A DNA stretch of 64,000 bases from Erodium maritimum (Eukaryota; Streptophyta; Magnoliopsida; Geraniales; Geraniaceae). The position numbers and the translations under genes were made by a program. Shown here one piece after another: positions 1 to 64,000 of the stretch (within the stretch, counting starts at the first letter, position 1; the number at the start of each line of letters is the position of its first letter). The stretch spans positions 82,940,523-83,004,522 of the forward strand of contig OY997589.1 in NCBI GenBank assembly GCA_963921825.1, given 5' to 3'. Under the pieces are notes generated by a model that had not been told where the DNA came from, ran no database searches, and was given only the letters and a program-made list of their open reading frames with translations.

Positions 1-943
1 TTATTCAACAAACATCTTTCACCTATAATACACAAGACATCAACTCAGAAAACTAGATCTTCTCAACCTCCCAAAAGATAGTTCTCTTCTTCAGCAACTC
101 GATTACACGTATATAAGGCATGTACATAGTGTTTGTTAGAATATAATTATAATTAGACATTCAACTATCTGAACTTTTAGTTGAGATGGTTCTCTAATAT
201 GAGGTCAGAGGTTGTTATCTCATGGAACCGGGTTCAAACCTTATTCTTCATAAAAATATTAATTTCTTCTCAATTTGTCCAAATTAGACCAACCTTATCT
301 CTCTTCTCAAATGAACTCATCTTCTGTTTAAAATATTTCATCTCTGAACTCCTAAACGGTGATGAATCTTTGGGTGTTATATATATAGCCATACAGAACA
401 AGCTAATAATGATCTGGTTTAACACACATCATGAGAAAATCTAAACTATTGATTCATAGATAACAAACACTAAAACATCTGACATCTAAAAATACTTAAC
501 ATAGATCTCTCTTGCTTAATACACAACAATAGCATTTAATATGTAAGATTGTAGGTTACAAATTGGATTTTGCAAACAAACTACAGTATCTATTCCTGAA
601 ACCTTGATAAAGCTTAAGAAGCAGAGCAACAGCAATCAGCAAGAGAGAAGAAGGAAAGTTCAAACAGCTAACATAATGCACTTCGATGACCTCTATCCTA
701 AAATATTACCAGTAGATACTAAAATACAAAAATGCTATTAGTCATGGGTCATTCTTTAACCATTCTTTTAAACTTTCCTTTGTTAACTATCATTGACTCA
801 TTGACCCACTTGTTGTGATCAAATATCGATTACCATGGTGCAGGTCACGAGGGTTTGGCGTTCCTCATGTTCCCTTTTTTGGGCCTTGGCCTGTTGTTTT
901 TGGGCTCATTGGTTTAATTTAATTTGTTTGTAAGCCTTTATGG
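1..943. other. AT-rich intergenic stretch, no gene seen
   Basis: No open frame of convincing length or composition, no recognisable protein motif and no clear repeat structure. A retroposon tail starts at its right edge. Confidence 0.6.
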
Positions 944-1740
944 TTTTTTTTTATCAACGAAAGCATATGATAAATTACCCTCTCCTGAGGAAGAAAAAAG
1001 TTACAAAAAAGACAATCTGTCTACAGATTGCAAGCGGAAGAACTGAAAACAAAAGTAAAGCAGTAAACATGGATGGGTACGCAGACCCAGTAGTGAAAGG
1101 GTACACAGACCCTGAGTGAATGGGTACGAAGACCCTGAGTGAGCGGGTACGTAGGCCCTGAGTGATTGGGTACGCAGCCCTGAGTGATTGGGTACGCAGA
1201 CCCTGAGTGAATGGGTACGCCGACCCTGAGTGTAAGTGAAAGGGTACGCCGACCCAAAGTGAAAGAGAATGGGTACGCAGACCCGTAGTGTAAGGGTACT
1301 CAGACCCTGAGTGAATGGGTACGTAGACCCGGAGTGCAAGGGTTCGTAGACCCTGAGAGAATGGGTACGCAAACCCAGAGTGAAATAGGGTACGCAGACC
1401 CAGAAGAGAATGGGCACGCAGACCCAGAGGTGCAAGGGTACGCAGACCCAGAAATGCAATGGTACGCAGACCCTGAAGTGTATGGGTACGCAGACCCTAA
1501 AGAGTGAAGGGGTACGCAGACCCAAGAAAGAAAAAGACGACTTAAAAAGGAGACTCACACCCGATCTTACGTGTTTTCTTCTACCGATAATATCGAGGAG
1601 AAGGGGAACGCTAGAGCAGAGCAGGCGAGTGAATGTCGAAAATAAACGGCAAAAAATCTCGAGACTCAGATTCCTAATCTATCAAAAATTGAACTTGATT
1701 TTGGCCTGAAACAACAAGGGCTCAAGCCTGACAAGAGGGA
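944..1740 (-). mobile_element. 3' part of a retroposon (minus strand) carrying a minisatellite
   Basis: A run of T at 944-952 followed by ATCAACGAAAGCATATGATAA reads on the minus strand as a LINE-like 3' end with a poly-A tail. Similar ends, TTATCANC.AAGCANTAT next to oligo-T, occur at 32608 and 60809, so this looks like a repeated retroposon 3' terminus. The 5' limit and a target duplication could not be found. The body is mostly the tandem array at 1075-1530. Confidence 0.4.
1075..1530. repeat. Minisatellite, about 19 copies of a 22-29 bp unit
   Basis: The unit is GGGTACGCAGACCC followed by a variable spacer such as TGAGTGAAT. I count about 19 degenerate copies; the 14-bp core is strongly kept and the spacer varies in length. 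Because the core lacks stops, several frames on both strands stay open (for example a 185-codon minus-strand frame over 1001-1558). Those frames are by-products of the repeat and not evidence of a gene. Confidence 0.9.
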
Positions 1741-1770
1741 GACACTTGTTTCCTTTATCAAAACAATACT

Positions 1771-2650
1771 GTCTTTTTTTATATATAGAAAGATTCATTA
1801 ATAATAAACTTTACATACCGAACTACAAACATCGAACAATACAACAACTCCCAGGTTGGTCTTTCCTATTGACTCTCCTAAGTGATCCGTCGATAAGGAG
1901 GCATGACATGACACTCAACCAGAGACAGCAACCACATCCACGGGATATATAAGATTCCGGTAGAGAGGACAAAACAAAAAACAAAACCTAATTGACCAAA
2001 TAAAAAACAACGAAAACTGAACTATTTGCGGCCGAGTGGAGATGGGATCGAGGCGAGGGGGCGGTAGGAGGCGCCGACGGGTGCATATCTGAACTACTTG
2101 AGGCGGGTACAAGGGATTTTTCAGGAGAGCACGAAAAGCAGGAGCACAACTGAGCGGCTAGGACTACGCATCTCCAACAGAAGATGGGAACAAATTTGCT
2201 CATCTGGCTAGAAGAGGAGTGTGGCGACAGAGAGGCTTGCCCGAAGTAGAACAGGTCAATGTTGAGCGGAGATAAGGTTGAGGAGGAAGCGGGCAAACGG
2301 CCATAAAGGTTTGGATAAAAGGCTAAGGATGGGATTGGGACAAAGAATCGTGAGGGTGGTATTGATCCGATTGGAGAGGGGCAGTGTGGGCGAGTGAGTC
2401 TTTTTTCTTTTCACCGATTTCTCTTTTGCAGGGTCAAAGACTAGCAAGTAGAGAATCGGGAACTTTTCCTGGGAGGAACCCTGATTCGTGTATATCCTCC
2501 CAAAACAACTAATGCAGTTCAAGTTTGGTCGCTTCACCCCCTAGATGCAGCATTTAGGCACTACGAACAGGACCTCCAGTTTCGTTTTCCAACCCCCAGC
2601 TTCCTTTATGCCTATGTGATGTTTAAATACCGTATATAACAATTTTTTGT
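1771..2650 (-). mobile_element. Possible retroposon fragment, minus strand
   Basis: Oligo-T at about 1771-1778 followed by ATATATAGAAAG resembles the tail of the minus-strand retroposon at 49712. To its right the minus strand is CT-rich and GC-rich, like the 5' leaders of other retroposons here. No protein domain is recognised and the boundaries are uncertain. Confidence 0.3.
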
Positions 2651-2671
2651 TAAAAGAACTGCGAACAAATC

Positions 2672-4765
2672 TGTCACGCCCCAAATCCGGTTTTGACCGG
2701 ACTCGAGACGTGAACTAGGAATAATAATTAAATAATAACTAAAAAGAAATTTAATAATGCAATCTCCGCGAAAAACTCAATTCAAATTCAAAGTTAAGAG
2801 TCAACCGCTCGTTTCAACAAAATAACAGAAAATATAGTTTGATACAAAGGGCAGTACGTCTCTAAAACACACAATCTCCCGAAACCTCAAGGATCTCCCG
2901 AGCCCTGGGACCATCTCTAGGTCTACTCATCAAGGAAACTTATACAAACAGTAAACATGAAGGGGGTGAGCTTACACTCAATAGGAAAAAGTAGGAAAGT
3001 AAAAAGAACCCCCGCTTTTACAACAAAAGTTCCGATTAGTACGATTATCCAAAAGACACCACAATCAGAGATCAACAAGAACTGCAATGCTTAATCAAAC
3101 AGTGACTCAAAAGAGCTTAACGGGAAACCAGTTTATTCACCAATAGAACCAACTAAGGAAACACAAGGATACTGTAATATAGATAATTTAAACAGTTGGA
3201 CTTAGATCCACACACAAACCAACACATCGTACCAGAATCCCCTCGGTCACGATGAGACACATATCTTCGGGGCTCCTGGAAATATTCCCACAAGGAACAC
3301 ATATCGTCGGGGCTCCCGGAAGTGCCTCCAAAGGAACACAGATCATCGGGGTGAAACAAGACATCCTCCCGGAAATGTCCTCAAAGGAACACATATCATC
3401 GGGGTGCAAAACCACAGACTCCGCTCCACATACAACCAACGAATCATACAGGAACGCCCCTCGATCCAGAGGAGACACATATCATCGAGGCTCCCGGAAA
3501 TGTTCCCAAGGAACACATATCATCGGGGCTCCCGGAAATGTCCTCAAAGGAACACATATCATCGGGGTGGAACAAGTAATATATCACATCGGAAACAACA
3601 CACAAGCATAGAACAAGTATTCAAGGCAATTCAATCATCACGCACAACTCAACAAATATATCGTACCAGAATATTCCCTCGGTCTATATATCTTCCCGGA
3701 AACGAACATCGGGTTAAAACACAATACCGGAAACGCAACAACACCCGAACGGTGTTAAGCACGAAATTCACGAACAACCGGGCTTAGAACACCTGAACCC
3801 CGAATGCACGGTTCCCAGTGCACGGCCCCCGAGGCACGAGACCCCATGCACGGATCTCGAGGCACGATTCCCGAGGTGCCAAACCGTGTTCCCCAAATTC
3901 CAGCGAGCCTCTGGAATTTGGAGAAAAAATTTCTTTTTCTCCAAATTCGTCCAAAAGTGTTTTAGGTCCTTAATCCAACAAGTTTCATCAAAAGCCCCTT
4001 TATATTAGTCCCAATTTTACATTTTCCCCATATCTCCAAGTTAGGGTTTCAACTCCAATCTTCAATTCCAACGTTTTCTTTACATCTCCTTATAATTCCA
4101 AGTTTGTCTTCTTGTTTCCAACCACACCCACTCCAAAAAAAGTTGATTCATACAAGACCCACAGATTTTAGTTGCTCAAAAACGAAAATAAAAGAGTTCC
4201 TACCGTAGGGAATGAAGAGAGGAGAAGGAATATGGAAGAAAAATGGAATTTCGATGAAGAAATGGAGCTTGGATGAGCTTTCTTCTTCTTCTTCTTCCTT
4301 GAGCAACAATGAAGGTCTCCAAGCTCTTTCTCTCTCTATAGGTTCGGCTAACAAGGTGAGAATGAGCTGAAATTTGTGTCTCATGTGCTCTTTAACCTAA
4401 AGTGGAGAAACCAAATAGCCCATTTTGTCTTGTTTCACCTTTTTGGGAAAAAGTAAGGGCACAAGGGTCTTTTCCCACCTCTTTTCTCCCTTTTAATTAA
4501 ATAATGCCAAATGTCCACATGATGTCATTTCCAATTAAAATAATCTCAGCCGCTTATTTTATTCGATAAAATAATTCGATTCGAGCCCCTATTTGACCAA
4601 ATTTGACTTTTTCCGCGAAGACCATTTTTCGAATGGAAACGACCCAACTAAGCTAACCGTGACGACGACTAAGCTTTTTGGGCCCCGAAAATGTCCCGTA
4701 TGACTTCCGGAGTCATCGGTTGACTTTTCCGGTTCGACAAGGATTGACCGAGGGCGGTTCTTACA
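2672..4765 (-). mobile_element. Solo LTR A of the window's dominant LTR family (2094 bp)
   Basis: Read on the minus strand it begins TGTAAGAACCGCC and ends GGGGCGTGACA, a TG...CA unit. A perfect 5-bp target duplication AAATC flanks it (2667-2671 and 4766-4770). The loop hairpin (read as TGAGTGTAAGCTCA) is at 2967-2980, about 295 nt from the 3' end; its closing pair is a U-G wobble. A candidate splice donor CTACG|GTAGG lies at 4204/4203 on the minus strand; the acceptor position reads TATAAG and is probably lost. Variable block 1 (GCACGG-rich) is about 3790-3880; variable block 2 is the expanded array at 3245-3570. No internal retrotransposon region is attached. Confidence 0.93.
3245..3570. 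repeat. Tandem array of about 36-45 bp units inside LTR A
   Basis: Units contain GGAACACATATCATCGGGG followed by CTCCCGGAAATGTCCTCAAA, repeated about six or seven times with some degenerate or interrupted copies. The equivalent place in LTRs B, E and H holds only one or two copies (CCGATGATATGTGCCC), so the array is a local expansion. Frames of 96-127 codons that cross it are side effects of the repeat. Confidence 0.8.
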
Positions 4766-4793
4766 AAATCTGTTATGTGTCTATTCTTCCATA

Positions 4794-5092
4794 GCGGGGG
4801 AGATTGTTAGAGTTAATCTTGTTATTTATGTTATTATTATATTATTATTGTTAAGATGGGTAATATTATAAAATAGCATACTGATAGGTTTTTGTTGTTA
4901 GTGGACAAAGCGTGATAAGATTAAATTGATTGATAAAAATATGGAACCAAAATAAGTGGCACATGATTAGTACCTAATTGCTATTTTTGTCAAAAATTGT
5001 TGTTCTTTGTAATATATAAATGGAGAAGTACGATAGAGAAGAACACCCATTGTTATTCATGGGCCTTGTTATTCATGTATTGTTTTTTGGAT
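4794..5092 (+). mobile_element. Copia-type polypurine tract and start of a 3' LTR
   Basis: GCGGGGGAGAT at 4794-4804 followed directly by TGTTAGAGTTAATC is the usual arrangement of a plant Copia polypurine tract and 3' LTR start (LTR from 4805). The LTR is cut by the Mutator-like element at 5103 and may continue after 6181; its true 3' end was not found. No Copia coding sequence lies upstream, where LTR A and older repeats sit instead. Confidence 0.5.
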
Positions 5093-5102
5093 TCTCTCGT
5101 AT

Positions 5103-6170
5103 GAGAAGAAATCTATTGAGAATCACTCTTAACATAGAAACTATGAGAACCAATCCTAACCACACACATTTAAGATCCAACATTCACCATGATGCCACAT
5201 CATCATCTCAATTCTACCATAGTTCACGCCTATTTCATCTATTCTCATACAAGCAAGGGCATAATTGTAATAGCATGGTGTCATGTGTACAATTGTCCAT
5301 TTTTTTCCACTAATTCACTAATTTAATATTTCCCGATTCATTTGAACTCCGATTAACTTCAAACTTGCGCCAATATTTTTCTTTTTTCAAGGGCTTTAAA
5401 TCAAGATCAGTCATGAATATATTTTGAAGCACGAAAATAAAAATTTATATCAAGGTGATAAAAATAATGTTGAGCGTTGATAAATTTTCACTAATAAATG
5501 TTTTATATCGTACTACCAAACTAGTGCTAAATGTTGATAAAAAAACATGTAATGAGGTGATAAGAAACAAATAATGAGGTGATAAAAAACATTTTCAATT
5601 TTGATAATAAGTGTGATACACTAGAGTTTAACGTTGATAAAAAAAACTTGTGATGAGGTGATAAAAAACACGTAATTCAATGATAAATCTAGTGTTTAGT
5701 GTTGATAAAACTGGTGTTCATAAAAAGCACGTGATGAGGTGATAAAATCATGATCAGTTTTGGAAAATGAGGTGATAAAACCAGTGTAAAGTGTTGATAA
5801 ATCCAGAGCAAAGTGTTGATAAAAATTACCCAGATTTTTTTTTAAAAAAAATCTACCACGAAATAATTTTTTTTCGTGCTTCAAAATATATTCATGACTG
5901 ATCTTGATTGAAAGCCCTTTAAAATGGCGCAAGTTTGAAGCCAATCGGAGTTCAAACGAAGCGGGAAAAATTAAATTAGTGAATTGGTTAAAAAAAATAA
6001 CATGATAGTTTTACTAAAAAGCCCTTACCACTTACTAAAAAGTGCTGTTTTTTTGCAGTCAACAAGTCAACCACTCAATTGCATCTCATCCATCCATTCC
6101 TAAAATGGATGACTTAGATTGGTTCTCGCGGTTCCTACGTTAAAACATGGTTCTCACCAGATTTCTCCTC
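5103..6170. mobile_element. Non-autonomous Mutator-like element, copy 1 (1068 bp)
   Basis: Long inverted arms: GAGAAGAAATCT at the left end pairs with GAGGAGAAATCT (reverse complement) at the right end, and the match resumes over more than 100 bp further in (about 5300-5440 against 5850-5990). A perfect 10-bp target duplication TCTCTCGTAT lies at 5093-5102 and 6171-6180; 9-11 bp is typical of Mutator-like elements. The middle (5450-5830) is a degenerate array of GTGATAAA and GTTGATAAA words. No transposase frame is present. Confidence 0.85.
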
Positions 6171-6180
6171 TCTCTCGTAT

Positions 6181-7361
6181 TATGTCATTATTGTTGAGTT
6201 TATTTTTTTGTTAAGAGAGTAAGTATTTAGCTTACGCATTATTAATAGATTCCATGAGTTCTGTTAGAATTTTCTCGAAAACCCTGGCCCTGTCGACCAG
6301 CCATCCTATATGGCGGCGCTCCTCCCGGCATTGATCTGGTGTGACCTCCTCCCCTAGTAATATGCCGGGTCATCCTCCAATCTCGAATTCCTTGATCTTC
6401 CGAACGTCTCCATCAGGGTGATAAACGGACAATGATAATTTTAGAAAGTTAGGAGGGCCGGATGAAACGTTTTTATATCTATGTATGTAAGTGATAATCA
6501 CATTTTTATATCTATGTTGTGTGCTCTTCTCTTGGTCTTTGAGGTTTTCTCTATTTCTTTCTATGAAGCTCTTCTGCTTCGCTCTTCCCATTTCCGTCTG
6601 TAGCGCCTCCTTCAATAATCCACTATCCTCGATCAACCACCATGAATCGGGAAGGGATCACAATAGCCTCCATCCATTCTCTCTACAACTCCTCCGTTTA
6701 CCATCCTCACCATATAGTCTTCGTCTGTCGCCCTCTGTTGAAGTGGTGAGATAGAATGATAGGGTTTTGAGAAAGATGAAGTTATCTCAGGAACCTTTAG
6801 TTGGCCCTATTGTACTAGTACCACCTCTGCCTTCTGAGCCGCTTCCGCCTCCTATGCTACCTCTGCCTTCATCTCCAACGCCACCGTCCCAAAAGATGCT
6901 GCTTCCTACACCGCCAACATTGCCGCCTCTAACACCATCGCCACCTCCTCCTCCATCTCCTCTCGCGCCTTTGCTTCAAGGGTAGAGATCACTGGCGATC
7001 TACTACTCCACCACCGCTTGTGGTGGCCTCACCTCAGCCCCACGCCTCCTACCTCACTCTACGGATCACTAGTTTTATCGGGAGGACAAGAAATGCTCTG
7101 TTAACGAAATAAGTCTGATCCCGTTCATTAGGCATCTCCGCACAAGGTTCACTCAGCCACTTGATCTAAATCAAGATTGGGAGCAATACATATTTACTGA
7201 TATAGATAACTGATAAATATCCTTACAAACAACAACGTACACTCCATCAAAAGGTGCAGTAGAATAGGACTAAACCCAGGAGAAGTATTTACCATCCATT
7301 ATAAGCAAACCATGAGACAACCATGAAACATGATCATCAATTATCGTCATCATCCTCCGAT
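6181..7361. other. Intergenic sequence without a supported gene
   Basis: The left part may be the rest of the interrupted Copia LTR. A short frame at 6767-6985 reads as a proline-rich string, but it is made of CCN/CCT simple repeats and has no domain, so I do not call it a gene. The right end is the 3' flank of the first BAHD pseudogene. Confidence 0.5.
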
Positions 7362-8227
7362 TCAAGGGCACGTACTTGTGCTCAAAATAGCGAACTCAAG
7401 AAGCTCAGGATCGGTCTCAAAGAAGATCATGTCCTCTTCAGGCAAGCTTACCAAAACCTCAATCCCATCCCCGTCTCTAGTATCCGTCATCATGACCAAA
7501 TTATTCATGTTCATGTTAACGGGGCTGATCCATGTCGGCCTACCCCACCCGAAGTCGAGCTCGTACCATCCGAATCTGCACCAACTCGTGAAAAAATAAA
7601 AATTCACATCTTTTCTCAAGGTCAAGGCTCGAACCTTTTTAACATCCTCCAAAATCATCGTCCTATATATAGCTGCTTTCGAGTCTCGCAACTTTGTCAC
7701 ATAACTACGTGTCGTATCTCTCAACCCTTGACTAAGCCGAGCGGCCAAATTTTGTAGCTCGTTACGGTCGTCGGACTCCGTAAGATTTAGAATTATCATA
7801 TTCCCGAGAGAATTCTCCGGCAACGGTGGCTCAACCCTTGTGCGAAAGTTCATGGAGTGAGATACTACGGACGGCCTTGTCTCGTGCCCAAGTTTTTTGG
7901 TCACGGCGTTGATTATGCACTTCCAAATGAGCGCCGTCACAGCAGCTACGCGCGTGGGCCTTTTTGTACCCGCGCTTGATGATTTGTCCCTTAGAGCGGC
8001 GATCTTGGCGGATTGAAACACGAACCTCCTCGTGCTACACGCGCACACCTCGCGACGCTCTGCCGGAGGCATGGTCGCAGGGATCGCCGGGAAGCGGGAG
8101 GCTATTACGTTCAAGTCTGGCCCCGCTAACTCTGTATCTCCACGCGCTGCCGCCGCCCACCTTTTGACAAACGCGCGCATGGCCCATCCGTCAAACAGTA
8201 TGTGACTGAAGCACGCGCCAATAGCCT
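7362..8227 (-). pseudogene. BAHD acyltransferase 1, C-terminal two thirds, split by LTR B
   Basis: Encodes the C-terminal part of a BAHD acyl-CoA-dependent O-acyltransferase, a cytosolic family. The catalytic HxxxD motif (HILFD, codons at 8190-8204) and the structural DFGWG motif (7542-7556) are both intact. The missing N-terminal third lies at 11004-11437 on the same strand, beyond LTR B. The coding frame runs on into the LTR to 8297, but homology to the paralogue at 24920 stops at 8227. Compared with that paralogue the C-terminal tail is shifted and ends early: the acidic SEDDDDN tail is replaced by STSTCP and a stop. Apart from the insertion there are few lesions, so inactivation may be recent. 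The substrate is unknown. Confidence 0.9.
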
Positions 8228-11003
8228 TGTAAAACCCGCTTCGTTTAAAAGCGTAGTAAAGTGCAACTTGAATCGTCGAGGTGTGAATTTGCAACAAATA
8301 AATTTTGAGAAGGAAAAATCAAAAAAAAAAAAGGAAGAAAGAAGAAAGGGAATTGTTTTGGGTCAGCCTCTTTGCGATTGGGCCGAGACTCATGGCCCAG
8401 CACGCAAGTCTCAGCCCAGTCTCGCGAAACCCTATCACTCAAAAAGGGAAAACGCGTCGTTCCAGTGTCATTTACGCGCACGCGACCCGAGGAGCCGACC
8501 TCTCTCTCCCTTCCTTCTCGCGTTCACTCCTCCTCACGCGAACCAGGGCCGCCACCGTCTGCAGCTCCGGCCACCTCTCCCACCAGCATCATCATTCTTC
8601 TTCGCCGCCCTCACGCTTGTACCGAGCTCGTTCCGGACCCAAACCCACCGGAATCGATGCTGCCTCGCCGGATAACGGTCGGATTCGAGGCCTCCGAGTT
8701 CGTGTCAGCGGCAGCAACCGAGGACCGAGGAGGGTCCGTCCTCCCTCGATGTTTCTTCTCTTCCCCGACCCCGTTTTACCCAGAATCACCTCAGGCCGGA
8801 CTGGGTTGGACGGGAATAGCGAGAATCGACGCCGGCGACCACCTCTCACGCCAGATCTGAGACAGGAAAGGATGGGTCGCGCGTCGACTACCATTGCTCC
8901 TCCCTGACGCTCGCTCAGCCTCGAAAACCCCTTCTCCGAGCTTCCCTGCCTCCACGCCGTACTTCTGACGCCGGAGACTCGCCGGGGAACTCACAGGAGC
9001 TCGCTGGCTCGCCGACTCGTCCTCAGCTCCGGTGAGAATTGGCAGGGATGGGCCTTAGGCCAGACGGGCTTTGGGCCAGCTCTGGTTTTGGGCCAGAAGA
9101 GAACCAGACCGAGAAGGCCTTGGGCCCGTGGGAAGAGTCGGGCCAGCCATACCAGAAGACGGGCTTGGGCCCAGTTCACTTCGCGGGTCAGGCCATGCTC
9201 AACAGTGGGTCTGGATCCGAACCGGGTCGGGTCTGGACCGGGTCAGGGCCTGGATCCGGGTCAACCCAAGGCATTTAAAACCATTTTAAAAACCAGATTA
9301 ATTAATCAACTTGATTTAATTAAAGGTGAGATTTTGGTGATTGGACTTAAGCATCTAAGGACCTTGGGACGTTTATCTTTATTAATTTGGACATTTTATG
9401 TGTCAAACCTAGACGAGACTTTGCCCGAGAGCGAAGATTTTGGACCCGAGCTAGAAGAGCAAAGATCACGCCGAGACTCGAGTGAAGAACGGAGTAGTGA
9501 CCACCGGGCTTCATCAAAGCGTTGAGGGCAAGACCTCGAGGTAGGGAAAGCCTTAACCTCTCGTTTATGATGCTTAGTATGCATGCGAGGTTAATAAAAT
9601 TGGAAGAGGTCCTAGATATGCATATAGGATGCGAATAACTACCTTTATCGTCTTTCAATTGCTAATAACCGGAAGAGTCTAGTGGTGACCGATTAGGATG
9701 CCAATCACTAGTGTAATTCGCTTTCAATACTTGGGATATGATTGTCTGGTAGAGGAGCCTTGGCAAAGCCCTCGGATTAGTTGCGTGATAGGATCACATG
9801 CTTGGTTGTTGATTGCTTAGTGGATAGGCTAAAGAGTCTAATGAAACTAGCGAAATTGCATGCTTGAATGCTCTTTTGAAGGCTTTATGATTTAGTTGAT
9901 CATACTCGTATTTGCTCGTTTATTGTATTCGGTTGATTACTTGTTTTACTTGATTGGTTGTTGGGGGTATCGAGTATGACTGGTTGTACCGAGCGGTGCA
10001 ATCAGGTGATCGATGCCCCGGTGGTTCGAAACTGGTAAGTGAACGGTAAGTTGGGATTGTGTATTTGGTGTGCTATGGTTGTGTGATTCGTGTTCTATGT
10101 GTTGTGGTGAATTGGTGATGGTTGAACCGTGATCCGTGTACTTCGTGTTGTGGTGAATTGGTGATGGTTGAACTGTGACCCGTGTACTTTGTGTTGTGGT
10201 GAATTGGTGATGGTTGAGCCGTGTGTGGACTTGGATTGGTGGTTGTTGAGCTTGTATTACTTCATATTTCGGTTGAGTGCGCTATTCAATTATTAACTGC
10301 TTATCATTAAATTGCCCACGTGTGCGCTTCCTATGGGGGTATGGCCCTGGGTTCCCGATGATCTAAAATCCCTTGGAGACGTTTCTGAGACTTCCGACGA
10401 TATGTGCCCTGAAGGGTGTTTCCGATAGTCTCAATGATATGCGTCTCCTCTGGATTGGAGGGAAAATCCGAGAGGACACATAAGATGTGGATCGGAGGGT
10501 GGTGACTTCATGTGCCACGGCATTGGTTGGTTATTCTATCGTCTTTGATTGTTAAGAACTATATGTTAACTTTATCAATGAATTTACTTGTAATGTTATG
10601 AACTACCTTGTGGATTGTGTTGGTGAATTATGGATCTTGTGGGCATTGCCGTTGATGCTTTGAGTTTGAGGTTCCCTATGTTATGCGTTTTCCCTACTGA
10701 GCGTAAGCTCACCCCTATGTTTTACTGTTGTGTCTACAGGCTTGAGTGAGGAGTAGAAGCTTGGGCGCTTCTCGGTGTGGGTACTTGTTAGCGACTTCGT
10801 ACTTTACATTTTTATGGTTTGAACCAAACAGTGGAGAATTATTATTACACCCCTAAAGGGTTATTTATGTTTTGAACTACAATTGTGGATTCGAGTTGGT
10901 CATTGGAGTTTTCTGGAACTTGATTTAGATTGTTATTTCATTTATTTATATTTTTACTAGTCATGCCTCGAGTCCGGGCAAGAACCGGATTTGGGGCGTG
11001 ACA
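8228..11003 (+). mobile_element. Solo LTR B inserted in BAHD gene 1 (2776 bp)
   Basis: Starts TGTAAAACCCGCTTCG and ends TTTGGGGCGTGACA. It has the GTAA hairpin at 10698-10711 and a putative acceptor TCTACAG|G ending at 10739. A candidate donor CTCCG|GTGAG is at 9031/9032. Variable block 1 (CCGGGTC-type words) is about 9205-9265. Unlike most family members it has no matching 5-bp duplication: the left flank is AGCCT and the right flank GTGGC. Its 5' end resembles F and G more than A, C, E and H. A short frame reads through the left junction from the acyltransferase. Confidence 0.85.
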
Positions 11004-11437
11004 GTGGCGCCGCACTCGAGCACGTTGGCTTGGACACGCATGAGGGGGCGGGCCCCACTTTGGTCCGGGAGCAACTTACGGAGAACATTGTCGTGATCGG
11101 GGCGTCCGAGGATGTTCAAGAGACGGTGTCCTTTGACTTTCGCTTCCACGAAGTCAACGCCGCTATCATCGCAGTCCACGTAATGCTCGGCCTTGACAAG
11201 TGTTCCTGCCACGGGGTAGAACCGGACAAATGCTTTGGACAGCGACAGCTTCAACTTCGTTATTCGGTCGGAGCAGCTGCTTTGGCCGCCGGCGGGATAG
11301 AAAAGAAGGACTGGCGTGTAGATGTCGAGCATGAACTGGTCGAAGACCGAGAGACTGAATCTTTTTAGGCCGTCGGGGGTCGGAGAGGATGGCTTGATGG
11401 TTTCTGTATGGACGATCTCTATCTCCATTATAGTCAA
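11004..11437 (-). pseudogene. BAHD acyltransferase 1, N-terminal third
   Basis: Starts with an ATG at 11437 and carries the N-terminal signature of clade III vinorine-synthase-like BAHD enzymes (ETIKPSSPTP, then DQFMLDIYTPVLLFYPAGG). It stops being homologous exactly at the LTR B edge, within the codons for ECGA just before the catalytic HxxxD segment found at 7362-8227. The two halves share a reading frame across the LTR and match the intact paralogue at 24920-26218 in order and orientation. Upstream (11438-11530) short stretches such as CAAGTTATAGGTAGA match the upstream regions of the other two copies. Confidence 0.9.
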
Positions 11438-11626
11438 AGGTTCTTAATTCTTATGAGCTTTTGATTGTGTTTCAAGTAATGGGCATAGCACTTCGATCGT
11501 CTTTCAAGTTATAGGTAGACCTAGTGGACATATTTGTTAGTCTTAGTGCTCGTAGTTCAATCCTAAATGTCCAAATGTATATATCATCGTTAGCAATAAA
11601 ATTAAAGCGGCTTTATATTACTTATG

Positions 11627-13221
11627 TGTTGGAGTAATATATCGATGTGTGCTCTGATCTATGTCCACCATGCGAATAGAACCATAGATCGAGATAGATC
11701 ATACTCGATGGGTCCCTAGTCAACAAAGCTTCATTAGAAGCGACTAGTATGAAAGATGGCTCTTTATGGCTTACGTTCTGTTAGTCATTGGAATGGGATT
11801 CCGGAGTCTGATCATAGATATCATGTGGGACATGATATTGGACGACCCGCCCTGAATATGTGCCATAGATTAAGTCATGAACATATTCAGTGTCGTAGCT
11901 TGTCATGTATCCTTAGACCAAGGAGTCTTTGTGATCGCTATGTAGTCAACAACTAAGTTTGACCTGAGCCTAACGTTGTCCGTAACAGGGCTTCCATAAC
12001 GGCCAGGATTGGCTTGGGGACGGGCTACATGAGTGACACGAAAGGCGGCTAAGGGATTTATCCCTCATACTTAGGTATGGGAAAGATATCGGTTCTCGGC
12101 CGCTTGATCGAGAGTGACTGAAAGAATAGCATGGCCATGCACATGATACTGGGTATCATATCTTCAGTCATCTCACATATCAAGGAACAGTGATTGAGAA
12201 TAATAAGGATGACGGCTCTATGCCTTATCTCAATCAAGATATCGGAGATAAAAGGATAATGACAGGGATGACGGAAATGTTAGAATCGACAGGGTCGATT
12301 CGTTATGCAATGTCAGGCAATACTAAAGTCTCGTCAGTTGCCACTTAAATAGGATCAAGTAAAATGGGATTTTACGTTGATCTATTGACATGCATAAACC
12401 TAAGGGTCACACCGGAGGATGAAACTCATTGACACATTTATGGAGAATGGCCAAAAGGGAGTTGTCTCGGGACATGATCAAAACTGGGTTTTGAGTCATG
12501 TGCCCGTAAGTGAATAGGACTTTACGGATCAAGACAAGACTTGGAGTCTTGGGATTGATCGCGTCGGATAATGTTGGACATTTCCGGTATGGAAGGCTTG
12601 GAGGCGATGAGCGAATCACGAGACCTCGTTGGAAATGGCCATGGGCCATGTTCCAAGAGGCCCATGAAAAGTCCATGCAACCAAGGCCCATGGAACTAAT
12701 TAATCAAGTCTTGATTAATTAGTACTAAGTAAGGAAGACAAGGATTAAGGTGTTGGTGATTCACCACCTAACCCAATCTTGTCTAGCCATACTTTGTCCT
12801 ATTTACACCTTACTTGGCACCATACTTTTCCCATGCCTTTAGTTGGACAAGTATGGGGTTTGTTATGTTTAAGTCATCTTTTTTCAACATAACAAACACA
12901 AGACAAGAATAGGAAACACAACTTCTCTCCCCCTTCCCTTGCAATTTCGGGTTTGGCAAGTTCCCACCTCCATTTTTGTGTTCTTGAGTCCTCAAAGAGA
13001 AGAACTACGTGGCTTTGATTCCCATGTGGATACGTAGGCGTCTTGGAGACTCAAGCCAATCATTCGTTAACCGGTGTTCTTGTTTTGGTAAGAAATAGTG
13101 CTGAATTTTTCTCTTGTGAATCCATTCTTTGTTAGTTGTTTCATGGTTTAATCGTCTCTTGTTTTTCATTGATTTTCCGCTGCGAGTTGGTTCATCTCCA
13201 ACCTTACCTCGAGACCCAACA
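11627..13221 (+). mobile_element. Probable Copia-type solo LTR (about 1.6 kb)
   Basis: Begins TGTTGGAGTAATATATC and ends GAGACCCAACA, preceded by TTTCCGCTGCGAG, a pattern typical of the 3' part of plant Copia LTRs. No primer-binding site follows 13221 and no coding sequence is attached. A clean 5-bp duplication is not visible (TTATG on the left, ATATT on the right), so the exact limits are tentative. It contains the near-perfect palindrome at 12695-12723. Confidence 0.5.
12695..12723. repeat. Perfect 14-bp palindrome with a 1-nt spacer
   Basis: ACTAATTAATCAAG at 12695-12708 is the exact reverse complement of 12710-12723. It lies inside the putative Copia-type LTR, upstream of a TCCTATTTACACC segment, so it may be a cis element of that LTR. 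Confidence 0.85.
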
Positions 13222-13347
13222 ATATTTTATTTATATCATGCATGGAATTGAGGGCTTTCAGAATAATCATGTGTTTCATTTGCTGTATAGTTTATACTTG
13301 GTTATGAAAATAAGTCGTACTTAGTAGTTAAGCTTTCTCCATCGGTA

Positions 13348-14462
13348 ACTTTTATTTTATTTTATTACAACTTGCAATTTCATTAAATTAGACTTCAATT
13401 TAATAAAGAAAATGCATCAGGGAAACCCCTGACTACAATAGAAGAGTTGTGACATGGTATCAAGCTCCTAAAGTCTGTCTATACTCATAACTCTGTGACA
13501 AAAAACCCGACACAAACGGTTTATTGGGGAGCCATAAAGGCGAAAAAAGTAAATGACAATGAAACTGGTGACTACTGCTCAAAGTCATGCCTAACTGTGC
13601 ATATTTTGTGGAATGCTACCGAACCTGCTGACACTAGCTTCTAAAGGAGGCATAGGTTTTCCCAGGGTCCCCTCCTAGGGCCAGTCCCTAGAGCACTGTA
13701 TTCCTTTCATTCCTTCATTCGGGTCATCTTTTCGGTCAAGTCTTGAACATCCCAAGATTCCCCAATAGAAACTTGTTTCATTTTCCCACCTCCCACTCCA
13801 TAACTAGACTCAGCTCCAGTTCTAGGTCTAGTTCTATCTCTGTGCACATGCAAGCGTGGGGAGTCGGCATTACTGCCCCTGGCATGTTTTCCGATCACTA
13901 AGTTCTTCCAGCCTGGATCACCCAACCGGGCTTGAGAGTCCCGCCGAGGGCTCACCCTCTAAAAGCGCAGTAGCCGAGAATACAATTGGGCCCTATCCCG
14001 AGACAAGGGACCTTGAGGTGCAGAAGTGGAGGACACTGGTCGACCGAGAGTCTAATTGTCCCAATCCATCGCGTACGTCTTCGGGTGGCGGTCCTTCTGA
14101 TACTCTAGGACGGAGGACTCTAGTTTGGTCTTACCCATCAACTCCATATCACATTCATGCATCATGTGACTAATCAAACCATAGTTAAAGCAAAACACTA
14201 GGAGTTTGGTATAGGTAAGAGTGACACAAACCGGCTCAGAGAATTCTTGGAATCAGAGAAAAAGCTGGCGACGGATAGGGCACTCCATAAGGTGCCAAAA
14301 GCAGACTTTCACTGCAACTCCCCAACAGATACCTATTGATCACACGAGACCTCGACACAAAAGCACTATCGTCGAGCAGATCGTCTCTCCCGTGGTCTTG
14401 TGCGCACTACCGGAGGAGGCCGTGGGTGTGTACCCATAATTATAGGCGGTCCAAGGCCGGAG
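13348..14462 (-). pseudogene. Retroposon ORF1-like remnant, 3' part (minus strand)
   Basis: This is the continuation, beyond LTR C, of the minus-strand remnant at 19293-20554: the C insertion has a perfect CGGAG duplication, so the two pieces were adjacent. The sequence holds short frames with several stops (for example 13707-13955) and ends near 13348 in ACTTTTATTTTATTTTATTAC, which reads as a (TAAAA)n retroposon tail on the minus strand. No reverse transcriptase is present. Product: decayed nucleic-acid-binding ORF1-type protein. Confidence 0.55.
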
Positions 14463-17400
14463 TGTAAGAACCGCCCCCGGTCAATCCCGGTCGAACTGGT
14501 GACTTTTGGCAAAGTTTGACTTTCGGCCGAAAAAGTCAACCAATGACTCCGGGAGTCGTTTGGGACCTTTCTGAGGCCCAAAAAGCTTAGTCGTCATCAC
14601 GGTTAGCTTAGTTGGGCCATTTCCTTTATTTTGACTATAATATTTGAAAAGTCAAATTTTGGTCAACCAGGACTTTTTATCGACAATTTCGACTTAATTT
14701 GGAAGTGCTGGAAATTCCTAAGAGCTAAGTGGTCCTCACTAGGACACTTGTCCCTTTTGGCTTGGAGGAGAAGAAAATGACCTCTATTGACCTTTTTACC
14801 CTCACTAGTTGTCCTTAACTGGATAAGAGCTAAAGGGTTTTTTGGTCTTTAACCATTTTAGGTCCTTTTAAAGCATTTGAGACAACCAAATCAGCTCTCA
14901 CATCACTAGTGCAGCCGAAACCAAGGAAGAGAGAAAGAGAGCAAGGAGAGCCTCCATTGAAGCTTGGTGAAGAAGCAAGTGAAAGGGAGAAGCTTTGTGG
15001 GTGCCTTCTTCTCAAACCTTCACTAAAACCTTCCATTCTTCATCCTCTTCTCATTCTAAAGGTAAATACACTATCACAATCTCTTTTCAATTCAATTTAA
15101 TTCATGGGTTTACTTTGGGTTTTGCCTAAACTAGCTAGGTTTGATGTTCCTTGTGGTTGATTGTTGTTAGATGATACTTTGGAGAAGTAGATGATTGAGT
15201 TTTGTTTAAATCATTGAGTTTTGGTTGTTTTTGGTTTTGAAATCTCTTGGGTATTGGTTGGTTTGTTGAATCCTACCTTGGGTAATGGAGGATTGAAGTG
15301 ATTTAACTGTTTTGGAGGTTGTTTGTGACTGAAAATGGAGTTTCTGATGCAATTTTTGTGAAAATGGAGCTGAAGGAAGGAGAAAGGCGAGTCTGTCCAG
15401 ACCCGTCACGGATCCGTGACGGCACGCGTCACGATTCCGTGATGTCGTCCGTGACGGTTGGTCTCACGGTTCCGTGACCCGATCCGTGGCAGACCTGTTT
15501 TGGGTCCTTTTTGGGTGTTTTCATCTTTTTCGATCTTGTATTTTGAACCGTTTGTTTGGGGACATTACCTTAGGTGTTTGCCTCTTAAAATTCTTTGTTT
15601 AGCCTTTAATCTTGGTATTATTTTTTATCCAAGACCTTGGACCCGAGCTCGACGAAGGACGAGGACGTTGGTACCACGAGAGAGGACGAGGAGGAAGCTA
15701 GCCAGGACGTCAGTAGCTAGGAGTATTTAAGCTTAAGAGAATTAAAGGTAGGGAAAAGTCGTAAACTCCTTTCTTAATTTAATAAATGGTATTAGTATGC
15801 CTATAGGATAATTAATAAACGGAAAGGTCCTAGCTTGCATATATGATGTGATTCACTAGAATAGCCGCTTTCAATTATATTAATAACCGGAAGAGTCTAG
15901 TATGCATATAGGATGTGATTCACTAGTTTAATCGCTTTCAATTCTTGGGATATTGTCGTGCTAGTAGAATGGCCATGACGAGCTTTAGCATTGTTTGTGT
16001 TTGTGTGACTTGTGATCAATGGTATTAAACGTCGATGCATGTTTCAATCTTGAGTTAATATAAGAGTCATACCAAAACGAGACGAATCATGATTGTTGTA
16101 AAGTGAATATGTGAGTATGATATGATTGAATGAATGAATGGGTGAATCTGTTATGGTTGTGCCTAATGATATGATCGGGTGAATGATAGACCTATGAGAC
16201 GTGATTGGTAAGTCATGCCGGTAAGTTGGTTGATAATACGTGTTCTATGTGACGTGTAGAGGTAAAATTGTTAGGCTCAGTAAGCTGCGGTTGAACTATG
16301 ACGTTTGTTGCGTGTTATCCTCTTGATGTGTGTTCCAAGAGGATTTGTGTTCCGGTATGGTACCCACACTGAGGGAGTATGCCGGTGTGGGGTAGTACCT
16401 AGACCGATGGTTGTGTTTATGCCCCGAGGGATTTTCCGGGAAGACCGACGGTACATTCCGGTGTATTGTATTATTGTTGTACCCCGATGCTGTGTGTCCG
16501 GGAAGACATCGAGACCGATGGAAATTCCGGTATGATGTAGTGTTTCACCCCGATGCTGTGTGTTCGGGAAGACGTCTAGACCGATGTATATTCTTGTCAC
16601 GCCTCAAATCCGGTTTTGACCGGACTGGAGACGTGAACTTAAAACAGTAAATAATAACAGCAATTTAATCATGAAAAAGGGTCTCAATAGCAGGTTAAAA
16701 CAGTTTAGAATCAGTAAAGACTGTACATCTCTAGACAACACTAGCTAAGACTCTCACTAGCTCCCTAGCTCCGAGAATCCCGCTAGTCCAAGTCCCGCTC
16801 AAAACCTGTAACACAACAAGGTAAAGGGGTGAGCTTTCGCTCAGTAGGAAAAGTAGTTAAGGTTATGAACATCAGTTCAATACCACGAGTAACCGTCCAA
16901 TTAGGGAATACTAGCAAGGCATAGCTATCAACAACGCACAAGGAAAAGTACCAACCACTAATCACCCTCGTGAGAGCAAAATCACCATTAATACAACGCA
17001 CAAAGCCAATCAGCACGCACTGCACACACAACAAAACAATACAAAACTTAGTACAACCGTCCTCAACCTCACTGGCTATCACAGCCCGTCCCATTTATAT
17101 CGTACCGGAACACACAACATCGGTCCCAATATCTTCCCGTTACGTAGAATCGGGGTAACATCCCGGACCGGAAATCCCTCAGTCGGACATCTTCCTGTCA
17201 CGTAGAATCAGGGCCTCACGCATATCGGACCGGCACATACCTCGGTCGTATGCCTTCCCGGACCACATAGTATCGCGGTAATGGTTAAACCATCCTCGTT
17301 CTCAATACTCTACACCGGCATACACTCTCAGTGTAGGTATCGCACCGGACACACCTCTAATTGGAACACACAACAAGAGAATAACACGCAGCACAAAGCC

Positions 17401-19292
17401 AAGGTCCGACCACGGTATGGCAACTAGGACCTTTCCAGTTATAATTATTACCTAACATGCATACTAGTAACTTTATGTAATTAAACTGGTATTCGCTACG
17501 TTCCCTACCTCGAAAGTAGTCAACAATCAACTCTTAGCTACTGACGTCCGGGCCTACCTCCGGTCTTTTCCACGATCGAGGTCAAAGTCTGATTTAAACA
17601 AGTAAAGGTAGTAATCAGTCCCGGTCCAGTTCGAAATAGTTCTCTAATTTAACGTAGAAGCCCTTTTTTAACTTGATTAGTCTAATTTAATTAATTAAAT
17701 CTGATTTTATTTAATGAAGTAGTCAAAAATGATCTTGCCCGTATCCGACTCGGATCCAGACCCAACCTGGATCCAGACCCGGTCCGAACCCGGACCCGGA
17801 CCCTGACCCGAGTCTAGAACCGACCCTAGACCAGACCAGATCCAGACCTGGCCTGGCCCAAAGCCCAGCCTGGCCGAGGCCCAGCCTGACTCAAGGCCTA
17901 GCCTGGCTCGAGGCCTAGCCTGGCCCGAGTTAGTCCTGGCCCGAGGCAGTCCTGGCCCAGCCTGGTTCGAGTCCGGCTCGGTCGAGGGTAACGCATGTGA
18001 GGGTTCGGTGTTCGACAAAGCGGCGGCCGGCGGTTGGGGAGCTCGTAAAACGGGATATAAAGTCGGGGAAGGAGAACGGCCGAACGCATCGCTCACCCAG
18101 GTCTATTCCCTTGGCTCCGGCGCGGTGCGATTCGAGCCCGGAAGAGAAGAGCCAGTGCGAGGCTTCCGACGGCTGCGGCGACCAGATCTGGTCCGCGTAA
18201 CTCGCTCGACGGCACGGCTCAGTTCTGGACACGGGCTTGGCAACGGGGGGTTCATCGTCGGTCTTGTATCGACGTGGCTCGATTCGAGATCGGGAGCGGT
18301 AGCAGAGCTCGCCGGCGGTGGGAGGTCGAGAGAGCGAGAGGGAGAGAGAGAAATCTGAGAGAGAGGGAGGAAGAGAGAGAGAGAGACGCATCGGGGTGTG
18401 TGCGTGAAGTGAGGGAGGAGAGGTGAACCCTAGTCCCTGTAGCGCTCGCCCACGTGCGAGTCACACGCGTGAGGGAGGCGGGCTGGGCTAAGTCTCGGCG
18501 TGGGCTTGGGCTTGGCAGGTTGGCCTGGTCCAGCAGACTGGGCCTGGTCTGGCTTGGCCCAAGGTCCTTCTCCTTTTTTTTCTTTTTCTTTTGAATTTGG
18601 CCCAAAATTCAACCCTTTAATTATTAATTCTTTTAACTGGGGAGGTCTTTACAATTCCGGTATGATGTACTTGCTTCACCACGATGTTGTGTGTCCGGGA
18701 AGACATCTGAACCGAGGGTAAATGCTGGTATGATGTAGTGATGGATTTGTATTTGAGGATTGGATTCCTGAGTGCTTGTCTATCGTTTTGTGTCGTTGAG
18801 TCCAAGTGTCTTTTGTAGTGGACTTAATAGTAAGATGTCTTGTTACTCGTTGTTCACTTGTTTTGGTGCCATTATTGATATCTTGTGCCTTTTTAATCTT
18901 TAATTGTGTTCTCAATTTTCATTAAGAGTTGTTGACTAAATATTTCTGACCCGGGGTGAGAGTCCTATCTTTTACTACTTTTTCCTACTGAGCGTAAGCT
19001 CATCCCCTCTGTTTTACTGTTTTCAGGTTTCCTTGGTAAGTAGGCAATAGGACATCTCAGGGCTCAGGAGCTCATCGAGGGTCCGGGTGTTCATTGTTTA
19101 GAGACGTACCTTCTTTTTGTATTAGACTTTTCGCATTGTATCACTTCTTTTGAGCTTTTGACTCATAGTTTCAGTTTGTATTACATTTTTTTACTTGGAA
19201 TTTTACTAGTTGAAGTTTAATTTTATTAATCTTACTTTTTATTACTTAGTTCACGTCTCGAGTCCGGTCAAAATCGGATTTGGGGTGTGACA
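14463..19292 (+). mobile_element. Solo LTR C (about 2766 bp, interrupted by nested LTR D)
   Basis: Starts TGTAAGAACCGCCCCC and ends TTTGGGGTGTGACA. Perfect duplication CGGAG at 14458-14462 and 19293-19297. LTR D occupies 16595-18653. The GTAA hairpin is at 18989-19002; the putative acceptor TTTTCAG|G ends at 19026. A strong donor candidate TCTAAAG|GTAAAT is at 15061/15062, following a purine-rich leader. Variable block 1 (CACGGATCCGTGACGG words) is about 15405-15480; variable block 2 (CCCCGATGCTGTGTGTCCGGG, about 70-bp period) spans the D insertion. Confidence 0.93.
16595..18653 (-). mobile_element. Solo LTR D nested in LTR C (2059 bp)
   Basis: On the minus strand it runs TGTAAAGACCTCCCC ... 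TTTGAGGCGTGACA. The target duplication is ATTCT (16590-16594) and ATTCC (18654-18658), one mismatch. The hairpin loop is GAAA (16830-16843), 235 nt from the 3' end, and the acceptor TTACAG|G ends at 16806. Variable block 1 is the GACCCGGATCCAGACC-rich stretch at about 17750-17820. I found no convincing donor. GA/CT-rich sequence at 18300-18420 corresponds to the leader of G and I. Confidence 0.9.
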
Positions 19293-20554
19293 CGGAGTCT
19301 CCTTAGCCATGGGATCCAAATCAGCCAGAATGAGGGGCCGACCGTCACAGAACCATGGCTCGTTCCGACGAACCCAGATCGTGCCACCTCCGTTTTGAAA
19401 TAGAACCCGAACACCCCCGGGCCGGTGTCCTTTGTGACCCAACCCTAGGCCGACTTCCACCAAGCCTGAGTGATTATTTGGAGGAGGGTCTCTTTGCGAT
19501 GATGTTTGGCAGTCCATAGTTTTCCCATCATGGCAAACTGTTGTCGGGCAAGGACCGACGGGCTCACCTGAAGGTACGAGACCTCAACCTCCTCCTCTTG
19601 ATTCTCCTCTAACCAGTACTCTGAGAGGTCATACTGAATGTTAAGCAGGTTGGACTTCAGCGACATCGGTAGCTCCTACGTCTTTGGGCGTTCCCGGTGT
19701 CCTTAGGCTTGAAATCTCTACGACGGTGGACCATGCTTGGCGGAGAAGAGAGTAACGCCGGAATCACCGGCACCCGATCACCATTTGGGACGATGATCCC
19801 ATCACATAGGGCTTCTAGCTCATTCCGGCCGGGTTCATCCCTCTTCATATCTAGCATACGGGCCTTCCCCCAAGATGGGTCTCTAATCAGTGGAGGGGGG
19901 CGGGACGGAGAAAGGAACCTCAAAAACCCTAACATAACTTGGGGCTGAAGCTAGGGTTTTAGGCAGGAGAGTGCGGCTTTCCACCAGATTAGAAGAGCCT
20001 CCCTTCCTCGTGGGGGAATCAGACGGGATGGCAGACGCCGATAGCCCTGGTTCCATCTTGTCGCATAGAGGAATACAGACAAGCATAGGTGGCGGAGTCA
20101 CCGTCGATTGCAGCATGCCAGGAGCGTGATGTTCTGTTGGTAGTTGAGGATCTGATGAAATCATCGGAGTCTGGGATGGAGGCGAGGCGGTAGGAATGAC
20201 CGTCGGTGGTGAAAGCGCCAAAACCCTAACTAGACTTAGAGAAAACATTAGGGTTGTAGACTTAAAAGGATGGCCCTGTCGTGGCTTCATCAATGGTTCG
20301 GAAGAACCTAGAGCAAAAGCCAGGGGCACCACTAGTGTTTGAGTCGAGAGAGGACCCGTGGAAGAAGTAGGGAGAGGGACCAAAGCCATAGACTTCTTTG
20401 TCTTCCGGTTCCGTCTCGCTTTGTGGGGGGCGACCTCCGAGAATGGGCGTGGTGGTGCAACTGATGGCGTGTGTTGCACCACGTGGGGATGTGATGGGAC
20501 ATGACCGCCGGGGGAGGCAACAACCACATCGACGGTAAGAGTAGGGGCCGCCAT
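19293..20554 (-). pseudogene. DUF4283-type retroposon ORF1 remnant, N-terminal part (minus strand)
   Basis: A 223-codon frame starts at ATG 20554 with a proline/serine-rich, basic N-terminus. It then breaks into overlapping frames (19657-19935, 19445-19666, 19293-19517) that together resemble the DUF4283 domain of plant LINE ORF1-type proteins: a GKLWTAK.HRKE.LLQII.QAW core, then an NGGGTIWVRRNEPWFCDGRPLIL segment. At least two frameshifts and a stop separate these pieces. LTR C cuts the element at 19292. The related ORF1 at 42725-47092 is better kept and carries a zinc knuckle. Confidence 0.7.
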
Positions 20555-21588
20555 AGGTGAGGCTATGGTGTCCTTAGTAAAGAGGAAGATCTTGCAAGTC
20601 GAGAGAGTATGACACCAAATGGTCTATCCGTTGCTTTTCCTATGGAGAAATTTGATAAAATATGTTTTATTATTAAGATTGTAAAAAAATATTTAGGCAC
20701 TAGTCGGATGTAAAAAAAAGCGTTAGATGAGGATTAATTGGATTATTATTTTATTATTTTTTATTTTTTATTATAAATTATTAAATTTTATATTATAATA
20801 TATATAAAATATTAGTAATGTCAAACATTAAATATATTAAAAAACATACATTTAAAAAAAATATCATACCATTCCTAAAACAAGATCATTAAGTATAACC
20901 TTGTCAGCACAACTAGAACAAATTTGTCCACTTTTTGTGTTTTAAAAATACTAAACAAAAAAATTAACTGAAAATTCTATGTAGTCTCGTTGTACTTTGA
21001 CCAGTTCTCAAATCATAGTTCATATCTATCAATTTTCTTACATAGTAACAAGTTTGACAAATTAATTCTAAAAATATATCAACATTTATTAAGTGTGACT
21101 AAGTCTGTGAAATACTAGTCACGTGCCTCTAAAACATTCCTAAAATGGCATGATAAAACTTGATGTCATAACGTATACCTTTCGTTTATTTTCAAATCAT
21201 AATTCTGACCTCCCAACTTTTCCTGTTACTCACTAAACGACTGTTAAACTTGAGTACGAAAAATGCCAAACGTTGTAGTCAACGTTATGAAAACCAACCT
21301 TTATTTGGGTCATGATTTGGTAATAAACGTAAAGTCAAGATTATGACATCGAGAAAAATGATTTAAACTCTTGTGGAAGATCCTATTGACGATAATCTTG
21401 TGATGAGATCAAGCATGATCTCAATCACACGATTTCGGTTCCATAACTGAGTCATTTCTTTATTTGTAGATGTAGTTATTATTACATTGATCTCGTATTT
21501 CCTTTTTTGAGTTTACGAACTTTTTTTAAATTTGTAATGCTTGATTAATGAGAATGCAAGACGGGATACAATATCCTAGTTTTTTACA
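20555..21588. other. AT-rich intergenic sequence; right end is probably a Copia 5' LTR
   Basis: 20690-20830 is almost pure A/T. Since a Copia primer-binding site starts at 21589 and the preceding bases are TTTTTTACA, the last part should be the 5' LTR, but its TG start could not be fixed. Confidence 0.45.
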
Positions 21589-21600
21589 TGGTATCAGAGC
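21589..21600 (+). other. Copia primer-binding site (initiator Met-tRNA type)
   Basis: TGGTATCAGAGC directly follows an LTR-like end ...TTTTTTACA. This is the standard plant Copia minus-strand primer site, complementary to the 3' part of tRNA-iMet. Confidence 0.8.
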
Positions 21601-22593
21601 CTAGTTATGGCTCAAATTTTGACTTTCTTCGACAAGTCGTCTGGATCTTGGGATAAGCTGTTGCAACATCTTTATCTTCCCAAATGCATATATGGACATT
21701 GCGTTTGCGGTATTAATAACCATGTCCAAGAATTGAGAGACTACGAACATGCCTATTCTATCACTACTCAACAAGAGCCTCAATCTCGATATGCCATTAC
21801 TTTCTATCTATTGTTGATGACTATAGCAGGGACACATAGGTGTATTTAATGAAGCAGAAGTTAGAGGTGAAGACAAGTCTTTTCCATTTTTTTAAATGGG
21901 TAACATGTCAGTTTGATGTTCAGGTCAAATGTCTCTGTCCCGATGAAGGTAAAGAATTCCAACACCATGAACTATCAGCCTATTATCAAACCACCAGCAT
22001 GGAATTTCAAACCAGTTGTGTTTGTACTCCTCAACAAAACGGTGTCGTGGAGAGGAAACACCGACATATTCTTGAGGTTGCACGAGCATTGGGTTTTCAA
22101 TCTCGGCTTCCACATAAATTTTTGGGGAGAATGTGCACTTACAGCAACCTACTTGATAAATTGGATGCCACTCACGGTAATTGGAAACAAAACACCTTTT
22201 GAGATGATTTATGGGAAGAAGCCCAACTATGACCATCTCCGAAGTTTTGGTTGTCTTTGTTACGTTCACTAGCAAACGCATGATAAATTTTCCCCGAGAT
22301 CACGCCCCGGCTTGTTCGTAGGATACCCAAAAGGTAAAAACGGTTACCGCGTATATGACCTTGAAACCCAGGCAATTGTCGTATCACGAGATGTGCAGTT
22401 TTGGGAGAACATCTTCCCTGGTGATCATTGTGTAGACACGGACTCAACACATGACAGTCCTCCTTTGGCACCTGTTGTCACTACTATTTCCCCTGAGTTT
22501 TATACATTGCTGGGTGTACCATCTTATTCACCACCTGTAAAGTCAGACGATCTGGGTACCAAGAGATACCCCTGTCGAGAAAGAAGGGTCTAA
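21601..22593 (+). pseudogene. Copia gag-pol remnant, mostly integrase
   Basis: After the primer-binding site about 200 bp of decayed gag-like sequence is joined to the integrase core: CLCPDEGKEFQ, then TPQQNGVVERKHRHILEVARA (21957-22090), then FEMIYGKKPNYDHLRSFGCLCYVH. It continues into the integrase tail GLFVGYPKGKNGYRVYDLE (22312-22372). At least one frameshift (near 22190) and one stop (22271) break the frame. Protease, reverse transcriptase and a 3' LTR are not present nearby, so most of the element has been deleted. Confidence 0.8.
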
Positions 22594-23162
22594 GAAAGAA
22601 CGACCGCATGTGGATTCTTATCCCGAAGGAGATGACGAAGGAAATGCTTATGGGTACGTCGACCCATCCCTGACAGTTCCAAGCAAGGATGCGAAAACCA
22701 GGGTTATCGTGGAAAGGATTTGGGCTGGAGTGTATACCGGAACAAGGGTCAATCCTTCTTTGGCATTGTGGAATAAATGTCACCTATGAGAGCCCTCCCT
22801 TCCCCCGGAGATCAGAGATCAGAGATAGAGACGACTACCATTGTACTTGCGCAGTTGGCAGAGAAATCGGTGTGGAAAGAGACCCTGACATGGTTACTAA
22901 AGAATAGGAGCGTTGTCCATACGACGAGGAGGAGCCATGAGACCTATGTCGAGAGAAAAAATACCGTCTGGGGCGAGCAACCATTATGGCTAACGATTTT
23001 AGAGAAACCCTAACAAAGCTCATCTTTTTCTTGTACTATTATAATAAACAGAGTTTCTTGTTTTATGGGGTTTTAATAATGAATTATTTTATGTAATTGA
23101 AATTCGTCAGAAGTAATATTTAAATACCAAAATTTGATGGAATTAGTATAATGCAGTCCGAA
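22594..23162. other. Intergenic sequence, no feature recognised
   Basis: The short open frames in both directions have no known motif. It may be further decayed Copia sequence downstream of the integrase tail, but this cannot be shown. Confidence 0.4.
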
Positions 23163-23450
23163 AACAAAATTCTCATCGGTGAACTTTTCGCGATTCCTGG
23201 AAAGTAACAAAATCTATTATTTCAGACTGCACCGTTCATGTTTTTTGCACGTGACCGTCACGTGTGTTTGTCTTTAGCATTTATGTATTTTGTGTTTTCA
23301 AATCAGAACATAAAGGGTTTTGGAATTTGGGGTTAGGTATTTAAGAATTGTTTAAAATAAGGTTAGTTGATTTTCAAAAATCAAATTTGATTTTTTTTAA
23401 TAGAAAGGTTAAGATTGTATAAAATGATTTCACAATATATGGCCAACATG

Positions 23451-23580
23451 TTTTGAATCATGCAAAATGAAGGTTCTTGAGTTTGGGAAACATGTTTCCA
23501 AACATGCAAAATGAGTTTTGAATCATGCAAAATGAAGGTTCTTGAGTTTGGAAAACATGTTTCCAAACATGCAAAATGAA
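23451..23580. repeat. Two tandem copies of a 65-bp unit
   Basis: 23451-23515 and 23516-23580 are nearly identical (starting TTTTGAATCATGCAAAATGA). Each unit contains the small palindrome GGAAACATGTTTCC or a variant of it. It lies inside the zf-GRF inverted-repeat element. Confidence 0.9.
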
Positions 23581-23844
23581 TTTTGGGTTATTGTTTTTGG
23601 TTTTAGAACTGTTACTTGTAGTTGAGAATGAAGGGGCTTGGTGTAGAGTATGTGCTGAATGTTAGGTTTTGGAAGAAAAAGAACCATAAATATAAGTTTT
23701 GGAAAAGCAACACTGAGTCTGAAGTTTAGCTCTGAAAATAAATCATCATAGTACCTTATGCAGTTAATGTATGCATGTTGTTTGTATAAGGGTGATAGGA
23801 TGAGGAAGCCAAGAGTTGTTAATTGTTATTGATGTTGTGTGGGA

Positions 23845-24125
23845 TCCGATGTGTACGTCGTTCTCAAAAGAAAATCCAGGTAGAAAGTTTATATTTGAGT
23901 TTAAAATTTCAGTTCATATTAAGTTTATGTAATTAATGTGTTTGTTTTGACAGGCATACTACAAGTGCAAATTTTTTGAATGAGTGGATGATGATGTATG
24001 TCCTCGTGGGAGAGAATTGGTTTCTGAACTTGTTCACAAGATTAGAACATTTGAACAAAGAACATGGAGCTGTCAAAGTAAACAACAATGCATTTTGGTT
24101 GGAAAACTGTGTGCTTAAGTATAAG
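23845..24125 (+). pseudogene. zf-GRF zinc-finger fragment, two exons, with an in-frame stop
   Basis: The first exon ends in SKENPGRK (about 23857-23882). A candidate GT...TTTTGACAG intron follows, and the second exon starts at 23954 with AYYKCKFFE then VDDDVCPRGRELVSELVHKI. This is the plant zf-GRF pattern ENPGR ... KCKFFEWVDD ... CPRG. The expected tryptophan of FEW is a TGA stop (23979-23981). The CP pair usually found between NPGR and KC is missing. zf-GRF proteins are small nucleic-acid-binding proteins often carried by plant transposons. Confidence 0.7.
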
Positions 24126-24672
24126 TTCTTTATGTAGTAGGTAGATGAAAAAAAAAAGTAATGTTGTTGGATGGATGAACTATGAGGAACTATGATGAAA
24201 TATGTAATGTTGAACTATGAAGTTTTTGTAATATTGAACTTTTTAATGTTGAATTATGATCTATGATGAATTTGTAATGTTGAAGTACTTATGTTGTAGT
24301 GTTTGAACTATTTATGCAGTGCAATAATTATGTTTCTTAAATCCATTGTTGAAAACAATTAGACATGATAAGGTGATCTTCGGTTAACGAAATGAAACTG
24401 CATTACAACAAGATAGATCATGGAAAACTAACGGTGCCGTCAGAAATCACAGATTTTGTTACTTTTCAGGAATCGCAAAAAGTTTACCGGATAGAATTGT
24501 GAACGAAGGCCAGTTGTAGTTAGAATGGTGGAATCAAACGTGAACAAAGGTCAGTCAAATTTGAGGGCAAATGCGTCTTTTCCCAAGCAAAATTAACAGT
24601 GCCGTCTGAAATAACAGATTTTGTTACTTCAAGAAATCGCGAAAAGTTCACCGATGAGAATTGTTACCAAAG

Positions 24673-24919
24673 GTAAGTCGCAGTTAGGATGGTGGAACCA
24701 AAAGTGAAACATAGTTGGGATATGACGTTTCCCCTTTCTAATATGAGGAAACGGAGCCAGACCGGAATCGAAACCTGAACCTAGGATATTCATTTCGTAA
24801 AAGAAAACACAACAATCAACAACATGCAAGCGCTTCATGTAAGCTTATTTGACGTAAATAAGAACTAAACCCACAAGAAATGTGATCATCGATCATAACC
24901 AAACCATGAAACATGACCA
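24673..24919. other. 3' flank of the intact BAHD gene
   Basis: 24880-24960 matches 7290-7370 downstream of BAHD gene 1 (AACCATGAAACATGA, then CAATTATCGTCATCATCC). The duplicated unit therefore includes sequence past the stop codon. No terminator or polyadenylation signal could be assigned with confidence. Confidence 0.5.
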
Positions 24920-26218
24920 TCAATTATCGTCATCATCCTCCGATTTAAGGCTTACACTTGGATTCGGCGTACAAAACTCAAGAAGCTCAAGGTTGGTCTC
25001 AAAGAAGATCATGTCCTCTTCAGACAAGTTCACCAAAACCTCAATCCCATCCCCATCTCTAGTATCCGCCATCCTGACTACATTCTTGAAGTGCGGATTA
25101 AATACGAAGGGGCTTATCCATGCCGGCCTACCCCACCCGAAATCAAGCTCGTACCATCCGAATCTACACCAACTCGTGAAAACAAAAAAGTTAATATCTT
25201 CTCTCACGGACAAGGTTATTACTTTTACAGCATCCTCAAAAACCATCGTCCTAATCGCTTCCGAGTCTCCCGACTTTGTCACATAACTACATGTCGTATC
25301 TCTCAATCCTTGCGTGAGCTTACTAGCCAACTCTTGTAGCTCAGGATGATCGCCAGACTCGGCGAAAATCGGAACTATCATGTTCCCTAGAGAGTTCTCC
25401 GACAAGGGCGGCTGAAGCCTCGCCCGAAGGTTTACTGCTTGAGATATTGTGCACGGTTTGTTCAACGTATTGATTATGCACTTCCAAATAAGCGCCGACA
25501 CGGCTGCCAGGCGCGTGGGCTTTCCCCCACTCGCGCTTGACGATCTGTCTCTTAGAGCTGCGATCTTGGTGGCTTGAAACACGAACCTCCTCCTGTTACC
25601 CTCGTACCCCTCGCCAGGATCAAGCGGAGGCATGGCGACGGGCATCGTCGGCGGAAAGAGGGAGGCAATTACGTTCAAGTCTTGAGCCGGCGGCTCCTTG
25701 TCTCCACGCGCCGCTGCCGTGGTCCAGCCTTTGAGAAACACGCTCATGGCACACGCGTCCATTAGTACGTGACTGAAGGACGCGCCGATAGCCATGCCGC
25801 CGCACTCGAACACGTTGGCTTGGACACGCATGAGGGGGTGGGCCCCACATGTAACGGGGAGCAATTTCCTGACAACCTTGTCGTCAGGGCATCCGAGGAT
25901 GTCCGAGAGACGGCATCCTTTGACTTTTGCTTCCACGAAGTCAACGCCGGCGTCGTTGCAGTCCACGTAATTCTCGGCCCTGACAAGTGTTCCTGCCACG
26001 GGGTAGAACCTGACCAATGCTTCGGACAGCGACAGCTTCAGCCTCCTTGTACGGTCGGAGTAGCTGCTTCGGCTGCCGGCCGGATAAAAAAGCACGATCG
26101 ACGCGTAGATGTCGGGCATGAACTGGTCGAAGACGGAGAGGCTGAACCTTCTGAGGCCGTCGGGGGTCGGAGAGGACGGCTTGATAGTTTCTGTAGAGAT
26201 GATCTCTATCTCAACCAT
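24920..26218 (-). CDS. BAHD acyl-CoA-dependent acyltransferase 2, intact, vinorine-synthase-like
   Basis: A single uninterrupted frame of 432 codons, the usual BAHD length, starting MVEIEIISTETIKPSSPTP. BAHD enzymes are cytosolic and move an acyl group from acyl-CoA to an alcohol or amine of a specialised metabolite. The catalytic HxxxD is H150-D154 (SHVLMDACAM) and the structural DFGWG is residues 359-363 (ELDFGWGRPAWISP). The N-terminal ETIKPSSPTP and the DQF...LFYPAG stretch fit clade III, the vinorine synthase/alkaloid and terpenoid acetyltransferase group. The C-terminus is an acidic SEDDDDN. No intron is seen. It has a split relative at 7362-11437 and a truncated near-duplicate at 31466-32264. 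The actual substrate cannot be told from sequence. Confidence 0.95.
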   Translation of the reverse strand: MVEIEIISTETIKPSSPTPDGLRRFSLSVFDQFMPDIYASIVLFYPAGSRSSYSDRTRRLKLSLSEALVRFYPVAGTLVRAENYVDCNDAGVDFVEAKVKGCRLSDILGCPDDKVVRKLLPVTCGAHPLMRVQANVFECGGMAIGASFSHVLMDACAMSVFLKGWTTAAARGDKEPPAQDLNVIASLFPPTMPVAMPPLDPGEGYEGNRRRFVFQATKIAALRDRSSSASGGKPTRLAAVSALIWKCIINTLNKPCTISQAVNLRARLQPPLSENSLGNMIVPIFAESGDHPELQELASKLTQGLRDTTCSYVTKSGDSEAIRTMVFEDAVKVITLSVREDINFFVFTSWCRFGWYELDFGWGRPAWISPFVFNPHFKNVVRMADTRDGDGIEVLVNLSEEDMIFFETNLELLEFCTPNPSVSLKSEDDDDN

Positions 26219-26510
26219 GGTTAAAGGTTCTTATGAGCTTTGATCGTCTTTCAAGTTATAGGTAGAAGAGTATGCATGGCATGTGGGCTTCACCGGCTTC
26301 GACGCACACCCATGTTCTTTTTTATTCTATTCGTAATTTTAAAAGAAAAACGTAAACAGACGTTTGTAGAACGTGAACAGAGGTTCTTTTAGATCATCTT
26401 TAATGTACATATCTCATTAATGTGTTTATGCACGTCTAAAAGTCAACCCATATCGAGCACAAAATCATATCTACCGAATCATATCAACAAAGTATATTAT
26501 AAGTGGTCTC
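26219..26510 (-). promoter_or_regulatory. Upstream region of BAHD gene 2, shared with copy 3
   Basis: About 280 bp before the ATG is nearly identical to 32265-32575 upstream of BAHD copy 3, which has an additional insertion of about 45 bp at 32311. On the minus strand it contains GGGTTGACTTTT, a W-box-like TTGACT at 26441-26446 that is kept in copy 3 (32530-32535), and CCTATAACTTG about 40 bp before the ATG, kept in all three copies. These are candidates only; expression is not visible from sequence. Confidence 0.5.
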
Positions 26511-26639
26511 CCCTGAGCTATTACTTCTTTGCAATAACTTAACCCATCAATGCTTACCAAGATCAAAATCTGATCATAGGCCCATTCTACTATCTGATGA
26601 TCAAGTAGATTGGGGGCCTTGACCTTTCAAGTTCCTGAA

Positions 26640-29600
26640 CATCTGGTTAGAAGATCAAAGATTCTATAAAGCTGTGCAGCAGTTCTGGTCCTCCTTTCAA
26701 GTCTTTGGTCAACGACAAATAATCCTATCGCACAAGCTGAAATTGCTTAAAGAGAAATTAAAGGATTGGAATATCCATGTTTTTGGCTTCCTTGATACTC
26801 AAGTTACTGAGATTAAACTTCAGTTGGATAAATTTGATGATTTGGTTGAAGAGAGGGTCTGAGAGGAGCCTGCAAGGCTGATCTTATCCTAAAGACCAAA
26901 CAACTTTCAAAGTTATGGAGACAAAAGGCTAGGAGAAAATGGATCAATGAGGGAGATAAGCCTTCAAAATATTTCCATGTCATTGCCAATTACAAGGGAG
27001 CAAAAAAATTCTTATCCTAGATCATAATATGAGAGGATATAGTAACTGATCCCACTTTGATTAAGAATGTTGCAGCTCTTAAGGACAGATTTGTTGAACC
27101 TTCAACCCTCCCTATGAATATAGATCACCTAGCCTTCAACTCTCTATCAGAAGAAGATTCAGCTTGGCTTGAAAGACCTTTTTCAGAACAAGAAGTAGTC
27201 AAGGCCCTAATGGCTTGTGCTGGGGACAAAACTGTTGGTCCAGATGGTTTCACTCTTAAATTCTTCCGAGTTTGCTGGCCAATAATTAAAGCAGACTTTA
27301 TGCTTTTCATGGCTCACTTCTATAGATCAGGGCATTTGGGAAAAGTACTCAACTCATCTTTTGTAACCTTAATTCCCAAATGTGATGCCCCTCTCACTTT
27401 TGCAGATTATAGACCTATCAGCTTGATGGGAGGGCCTTATAAAATTCTAACAAAGCTTCTCTCACTCAAACTCAAAGAGGTAATTGGCAATTTGGTTGGA
27501 ATGGAGCAAACATGTTTTCTGGCTGGAAGATAAATTTTAGATGAGGTCTTGGCTGCCAATGAGGTAGTGCAAGAACTAAAGAAGGCCAAGACAAAGGCCA
27601 TTGTAAGACCCGCTTCCGGTCGAACCGAAGACTCAAGAGGTCACTCGGGACTTTTCCGGAACCCAAACGAATTAGCCATTATCACGGTTGGCTTCAGGGG
27701 AGAAATCCCTTTCGTTTGAGTATAATATTGGATAAAGTCAATTTTGGTCAAAACGAGACTTTTTATCGACTAAAAGCATTATTTTTAAAGTGCTGGAAAT
27801 TATTTTGGAAAATTAAATGACCTAGGTGGACACTTGTCTTCTTTTGGTTGAAAAAGAGAAAAAGGGATAGTCATAGTCCCTTTTACCCTCCCAAAAGCTA
27901 CTACAAGGGAATCTAGCTCAAGGGCTTTTAGGTCATTGCTACATCTAGGTATTATATGAGATGGGAAAGGCAAAATCACCTCATTTTCGTTGTTGTAGCC
28001 GAATTCTAGAGGAGGAGCAAAGGAGAAGAGCTCCCATGGAGCCTTGAAGGAAAATCAAGGAAGAAGAGGCCACTTGAAGTATTCCTCTAGCCTTTCCTCC
28101 TCAAAATCACTACCATCTTCTTCATCTCAACATTCTAGAGGTAATGGAACTCTCTAATCCTCATTTCTCTTCATCTATTTTCATGGGTTTTGGGTGAAAA
28201 TTGCTAGATGTTGTTGGGTTTGAGTAGAAATGGTGGGAGATGTTGTTGATGAGAAGCTTTGTTGGATTTTTGTTGAGAAATCATTGGTTTGTTGGAGCTT
28301 TTGAGTTGGGTTTGATTTGATGAATCATTGGAAACTTGTTTGTGTGTTGATTCCTACCATGGGTAGAGGAGTATTGAAGGATTTAGACTGTTTTGGGAGT
28401 TGGAAGGGGTAAAATTCTGGGTTTGAAGGTGGTTTTTCGGAGAATTGGAGCTGGAGGTTGAAGAAGGGCGAAACTGCCCTGGTGCGCCACGGATCCGTGA
28501 AGGATCCCGTGACGGGCGACGTCACGGCTCCGTGAGGGAGTCCGTGACAGCACTCGTCACGGCTCCGTGATGGTAACCGTGATGGTTAGCCTCACGGATT
28601 CGTGACCAGGTCCGTGGCAGACCAGGGTGGGGGTTTCTTGAGGGTTTTGCACCTTGATTTTGAGCTGAACTTTGGAAGGGTTTTGGGAGCCTTTCTTGCT
28701 GTTTAAGTGGAGTCTAATTATCGTTTCTTTGTGTCCAAGACTTTGGGGATCGAGCTAGAGGAGCAAGGATCACGCCGGGACCCGAGTGAAGGACAGAGTG
28801 GTGATCATCGGACTTCATCAAAGTGTTGAGAGGAAGACCTTGAGGTAGGGAAATCCTTAACCTCTCGTTTATGATGCTTAGTATGCATGTTAGGTTAATA
28901 AAATTGGAAAGGTCCTAGAAATGCCTATAGGATGCGAATAACTAGCATAATCGTCTTTCAATTTCTAATAATCGGAATTGTCTAGTGGTGACCGATTAGG
29001 ATGCCAATCACTAGTGTAACTCGCTTTCAATACTTGGGAATTGATTGTCTGGTAGAGGAGCCTTGGCAAAGCCCTCGGATTAGTTGCGTGTTAGGATCAC
29101 ATGCTTGGTTGTTGATTGCTTAGTGGATAGGCTAAAGAGTCTAATGGAACTAGTGGAATTGCATGTGTGAATGCTCTTTTGAAGGTTTTATGATTAGTTG
29201 ATTATACTCGTGCTTGCTCGTTGATTGTATTCGAATGATTACTTGATTTACTTGAATGGTTGTTTGGAGCATCGAGTATGACTGGTTGTACCGAGCGGTG
29301 CAATCAGGTGATCGATGCCCCGGTGGTTCGAAACTGGTAAGTGAACGGTAAGTTGGGATTGTGTAGTTGGTGTGCTATGTTTGCGTGGTTCGTGTACTGC
29401 TTGTTGTAGTGAATTGGTGATGTGTGAGCCATGTGTGGAATTGAATTGGTGGGTGTTGAGCTTGTATTATTTCGTGTTTCGGTTGAGTGCGTTATTCAAT
29501 TATTAACCGCTTATTATTAAATTGTCCAAGTGTATGCTCCCTATGGGAGTAATACCTTGGTTCCCGAGGACATAAAATCCCTTGGAGACGTTTATGAGAA

Positions 29601-31465
29601 TCCCGATGATAAGCGCCCCGAAGGGTTGTTTCCGGTCGCCTCAATGTTATGCGTCTCCTCTGGATTGTAGGGAAAATCCGAGAGGACACATCATGTGGAT
29701 CGGAGGGTGGAGACTTCATGTGCCACGGCATTGGCTGATTTATCTATTACCCGTGTTTGTTAAGATGTATTTTGTTGACGTTGTTGTTGATCTTATTGAG
29801 TTGAAGGTCCACCTTGTTATGTGTTTTTCCTACTGAGCGCAAGCTCACCCCTACGAGTTTATTGTTGTGTTTACAGGCTTGATAGAGGAGTAGAGGCTCG
29901 GGAGCTTCTCGGTGTGGGTGTCCATAGAGACTTCGTGTTTATCTTTATTTCTGTTGGACCTGATTTTGTGAAGATTTATTATTACACCCCCGGAGGGTTA
30001 TTCATGTTTAAACTAGATTTTGTGGATTGGAGTTTATTATTCAAGATTTTCAGGAACTAAATGTTGATTTATTAATTTATTGTCTTCTATTACTCGTCAT
30101 GCCTCGGGTCCGAGCAATAACCGGATTTGGGGCGTGACAGCCATTATCTTCAAAGCTGATTTTGAAAAGGGTTTTGATAATGTCAATTGGAATTTTTTGA
30201 TGAAACTCCTAACAAAAATGGGTTTTGGCTTCTTATGGAGGCTATGGATGATCTCTTGTTTTAAGGCTCACATGTCTGTTCTAATTAATGGATCCCCCTC
30301 TCCTGATTTCAAAATTTTCAAAGGTCTTAGACAGGGTTGTGCTCTATCCCCTCTCATGTTTGCTTTGGTTGCTGAATGTCTAAATCAAATCATGAAGGCA
30401 TGACTCTTTCATAACCAGTTTCAAGGAATTCAAGTTGGTAATCCTGGTCCTTGTATTTCCCACTTGCAATATGCAGATGATTCCATTTTCTTCATCAAAG
30501 CCTCTACAGAAGGTGTTACAAATCTGAAGAATGCCCTTACTATGTTCAAACTCTCAGCAGGATTGAAAGTCAATTACAATAAATTTGTCATCATCCCAAT
30601 GAATCTATCAAATTTAGAAGCTCAACAATACTCAGAATTGCTAGCTTGTGAGATTGATTCATTCCCCTTCATGTACTTAGGTTTCTCTTTAGGAGCTAAC
30701 CCCAGAAGGTTACTTTCTTGGGCTCTAGTGATCCAAAAATACAAGAAATGCCTTGGTCTATGACAAGCAAAACTCCTCAGCTTTGGTGGGAGACTCACAC
30801 TAATCAAGACCACTCTCAGCTCAATACCTCTATATTATCTCTCATTGTTAAAGGCTCCCAAATCAGTTCTCAAATCCTTGGAAAACTGGAAAAGAAGGTT
30901 TCTCTAGCATGGATCTTCACAAGCAAGGGTCTTCTGCAAAGTGGGGTGGTCACAAGTTTCTAAACCTAAAGCTCAAGGAGGTCTTGGAATTAAAAATTTG
31001 AAAGTTATGAATGAAGCTCTCCTTGGAAAATGGTGGCGGATATTTGCTTTTGAAGAAAACTCTATCTGGAAGCAGATTGTTTGTGCTAGATATGGAGATG
31101 GATCAAAAGATTGGGATCTAGCAAACTTCAAAGAACTTGGCAGTGCAAACTTTTTTACTCATATAATTGCTTTAGCTCATAATCCAATCTTTGCAGATCA
31201 TTTCAGTAAAAAGGGCCTCTCCTGTACTTTGGGAAGTGGAAATAGAATCCTATTTTGGGAAGATATCTGGTAGGGGGACCTGTCATTTAAGATGTTATTT
31301 CCAAGAATTTTCTTATTGGTCAATTCAAAGAAATCAGTGATCTCTGAATTATGGGAAGATGTGGTGTGCGATTTGGACCTCCAAAGAGATCCTAGAGGTT
31401 GGGAATGTCAAGAATGGGGGCTATTATCTACAATTATAAGAATGGGGACCTCCGAAGAGATCCTA
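26640..31465 (+). pseudogene. L1-type LINE ORF2 fragment (reverse transcriptase), split by LTR E
   Basis: The plus strand encodes the region between endonuclease and reverse transcriptase, then the reverse transcriptase, then the C-terminal zinc-finger region. Recognisable pieces are VGPDGFTLKFFR (27237), DYRPISLMGGPYKILTK (27408), KADFEKGFDNVNW (about 30150), GLRQGCALSPLMF (about 30327), the catalytic YADD (30470-30481) and LGSGNRILFWEDIW (31230). Stops occur, for example at 27531 and 30401, and there are frameshifts. The endonuclease domain is missing on the left. LTR E (27602-30139) sits between two codons of the polymerase. On the right the LINE runs straight into the truncated BAHD copy 3 at about 31465. 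Confidence 0.9.
27602..30139 (+). mobile_element. Solo LTR E inserted in the LINE reverse transcriptase (2538 bp)
   Basis: Starts TGTAAGACCCGCTTCCGG and ends TTTGGGGCGTGACA, with a perfect duplication GCCAT (27597-27601 and 30140-30144). The hairpin at 29834-29847 has a GCAA loop, the only GCAA in the window. The acceptor TTTACAG|G ends at 29876. The donor candidate TCTAGAG|GTAATG is at 28140/28141. Variable block 1 (CACGGATCCGTGA, CACGGCTCCGTGA words) is about 28485-28620. The sequence from 28850 to 29340 is very close to the matching parts of B and H. Confidence 0.95.
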
Positions 31466-32264
31466 GAGAATTCTCCGACAAGAAGGTTTATTGCTTGAGA
31501 TATTGTGCACGGTTTGTTCAACGTATTGATTATGCACTTCCAAATAAGCGCCGACACAGCTGCCACGCGCGTGGGCTTTCCCCCACCCGCGCTTGACGAT
31601 CTGTCTCTTAGAGCTGCGATCTTGGTGGCTTGAAACACGAACCTCCTCCTGTTACCCTCGTACCGCTCGCCAGGATCAAGCGGAGGCATGACGACAGGCA
31701 TCATTGGCGGAAAGAGGGAGGCAATTACGTTCAAGTCTTGAGCCGGCGGCTCCTTGTCTCCACGCGCCGCTGCCGTGGTCCAGCCTTTGAGAAACACGCT
31801 CATGGCACACGCGTCCATTAGTACGTGACTGAAGGACGCGCCGATAGCCATGCCGCCGCACTCGAACACGTTGGCTTGGACACGCATGAGGGGGTGGGCC
31901 CCACTTGTAACGGGGAGCAATTTCCTGACAACCTCGTCATCGGGTCGTCCGAGAGACGGCATCCTTTGACTTCCGGTTCAACGAAGTCAACGCCGGCGTC
32001 GTTGCAGTCCACGTAATTCTCGGCCCTGACAAGTGTTCCTGCCACTGGGTAGAACCTGACCAATGCTTCGGACAGCGACAGCTTCAGCCTCCTTGCACGG
32101 TCGGAGGAGCTGCTTTGTCTGCCGGCCGGATAAAAAAGCACGACCGACGCATAGATGTCGGGCATGAACTGGTCGAAGACGGAGAGACTGAACTTTCTGA
32201 GGCCATCGGGGGTCGGAGAGGACGGCTTGATAGTTTCTGTAGAGATGATCTCTATCTCCACCAT
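31466..32264 (-). pseudogene. BAHD acyltransferase 3, truncated and frameshifted duplicate of gene 2
   Basis: Nearly identical to the first 60% of the intact gene at 24920-26218, including the start MVEIEIISTETIKPSSPTP and the catalytic HVLMD. A 10-bp deletion at 31950/31951 shifts the frame after GCRLSD, and a 20-bp deletion at 31482/31483 shifts it again. The C-terminal 160 or so residues, including DFGWG, are gone; the break is a direct join to LINE sequence near 31465, with the short shared word CCTAGAGA at the joint. It cannot make a working enzyme. Very high identity to gene 2 points to a recent segmental duplication. Confidence 0.93.
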
Positions 32265-32607
32265 GGTTAAAGGTTCTTATGAGCTTTGATCGTCTTTCAA
32301 GTTATAGGTAGATTTAATGGGTATGTGTATATATATGTATGTACGTAAGCTATATATGTATGCATGGCATGTGGGCTTCACCGGCTTCGACGCACACCCA
32401 TGTTCTTTTTTATTCTATTCGTGATTTTAAAAGAAAAACGTAAACAGATGTTTGTAGATCGTGAACAGAGGTTCTTTTAGATCATCTTTTAATGTACATA
32501 TCTCATTAATGTATTTATGCACCTCTAAAAGTCAACCCATATCGACCACAAAATCATATCTACCGAATCTTATGTTACATGTAACCTAAGTATTGTTCGG
32601 TAATGAT
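32265..32607 (-). promoter_or_regulatory. Duplicated upstream region of BAHD copy 3
   Basis: Homologous to 26219-26500 with an insertion of about 45 bp rich in TATG (around 32311-32355). Homology ends near 32575, where one edge of the duplication lies. Confidence 0.55.
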
Positions 32608-32670
32608 TTTTTTATTATCAACAGAGCAATATATTATGAGCTATTTTTAGAGATTCAAAGGAAAACCTAA
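32608..32670 (-). mobile_element. Short 5'-truncated retroposon tail (minus strand)
   Basis: TTTTTTTATTATCAACAGAGCAATATATTA resembles, on the minus strand, the oligo-A 3' end also seen at 944 and 60809. Only about 60 bp is left, immediately before the ORF1-only retroposon. Confidence 0.4.
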
Positions 32671-32683
32671 AACAATTTACAAG

Positions 32684-34674
32684 GAGTTGTTCTTGGAAAT
32701 CATGAAACGCTCTCACCGGCCTAATCGTTTGGCTGGCCGGAAGCTTTCCCCCGGCGAACTTGCAGATGATCCTTTGCCTGTTCTCCTTTTCTGCTCGGAG
32801 ATGCTCGCTATGTACAAGGAGTATCGGTCTATCGCAACAGGCACGGGTGCTGTGAGCAAGGTGGGGAAGAAGCGATCTTCAACTGGCAAGGAAGATGTAC
32901 AACACTTAGTGAAGGTGAAGCGTTCTTCGAAACAGAGCAAGGCTCAGGTGCCCATTGCCCTTGTCTCATCTGTTACAGACGCTGGTGGTGAAAGGGTTTT
33001 TCAAAAGCAATCTGATTTGGGTGTGGAGAAGGAGCACAGTCGAGCTCCCTTTGTTGCCGGTCGGATTTCACAAAAACAGAGCTTCACTGAAGCTGAGGCG
33101 ATTGGGGATGGTTGCTCGCTTTTTTTTGTATAACTTACCTTGGGTAATCACTGAGGAACAGGTTCGCAATACGTTGATTCGGTTCGGAGAAGTGAAATCA
33201 ATATCAGTGATTAAGAAGCCAAATCGCAAAGGAAGGTTCCTCGGTTTTGCAGAGTTTGAGTCGGCGACATCGGCTCGTCAAGCCATTAAGACATACAACG
33301 GCTTCAAGCTCAATGGGTATTCTCTCTTCGTAGCGTTAGCACGCCCTGGTAAGCCTGGGAAGAAGGTCGCCGGCGCCGGACAAGTTGTGCATGAAGAACA
33401 GAGCGTCGAAGTTGTGCATTCAGGCGAGGTTTCTGCCCGGCACGAAGGGGCTGTAGTTGCTGGGTCGCAGTCCCTAGGGGTGCAGATGGTGAGATGTGAG
33501 GGTAACGACACAGTTCCGAGGCCTTGTCGGCCGACTCCGGTGCCGGCACAGGCGGCCGGTGATTTTTCTCGCCCTCAATCTGTGTGTCCAGCTTTAGTTT
33601 CCAATCCCCCGATTCTGGGGAGCGTGTTCAGGGAAAAGAAATAACGGTTGATTCGGTTTTGAATGGAACGATCTCGGGCGTGATCACCGGCTAGATCCCT
33701 TCTTCATCGCTGCGCGTGGAGGCACAGACGCAGAATATTGCTGCTGAGGGTAACGGGCCAGGGTCTTCTCCATCTGGGCCGTTTGAACCAGGCCCAGATC
33801 AGTTCAGGCCTCATCCAGCAGCTGGTTTAATGGGGTCAAATGGAGGCCCAGGTCCAGGCTCTTTCGGGCCTCTTGGTGATTCAGGCCCAGTTGCTCAAAA
33901 ATCAGCCAGCGATCCAAGACTGTTAGACGTTTTCAAACGCATTAGTACTGAGTTGGCTTCAGATCCGAGTGGGCTTGTGGGTCTAAGTTCGTCTAAGGAT
34001 GGGCCCGTGGCAGCTTCGCAAGTCCAAAATCCGTCTAGGGATGTCGGTACCCAAGTGGAGGTTTTTTCTCGGTGCGATCCTCAAGGTAGTGATACTTCTA
34101 TGGACCACCCGTGGAAAGACATCCTTTTGAGTCCAAAAAGTGTCCCCGTTGAGGTCCCAAGGAAACACGGCCGTCCAAAAAAAGGACAACCAAAAAAGAC
34201 TGCTCCTCCAGTTGTCTTTTATCAGACAAGAGCCAAAACATCGTCTGATAAGGGGAGTCAAGCGGGAAGCCTAATCATCGACATTGCTAAACAAAGTAAA
34301 GATGGTGAGTGGAGCTTTAGTAAGAAAACTGTGAAAAGGGTTGTCGCCAATTTCCCAATCTATGAACCCCCGCAGCGGGTTGAGGTTGAAGAGGACGTCG
34401 AGTTTAACGAGGACGAGGTTAATCCGGAATGGAGTCTAGGACACTCAACTCCTGTTTCGGTCGCTAACCGATTTCTCTGCTTGAATTCAAACAAGAAGTA
34501 GGTAAGGAGGACGGTGTTCTGTTTAGTTTACTTTCCTGTTCCAGATTGGTTTGTAGTATTGGTATTTGTTTTTGCATTGGTTGGGGAAAAAGGTCCTTTT
34601 AAGGATTGTTTTTCTTTCATCGTTTTACTTTTGGTAGAACGTTTGACTAATAAATTTTTCGCCTATCAAAAAAA
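32684..34674 (+). mobile_element. ORF1-only retroposon (RRM type), about 2 kb, with target duplication
   Basis: Flanked by AACAATTTACAAG at 32671-32683 and 34675-34687, a 13-bp perfect target duplication, with an oligo-A tail just before the right copy (34668-34674). The body holds only an ORF1-like coding region (32702-34501) and a T-rich 3' UTR. There is no room for, and no trace of, an endonuclease or reverse transcriptase, so mobilisation must have been in trans. Confidence 0.85.
32702..34501 (+). pseudogene. RRM and AT-hook ORF1-type protein of the retroposon, frameshifted
   Basis: ORF1-like RNA-binding protein in three consecutive frames. Segment 1 (32702-33133) is basic with no known domain. 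Segment 2 (open 32955-33644) contains an RRM at about 33114-33350: RNP2-like FFLYNL and RNP1-like RFLGFAEF. Segment 3 (33716-34501) is Gly/Pro-rich and contains an AT-hook-like KHGRPKKGQPKK (about 34166-34201). The first frame change is at the T run near 33118-33126; the second is between 33644 and 33716. Each piece is long and free of stops, so the breaks are few. RRM-type ORF1 proteins are known from plant L1 LINEs, where they bind element RNA. Confidence 0.8.
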
Positions 34675-34687
34675 AACAATTTACAAG

Positions 34688-36431
34688 ATACAAATAACTA
34701 CAAATAAGAAGGTCACTCAAACCCATCCGCAAAGATCACCCAACCCAGACATTCAATCATGTATCGTGCTCGGTAGAAATATCGTCCCTTTTACACGTTT
34801 TTCGGGGTTGGCCAGAACCGTGTGGAGGACTGGGTGCGGCTACAGGTCTTTGGGTTCTCTGAAAGATGGTCTGTGTATAAGGTTTGCTCCTCTCCCTCTT
34901 CTAGTTGGGCTAGCCTCTTCCCGCCCGTTCTTGCTTTTCTAAGTTAATCGACTTCTCTTCTTCTCGACCACGGTGTCGGTCGAGCTCGCTGGTTAAAGGG
35001 TTGGCCGCCAACGAGGTCTTAGGGCACTATTTTCCCTCTTCTGGAGCCATTTCCTTGGGTTGGTAAGGTAAATCGGGCTTGTCTCAGCCGTCGCGGTGTT
35101 GGCCGCCGTCAATTTTAACCTGATATCCCCTCTCTAGAGGGATATCAGTCTAATGAGCGGGAAACAGTGCTTCATATTCTAGGATGGGGAATGGAGTTTC
35201 GCTGATTGATCGACGATGATTTCTGAAATTTGACAGACATTCAACCAAGACTTAGAACAAGATAAGTAAGTTTGTGACTTTTTTGGCATGAAAGTTGTAG
35301 TTTTACTTACATAAGTAATAAGAGGAGTACAATGGAAAGAAAATGATATGAATGAAAGGGCGAAACATAGTCCCAAACAAAATGCTCAAGACATTAACCT
35401 CATAAGTAAGATTCTCGGGGAATCCAAGTGAATGTGGAGGTGGTAGCTCCTTTTGTCGATGATAACTCGTCTCTGATTGACTTCGATCTTTTCCTATCTC
35501 AACCTAATAACACATGTGGTGTTTGCTGAGCACTCTAATATCACGGCAGAGACCGTTTGGGGCGATTGAGGAGTACCAGATTTCTAGGGAGAACACCAGG
35601 AAAAGAGGATCCAGCGGGTCTTAGTGATGCCGACCTTGGAAAGGCGAGGTGTTTGTCCCCATACACACCTTGTGTTTTAAGGGCTCCCGATCCAACGAAT
35701 AGGGTTAATGCAGCGAGTTGTCACCCGCTTCTGCAAACATGATCAACTGCTACTTCTATCCTCTCTAACCCCGATAAGGGGTTTCAGGGTCCCGATCAAG
35801 TAGATGGGAATGGGGTATCTCTGCATGGAGTCCCCAATTGATCGGATGCGCCACATTCATGGCCCCTGATCTAGGGTTTGGCCTGCGATGATCGAGAATG
35901 ATCGACAAGCTACTAAGTAAGCAGGCATGCGATAGAGGCGGTGCAAGAGACGGAAGCGACGACTATGATGGAGGTGGAGGAGGTGGCGGTGGCAGTTTTG
36001 ATGGTAGAGGAGGAGCCGAAGGCATGATTAGATGCGTCTCAGGAGGCGGAGTCATGATGGGGGAATATCGGGGTGTTACGGGAGATTCATTTGGGGTGGT
36101 GGGATGGGGCACTACATAGTTGGAGAAGACATGATCGGCCACATTAGAAGAGGTGAGTATGATAGGAACAATGGTGGTCGTGAGAGGTGGACGGGGATGA
36201 CATTACACAGAGACATAGACGACGACAAAAAGAAGGAAAGAAGAAAAACAAACTCTAGGATGCGTATACGTGAAACCTATTTTTGGGGAAGTATGTTTGT
36301 GACTAAAATGCCTTGATATATTTAATTTAGTCAATAAAAAGATAAATATAAATAAAATATCCATTACACAATATGCTTTTTTGATATACGAATGCTCATC
36401 CGTACAAGAAAAAAAGTTGGTATCTGACTTT
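34688..36431. other. Intergenic sequence without a recognised gene
   Basis: Short frames only. The stretch at 35940-36040 (GGTGGAGGAGG-type) is low-complexity GA/GT repeat, and the glycine-rich frame there is not supported as a gene. It ends at the left arm of the second Mutator-like element. Confidence 0.5.
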
Positions 36432-38120
36432 GAGGACAAATCTAATAAAAATTCTTATGATCCTAAAAACTATGTGAACCCATCCTAACCATACACTCTT
36501 ACGATAGAACATTCACCATATGCTACATCATCACCCCAATTCCACCCAAAATTCACGCCACTTTCATTCTTTCTCACACAAGTAAGGGTATAATCGTAAT
36601 AGCATGGTGCCATGTGGACAAGTGTTCATATTTTCTCATCAATTCACTAATTTAATATTTTCCGATTCGTTTGAACTCCGATTAGGTTCAAACTTGCGTC
36701 AATATTTTTCTTTTTCTAAGGGTTATCTATCAAGTAGTATACTGAATATATTTTGAAGCACATAATTAAAATTCATATCGGGGTGTTAAAATAATGTTGA
36801 GTGTCGATAAATCTTCACTAATAAATGTTTTATATCTGGGTGATCAAACTAGTGTTAAAATATTGATAAAAAAACACGTACTGAGGTGATAACAAACAAG
36901 TAATGAGGTGATAAAAATCATGTTCAATTTCGATAATAAGAGTGATCAACTAGAGTTTAGTGTTGATAAAAAAACATGTGACAGAGTTATAAAACACATG
37001 TAATCTAGTGATAAACATAATGTTTAGTATTGATAAAATTAGTGCTTAGTGTTCATAAAAAACATGTGATGAGGTCATAAAAAATATGTTTGGTCTTGGA
37101 AAATGAGGTGATAAAAGTAGTGTTCAATGTGGATAAAACCAGCATAAAGTGTTGATAAAACCAATGTAAAGTGTTGATAAAAATATCCAGATATATATTT
37201 TTTAAATCAGCCCCAAAATAGTGTTGAAAAAAACATGTGACTGGATGATAAAACACATGTAATTTAGTGATAAACATAATGTTTAGTATACCGAGTACAA
37301 CTTGTTACACAGGCTAACGAACTTCTTCTCTCTCTAGAAAAATCCTCTCGCCTCTCTCTAACTTCCACAACCCTAGCCTTTTTCTCCGTTGCCCTCGGCG
37401 TTGAATCCGGCCTCCTCTAGAGCTGGTGACGACGCCGGTGGCTACCTTTCCCCCTCCTCCTCTTTCCCTTTTCACCCTTCCCCGTTTGCCTCAGATCTGC
37501 CCTAAGTTTTTCAGATGCCAGTCCCTCCTTCTTCTGTTCCGATGGAGGTTATTCCGGCGTTGTCTGGTCGTTTTGGTGTCGTGTTGACACCGTGGAAGGA
37601 GCCCTTTAGATGGATTTGTACTCCTATCTGTTCTTCTTCCTCCTTGTTCGACCTTTTCAACGGTGGTTGGGTCAGATCTGCTTGTGGGAGACCTTTCCTC
37701 ACAGTTCTGGTGAAGTGGGTCGTGGATCTACCCTCCTTCCCTGTTTCCTTCTCCTAGGGTTCGGGTTTCCTTCGATTCTTCTCCTTCCGTTGTTGTTTTC
37801 GTTTTTTGGCGTTGTCAGGCCTTGCTGTATCCCCGTTGTGGGTATTGTTTAGATCTTCTGGTTTCGGAACACTTGGGTTGGAGGGGAGGTCTTAGGGTGC
37901 TTTGGATCTTAGTTCTAGGGTCGACTCGTCGGCGCTCGGGTCCGTGCTCGCCCTATCGTCCCTGCTTCTACAAGCTTGTCTCTCATCTTGTGGCCGTCGT
38001 CCGGGTGCTGGCTCGTGTCGGGATCTGACTCTTCAGATCGGAGATGAGGGACGTTGGTGGCTTCTTGAGTGGGTTGTAAAGGACAGTTTGGGAGTTATCC
38101 TCATCTCAGGTATGGTTCCA

Positions 38121-38425
38121 TCCCCATCTCCTCCTCGTTTTCTTCTTTTTGGAGATAACGGACTGACCTCAATCGTTGTTGGTCGGCGGTTTTGGGTCCT
38201 TTGTTGAGGGTTTTGGGGTTTGGGACTAGATTTGTTGGAGGGTTTCATCTTTTTTGCTCGGTATCTTTTAGATATCGGCCCTCCCCATCTAGGACTCCTC
38301 CCAGTGTTGGCTGGAGGAGTGTTACCTCTATGGTAACGTTGGTTGAGCGATTTGATGGTTCTCTCTGTTTTGGTCGAGCTCTTGTCCGGTGAGGTCGGCG
38401 TGGGAGTGTTCGAAGAAATGTGGGT
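38121..38425 (+). repeat. Left copy of a roughly 304-bp direct duplication flanking LTR F
   Basis: Matches 41252-41555 in the same orientation at roughly 95% by eye, and ends exactly at the first base of LTR F. Confidence 0.9.
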
Positions 38426-41251
38426 TGTGAAAACCGCTTAGGTTAAAAAGGGTTAAACTTTAAGTTTTATTCGTTTGGATCGTCGTGGCGGAAACCGGAT
38501 CAAAGTTGGGTGCTTTTGCAAAAAAAAAAAAAGAGAGAAAAAAAAGGGTTTGGGCTGGACCGGGCAGATCCGGCCCAAGTGCTGACCTGGCCCAAGCCCG
38601 GGCTATATAAGCCCTTCTCTAGGGTTTCAGCTCCATTTTTTGACTCCTCTTTCTTCGATCTCGCGCAGTCTATCCTGACCTCCCTCGTCTTCTCCTCAGC
38701 TCACGGCCGACACCCATCTCCCTCTCCGACCTCTCTTTCCCCTCCGACCCCTCTCTCTATCCCGACCTCCCTCTATCTCCTCTTCGCGTGCACAGCTCGG
38801 ACTCGCCGGCGACGGAGAAGACCCTCACGCCCCCAAGCTCGCCGCCGACGCCCTAGCCACCGTCCTCCTCATCGTCTCTGTCCCTCTCCTTCTCCCCGCC
38901 CAGACGAGCTCGCCGTCACCGAGTCCTCGTCGCCGTCTTTCGCCAGATCTGGGACGGGACCGCCACGTCTGTCCAGATCTGAGACGGAGACTCGCCGTGC
39001 TCCACCACCGCCCGCGGCGTCCTTCCCCTTCACGATGAGACCTCGTCCGACGACGTCCTCGACGTTGGTCGGTCGGAATCTAACCGAACCCTTCCTCATC
39101 CCTTTTTGTTTTCTTCGAGCTTATGATAGAACTGAGTTTTGTTGAAACGGAAACTTTTTGTGGATCTGGACGTTATGAAGACGAAATTGAATCAGAAAAA
39201 TTAAAGAAAGTAAATTATTAAAAGGAAATTAAATTTAAAACAAGATCAGTTTTGAATAAAAGAAAAACATAAGGGATTTTTGTATTTGTGAACGAATCTG
39301 GAACGTTGGGACTGTTGAACGGTTTTGGAAACCCGAACGAATAAACTGGAAGTTTAAAATCGGACTTAGAACGGGACTAAAAATGGAACGATGAATCGGA
39401 CACCTCGGGAATCGTACCCCAAAACTCGTGCCTTGGGTTGTGTGCCTCAAAAACCGTGCCTCAGGATCCGTGCAATTGGAAACATGAACCGGGTTCTGTG
39501 CTCGGGGCTTGAGTACTCGAACCCGATTCATCGTGAAATCCCGCCTTTAGCCCGCTCGAGTTAAAAGACAACTGTTGAATTTAAATCGGACTAACCGTAA
39601 CCTTTAAATCAACGTTGGAACCGTTATTAATTTGTGGCTTTCCTTGTAAAATTAGAGTTCGACTTCGATCGAAGAGAAGGCCGGAGGTAGCGAGCCAGGA
39701 CGTCAGCAACTAGGAGACGTAGCTGTCGGTTCGTCTTGAGGTAGGGAAAGTAGCGAATACCGGTTTAATTACGGAAAGTTACTAGTATGCATGCTAGGTA
39801 ATAATAAAACTAGAACGATATTTTATATGATAAAATAATCGGACGAGTCTTGTAACATGGAGGATGTGATTCACTAGTGTAGCCGCTTTCAATACTTGGG
39901 AAATTGCCTTGCTGATAGATTGGCCATGTCGAGCTGTAGGTTGTGTGTTGATTGATTTGCCTGTTATTGGTTGATATGCATGATGTGTGACTTAGTGTCG
40001 GTAAGTTTAATAGATAAGAATTAGTTTATCCGGTGAGCATGATGTTGCTATGTGTGGGCGAGTGTGCCGTGTTTGTGGTAATGTGAACCCTTGTTTGTGA
40101 TATGACCGGGTGAGTGATAGACCGGCTGTGTGATATGTTGAGGTAGTCCGGTTGGTATACCGAGACCGATCTTGGCTTTGTGTTGCGTGTTATATCCTTT
40201 TTGTGTGTTCTAAGAAAAGACGTAACTGGAGTGGTACTTACACCGAGGGATAGTTCCGGTGTAGTGTACCGAGGCCAAGGATGGCGTATTGGATACCCCG
40301 ATTCTTAGTGACTGGGAGGTGTACGACCGAAGTATGTACCGGTCAAGTCTGTGTGGGGCCCTCATTCTACGTGACAAGAAGACGTTCGACTGAGGGATTT
40401 TCGGTCTGGGATGTTACCCCGATTCTACGTGACGGGAAGGTGTCGGGACCGAGGCTTCGTGATCCGGTACGACATAAATGGAACGGGCTAAGATAGCCAG
40501 AGGCGTTGGAAATGGTTGTACTAGAATTTGTGATTGGGCTTGAGGGTCATGTTGGGACCTACGGGTCGTGATTGAGTCTACGGGTTGTGTTCCACTCCGA
40601 TGATCTATGGTCCTTTGGGAACATTTTCGGGCCCTCCGATGAGATGTGTTCTTAGGGAACGTTCCTGTTCGCCCCGACATATGTGTCTCCTCTGGACCGA
40701 GGGGCTATCCGAGATGATACGATGACTTATGGGGTGTTATGAATGTGATTCGGGACCGTAGTACGGGACGTGTATCGGCTGCTTTGTGTGTGATACGTTT
40801 GTTGTTCGGTTAATGTATTACTTTGTGAAAGTGGTCATCAAGCGTGTTGTAAGTTTGGCTATGAACCCCGTTTTGGCAGTTAGATATGATGTACTAGTAT
40901 GCCCTAATTGGACGGTTATTCGTGGTGATGAGCCGTGGTTCATTACCTTAACTACTTTCTCTACTGGGCGAAAGCTCACCCCTTACATTGATGTGTTTCA
41001 GGTGTTGAGCGGGATTGTGCTAGCAGGACACAGCTGAGCTTGAGAGCTGGCGAGGTATTGGCTAGTGTCTAGTGACGTCCGTTTTTAACTAATTACTGTT
41101 TTACGTTACATTTAAGAGCTGTTGACTCTTTTAATCGAATCTATGAAATTGCGTTTTATTATCTTTAACTTATTTACTTTAACTTCGCATTTATTTACTA
41201 TTCTTTTAATTCACGTCTCGAGTCCGGTCAAAATCGGATTTGGGGCGTGAC
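38426..41251 (+). mobile_element. Solo LTR F (2826 bp) without a normal target duplication
   Basis: Starts TGTGAAAACCGCTTAGG and ends TTTGGGGCGTGAC, the last A missing. The flanks are TGGGT and TCACC, so there is no 5-bp duplication; instead about 304 bp of host sequence is repeated on both sides. The hairpin with a GAAA loop and one G-U pair is at 40965-40978, and the acceptor TTTCAG|G ends at 41001. A clear TATA box is at 38604. Variable block 1 (GTGCCTTGGGTTGTGTGCCTC-type words) is about 39410-39510 and block 2 (GATTCTACGTGACGGGAAG words) about 40290-40470. No convincing donor was found. Confidence 0.85.
38604..38610 (+). promoter_or_regulatory. TATA box candidate in LTR F
   Basis: TATATAA in the context GGGCTATATAAGCCC, about 180 bp from the LTR 5' end and followed by a pyrimidine-rich leader. 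The equivalent place in LTR G reads CTATTAAAG on its sense strand (about 45895-45904). Confidence 0.6.
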
Positions 41252-41555
41252 TCACCATCTCATCCTCGTTTTCTTCTTTTTGGAGATAACAGAATGACCG
41301 CAATCGTTGTTGGTCGGCGGCTTTGGGTCCTTTGTTGGGGGTTTTGGGGTTTGGGACTGGATCTGTTGGAGGGTTTCATCTTTTTTGCTCGGTATCTTTT
41401 AGATATCGGCCCTCCCCATCTAGGACTCCCCCCGATGTTGGCTGGAGGAGTGTTACCTCTATGGTAACGTTGGTTGAGCGATTTGATGGCTCTCTCTGTT
41501 TTGGTGGAGCTCTTGTCCGGTGAGGTCGGCGTGGGAGTGTTCGAAGGAATGTCGG
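41252..41555 (+). repeat. Right copy of the duplication flanking LTR F
   Basis: Begins at the first base after LTR F and ends where the left copy ended (CGGT against GGGT). About 14 differences over roughly 304 bp by eye. Confidence 0.9.
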
Positions 41556-42724
41556 TTGTCGTTTTGTTGCGCCATCTGGTCATGGTGGTGCTCGGAGGGT
41601 GTGCTGGCTGTTCTGCTGATCTCTTCATTGGTGGTGGAGCGGCGTTCATGGTGCACTTCCCGAGGAACTCGCGAGATTCCTGCCCGAGGAGCACGCATAG
41701 TACACTGCCGAGGAGCACGCGGGTTTCACTCCCGAGGAGCACGCGGCTTCTGTTGTCTCTGTGGGCTGGTTTGTTTTGGTTTGGGCCTTGAGCCCGTGTT
41801 ACTAGTTTTGTTTAGGGCTGAGCTTTATTTGTGGTTTATTTTAACTGCCCTGTTTGGTTCTGTTTAGTTCCCTTTGTTGGGACTAAGTTTACTCTTGTTG
41901 TGCTTAAGGTTAGTTAGATCTGGGTATAAGAGCCATTGTTGTGTTATACTCTTTGGGTTGTTGGTTTGAGCTGTCTGTTTGGCAGACTTCTGTTTGTAAG
42001 CTGTACTGGAGGGTTCTCCTTTGGCCTCGTTTTCGATCTTTTTGAAAACTTGGTTTTTATAAAAAAATTGGTGATAAAAAAAACATAATGTTTAGTATTG
42101 ATAAAACTAGTGCTTAGTGTTCATCAAAAAACATGTGATGAGGTGATAAAAAAACATGTTTGGTTTTGGAAAATAAGGTGATAAAACTAGTGTTCAGTGT
42201 TGATAAAACACTGTAAAGTGTTGATAAAACCAATGTAAAGTGTTGATAAAAATTACCCAGATATAATTTTTTTTAAATCATCCCGAAAATAATTTTTTCT
42301 GTTCTTCAAAACGTATTCATTACTAATCTTGATAGAAAGCCATTGAAAAAAAAATATTGGGGTAAGTTTAAGGCCAATCAGAGTTACTTTAGTCAACTTA
42401 GACTTTGCATTTTTAGAAAAACGCTCTCGTCTACCCTAACCACCAGGGTCCCTTCTACCCTAGCCACCAGGGTTCAGCCGCCGTCACCACTCGCCACCGT
42501 CGTCTTCTTCGGCATCCTCGACGTCCTCGCTGCCGGCTCGGTCGCCATCGTCGTCTGTGCACCACAACTCCAACCGTCGCGCCTCTTCTCCCCAACCGCA
42601 TCGCCCGCCTCCATCGTCGTTTCTCTGAGCTCCGCCGCCCTCGTCGGTCTCCAGCACCTTCTCCCCTTCCATTTCCGGCCGTCCCATTTCAGATATATCA
42701 TCCCACAGTATATCTTCATCGGAA

Positions 42725-43336
42725 ATGGTATCGACCGGCCAGATCCACACCACTCCCGACATGCCACAACAGCACGCTCCGCATGTTGTGCTTGAAGCCC
42801 TCCCTGGCGAACTCTCTGCGCTGTCTGAGGTGCAGCCACCTCCTCTGCCAGATCCTGGGCAATGGAGGAACCCCCTGGCACTGAAGGATAGGTCGGGGTC
42901 AACCCAAGGTGTGTTTTACGGCTATGGGTCACCGGTGACCGGTATGAACCAAGGAGGACGGTAGATGGTGGTGGCGGCCGTTCCTCGGGACCGGATTTCT
43001 CTCCCTCAACCTTCATATCTGACGGAGGGAGGAAGTACCAGCCAACTGACGGAGGTGGGCAGCTTTAGTTATCTGTCGGTCCGGCCATCGGACATGACCA
43101 CTCGACGTCTCGACGGACGAGGGCCGGCTGGTAGGCCAACACAGGACCATTCCTCTCGCATCGTCCCGGTCCCAGACTGGGAGGACGATGATGATGAGAT
43201 TGTGGTCTCAGAGGAGGGCATTCCATTATTCAGAAAGGGAACATATCAATTTTCCCTCGCATCTAGGGTTGCTGGGGATCGGATCTACAACCAACACACA
43301 ATCTGCACGATGATGCTCCAGAAATGGGAAGTGACG
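42725..43336 (+). pseudogene. ORF1-type protein of retroposon 2, N-terminal part
   Basis: Frame from ATG 42725 with one in-frame TAG at 42962-42964, continuing to the LTR G border. The start is proline-rich; the end (FRKGTYQFSLASRVAGDRIYNQHTICTMML) is the beginning of a DUF4283-like domain. The codons on both sides of LTR G (43334-43336 and 46193 onward) are in the same frame once the TGACG duplication is counted once, so the frame was open here before the insertion. Confidence 0.8.
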
Positions 43337-46187
43337 TGTCACGCCCCAAATCCGATTTTGACTGGACTCGAGACGTGAACTAAAACAGTAATAAAATTTA
43401 AATAAAAGTAAATTTGAAAAGTTTAAAATAATAATCTGCGGTTCATAAATTTGAATAAACGAGTCCACAACTCTTAAGTAAACTTTAAAGACAATAAATA
43501 GCTCACAAAACACAGTGTACAAATTTAGTTCCAAAAACGACAGCACGTCTCTAGACCTACTAGCCTAGGACTCTTGCCAGCTCCCAAGCTCGGCCGTGTC
43601 CTGCTAGTACAAATCCCGCTCAACACCTGAAAACCGACAATGTAAGGGGTTAGCTTTCGCCCAGTAGGGAAAGTAGTTAAGGTAACGAACATAGGCTCAC
43701 CACCACGAGTAACCGTCCAATTAGGGCATACTAGTACAAAACGACTAACTACCGATCGGGGTTCATAGCCAATTTACCAAAACACACAAACCGACAACTC
43801 TCATTCAATAACCACTAACCAAACAACAAACGTATCAAAACACAGAAGCCATCAGCACACACATCCCATACTACAATCCTTGAACTCCGCCGACTGTACA
43901 CAGCCCGACATCATCATATCAAACGGTAAGTCAAGTATCCATCGGACTACCTCTCGATCCAGAGGAGGCGCATAACGTCACAAAGACGCATAACGTCGAG
44001 AATGCCGGAGACGTCCTTACGAGGACGCATTCGTCTGGACTCTCGGAAACGTCTCCAAAGGACCATAGATCATCGAGGTTGAAACACGGCACCCAGTGCC
44101 CATCACGACCCGTAGACCCAACACGACCCTTAGGCCCAACCACGACCCGTAGGCCCACTATGCTATGATTTGGCCCGTCGGCTCCGACCCGTCGGCCCTA
44201 TGCAATATGATATGATGTGGCCCGTCGGCCCTATGCAACACGACCCGTAGGCCCCAACCATATTATGGCCCGTCGGCCCCAAACACGACCCATAGGCCCA
44301 AACTCAACCGGAATACCATCCTCAAGGAACACACAACAAAATAACAATCACGCATCGAAATGCCACAGATCAAACACGGCTCACCAAGCCCAACAGTCTT
44401 ACCACAAATACACGGCACGTCGGTCTATCACTCACCCGACCATCACACAACCAAGGGTTCAGATCAACACAACCACGGCACACTCGCCCATACATAACAA
44501 CAAGATGCTCAACGGATATACTAATCTTGTCTATTAACCCTAACGACACCGACTCACACGGCAGGCAACTCAAACAACAACAGACAATCAATCAACACGC
44601 AACTTACGGCTCGACATGGCCGATCTACCAGCACGGCAATTCCCAAGTATCGAAAACAGATAAAGCAGTTAACTAGTGAATCCCGTCCTACATGTTACTA
44701 TGACTCGTCCGGTTATTATCTGATATAGACGTCTTTCCAGTTTTATTAATCCTAGCATGCATACTAGTAACTTTCTGCAATTAAACCGGTATCCGCTACT
44801 TCCCTACCTCAAGACGATACCACATCAGCGTCTCCTAGCTGCTGACGACCAGCCCAACACCGTCTTCTAGGGCGAAGTCCACGTCTGGGTTTAACTCCGG
44901 TCTTCTCTTCGATAGAAGCCGGACTCTAGTTTAAAACAAAAGGCACAATTAAAACCGGTTTCACAAAATGATTTAAAAGGTTACGACAGATTTGATTTAA
45001 GTTCAAAAGTTGTCTTTTAGACTCGAGCGGGCTAAAAGCAATAATACGGCGAATCGGGTTCAGGCACCCGAGCACAGAACCGGTGCACGTTTTCCGAGAC
45101 ACAGGTCACAATGCACGGATTCTTGGGCACGATTCCCGAGGTATGGGTTTCGTGGCACAAATCACGAGGTAACCGATTCCCGTTCCGCTTTTGTCCCATT
45201 CAAGTTCGATCCAGGTTCAACAGTAAACCAAACTTAATTAAAACATGATTTTTATTTTCTTCCAAAACGATTTCTGTTTCTCGTTTAATCAAAACTGAGT
45301 TGTTTTTAATCATTTTCCCCTTTCAGATCTTGTTCTTTACTTTTCTGTTTCAATAAAACTGAACTCAACTTGTCCAGATCCAAAGAGAGACTGAGCAACA
45401 CTTACCAGATCCAGAGACGAACGGGTAAAACCAAGAAAAGAGAGAGAGAAGACGTTCGGGAAAGTTTCCGACCACCGGCGAAGATATCGCCGGCGACCGA
45501 ACCCCAAGGGTGAGAATCTCACCTTTAAGGGGAAAAAGACGACGCGTGGAGGTCGAGGTTGCGCCCGTGGCGCGGCGGAAAGGACGGCGGCTCGGTCCGA
45601 GCACCGTCTCCCGCTGTAACGAGCGTGGAAGGCGGCGGGAGCTCGGATTGAGGGAGAGGGTCGTGAGGACGTCGGCGGCGCGTCTGACTCGGGGGAGACG
45701 AAGATGAGACGGAGAGGGGACTCGGGAGAGGGAGAGGAAGTGGCCGAGATCGAGATGAAGGAGAGTTGTGGAGATGAGGGTGGAGGGGCGGCCGGCGATG
45801 GAGTTGGGTTGAGAGGAAGGGATCGGGATGAAGGAGACGTGGGGGGGGAGAGGCTGCGCTGAAAAGGAATTTAGGGTTTTACCCTCAATTTCGTGCTTTA
45901 ATAGCACAGGCCTAACGGGCCTCAGATAGAAGGGTTGGGCCTCTCGGCCCAGAAGCCAGTTCAGCTAGGTCAGGCCTGGCCAGGTGTGTTGGTTGGGTCT
46001 AGTCCGACCCGGTCCGACCCAATACCCTTTTCTTTTTTTTTGTTAGCTCTTCTTTTTCTTATTATTTATTTATTTATTTTATTTTTTTAAACGAATTAAA
46101 AACCAAAATCGATTTGAAAAACAACCTCGACGCTCTGATCGAACACAATTAAATAAAATCAAACTTTTTAACGAGGCGGACTTCACA
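43337..46187 (-). mobile_element. Solo LTR G inserted in ORF1 of retroposon 2 (2851 bp)
   Basis: On the minus strand TGTGAAGTCCGCCTCG ... TTTGGGGCGTGACA, with a perfect duplication TGACG (43332-43336 and 46188-46192). The hairpin at 43650-43663 has a GAAA loop and one mismatched pair; there the branch-point-like word is CTAAC. The acceptor TTTTCAG|G ends at 43627. The donor candidate TTAAAG|GTGAG is at 45523/45522. Variable block 1 (about 45060-45160) has GCACGG words; block 2 (about 44090-44320) is an array of CACGACCCGTAGGCCCA. Confidence 0.95.
44090..44320. repeat. Array of CACGACCCGTAGGCCCA-like units in LTR G
   Basis: Roughly ten degenerate 16-24 bp units alternating between CCCGTAGGCCC and CCCGTCGGCCC. 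This is the LTR G form of variable block 2. Confidence 0.75.
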
Positions 46188-46192
46188 TGACG

Positions 46193-47092
46193 GGCATCCA
46201 GGTTGAATTTATGTCATCGGAAGTCACAGGCTACCACTTTCCGTCTGAGGAATCGATGGAGAATGTCCGCCACCGGGGTCCATGGAGCTTCAAGTGATAC
46301 CCCCTCCTGTTGGAGCCCCTTAAGCAGTTTGATTGGGCCAATGATATCATGTTTCACCATGTGGAGCTTCGGGTCCGGGCGCTCAACATCCCGGGAAAAG
46401 CCAGGAATGACTACGTCCGGGGCCTCATCGCCGCCATCATTGGTACCCAGGCCCCGTTGGCCCCAATCTCGTTTGCTCACCGGGAGGACATGTTCTTGTG
46501 GCTTAGGGTTTGGATGGAACTACAACGACCTCTTCGGCGGAGACTTCGCCTTCGATTCTCAGGTACCACGACTTCTGAGATAATTGACCTACAATATGAA
46601 CGGATAGTCGATTTCTGTCGCAGGTGTGGAATGGTAACCCATAGGATTTCGGGATGCACGACCCTGCTGCCGGGGATCGGTCGGGAGGAGGTTCGGTATG
46701 ACCGATCTATTTTGACCCCAATTCAGATGAACGTGGATAGGTTGCTGGAGACGGTCGGGAATACACCTCCCCGGGTGACCCATCCGTCTATCACGTGTCT
46801 TCTGAGTGATTTGTCCCTGAATCTGATGATCCGATCCAGGGAGATTACTATGGGTGAACAGTTACCCGGCTCAGACCATTCGAAGTCTGATTATCTGGCT
46901 AAGGTTACCCTAGGAGAGGCAACCAAATTGTTGCAAGAGGGAGCGCACAGCGTCTCTAGGCCGTCACCGGGCTTTACGAAGCCTGATAATCTGGCTAATG
47001 TCCATCTTGCTGATGAGACGTTGGCCCGAGCTGGAACCGTTGATCCTGAAATGACCAGAGAGGGGAAAGAGAAGGATCCCCAGGGGCAATAG
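46193..47092 (+). pseudogene. ORF1-type protein of retroposon 2, DUF4283 and zinc-knuckle part
   Basis: Continues the frame of 42725-43336: MSSEVTGYHFPSEESMENV then HRGPWSFK, where a TGA (46295-46297) interrupts. The same frame goes on through EPLKQFDWANDIMFHHVELRV to a CX2CX4HX4C knuckle, CRRCGMVTHRISGC, at 46616-46657, and stops at 47090-47092. This order (DUF4283, then zf-CCHC_4-like knuckle) is typical of a plant LINE-associated gag-like protein that binds RNA. With LTR G taken out, only two stop codons break about 500 codons. Confidence 0.85.
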
Positions 47093-47776
47093 AATGATCC
47101 CCAGCCTGGACTTGGACATCAGACAGACCCTCAGGCTGGACTGGGGAAAGGAGGTCTCAGCCGCGATAAAGGTAAGATGCCCACCAGGAAGACAAGGAGC
47201 GAATCCCTATATGATCGCCCACCGGAGGTGAGGAAGCAGCAGGAAGACTAGCCTCCCCAGCACTACACATCAGACCAGACCTACCAGAAGACAGAGGGGG
47301 AAAAACAGTCGGAGGCACATGTGTCTCCAATGCAGGAATGACCCGACCCAACAGGGGTGGGTGGAGTCGCCTTCAGACTATACCTACAGACCCAGGACAG
47401 CCGATGCTGGGAGGTCCCGGGCAGCCTGCACAATCAGCAAACTTTACTCTTATGCATTCTGATTACTTGCTTTATGTTTGGAACACTTTTTCCTCTGTTT
47501 GTTTTAGGACTATCTCTTTTATGTCTCGTTATATTGGGACGGTCGTAAGGACTTGGCTTAAGTTTGTGCCCACGATCCAAAGTGGGCTATTATTATGGGT
47601 CCATGAGCGTCGGGGTTGCTACGGTCGGCTCGGACATACATCTGCAACCCGAGGCGGTCACGCCTCACCCTATTTAATTACCATTTGGTATTAATGAAAG
47701 TCTCCGGTTACCTGTTTAAAAAAAAGTCAATCAGAGTTCAAACGAAACGGGAAAAATTAAATTAGTGAATTCGTAA

Positions 47777-47795
47777 ATATATATATATATATATA
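47777..47795. repeat. TA microsatellite left of the foldback element
   Basis: Continuous (TA)n. A second (TA)n run at 48151-48170 lies at the other side of the foldback element. Confidence 0.9.
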
Positions 47796-48150
47796 GGATT
47801 GGTATCAGGTAAAAACCACCCCTCATTGTGCAAACTACGAACTCACCAGGTGCTGACACGTGGACGCGCGCGCTGCTGATGCGCGCGCACAGTGCTGACA
47901 CGTGGCGCGCACGGTGCTAATAGTTTGGGCGCACAGTGCTAATAGGTTGGCCTATTAGCACTGTGCGTGCCAAACTATTAGCACCGTGCGCGCGCGTGGT
48001 CAACACGCTCACGCGCGCGGGCAGAGGAGCGCACGCATCTGCCACGTGTCAGCATCGCGCGCGCTCTGCTGACGTCACTTTGACCGCATCCTGTGGCTTA
48101 GATTGGTTCGTAGTTTGCACAATAAGGAGGGTTTTAATGGATAGCCACCA
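47796..48150. mobile_element. GC-rich foldback element (about 355 bp)
   Basis: Almost the whole element is one inverted repeat. The outer arms share TTGTGCAAACTACGAA (left at 47837) with the reverse complement near 48105-48125. The middle is a nearly perfect stem of 39-40 bp per arm (47908-47946 and 47951-47990) around a TTGG loop. It contains alternating GCGCGC stretches and several ACACGTGG words. It is bounded by TA repeats and has no coding frame. A TA-targeting MITE is likely, but the superfamily is not certain. Confidence 0.85.
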
Positions 48151-48172
48151 TATATATATATATATATATATA

Positions 48173-49425
48173 GGAGAAATCTAATAGAAACTCATCTTAT
48201 CCTAAATACTGTGTGAACCAATTCTAGCCACACACTCTTTAGATCCAACATTCACCATAATGTCACATCATCACCCCAATTCCACCATAACTCACGCCAC
48301 TTTCATCCTCTCTCACACAAGCAAGGGCATAATTGTAATAGCATGGTGTCATGTGGACAAGTGTCCATTTTTTTCTTAACCAATTCACTAATTTAATATT
48401 TCCCGATTCGTTTGAACTCCGATTAGATTCAAACTTGCGCCAATATTTTTCTTTTTCCAAGGGCTTTAAATCAAGATCAGTCATGAATATATTTTGAAGC
48501 ACGAAAATAAAAAAGTTATATTGGGGTGATAAAAACAATGTGGAGTGTTGATAAATTTTCACTAATAAATTTTTTATATCGGGGTATCAAACTAGTGCTA
48601 AATAGTGTTTAGTGCTGATAAAACTAGTGCTTAGTGTTCATAAAAAAACATGTGATGATGTGATAAAAATCATGTTCGATTTTGGAAAATGAGGTGATAA
48701 AACTAGTGTTCAGTGTTGATAAACCCAGTGTATAGTGTTGATAAACCCAGTGTATAATGTTGATAAAAATTACCCAGACTTAACTTTTTTTTAAATCAGC
48801 CACGAAATAAGGGTGATAACCTAGAGTTTAGTGTTGATAAAAAAACATGTGATGGGATGATAAAAACACATGTAATTTAATGATAAACATAGTGTTTAGT
48901 GTTGATAAAACTAGTGCTTAGTGTTCATAAAAAAACATGTGATGATGTGATAAAAATCATGTTCGATTTTGGAAAGTAGGGTGATAAAACTAGTGTTCAG
49001 TGTTGATAAACTCAGTGTATAGTGTTGATAAACCCATTGTATAGTGTTGATAAAAATTACTCAGACTTAACTTTTTTTAAAAATCAACCCCGAAATAAGG
49101 GTGATAACCTAGAGTTTAGTGTTGATAAAAAAAACATGTGATGTGATGATAAAAACACATGTAATTTAATGATAAACATAGTGTTTAGTGTTGATAAAAC
49201 TAGTGCTAAGTGTTCATAAAAAAACATGTGATGATGTGATAAAAATCATGTTCGATTTTGGAAAATGAGGTGATAAAACTAGTGTTCAGTGTTGATAAAC
49301 CCAGTGTATAGTGTTGATAAACTTAGTGTATAGTGTTGATAAAAATTATCCAGACTAACTTTTAAAAAAAAAATCAGCCCCAAAATAAAAAAAAATTACG
49401 TGCTTCAAAATATATTCAATACTGA
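48173..49425. mobile_element. Mutator-like element, copy 3, with a 287-bp internal tandem repeat
   Basis: The left arm begins GGAGAAATCTAATAGAAAC and matches copies 1 and 2. The middle (48520-49360) is built of about 26 GATAAA-containing words and is organised as a larger tandem repeat with a period of about 287 bp (landmark CGAAATAAGGGTGATAACC at 48803 and 49090). The right arm reaches TTCAAAATATATTCAATACTG and stops at about 49425, so it is truncated. No target duplication and no transposase. Confidence 0.8.
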
Positions 49426-49711
49426 ATCAACGAAACCTGACATGAATGAATTGTTCTTTTTACATTCTAATGAAAGATGTGTTTTTGTGAAAAGTCTCGT
49501 GTTTCTCATGTTCTATTTTAAAATCGGTTTTCACCGGAGATGTTGCAACCACCTGTCTAAAATATATAAATCAAAAAAAATTTCAACCAACAAGTTTTGA
49601 TCCCCATATATTCGTTTTAAATGAGTTTGACTTAAACATAGAAACAAGAATCCCGGTTAATCATGAACAATAATACATGGACTTTCAAAGGATATTAAAA
49701 TAATAAAGATT
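49426..49711. other. AT-rich intergenic stretch
   Basis: No supported gene or repeat; it separates the third Mutator-like element from the next retroposon tail. Confidence 0.5.
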
Positions 49712-50846
49712 TGTTTTTTTTTTATATATTAGCAAATTTTATTGATGGTCCAAGTTTTCAAATTGAAAACATGATCAAGGAAGAACCCTCTAGTAACCTA
49801 ATAGAGCATGCCGAGACACCTCAAAACCAGAACAATCAATCCATGCCCAAATTTTACAAATATAAAGAAAACATTACGAAACAAAGCAACCTTTAAGCTA
49901 CAAATAACAACAAGAGCACAACTAAATCCTACAAAGGCTAACTGAAACAAGCTTAAAAGCAGAACAGCCAACAAGGGCACAAACAAACAAACAAACAGGC
50001 CTCCGGCCAACCCACAAAAAACAAAAACCAACCTCTAGATCGCACATGCTCCTCTATCTCCATCTCCAAATATCCCCTACGCCCAGAAAAGGTGTGACCA
50101 GGACCACTTACCTCTACCTTGCAAAACCAATTCCAAACCCCAAAAACCCCTCCACCCAAATCTTTGAAAGTCGTTAGGCAACAAACCAGAGATGACCCAC
50201 ATCATTCAATGGTCCTCGACCCTACAACCAAGGCCGAGGAAAAGAAGAATGAGGAGGGGATTAAAGGGAAGAGGGAAGAGAAAAATGACGGATATGCCAC
50301 TCTTAGATCTCAAACCGAGAACTCGTTGTCGACCAGAACCGGACCAACGACCATATGAGGAGAGGCCAAATAAGACCAAGGCAGGAGATCCGACGGGGCG
50401 GAGCAGGGTTAAGAAGCAAGAGAGCTAAACCAAAGAGGAACAAACCTTACCTAGAACTCTGACGAGATAGTAGAGACGAAAAGGCCCCAAAAAGTAGCTG
50501 CAACCTCGAGATCAGACCCGAGCTCACCAAGACCCATCGAGAAAGAAGTCCCACCCACTGCTCTGGATCTTCTCAACCAAGGCCGACAGTGACCTAAACC
50601 CCTCGTCGGAGGGCAGCACGCTTCGACGAGTCCCGGGAACTCAAAGAACAGGAGAAGAAATCAGAGGATCTAGGGCAGAGGACCACGCCGTGACAAATCT
50701 CGAAGCCCTGGAACGGACAGAGAGCGAATCGTTAGAGAAACTGGTCCAAATTCGCGTAATCCACGCCTAAGGCTGCGTAGAAAACCTCCCACTCATATCT
50801 GATAAAAAAGAGACCACACAAAAGTGGCAAGTCAAGAGTGGGATAG

Positions 50847-53629
50847 TGTAAGACCCGCCCCCGGTCGATCCCGGTAAAACCGGTGAATCCTAGCTAAGTT
50901 TGACTTTCGGCCGGAAAAGTCAACCGATGACTCGGAAAGTCAGTCGGGACCTTTTTGGGGCCCAAAAAGCTTAGCCATTAGCACGGTTAGCTTAGTTGGG
51001 TCGTTTCCTTCAATTTGACTGTAATATTGTTAAAGTCAACCGTCGGTCAAACTCGGGCTTAATATCGGTTATTTGTCAATAAATCTTGGAAAGCTGGAAA
51101 ATTATTAAATTAGAGTGACCTCACATGACACTTGTCATGCTTGGCTTGGAGGATGAGTTTTGGGGCTTCAAATGACCCTCATACCCTCCTAAGTTACCTT
51201 TAAAGGGATAAGACCTTAATGGCTTTTGAGTAAATTGACATTTTAGGTCATTTAAAGGAAAGAGAGCAATAATTCAGCCCATTTGTTGTTGTTTCAGCCG
51301 AAAATCACAAGGGAGAGGAGAGGAGGAGCTCACTTGCTTGAGGAAGAAGATAGAGAGGAAAGCTTGGATTTTGAAGCTTGTTCTTGGTCCCTTTGCCTTC
51401 ATTTTCACTCCATCTTCTCCATCTCAACTATCTAGAGGTAAGGATGCTCTCAAATCTCTATTTCTTCCACTTCCAATCTTTGGGTTTTGTGGGTTTTGGC
51501 TTAAAAGTTGAAGACCTTGCTCTTTGAATGTTTGTTTGGAGAAGAAATAGTGAAGTAGGTTGTTGGATTGAGTTTTGGTTGAATTTTGATGAACCCATTG
51601 AGGGTGTAGTTGTTGGGTATCTTTGGTGGATTATTTTGGAGCTAGGAGAGTTTAGAAATGGAGTTTGTGTTGGGATTTTCGTGAAATTCGAGTTGGGGAA
51701 GAAAGGGGAAGGAGCTGGTCAGGTCTGATACGGAATCTGACCCGGACCGGGCCAGGTACCGGCACGGTAGGCCGCACGGAACGTGCCTGGTACCGGCACG
51801 GCACCCGGCACGGAACGGGCCTGATACCGGCACGGCACCCGGCACGGAACGGGCGGGAGTCTGGCACGGGACCTAATACGGTCCGTGTCGCTCACCGGGC
51901 CGGTCTGTGTCGTGTTCTGTTCTGGATTCCGGGCCGGCCTGTGACAGGGTCCGTTTGGCATTCCGGATCAGATCCCTAGAGCTCAAAACCCTTCCTTTTA
52001 GCTCAATTTGATTCCCACTTTTCCTTTTCAAACCTTGATCCATTTCTGAACATTGTGGTGTGTTTTGAGGAGAAGAACACTTGGTTGAGGAATCTAATTT
52101 GTGTTCTTTTGGTGGTTCAAAACCTTGGAACCAAGCTAGGAAAGGAGGAAGAACGTGGACACGAGTTAGAGGAGCTTTTATCACGCCGGGACCCGAGTGA
52201 AGAACGGAGAGGCGACCACCGAGCTTGTCATCAGAGTGTTGAGAGGAAGACCTCGAGGTAGGGAAAGCCTTAACCTCTCGTTTACGATGCTTAGTATGCC
52301 TGCTAGGTTAATAAAATTGGAAAGGTCCTAGAAATGCTTATAGGATGCGAATAACTAGCGTAATCGTCTTTCAATTACTAATAATCGGATTTGTCTAGTG
52401 GTGACCGATTAGGATGCCAATCACTAGTGTAACTCGCTTTCAATACTTGGGAATTGATTGTCTGGTAGAGGAGCCTTGGCAAAGCCCTCGGATTAGTTGC
52501 GTGTTAGGATCACATGCTTGTTTGTTGGTTGCTTAGTGGATAGGCTAAAGAGTCTAATGGAACTAGTTGAATTGCATGTGTGTATGCTCGTTAAAGGTTT
52601 TATGATTGGTTGTTTATACTCGTACTTGCTCGTTGATTGCATTCGAATGATTACTTGATTTACTTGAATGGTTGCTTGGAGCATCGAGTATGACTGGTTG
52701 TACCGAGCGGTGCAATCAGGTGATCGATGCCCCGGTGGTTCGAAACTGGTAAGTGAACGGTAAGTTGGGATTGTGTGATTGATGTGCTATGTTTATGTGA
52801 TTCGTGTACTGCGTGTTGTGTGAATTTGTGATGTGCGAGCTATGGTTGATATCGAGTTGGTGGTTTTCTGAATTTGATCGTTCTGTGTTTCTGATTGAGT
52901 GCGTTATTCAATTATTAACTATTTATCATCTAATTGCCCAAGTGTGCGCTTCCTATGGGAGTATTGCCCTGGGTTCCCGAGGATCTAAAATCCCTTGGAG
53001 ACGTTTCTGAGACTTCCGATGATATGTGCCCTGAAGGGTGTTTCCGATAGTCTCAATGATATGCGTCTCCTCTGGATTGGAGGGAAAATCCGAGAGGACA
53101 CATAAGATGTGGATCGGAGGGTGGTGACTTCATGTGCCACGGCATTGATCGGTTTATCTATTGCCTGTGATTGTTAATAGCTTTATGTTAACTTTACTGA
53201 TGAATTTACTCGTAATATTATGAACTACCTTGTTGACTGTGTTGGTGAATTATGGATCTTGTGGACATTGCCGTTGATTCTTTAGAGTTTAAGGTTTACC
53301 TTGTTTTGTGTTTTCCCTACTGAGCGTAAGCTCACCCCTGTGAGTTCATTGCTGTGTTTACAGGCTTGATTGAGGAGTAGAAGCTCGGGAGCTTCTCGGT
53401 GTGGGTGCGTGATAGAGACTTCGTACTTTTTACTTTTAATGTGTCGAACCAAAACTTGTGGAGGTTTATTATTACACCCCTGGAGGGTTATTGTGTTTTG
53501 AACTCAGTTTTGCGGATTTGTTTTCATTATTGGAGATTTTCAGGAAGTAAATGTTGATTTATTATTTTATTGTCTTCTTTTACTCGTCATGCCTCGGGTC
53601 CGGGCGATAACCGGATTTGGGGCGTGACA
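50847..53629 (+). mobile_element. Solo LTR H (2783 bp)
   Basis: Starts TGTAAGACCCGCCCCCGG and ends TTTGGGGCGTGACA, with a perfect duplication GATAG (50842-50846 and 53630-53634). The GTAA hairpin is at 53321-53334 and the acceptor TTTACAG|G ends at 53363. The best donor in the window, CTAGAG|GTAAGG, is at 51437/51438. Variable block 1 is an array of GGTACCGGCACGGCACCCGG-type words at about 51745-51960. Downstream of 52140 it is close to B and E. Confidence 0.95.
51745..51960. repeat. Array of ACCGGCACGGNNNGGCACGGAACG words in LTR H
   Basis: Variable block 1 of LTR H. The array keeps several frames open on both strands (60-104 codons), which I take as a by-product of the repeat. Confidence 0.8.
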
Positions 53630-54539
53630 GATAGGGTACCACGCAAGCCAATGGTGACTCTGTTTTTGAATCTAAATCGCGACAGATCATAGAAAAAGAG
53701 CAGCATCCTATACCTCGGAATCCCGCAGCCCCGGAGAAGATGAGCAACAAACAGGACCAGTGGACGACGACGACCGCAAGCTGGAGACAATACGATAGTT
53801 GATTCTAGCGCTGGACCGCGATGCGAACCAGCGTGCAGGACGTCCTCCAAAACAGACGCGGTCGTGACACCGACGACGCTTGTCACGCCCCAAATCCGGT
53901 ATTGACCGGACCGAGACGTGTGTTGATGAAATTAAATAATAACAATTTAAAACCATTAATAATTACTGAAAATAAATAAAGAGTCCAACAGGATTCCAAA
54001 TCTTGAGTCTCAAGCTCAATCAATATAAAGTAGAAATAAAACACAATACGTCTCTAATAGCAATAAGTAAAACCCCGGGCATCCGCTAGCTCCCCAGCTC
54101 TGCGATGTCCTCTACTCCAAGTCATAAGTAATACTTGTAGACAACAGTAAGGGGTGAGCTTGACACTCAGTAGGAAAGACCATGAAAACCGCTTCTTTAC
54201 AGATTTACCGAAGAACGCAACCCAAGGTTTAAAGTTTAACATTAAAACAAGGTTTGATAAAATCGAAGCGACGCTTGACCATTTTAAAACAATACTCAGT
54301 TATCTGGTCGTTCACTGGACCAACAATCTCCACCCTTAACCCGACAATAGTCATAAAATCAAGCAACACAGGAGGGAACAACCAAAGAAACCACCAAAGT
54401 CACAGGTATCGTAACACTCAAACACAACCAAGTTCAATCCAAACCAAAATAATATTAACACAGGCAATTCACACAAAGCACGGTCTCGGGAGCAACCCGC
54501 TCGGCCCGGCGAAGCCATACGCTCTTTCCCCAACATAAA

Positions 54540-54760
54540 GTCGAGAGAGGCGGTCGACCTCATCCGCTGAACACATGTCCAGCCTCTTCGCGGTACAACC
54601 TCATCGCGGAACACAGGCCCAGCCTCTTCGCGATACACAGGCCCAACCTCTTTGCGGCTTCGCGGAACAACCTCATCGCGGTCCACAGGCCCAGCCTCTT
54701 CGCGGTACAACCTCATCGCGGCATCGCGGAACAAGCTCATCGCGGCTCAACATAGAGTTT
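54540..54760. repeat. Array of CTCTTCGCGG / CTCATCGCGG units in LTR I
   Basis: At least eight copies of CCTCNTCGCGG separated by ACAGGCCCAG or AACA-type spacers. It is variable block 2 of LTR I. Confidence 0.8.
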
Positions 54761-55194
54761 TATCGAGTGCTATTCGGAAGGTAGGAAACCACCTCTTCGC
54801 GGGACCAAAATACCATAAACACAACACTTTACCGATTACACACCGGAAGGTACGATACACCTGACGAAAGTACATCTCTCACACTTTACCGGCCGCACAT
54901 CAAAACAATCACGAACACAATCACAACCACACTCACAATCACAATTACGTCGGTCTATCACTCACCCGACTATTTCACCACCAAGGACTCACATTTCAAC
55001 AAAACACGACACACTTGCCCACACACAATCACAACATGCAACACCGAGTATATTAAATATAATTTTTGAAGCATCTCACCAGCTCACCGCCAACGATGTC
55101 TGCAGTGGGGTACTGTTGTTGGCGAGGAGCCGCCGGCGAGATGGTAATTTAATACATAATTAAACGATATCTAATTTTATTACATGATCACGAT

Positions 55195-55584
55195 CTACAA
55201 CTTGTGAACGTACTGCAGGAATTTGTGATGGTCTCGAACGATCTCCCACAGAAACATCTTCGTGAAATGGGTGCCATGGTCCCTGTGGTGGGCAGCGACT
55301 GCTTGAGAGCGAAGGTAATTCTCGGTACTTCCCGGCGGGGCGTTATGAACTGCTACATGGTAGCACAATTCATACCGGTGGATTTTCCTGGCGAGATCCT
55401 GCCAGTGGTTTCGACACTGTTTCTGGGTTCTCGGCGGGGAATTGGCCGGAGCACCGTGGAAAAAATTGGCATAGACTACCGGCCAGTACCTATGATTTGG
55501 GCCCGGCCGGGCGTCCTGCAGCCAACATAGGACCAACACCATCTCTTCCTCGCTGGTCCACGGGTATGAGCCTACACCGACCAT
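55195..55584 (-). CDS. SANT/trihelix-like protein, short paralogue (129 aa)
   Basis: I choose the ATG at 55584 (MVGVGSYPWTSEEE) because a TATAAATA box lies about 100 bp upstream (minus strand, 55685-55692); the frame is open further up, but that would place the start upstream of the TATA box. The protein is one SANT/Myb-like domain: WTSEEEMVLVLCWLQD, then YWPVVYANFF, then PRTQKQCRNHWQDLARKIHRYE, then a C-terminal MFLWEIVRDHHKFLQYV. The tryptophan spacing and the RT.KQC..HW motif match the larger neighbour at 56482. Such proteins are DNA-binding partners of PIF/Harbinger transposases. Intact by sequence; no transposase is nearby. Confidence 0.75.
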   Translation of the reverse strand: MVGVGSYPWTSEEEMVLVLCWLQDARPGPNHRYWPVVYANFFHGAPANSPPRTQKQCRNHWQDLARKIHRYELCYHVAVHNAPPGSTENYLRSQAVAAHHRDHGTHFTKMFLWEIVRDHHKFLQYVHKL

Positions 55585-55684
55585 TGGTGCTTCGAAGAAA
55601 GGGAGGAAAAATGGAAGAACAAAAGTTTGGGAGATAGAGAGAGAATTGGAGAAGAGGTGTGAAGAATGAAGGAGGAAAGGGTGG

Positions 55685-55692
55685 TATTTATA
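55685..55692 (-). promoter_or_regulatory. TATA box of the 129-aa SANT gene
   Basis: TATAAATA on the minus strand in the context GGCCTATAAATACCACCC, about 100 bp before the chosen ATG. The neighbour gene has CCCCTATAAATAACACCC in the same place. Confidence 0.75.
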
Positions 55693-55820
55693 GGCCAAAC
55701 CGCCGGCCAGAAGGGGGCATTTTGGTCTTTTTGTGGTGGTGGTGGCATTAATGGCACTCATCCCAAGAAATGGACAATTCATAATGTAAAAAAAAGTACT
55801 TGTTTGACCAAATTAAAACA

Positions 55821-56311
55821 AGGGGTTATTCCATGTCCTAACCCCCTACTACACTTAATTGTCAAATCCGCACCCAAGCTTTGGAAAATTGTCAAATAGT
55901 AACGAATTTCAAAATTGAATTATTAAAACCCAAAAAGTACTGTTTAAATTGATTGTTTCCGTGAATAGTGAATCACGTGCGTCTCACGTGACTCATTTTA
56001 TAATGGAGCTTGGGCGAGCTGAGGTCACGAAGAGATGAAATTCGAAGCTCGGACACAAAGAGACGACGTTCGAATAGGTGAGATGAAGAGATGTGGTCAC
56101 GAAGAGATGAAGTTAGGCCAAGTTAACGTCCGAAGGAAGAACATATTTGAGGATAAACTCGACTTTTCACTTGGTCAAGTTAACGTCCGCTTAAAATTAG
56201 AAACAATTGGCAATTTTAGTTAATTGACCGTTACTACATGGCAATTTCAATTGTAAAGGGTTTGGATTTAACAATTTCTGAAAGTTGGGCGTTAGGACAT
56301 GGAGTAACCCC
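55821..56311. mobile_element. hAT-type MITE (about 490 bp) between the two SANT genes
   Basis: Left end AGGGGTTATTCCATGTCCTAAC pairs with the right end, reverse complement GGGGTTACTCCATGTCCTAAC. The inverted match continues weakly for another 40 bp (TTGTCAAATCC, TTGTTAAATCC). A perfect 8-bp duplication TTAAAACA is at 55813-55820 and 56312-56319; 8 bp is the hAT length. No coding capacity. Confidence 0.8.
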
Positions 56312-56481
56312 TTAAAACAATTCATTAAAGGAAACAATTACCAAAACATAAAACTTAAAAAAAATTCATTAAAGGAAACTGGAATTACAACTTAAAAAAA
56401 AAACAAGTACGGTAAGCTTAAAAAAAACAAGTCACTGGGCCATCAGATTGCGCAAAATCCTAAGCTGCGTCATGTGGGCCT

Positions 56482-57396
56482 CTAGCTGCTCGGGGTCCAT
56501 GCCCGAAGTGTCGGTTTCAGCTGCGCAGCCTTCTCAGTGGTCCTGGCTTGGCTTGCTTCTTTGGCCGCTATATGGGCCCTCTCGACACGATCGGCAACCG
56601 CTTCCTTAGAGGATGATGCTGAGCCCTTTCCTCCTCGCCTTGCAGCCTTGGCAGCCTTGGCAGCCTTGGCAGCCTTGCAGCCCATAGTCCTCTTGTACTG
56701 GGGTTGACCTTCCGTATTAGCACCCGTCGCCTGCTGACTGTCCTCAACACCCAACGTGTCTTCCCGAGTGCGCTTCCCCGAGTCGGTAGAATCTTCGACA
56801 TCGAACTCTGTAACCGGTGTCGGTACAACGGGCTCGTCAACGGAAAAGAAAGCCGAATTCCACTTCTGTTCACCTTTCACAAGATCCCACCAGTGTTTCC
56901 ATGTGAATGGATGCTTACAAGCCTTTACGTATTGCTCCTCGGTCAACCTCATGACGTCTGCATCCGACCGGCCGCTCCCGTGGTCCCTGGAGTTCCTCAC
57001 AAACAGCCCTTGGTAGAACGTCACTCGGGTATTTGTCTGCTTCCAGTGGTCTTTGCACTGCTTAGCCGTCCTCAGCGGGTCATCCGGGACCCGAGTAGAA
57101 GCCAGTTTCTCAGCGATGGCCCCCCAGTACTTCAGGTTGTGCTTCTGGTTGCTGTGAACTGAGTCGTACGAGTTGTGCATCCAAGCTCGAACTAACCTGC
57201 AGTCCTCCTCGTCGGTCCGCAAGACACGCTTTGCTTTGGCCTTAGTCGGACGGACTTCGGCGGGCTCGGTAGTAGGTGGAGAGGATTGGACGGTCGGGTT
57301 GGGGGACAAAACCGGGTCCAAGAACTCTTGGGACAACGTTTCATCCGTCACCGACCTATAGATCGATGCCCACTCGTTGAGAACGAAAGAAGCCAT
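56482..57396 (-). CDS. SANT/trihelix-like protein of the Harbinger ORF1 type (304 aa)
   Basis: An uninterrupted frame from ATG 57396, about 80 bp downstream of a TATA box. Residues about 55-165 form a SANT/trihelix-like domain: EEDCRLVRAWMHNSYDSVHSNQKHNLKYWGAIAEKL, then RTAKQCKDHWKQTNTRVTFYQGLF, then EQYVKACKHPFTWKHWWDLVKG. This resembles the plant proteins often misnamed glutathione transferase T3-like, and the DNA-binding ORF1 of PIF/Harbinger elements. The C-terminus is Lys/Ala-rich, with AAKAAKAAKAAR repeats made by a GGCAGCCTT repeat. The function would be DNA binding in the nucleus. No transposase ORF accompanies it. It is probably a transposon protein and not a host regulator. Confidence 0.8.
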   Translation of the reverse strand: MASFVLNEWASIYRSVTDETLSQEFLDPVLSPNPTVQSSPPTTEPAEVRPTKAKAKRVLRTDEEDCRLVRAWMHNSYDSVHSNQKHNLKYWGAIAEKLASTRVPDDPLRTAKQCKDHWKQTNTRVTFYQGLFVRNSRDHGSGRSDADVMRLTEEQYVKACKHPFTWKHWWDLVKGEQKWNSAFFSVDEPVVPTPVTEFDVEDSTDSGKRTREDTLGVEDSQQATGANTEGQPQYKRTMGCKAAKAAKAAKAARRGGKGSASSSKEAVADRVERAHIAAKEASQARTTEKAAQLKPTLRAWTPSS

Positions 57397-57476
57397 ATCT
57401 AAAATTCAAAACTAAGGAAGTGTAGTAGAAGGAGAAATTAATTAATTGTGTGTGAAAAATGTGTTTGGGGGGTGTT

Positions 57477-57484
57477 ATTTATAG
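57477..57484 (-). promoter_or_regulatory. TATA box of the 304-aa SANT gene
   Basis: TATAAATA on the minus strand, about 80 bp before the ATG at 57396, in a context almost the same as that of the neighbour gene. Confidence 0.75.
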
Positions 57485-59530
57485 GGGAAATTGCAATTTG
57501 GTATAAATGGTGCTGCCAGCGAGGAGGACACGTGTCGCCAGCGAGTGGGTCGCCAACGGTCGGCGCCGCCGGAGACAGACCAGGTCAAACTCGCTAGCGA
57601 GATCGCCAACGTCTATCTTTATCGCCGGCAGCCATCTCGCCTCCTCCTCGCCTGCTCCCCGCCTCCTCCTCGCCGGTGACATCTCCTAGCCAGCAGCTTA
57701 TCGCCCACGATTGTGGGTGCTCTTAATTACACTTACAACTGTTCCGCACTTACCAATTCTTACCAACACCACAATCCACGTGGTAACCCCACCGGCTTAA
57801 CCGATATTCAATCCCCAACATTCCCAGATCAACAGATCAACGAAATAAGAAATAACCACTCAAGTCATCAACATGCATCACTAGTTCAATTCTACTCATT
57901 TTCATGTTCGTTACTTATTAACCGTTCAAGCATCAAAGATCACACAACAGAAACAATCAACACACAAATCTTACGGGCGCGACATGGCCCGATTCTATCA
58001 GCACGGCAATTTCCCAAGACAGTAAAGTAAATGTTCACAGTTTAATACGTCTACGCTAGTTAATCACATCCTATATGCATACTAGTTATTTTACCGGTTA
58101 TTAGGTTTCCCTATATGCATTCTAGTACAATCGTATTAAAGTGGTTTCCGGGGTAATCCCTACTTCTTGAAGAACCAGCAGCTGCATCTCCTAACTGCTG
58201 ACGTCCTGGCCAACACCGGTCTTCTCCGTGCTCGGGTTAAAGGTCTGGTTTAACACAAAAGGGACGGTATCAGTCCCTGTCCAACCCTTAACGGTCCTCA
58301 AATTTAATAAATTAAGTCCAGTAATTTATTTTGTCCAAACGTCCTTTAGAAGTCCGATAAGTTGTCCGAAGTCCAGGTATTTATCTGATTTTAAGTCAAG
58401 TATTTAATTAATTGTTTAATTAATTTGGTCTGACCCGGATCCGACCCGAGTCCGAGATCCGGACCCGAAGCCGACCCGGATCCGACCCTAACCACGTCAT
58501 CAGACCCGAACCTGACCAGAGCCCGACCCAGACCCGGATCTAGATCCGGTACAAGATCCGGACCCAAGCCCGGTCCAGTCCAGGCCGAGGCCCAGATCAC
58601 TCCAGGCCCAAGTCTTCGTTTCAGGCCCAAGCCCAAAGCTGTGAGGTTCAGATCTGAAGACGAAGCTGCTCGACGTTAGGGTTTGGGTTCCGTTCTCCGG
58701 CGATAGCGACGACGACGGCGGGGCTCGTGGTGGGTTTCTCCATGGTGAAGACGGCGTTGGGACACGGAGAGGGGCGAGGGGTGGTCGTCAGGGCTAAACT
58801 CGAGCTCGTTCGCTCCAGATCTGAAGGCGTTTGTGCTTCGCCGGCGTTGATACAAAAGATCTGGAGCTCGAAGCTCCGGCGTGTCTCTTCCGCAGCGCTC
58901 GGCCACGAATCGAGCTCTCACGCTCGCGAAACTCGGGGAAGGACTGCCGGGGAAAAAGAGACGAGCTTGAATCGCGGTTGCCGGAGTGGCGTGGCTCGAG
59001 AGAGGAATGGGGCGGCGCGGTTGCTTTGGATCAGCGAGGAAGAAGGGACGGAAAGGATAGAGGTTGCGGTGGTGAGGCTTGCCGTGGGTGGGGGAGGAAG
59101 TTGAGGGCGTGAGCTCGAGCTCTGGCGAAGCGGCGCGAGGGAGAGAAGAACGTGAAGGTCGGAGAAGAGGAACGAGAGCGAGAAGAGGGAGACGGGGCTG
59201 TGACTTGGGATGCGTGCGCTGAACTGGAGAAGGAGATGAGGCGTCGTAGGGTTAGCAATTGGTTTGGGCCGCGCTTGTCGTGGGCCTTGCGTGAGAAGTG
59301 GTTCTGGGCTTGCTCTGGCTGGGCTGAGTTGACTGGACCTGGTCCGGTTGACCAGCCCAAGTCTGGTTCTTCCCTTTTTTTTCTTTTTTTTCGCCCGCGT
59401 TCCAGATTTTTGATCCGTTTTCCAAACTCGATGTTTAAAAATCGTAAATTAGACAATTAAATTATCAGGTCTTTACAACGCTCTCAGATCAAACCCTAAC
59501 GACCTGCACGTGGGAGTGCGTTCTCTTGAC

Positions 59531-59977
59531 CCATTGTTTTAATTTTCAATTTCAACTCACCCGACCAAATTTACAGTCCGAGAATTCTTTGTTCGTTCGA
59601 GACCGCTTTGGTCGACCAATACCTATTGGTTACCTGACCAAATTTGGGGACCCAAGACAACTTTGGTCTCCCACGACCGCTTTGATTGCCCGACTAAATT
59701 TGGGGACCTGAGACAACTTTGTTTGTGCGAGACTTCTTTGGTAGTCCGATCAGATATGGCCCCATAGTAATGTCTCTGTTATTCTTGGCCGAGAGATTGT
59801 GTTTGTCAGACGACTCAATTTTGGGGTTCACTAAGGTCGTGCAGAATAATCGTTAAGTCGAACGACCCGCTTTGGTCCCTTAGTTAGTAATTTCTATGTT
59901 AATCGCAACTTTTCTAATGGTATTTTTCCTGTAGCGGGCACTTAAATCAAATAGAACCAATCACCAAGAAGCAAAGT
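59531..59977. repeat. Three tandem 57-72 bp units in intergenic sequence
   Basis: Units start at about 59562, 59634 and 59691 with CCGACCAAATTT, CTGACCAAATTTGGGGACC and CGACTAAATTTGGGGACC, and each contains a CGAGACCGCTTTGGT-like word. The last unit fades at about 59750. No gene is seen up to the Copia fragment; this could be part of a Copia LTR or leader, which I cannot confirm. Confidence 0.6.
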
Positions 59978-60450
59978 GTGTGGCATGAATCTGATAAGCA
60001 GAAATCAAAGAATGTGGATTCTCGAAGCTCAGATAAAATTAGCCGCAACTCCAAGTTCTTAAGAATTCTTTTTGATTTGGTAGGTCATTATGATTTAGAG
60101 TTTCATCAAATGGATGTCAAAACCACCTTTCTCAATGACGAGCTTAGGGAAGAAGTATATGCGGACCAATCTGAAGGCTTATTGGCATGGGGCAAGGAAG
60201 ACAGGTGTGTAAGCTTAGAAAGTCAATATATGGACTAAAGCAAGCTTCACGAAAGTGGTACTTAAATTTCAATGATACAATCACATCATACGATTTTGTA
60301 GAGGTAATCGTTGATCAATGCATCGATATTAAGAACGGTTTAAGACCGAACCACCCATTGATGGAGTTAGAAGTGGGAAACCCCACTTCTTTGGTGATGA
60401 AAAATGTAATTGGTTTGGAGATGGATAATAACGACTTTGGCGAAATCTAA
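59978..60450 (+). pseudogene. Copia reverse transcriptase fragment
   Basis: FLRILFDLVGHYDLEFHQMDVKTTFLND (60058-60140) and LRKSIYGLKQASRKWYLNFNDTI (60206-60280) are the signature of the first part of the Copia reverse transcriptase, in two frames joined by a frameshift around 60190. The catalytic DD block and the RNase H are missing. It is flanked by unrelated AT-rich DNA. Confidence 0.85.
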
Positions 60451-60808
60451 TGCATTGTATTATCATGTAGTTACCATTCTATTACGTTTTATTATTGTGT
60501 ATTTGTATGTATGATATATTTTTGAAGTATAGTGCAATATTCAATTATTATGTCATTTTTTCTTATTATTTCATCCTTAATTAGTATCTCATGTTCAGTT
60601 ATGAAATGTGGAATTGAGTGTTCGGTATATTTGTTTTTGTTGTTTCGATTTTTTTTTATTATTTATTATTATATAAATTCAAAAAAAAAACTTCATAACT
60701 ATCCAATCAATAGAAATTAGTACATTTTTCAATAAGTTCATTTCTGATTCTTGACTATACACATTCAAATGCAACAAATAAACATCAGAACTCACCTAAA
60801 ATCCCAAC
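60451..60808. other. AT-rich intergenic stretch
   Basis: Simple A/T-rich sequence with no feature that I can support. Confidence 0.5.
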
Positions 60809-62493
60809 TTTTTTTATCAGCAAAGCATTATATAAAAACCTACTCTTTGATATAAAGAATATGTGATGAATGTATAACCTAAGGAGCATTCAACGAAAGG
60901 AACCTCAACTATGAAGCCTCAACACACTAAGGATGAAATACAACAAATTACAGAACCCAACAAGGGATGAAGAACCTGAAACCAAGAATCTCAATAGTAG
61001 GAGAAAACCATAACAAAGAGGTCTAATAACCTAGATTTAACAAACTTTAAGCACAAAAAAAATCAGGGTCTAATAACCAAAATTTAACAAACATGAAACC
61101 CCAACCAAAAGTAAGGTCCAAAAAAAACGAATTTGACAAAATTGAAGCACAAAGAACCTCCTAGAAAAAATTCCAAACCTTAATCGAACAAGTAAAAAGA
61201 AATCTATCTCATCGAGACCACTTACTCAACGAGTAAAATGGACATCGACACGCAGGCAGTCAACACTATTGAACGAAAGAGATAATTCGGTTGTCAAACA
61301 CCACAGGAACACTTAAACCCCTAGAATTTAGAACATGACGACTTCAGAAAAGTCCTAAAGACAAAAAACCACCCGTTGGGGCCAACACCACAATCAACGA
61401 GCCCATGCCAGCAAGAGGCTATGAAACAGCGAAGTCGAACTGAATTTCAATCTAGGATAAGAGAAAAGCTTTCTACTAGAACGAAAAAAGAAAGGAAGGA
61501 GAGGAACCTTAACAATCGGATGCCCTTACCATATTAGCCAAAACGTCAGGGGAACCGAGGGTGAAACTCGAGTTAAGTCTTCCGATTCAAGAGCCAGTAA
61601 CCCCTCGTCCACTAACAACTAGTGAGGGTCTGAAGAGGAAGACCTGTAGTAATACCGAGCAGGAGCCATCCCCAATTCGAATCGAAATGACACCAAAACC
61701 AGCAAAGAAGCGAGTTGCCAATGGAACTTCAGCAGCGCACAAATACCAGAAGAGATCTGCGATAATCCCATCAAAGAGACGAAAGAAAGCCTCGCATGAG
61801 CAAATAAAAACACAACCGACTTTGGCCCTTTACCACATCCAACCAGAAGAAAGATGAGGAACAGATCATCGTCAATCCTCACCTAAAGAGGTGGAGAAAG
61901 ACCTCCTACTCAGATTTAAAACACCACCATCACCCTAGTCGGAGGAGAGGACTGGATCCGAACACACCAACAACAACCACTAAGAACGTGTACCCAACAG
62001 TTTGCAGCCGAATCCTCCCCGAGACTGATCCGACCTCGCCAATGGCCAACACACTACATGGCGATGGTAGAGAAGGCAAAAATTCCCAAACATACAACCG
62101 TACCCAACCACAGCCGAAACAACCAAAAATTAACCCAACCCAAGGATTTACGGAGCCGGTCAGAGAAGGAAACGGTTGGAGCCGGTCTTAGGGATGACTA
62201 AGACAAGGACAATCGCTCTAGAATCCGACGATCCAAGCCCAGTGTGAACCGGAGGAGCCTAGATCCAAAGCAAAAACGAAGAGCTCCACAATGAATCCAA
62301 GCCGGAAACACTTCCCACAGAGGAACACTCACCTTAGCTAAAGCACGGTGCATTAACGATCAAACTCACCAGATCAGACGATCGACAAATTGAAACGAGC
62401 CCCGCAAGTTGAAGCTGAATCAGCACAAACGAGGCATGTAGAACACCTCAAATGCACTGCTCGCCGGCAAAACCCCTTGCTCGCCACTAACTC
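60809..62493 (-). mobile_element. Retroposon 4 (minus strand), interrupted on the right by LTR J
   Basis: Oligo-T at 60809-60815 followed by ATCAGCAAAGCATTATAT is the same 3' terminus as at 944 and 32608. The sense strand (minus) is CT/T-rich at the 3' side and GC-rich towards 62493. No ORF1, endonuclease or reverse transcriptase is recognised. The 5' end is beyond the window, behind LTR J. Confidence 0.5.
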
Positions 62494-64000
62494 TGTCACG
62501 CCCCAAATCCGGTTTTGACCGGACTCGAGACGTGAACTAAAACAATAATAAATTTAAATGAAAGTAAAGCCACAACAAGCCTTTAATAAAAATTTAAAAA
62601 CTCTGAAAATCATCACGAGTCAACAACTCGGTAAAACAATCAGCAAAAAGGTTTAATAAAAGGAATTAGTACGTCTCTAGATAAACTAGTCAAGGACCCT
62701 CGCTAGCTCCCGAGCCTCGAGTATCTGACTAGTACACATCCTGCTCAGGACCTGAAAAACAACAAGATAAGGGGGTGAGCTTTCGCTCAGTAGGAAAATT
62801 AGTTAATGTTATAAGCAAACGCTCACCATCAATGGTAACCGTCCAATTAGGGCATACTAGTACAACACACAACTAATTTCCAACGGAACTCTTTGCCACA
62901 AACCTCAACTCAAGACCAAACCACACTCACAAACATACTCAAACGACCAAGCACAAACTGCAACCAGAACACTTAACAGGTCATCAAGCATAATGTAAAC
63001 AGTAAAAACACATACACGTCCCGTACCGCAGTCCCCTACTCCGCTGGCTGTCCACAGCCCGACTCCATCATATCACACCGGAACACACAGCATCGGCCTA
63101 GATATCTTCCCGTCACTACGACTTAGGGAACGATCACAATACGTCATAGTTCAACACGGCTTACCAAGCCCAACAATCTTACCACAACCAGTCACGTCGG
63201 TTTATCAACCACCCGATAATCACACATGCAATGATTCACATCATACCAAGCATGACACACTTGCCCAAAGATAATCACAACACGTTACACCGAGTAATAT
63301 CACAACATGCTTCTCAACCTATTAACGCCTAAAACACACATCATGCATCTCAATCAATCAAACAAGGCATTTCAATCAACACGTAACCTAAGGGCTTGCC
63401 AAGGCCCGCATGCATTTCTACCAGCACAACAATCCCAAACTTACGGCTCGACATGACACGTAAGCTATCCCTCAGTACACTCTTTCCTCACCTCCTAATC
63501 ATGCAATTCTAACAGTTTACATTAAGTAAAAACAACTTATAGGCATACTAGTAACTTTCCACAATCGAACCAGTATCCGCTACGTTTCCTACCTTAAGAA
63601 GAATCAACAGCTACGTCTCCTAGCTGCTGACGTCCTGGCTCGCTTCCTACTCCACTTCACGTTGTCCTCGTGTTTCCTCCTCCGTCGATCTCGGTCCGAA
63701 GCCTTGGGTCAAAAAACAATTCTCGTATTAAAACAACTTCCAAATTGCATTAACGAGAAAAACACCAACAAAAAGCCCGAGGGTCCACACATGGGCCAAA
63801 AGGACAAATTGGGCCCAAACTAGGCCCAATTCGGACAGCCCACACTACTGGAAACTGGCCTGGAATGTGACCCATTCCATGCCACTCAGAGGGCCGGAAT
63901 GTGACCCATTCCGTGTCACTTAGAGGGCCGGAATGTGGCCCGTTCCGTGCCACTCAGAGGGCCGAAATGAGACCCTTTCCATGCCTTGTTCCATATCAGA
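62494..64000 (-). mobile_element. Solo LTR J, 3' part only (window ends inside it)
   Basis: The 3' end on the minus strand is TTTGGGGCGTGACA at 62494. The perfect GAAA hairpin is at 62776-62789 and an acceptor TTTTCAG|G lies just downstream on the sense strand (about 62755). Conserved core words (TAGGAAACGTAGCGG) follow at 63580-63595. Variable block 1 is the tandem array at about 63850-63990. The 5' end and the target duplication lie outside the window; the base before the LTR is C, with CTAACTC preceding. Confidence 0.85.
63850..63990. repeat. Tandem array of about 37-bp units in LTR J
   Basis: Nearly four units of GGCCGGAATGTGACCCATTC followed by CATGCCACTCAGAG. It is variable block 1 of LTR J, with a sequence unlike the same block in the other copies. 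Confidence 0.85.

Follow-up and report, generated by a model that had tools for sequence, protein, structure and literature searches.

A conserved hairpin at the apparent 3' end of a predicted intron within retrotransposon LTRs of Erodium maritimum

Ten LTRs with a common hairpin

The window analysed here, 64,000 nucleotides of Erodium maritimum contig OY997589.1 (assembly GCA_963921825.1, forward-strand positions 82,940,523 to 83,004,522), contains ten units, A to J, which are long terminal repeats (LTRs) of an LTR retrotransposon. Each of the ten terminates in CGGATTTGGGGCGTGACA or differs from it by a single base; allowing up to three mismatches, this sequence matches nowhere else in the window. 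An exact 5-bp target duplication and a TGT start are found for A, C, E, G and H, and a duplication with one mismatch for D; none was found for LTRs B and F. LTR F terminates in CT instead of CA. A TATA-like box close to the LTR start was seen in F alone, in scans that included five LTR starts. Junctions between an LTR and a primer-binding site, presumably that for initiator tRNA-Met, number 2204 genome-wide (reversed control, 0); the site is absent from the 20 nt beyond the LTR end in all ten window units. Three pieces of an element from a second LTR family, not the window's own, examined for the Ty3-type gag-pol domains and chromodomain of Tekay/Del-like chromoviruses, have matches to gag, zinc knuckle, RVP_2, RVT_1 and SH3_Tf2-1, and none to a chromodomain. 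The element is probably Ty3/gypsy.

A first-pass annotation had described a hairpin, TGAGC-GNAA-GCTCA in the LTR sense direction, in every unit. It is indeed present in all ten, nine being recovered by pattern and unit I, with its five-base loop, separately:

2967..2980, minus strand: hairpin A (LTR 2672-4765, target duplication GATTT)
10698..10711, plus strand: hairpin B (LTR 8228-11003)
18989..19002, plus strand: hairpin C (LTR 14463-19292, with D nested within it; target duplication CGGAG)
16830..16843, minus strand: hairpin D (LTR 16595-18653)
29834..29847, plus strand: hairpin E (LTR 27602-30139, target duplication GCCAT)
40965..40978, plus strand: hairpin F (LTR 38426-41252)
43650..43663, minus strand: hairpin G, one pair broken (LTR 43337-46187, target duplication CGTCA)
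53321..53334, plus strand: hairpin H (LTR 50847-53629, target duplication GATAG)
54155..54169, minus strand: hairpin I, five-base loop GTCAA (LTR end 53881, start not found)
62776..62789, minus strand: hairpin J (start not found; LTR end 62494, with 1507 nt of the window remaining upstream of it)

Six units (B, C, D, E, H, J) have exact TGAGC-GNRA-GCTCA, A and F one change from it, and G two. Scanning the window with up to two mismatches gave 16 matches versus 1.8 expected and a maximum of 5 among 100 shuffles; these comprise nine units, four opposite-strand readings of the palindrome (B, C, E, H) and three matches elsewhere. In the 763-Mb genome there are 11,053 exact occurrences of a 21-nt hairpin motif. 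The 3' end of the hairpin lies 235-313 nt from the LTR end, as first reported. Two other early descriptions needed narrowing: stem changes mostly preserve pairing, with unit G as the exception (TGGGC/GCTAA, second stem pair broken), and the loops, initially described as all GNRA, are so in 65 of 73 gap-free family-1 rows of a larger set and not in the other eight. Five-base loops recur in the LTRs L051, L056 and L096. The flanks had been thought to vary far more than the hairpin; immediately beside the stem, TTT, CTA and CC are as invariant as the stem itself, and the conserved stretch is about 26 nt, wider than the hairpin (TTTYC-CTAC-stem-loop-stem-YCC).

Conservation of this kind could reflect shared descent only, the block being functionless and alike through LTR kinship, since related elements gave rise to all the units. 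Yet the block is common to LTR families whose remaining sequence aligns in short islands only: between LTRs B and F, which otherwise share such islands or weak similarity, it is among the best-matching segments (89%, 28 nt), and it is retained in 69 of 70 LTRs picked by their primer-site junction. Descent without function is considered very improbable.

Whether the hairpin is selected as RNA is less clear. Selection on RNA structure, as first proposed, drew nothing from the covariation test suggested for it: none of the five pairs changed on both sides among 70 distinct sequences, and shuffles behaved alike, the test having low power here because there is so little variation. Stems are fully paired in 55 of 73 family-1 rows, and folding in sequence context is modest. 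In the second LTR family the stem has 7 bp, with loop GAAC in four of five aligned rows and GAAT in one. Mirror counts of stem variants genome-wide were rejected as proof of structure, their results being mixed and one mirror pair lying in a CTG/CAG context: A-to-G at 708 versus T-to-C at 28 speaks for a G-U pair, whereas the second mirror pair, with 378 pair-breaking versus 111 pair-keeping, runs in the opposite direction. Rfam gave no match above gathering score in the window, and searches of viral contigs gave 0, 0 and 2 matches, the two showing by eye no LTR-like surroundings.

One reading of these results is that the palindrome acts at the DNA level, for instance by binding a dimeric protein, and that the RNA hairpin is incidental. 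The absence of covariation, the modest folding and the perfect DNA symmetry of most family-2 rows (TGAGCG-AA-CGCTCA) would agree with this; the asymmetric GNAA centre retained in most family-1 copies and the constant spacing to a downstream CAGG (see below) would not, and the mirror counts pull both ways. Overall, a purely DNA-level role seems quite unlikely.

A splice-site-like block and predicted introns

The hairpin is followed by sequence resembling the 3' end of an intron: the order is hairpin, with CTCAC in its 3' arm, then a T-rich tract, then CAG/G. CAGG stands downstream of the hairpin in 74 of 84 rows and TAGG in one; in all 75, the A of CTCAC is 22-30 nt upstream of the acceptor, and pyrimidine content between CCC and the acceptor averages 70%. 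Genome-wide, the motif together with CAGG is found at 29,791 places, its reversed control at 9. Upstream, seven of the ten units have a donor-like GTAGGG or GTAGGA, giving GT...CAG borders; the search for a donor drew a blank in A, C and I. GT...AG borders, a branch-site-like motif (CTCAC, judged against the U2-type branch-site consensus) and the T-rich tract are all features of U2-type introns. U12-type introns have an ATATCC or GTATCC donor and TTCCTTRAY near the acceptor; that class was rejected, the donor here being GTAGGG or GTAGGA. The predicted introns are:

9541..10739, plus strand: main intron of B, predicted (1199 nt, GTAGGG...CTACAG; placed from intron-less LTRs L101, L108/L109 and L111)
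16806..17508, minus strand: main intron of D, predicted (703 nt; from alignment with intron-less L108)
17589..18096, minus strand: first intron of D, predicted (508 nt, GTGAGC...AATCAG; missing in L108 and, by alignment rows, L109)
28845..29876, plus strand: main intron of E, predicted (1032 nt; missing in L101)
39741..41001, plus strand: main intron of F, predicted (1261 nt)
43627..44807, minus strand: main intron of G, predicted (1181 nt)
52258..53363, plus strand: main intron of H, predicted (1106 nt)
62752..63592, minus strand: main intron of J, predicted (841 nt, donor GTAGGA)

The borders of the first intron of D were chosen by eye and are uncertain by one or two bases. ATG density is 20-31 per kb in the main introns versus 0-11 in the exon stretches counted; the predicted first intron of D is ATG-poor (3.9 per kb). 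AGG is present at both intron borders, which permits deletion by microhomology. Splicing control had been among the roles originally suggested for the hairpin, and its place is indeed at the apparent 3' splice site of an LTR-internal intron.

LTRs without the predicted introns

Four LTRs, representing three apparently independent cases, precisely lack predicted introns, versus thousands which have them. L101 is a solo LTR without the main intron, flanked by a perfect 5-bp target duplication (CCCTC); it is the single match to the E-type junction with up to three mismatches (control, 0). L108 and L109 are the paired LTRs of a single element, which has the target duplication GTCCT and a primer site, and both lack the main and the upstream intron; absence of both stretches from both LTRs of one element implies that the loss preceded integration. 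L111 is one further LTR without the main intron.

The F-type junction had 11 matches, six of them intron-bearing LTRs with TTTGAG in place of TTTCAG; another, L105, was rejected as an intron-less LTR, having no similarity to the LTRs compared, and L106 is of doubtful status. The A/C-type search gave eight matches, with NA or TA before AGG in seven, as in an altered acceptor, and TAAGG in one. No intron-less copy of A, C or I type was found, and the broad B/E/H-type junction had no matches, in both cases with patterns that exclude T at the fifth base ahead of the junction and are therefore blind to CTYGAG junctions.

The precise intron-less copies suggest that RNA really was spliced at these borders, the introns presumably having been lost by splicing before reverse transcription. 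Another possibility is that DNA deletion through the short AGG border repeat produced them, and that the block has some other role, with no splicing involved. The presence of AGG at both borders and the small number of intron-less LTRs, known from DNA, are compatible with this. It would have to account, however, for identical borders in three cases and two LTR types (a one-sided comparison, with a count of precise absences only) and for the loss before integration in L108/L109, and such an origin appears distinctly unlikely.

The hairpin might also be a packaging or dimerisation signal which, being intronic, would be found in unspliced genomic RNA only. This is compatible with the intron, agrees with the rarity of intron-less copies, and would suit a GNRA loop kept in most copies (65/73); but L101, L108/L109 and L111 integrated without the hairpin, and its fixed distance just upstream of the 3' splice site is better explained by splicing. 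A signal of this sort is considered unlikely.

A possible splicing limiter in the LTR

The explanation considered likely is that the LTR contains a leader intron whose probable branch site is overlapped by the hairpin, which may hold splicing back and so preserve unspliced genomic RNA. The LTR intron itself is well supported, at the level of DNA; gating of splicing by the hairpin is an inference. The spliceosomal intron, some 0.7-1.3 kb long, would run from donor GAG/GTAGGG to acceptor TTTNCAG/G, about 210-290 nt upstream of the LTR 3' end, with a shorter first intron in some LTRs. The main intron would have the hairpin as its 3' end: the hairpin's 3' arm, GCTCA, and the following CCC together contain CTCAC, the putative branch site, at 22-30 nt from the 3' splice site; pairing of CTCAC within the hairpin may keep splicing incomplete. 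Spliced RNA, with few upstream ATGs, would then serve for translation, and unspliced RNA for packaging and copying. The fullest version of this model can be held only tentatively: a very abundant plant retrotransposon with one or two complete introns per LTR, a branch-site-pairing hairpin as splice limiter, two RNA pools, and rare leakage of spliced RNA giving rise to intron-less LTRs.

Foamy virus and HTLV-1 have a splice donor in the R region of the LTR, and incomplete splicing leaves genomic RNA; the intron of such viruses takes in a large part of the genome, whereas here donor and acceptor would both be inside one LTR. Among plant LTR retrotransposons, Ogre (Ty3/gypsy) and EVADE (Ty1/copia) have functional introns yielding spliced and unspliced RNA, a likeness to what is predicted here; as far as the available portion of the source describes them, those introns make subgenomic RNAs (in EVADE, by removing the protease region), whereas the present one would be wholly internal to the LTR, before the primer site (PMC12786077). 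BARE1, in the part of its description available, resembles the present proposal in that splicing divides RNA between translation and replication, and in an intron U-richer than the exons, but its 104-nt intron is near the end of gag, outside the LTR (PMC3735527). LTRs of other groups likewise have short conserved or palindromic blocks amid variable sequence (PMC3601003, PMC2829016); unlike the hairpin block, those in the accessible text are promoter, polyadenylation and integrase motifs (PMC3601003) or, in Sirevirus, palindromes that recur upstream of the TATA box (PMC2829016). For plant Metaviridae, that text states that LTR models could not be built (PMC3601003). The literature searched, judged by titles, abstract openings and the best-ranked entries listed, and with most subscription journals outside its scope, contained no earlier report of a plant LTR-internal intron.

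How one LTR-retrotransposon transcript is balanced between translation and reverse transcription is described, in the text available, as a major question (PMC3735527); an intron entirely within the LTR, if real, would be an unusual answer. Because copying of spliced RNA removes the intron from new LTRs, genome sequence alone would give a readout of splicing leakage, countable in other plants. If the model is correct, leader exons plus intron would account for part of the length of this family's long LTRs, LTR annotation would change for such elements, and solo LTRs would bring ready-made splice sites with them, possibly affecting nearby genes.

Identity and setting of the ten LTRs

The ten units that carry the hairpin TGAGC-GNAA-GCTCA (A to J) share the 3' end CGGATTTGGGGCGTGACA or a one-base variant of it, and a search of the window with this end allowing up to three mismatches gave matches at the ten unit ends only. 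Units A, C, E, G and H are solo LTRs, since each has a TGT start and an exact 5-bp target duplication; the duplication of D has one mismatch, none was found around B and F, and searches for the LTR start of I and J found none. In the surrounding genome (763 Mb, 40 contigs), a primer site is joined to the same LTR end at 2204 junctions (1089+1115; reversed control 0), with the form ...GACA-ATT-TGGTATCAGAGC in nearly all primer-site places among the matches listed. From the shared ends, the target duplications and these junctions it follows that the ten units are LTRs of an LTR retrotransposon. For a related element, from a second LTR family (family 2, the window-type LTRs being family 1), three pieces gave the following domain matches: gag, zinc knuckle, protease, reverse transcriptase and Tf2-type SH3.

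Unit D is nested in unit C in opposite orientation (16595-18653 within 14463-19292). Unit F lies between 308-bp direct repeats, 95% identical (38121-38428 and 41252-41559); this insertion junction is odd in having such repeats, with no 5-bp target duplication seen. Other features of the window are:

24920-26218; 7319-8229 with 11005-11483; 31482-32573: transferase-family gene (Pfam PF02458, 'Transferase family'), which we take to be of BAHD type, with two more copies, both partial, of which LTR unit B splits one; this gene and the repeats present point to a plant genome
48602-49363: 22-nt units such as TGATAAAACCAGTGTATAGTGT, arrayed in tandem inside 289-nt repeats, with relatives near 5.5, 36.9 and 42.1 kb, scattered across the window
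46310-47092; 32955-33644: ORFs matching CCHC zinc knuckle (PF14392) and RRM (PF00076) domains, judged by eye to be possibly LINE ORF1 remnants
56482-57396: ORF with a match to the NAM-associated C-terminal domain and sub-threshold matches of Myb/SANT-like type

Conservation and folding of the hairpin

The first-pass annotation had reported the hairpin in all ten units, and each of its coordinates was confirmed. The exact 21-nt form CTACTGAGCGNRAGCTCACCC has 11,053 genomic copies (5495+5558; reversed control 0). In LTRs chosen without regard to the hairpin (the first 70 primer-site junctions among the matches listed, 100 of 2204), the block was present in 69 of 70, starting 269-339 nt before the LTR end; it was located by similarity with up to 7 edits, a search that favours like copies, and the same search gave no block match in L042. 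In another copy (L041) a deletion runs through the hairpin loop.

In the 73 family-1 rows that have no gap, conservation covers about 26 nt, TTTYC-CTAC-TGAGC-GNAA-GCTCA-YCC, within which the second loop base varies most freely (T35, A19, C19, G0), and 55 of the stems are fully Watson-Crick. Family-2 LTRs, which end in TGAAATTGGGGCGTGACA or a near variant in random stretches, typically have GGTGAGC-GAAC-GCTCACC, with a stem two pairs longer; no hairpin was found at one of six such ends (L028, 3589). A strict GNRA loop, as originally described, is unsupported: the loop is GNRA in 65 of the 73 family-1 rows, the others being GTCA (3), ACCA, ATAA, GAAC, ACGA and CAAA, and in none of the five aligned family-2 rows (4 GAAC, 1 GAAT).

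Selection on pairing had also been proposed, and covariation gave it no backing. Among 83 aligned sequences (70 distinct, without L041) none of the stem pairs had changes on both sides, and 97.1% of cells were paired, vs 96.9% in shuffles; there was no excess of compensatory changes, an outcome that the first-pass annotation had itself named as refuting its proposal, though low variation leaves the test little power. The isolated 14-mer has a folding energy of -6.2 kcal/mol. When the hairpin is folded together with its surroundings (161 nt in all), the median pairing probability at the centre of the stem is 0.28 (at least 0.5 in 30 of 77 sequences), and with shuffled flanks 0.20 (35 sequences). 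Over the whole genome, counts of one-base changes to the 21-mer give mixed evidence for pairing: at the first mirror pair, the pair-keeping A-to-G change occurs in 708 copies, which may come from few lineages, vs 28 for its pair-breaking mirror, and at the second the pair-breaking G-to-A has 378 vs 111 for the pair-keeping C-to-T, a comparison confounded because the G-to-A site is in a CTG/CAG context, where methylation affects mutation. Selection on the hairpin as an RNA structure is plausible and unproven.

Predicted introns and intron-less LTRs

The hairpin is followed by CCC, a T-rich tract and CAGG, in that order. Of 84 rows, 74 have CAGG and one (L057) has TAGG; a TAGG in L015, the row with a CTCAC distance of 45, is sited further down and was excluded. 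In these 75 rows the predicted splice point comes 22-30 nt after the A of CTCAC, and TGAGCGNNNGCTCA followed by CAGG at a set distance was found at 29,791 places (13662+16129; reversed control 9). Comparison of LTRs B and F shows matching stretches in a common order: first an A-rich and a CT-rich one, then CCAGATCTGAGAC and its neighbours, then CTYGAGGTAGGGAAAG and TAGTATGCATGC; next come two weaker matches, of 76 nt (75%) and 126 nt (69%), followed by the hairpin block (89% over 28 nt) and the final 65 nt (83%).

Units B, D, E, F, G and H have GAG/GTAGGG (slash, putative splice point), a sequence resembling a 5' splice site, and J has AAG/GTAGGA; no donor of this type was found in A, C and I.

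Predicted main introns, ending at acceptor CAG/G
B: 1199 nt
D: 703 nt
E: 1032 nt
F: 1261 nt
G: 1181 nt
H: 1106 nt
J: 841 nt

ATG density is 20-31 per kb in the main introns, vs 0-11 per kb before the donor (B, E, F), in predicted second exons (D, F, G) and after the acceptor. The predicted first intron of D has only 3.9 per kb, which counts against a simple picture of ATG-rich introns.

Splicing of the intron, if combined with occasional copying of the spliced RNA, would be expected to leave intron-less LTRs. Genome-wide searches used preset E-type and F-type exon junctions. The E-type junction, with up to three mismatches, was found at one place (control 0): L101, a complete 1521-bp LTR with a perfect 5-bp duplication (CCCTC), which is 88% identical to unit E before the junction and 78% after it, and lacks the E intron, the gap falling at the intron borders. 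The F-type junction was found at 11 places (control 0), three of them true junctions (L108, L109, L111). L108 and L109, 5.3 kb apart, are the two LTRs of one element, with GTCCT duplicated on both sides and a primer site after the 5' LTR; their identity is 95.2% across a compared length of 484 nt, and both lack the main intron. In the alignment rows both also lack an upstream stretch of unit D (508 nt, borders GTGAGC...ATCAG), the 5' LTR aligning with D through both junctions; sites like this first acceptor are present in F (AATTAG) and G (AACTAG). The predicted first intron of D is less certain than the main intron, because L108 and L109 differ from D and F by further insertions and deletions. 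L111 is also without the main intron; it retains sequence on the upstream side of the first acceptor, and an additional deletion lies ahead of its LTR end.

Among the other F-type matches, six are LTRs that retain the intron and show a C-to-G change at the acceptor, and one has no similarity to the LTRs compared. A further match, L106 (G000:C1:112927050-112927600), is unclear: an F-type last exon and LTR end are preceded by 214 nt unlike any exon 1 seen, ending TTTCGAG, which may reflect splicing from a different first exon.

L101, L108/L109 and L111 apparently represent three independent losses at the same GT...AG borders. Deletion of DNA through the shared AGG could possibly produce such LTRs, but would have had to recur for the three losses; RNA splicing before reverse transcription appears to account for them best.

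A possible role in splicing

A 2025 review describes plant LTR elements as generally without introns, Ogre and EVADE being notable exceptions (PMC12786077); BARE1 has separate RNA pools and splices out an intron of 104 nt close to the gag end (PMC3735527); and in sunflower two expressed elements give spliced isoforms (PMC7730604). Conserved LTR motifs in other groups include short inverted repeats, TATA and polyadenylation signals (PMC3601003), and Sirevirus LTRs have palindromes (PMC2829016). Among the papers listed by the literature searches, none was seen to report an intron lying wholly inside the LTR of a plant element, most subscription papers being outside the reach of these searches.

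Of the roles first suggested for the hairpin, splicing control gains from its position at the predicted 3' splice site of the intron and from the intron-less LTRs; the covariation and the strict GNRA loop of the original interpretation are unsupported. Transcription would start upstream in the LTR (a TATA-like box was found near the LTR start in unit F only), giving a leader of ATG-poor exons with one or two introns, from which some 1 kb of ATG-rich sequence would be lost when the main intron is spliced out. The 3' arm of the hairpin would be the most likely branch site, and its pairing could restrain splicing. In 42 of 63 LTRs (e.g. L036, L037) the longest complement in the 110 nt that follow the predicted splice site is GAGCTT, which is complementary to the loop AA and part of this arm (mean longest complement 5.7 nt vs 4.7 shuffled) and may be an alternative pairing partner for the hairpin. 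Unspliced RNA would have to persist for replication, since hairpin-bearing LTRs number more than ten thousand, vs four intron-less LTRs from the junction searches.
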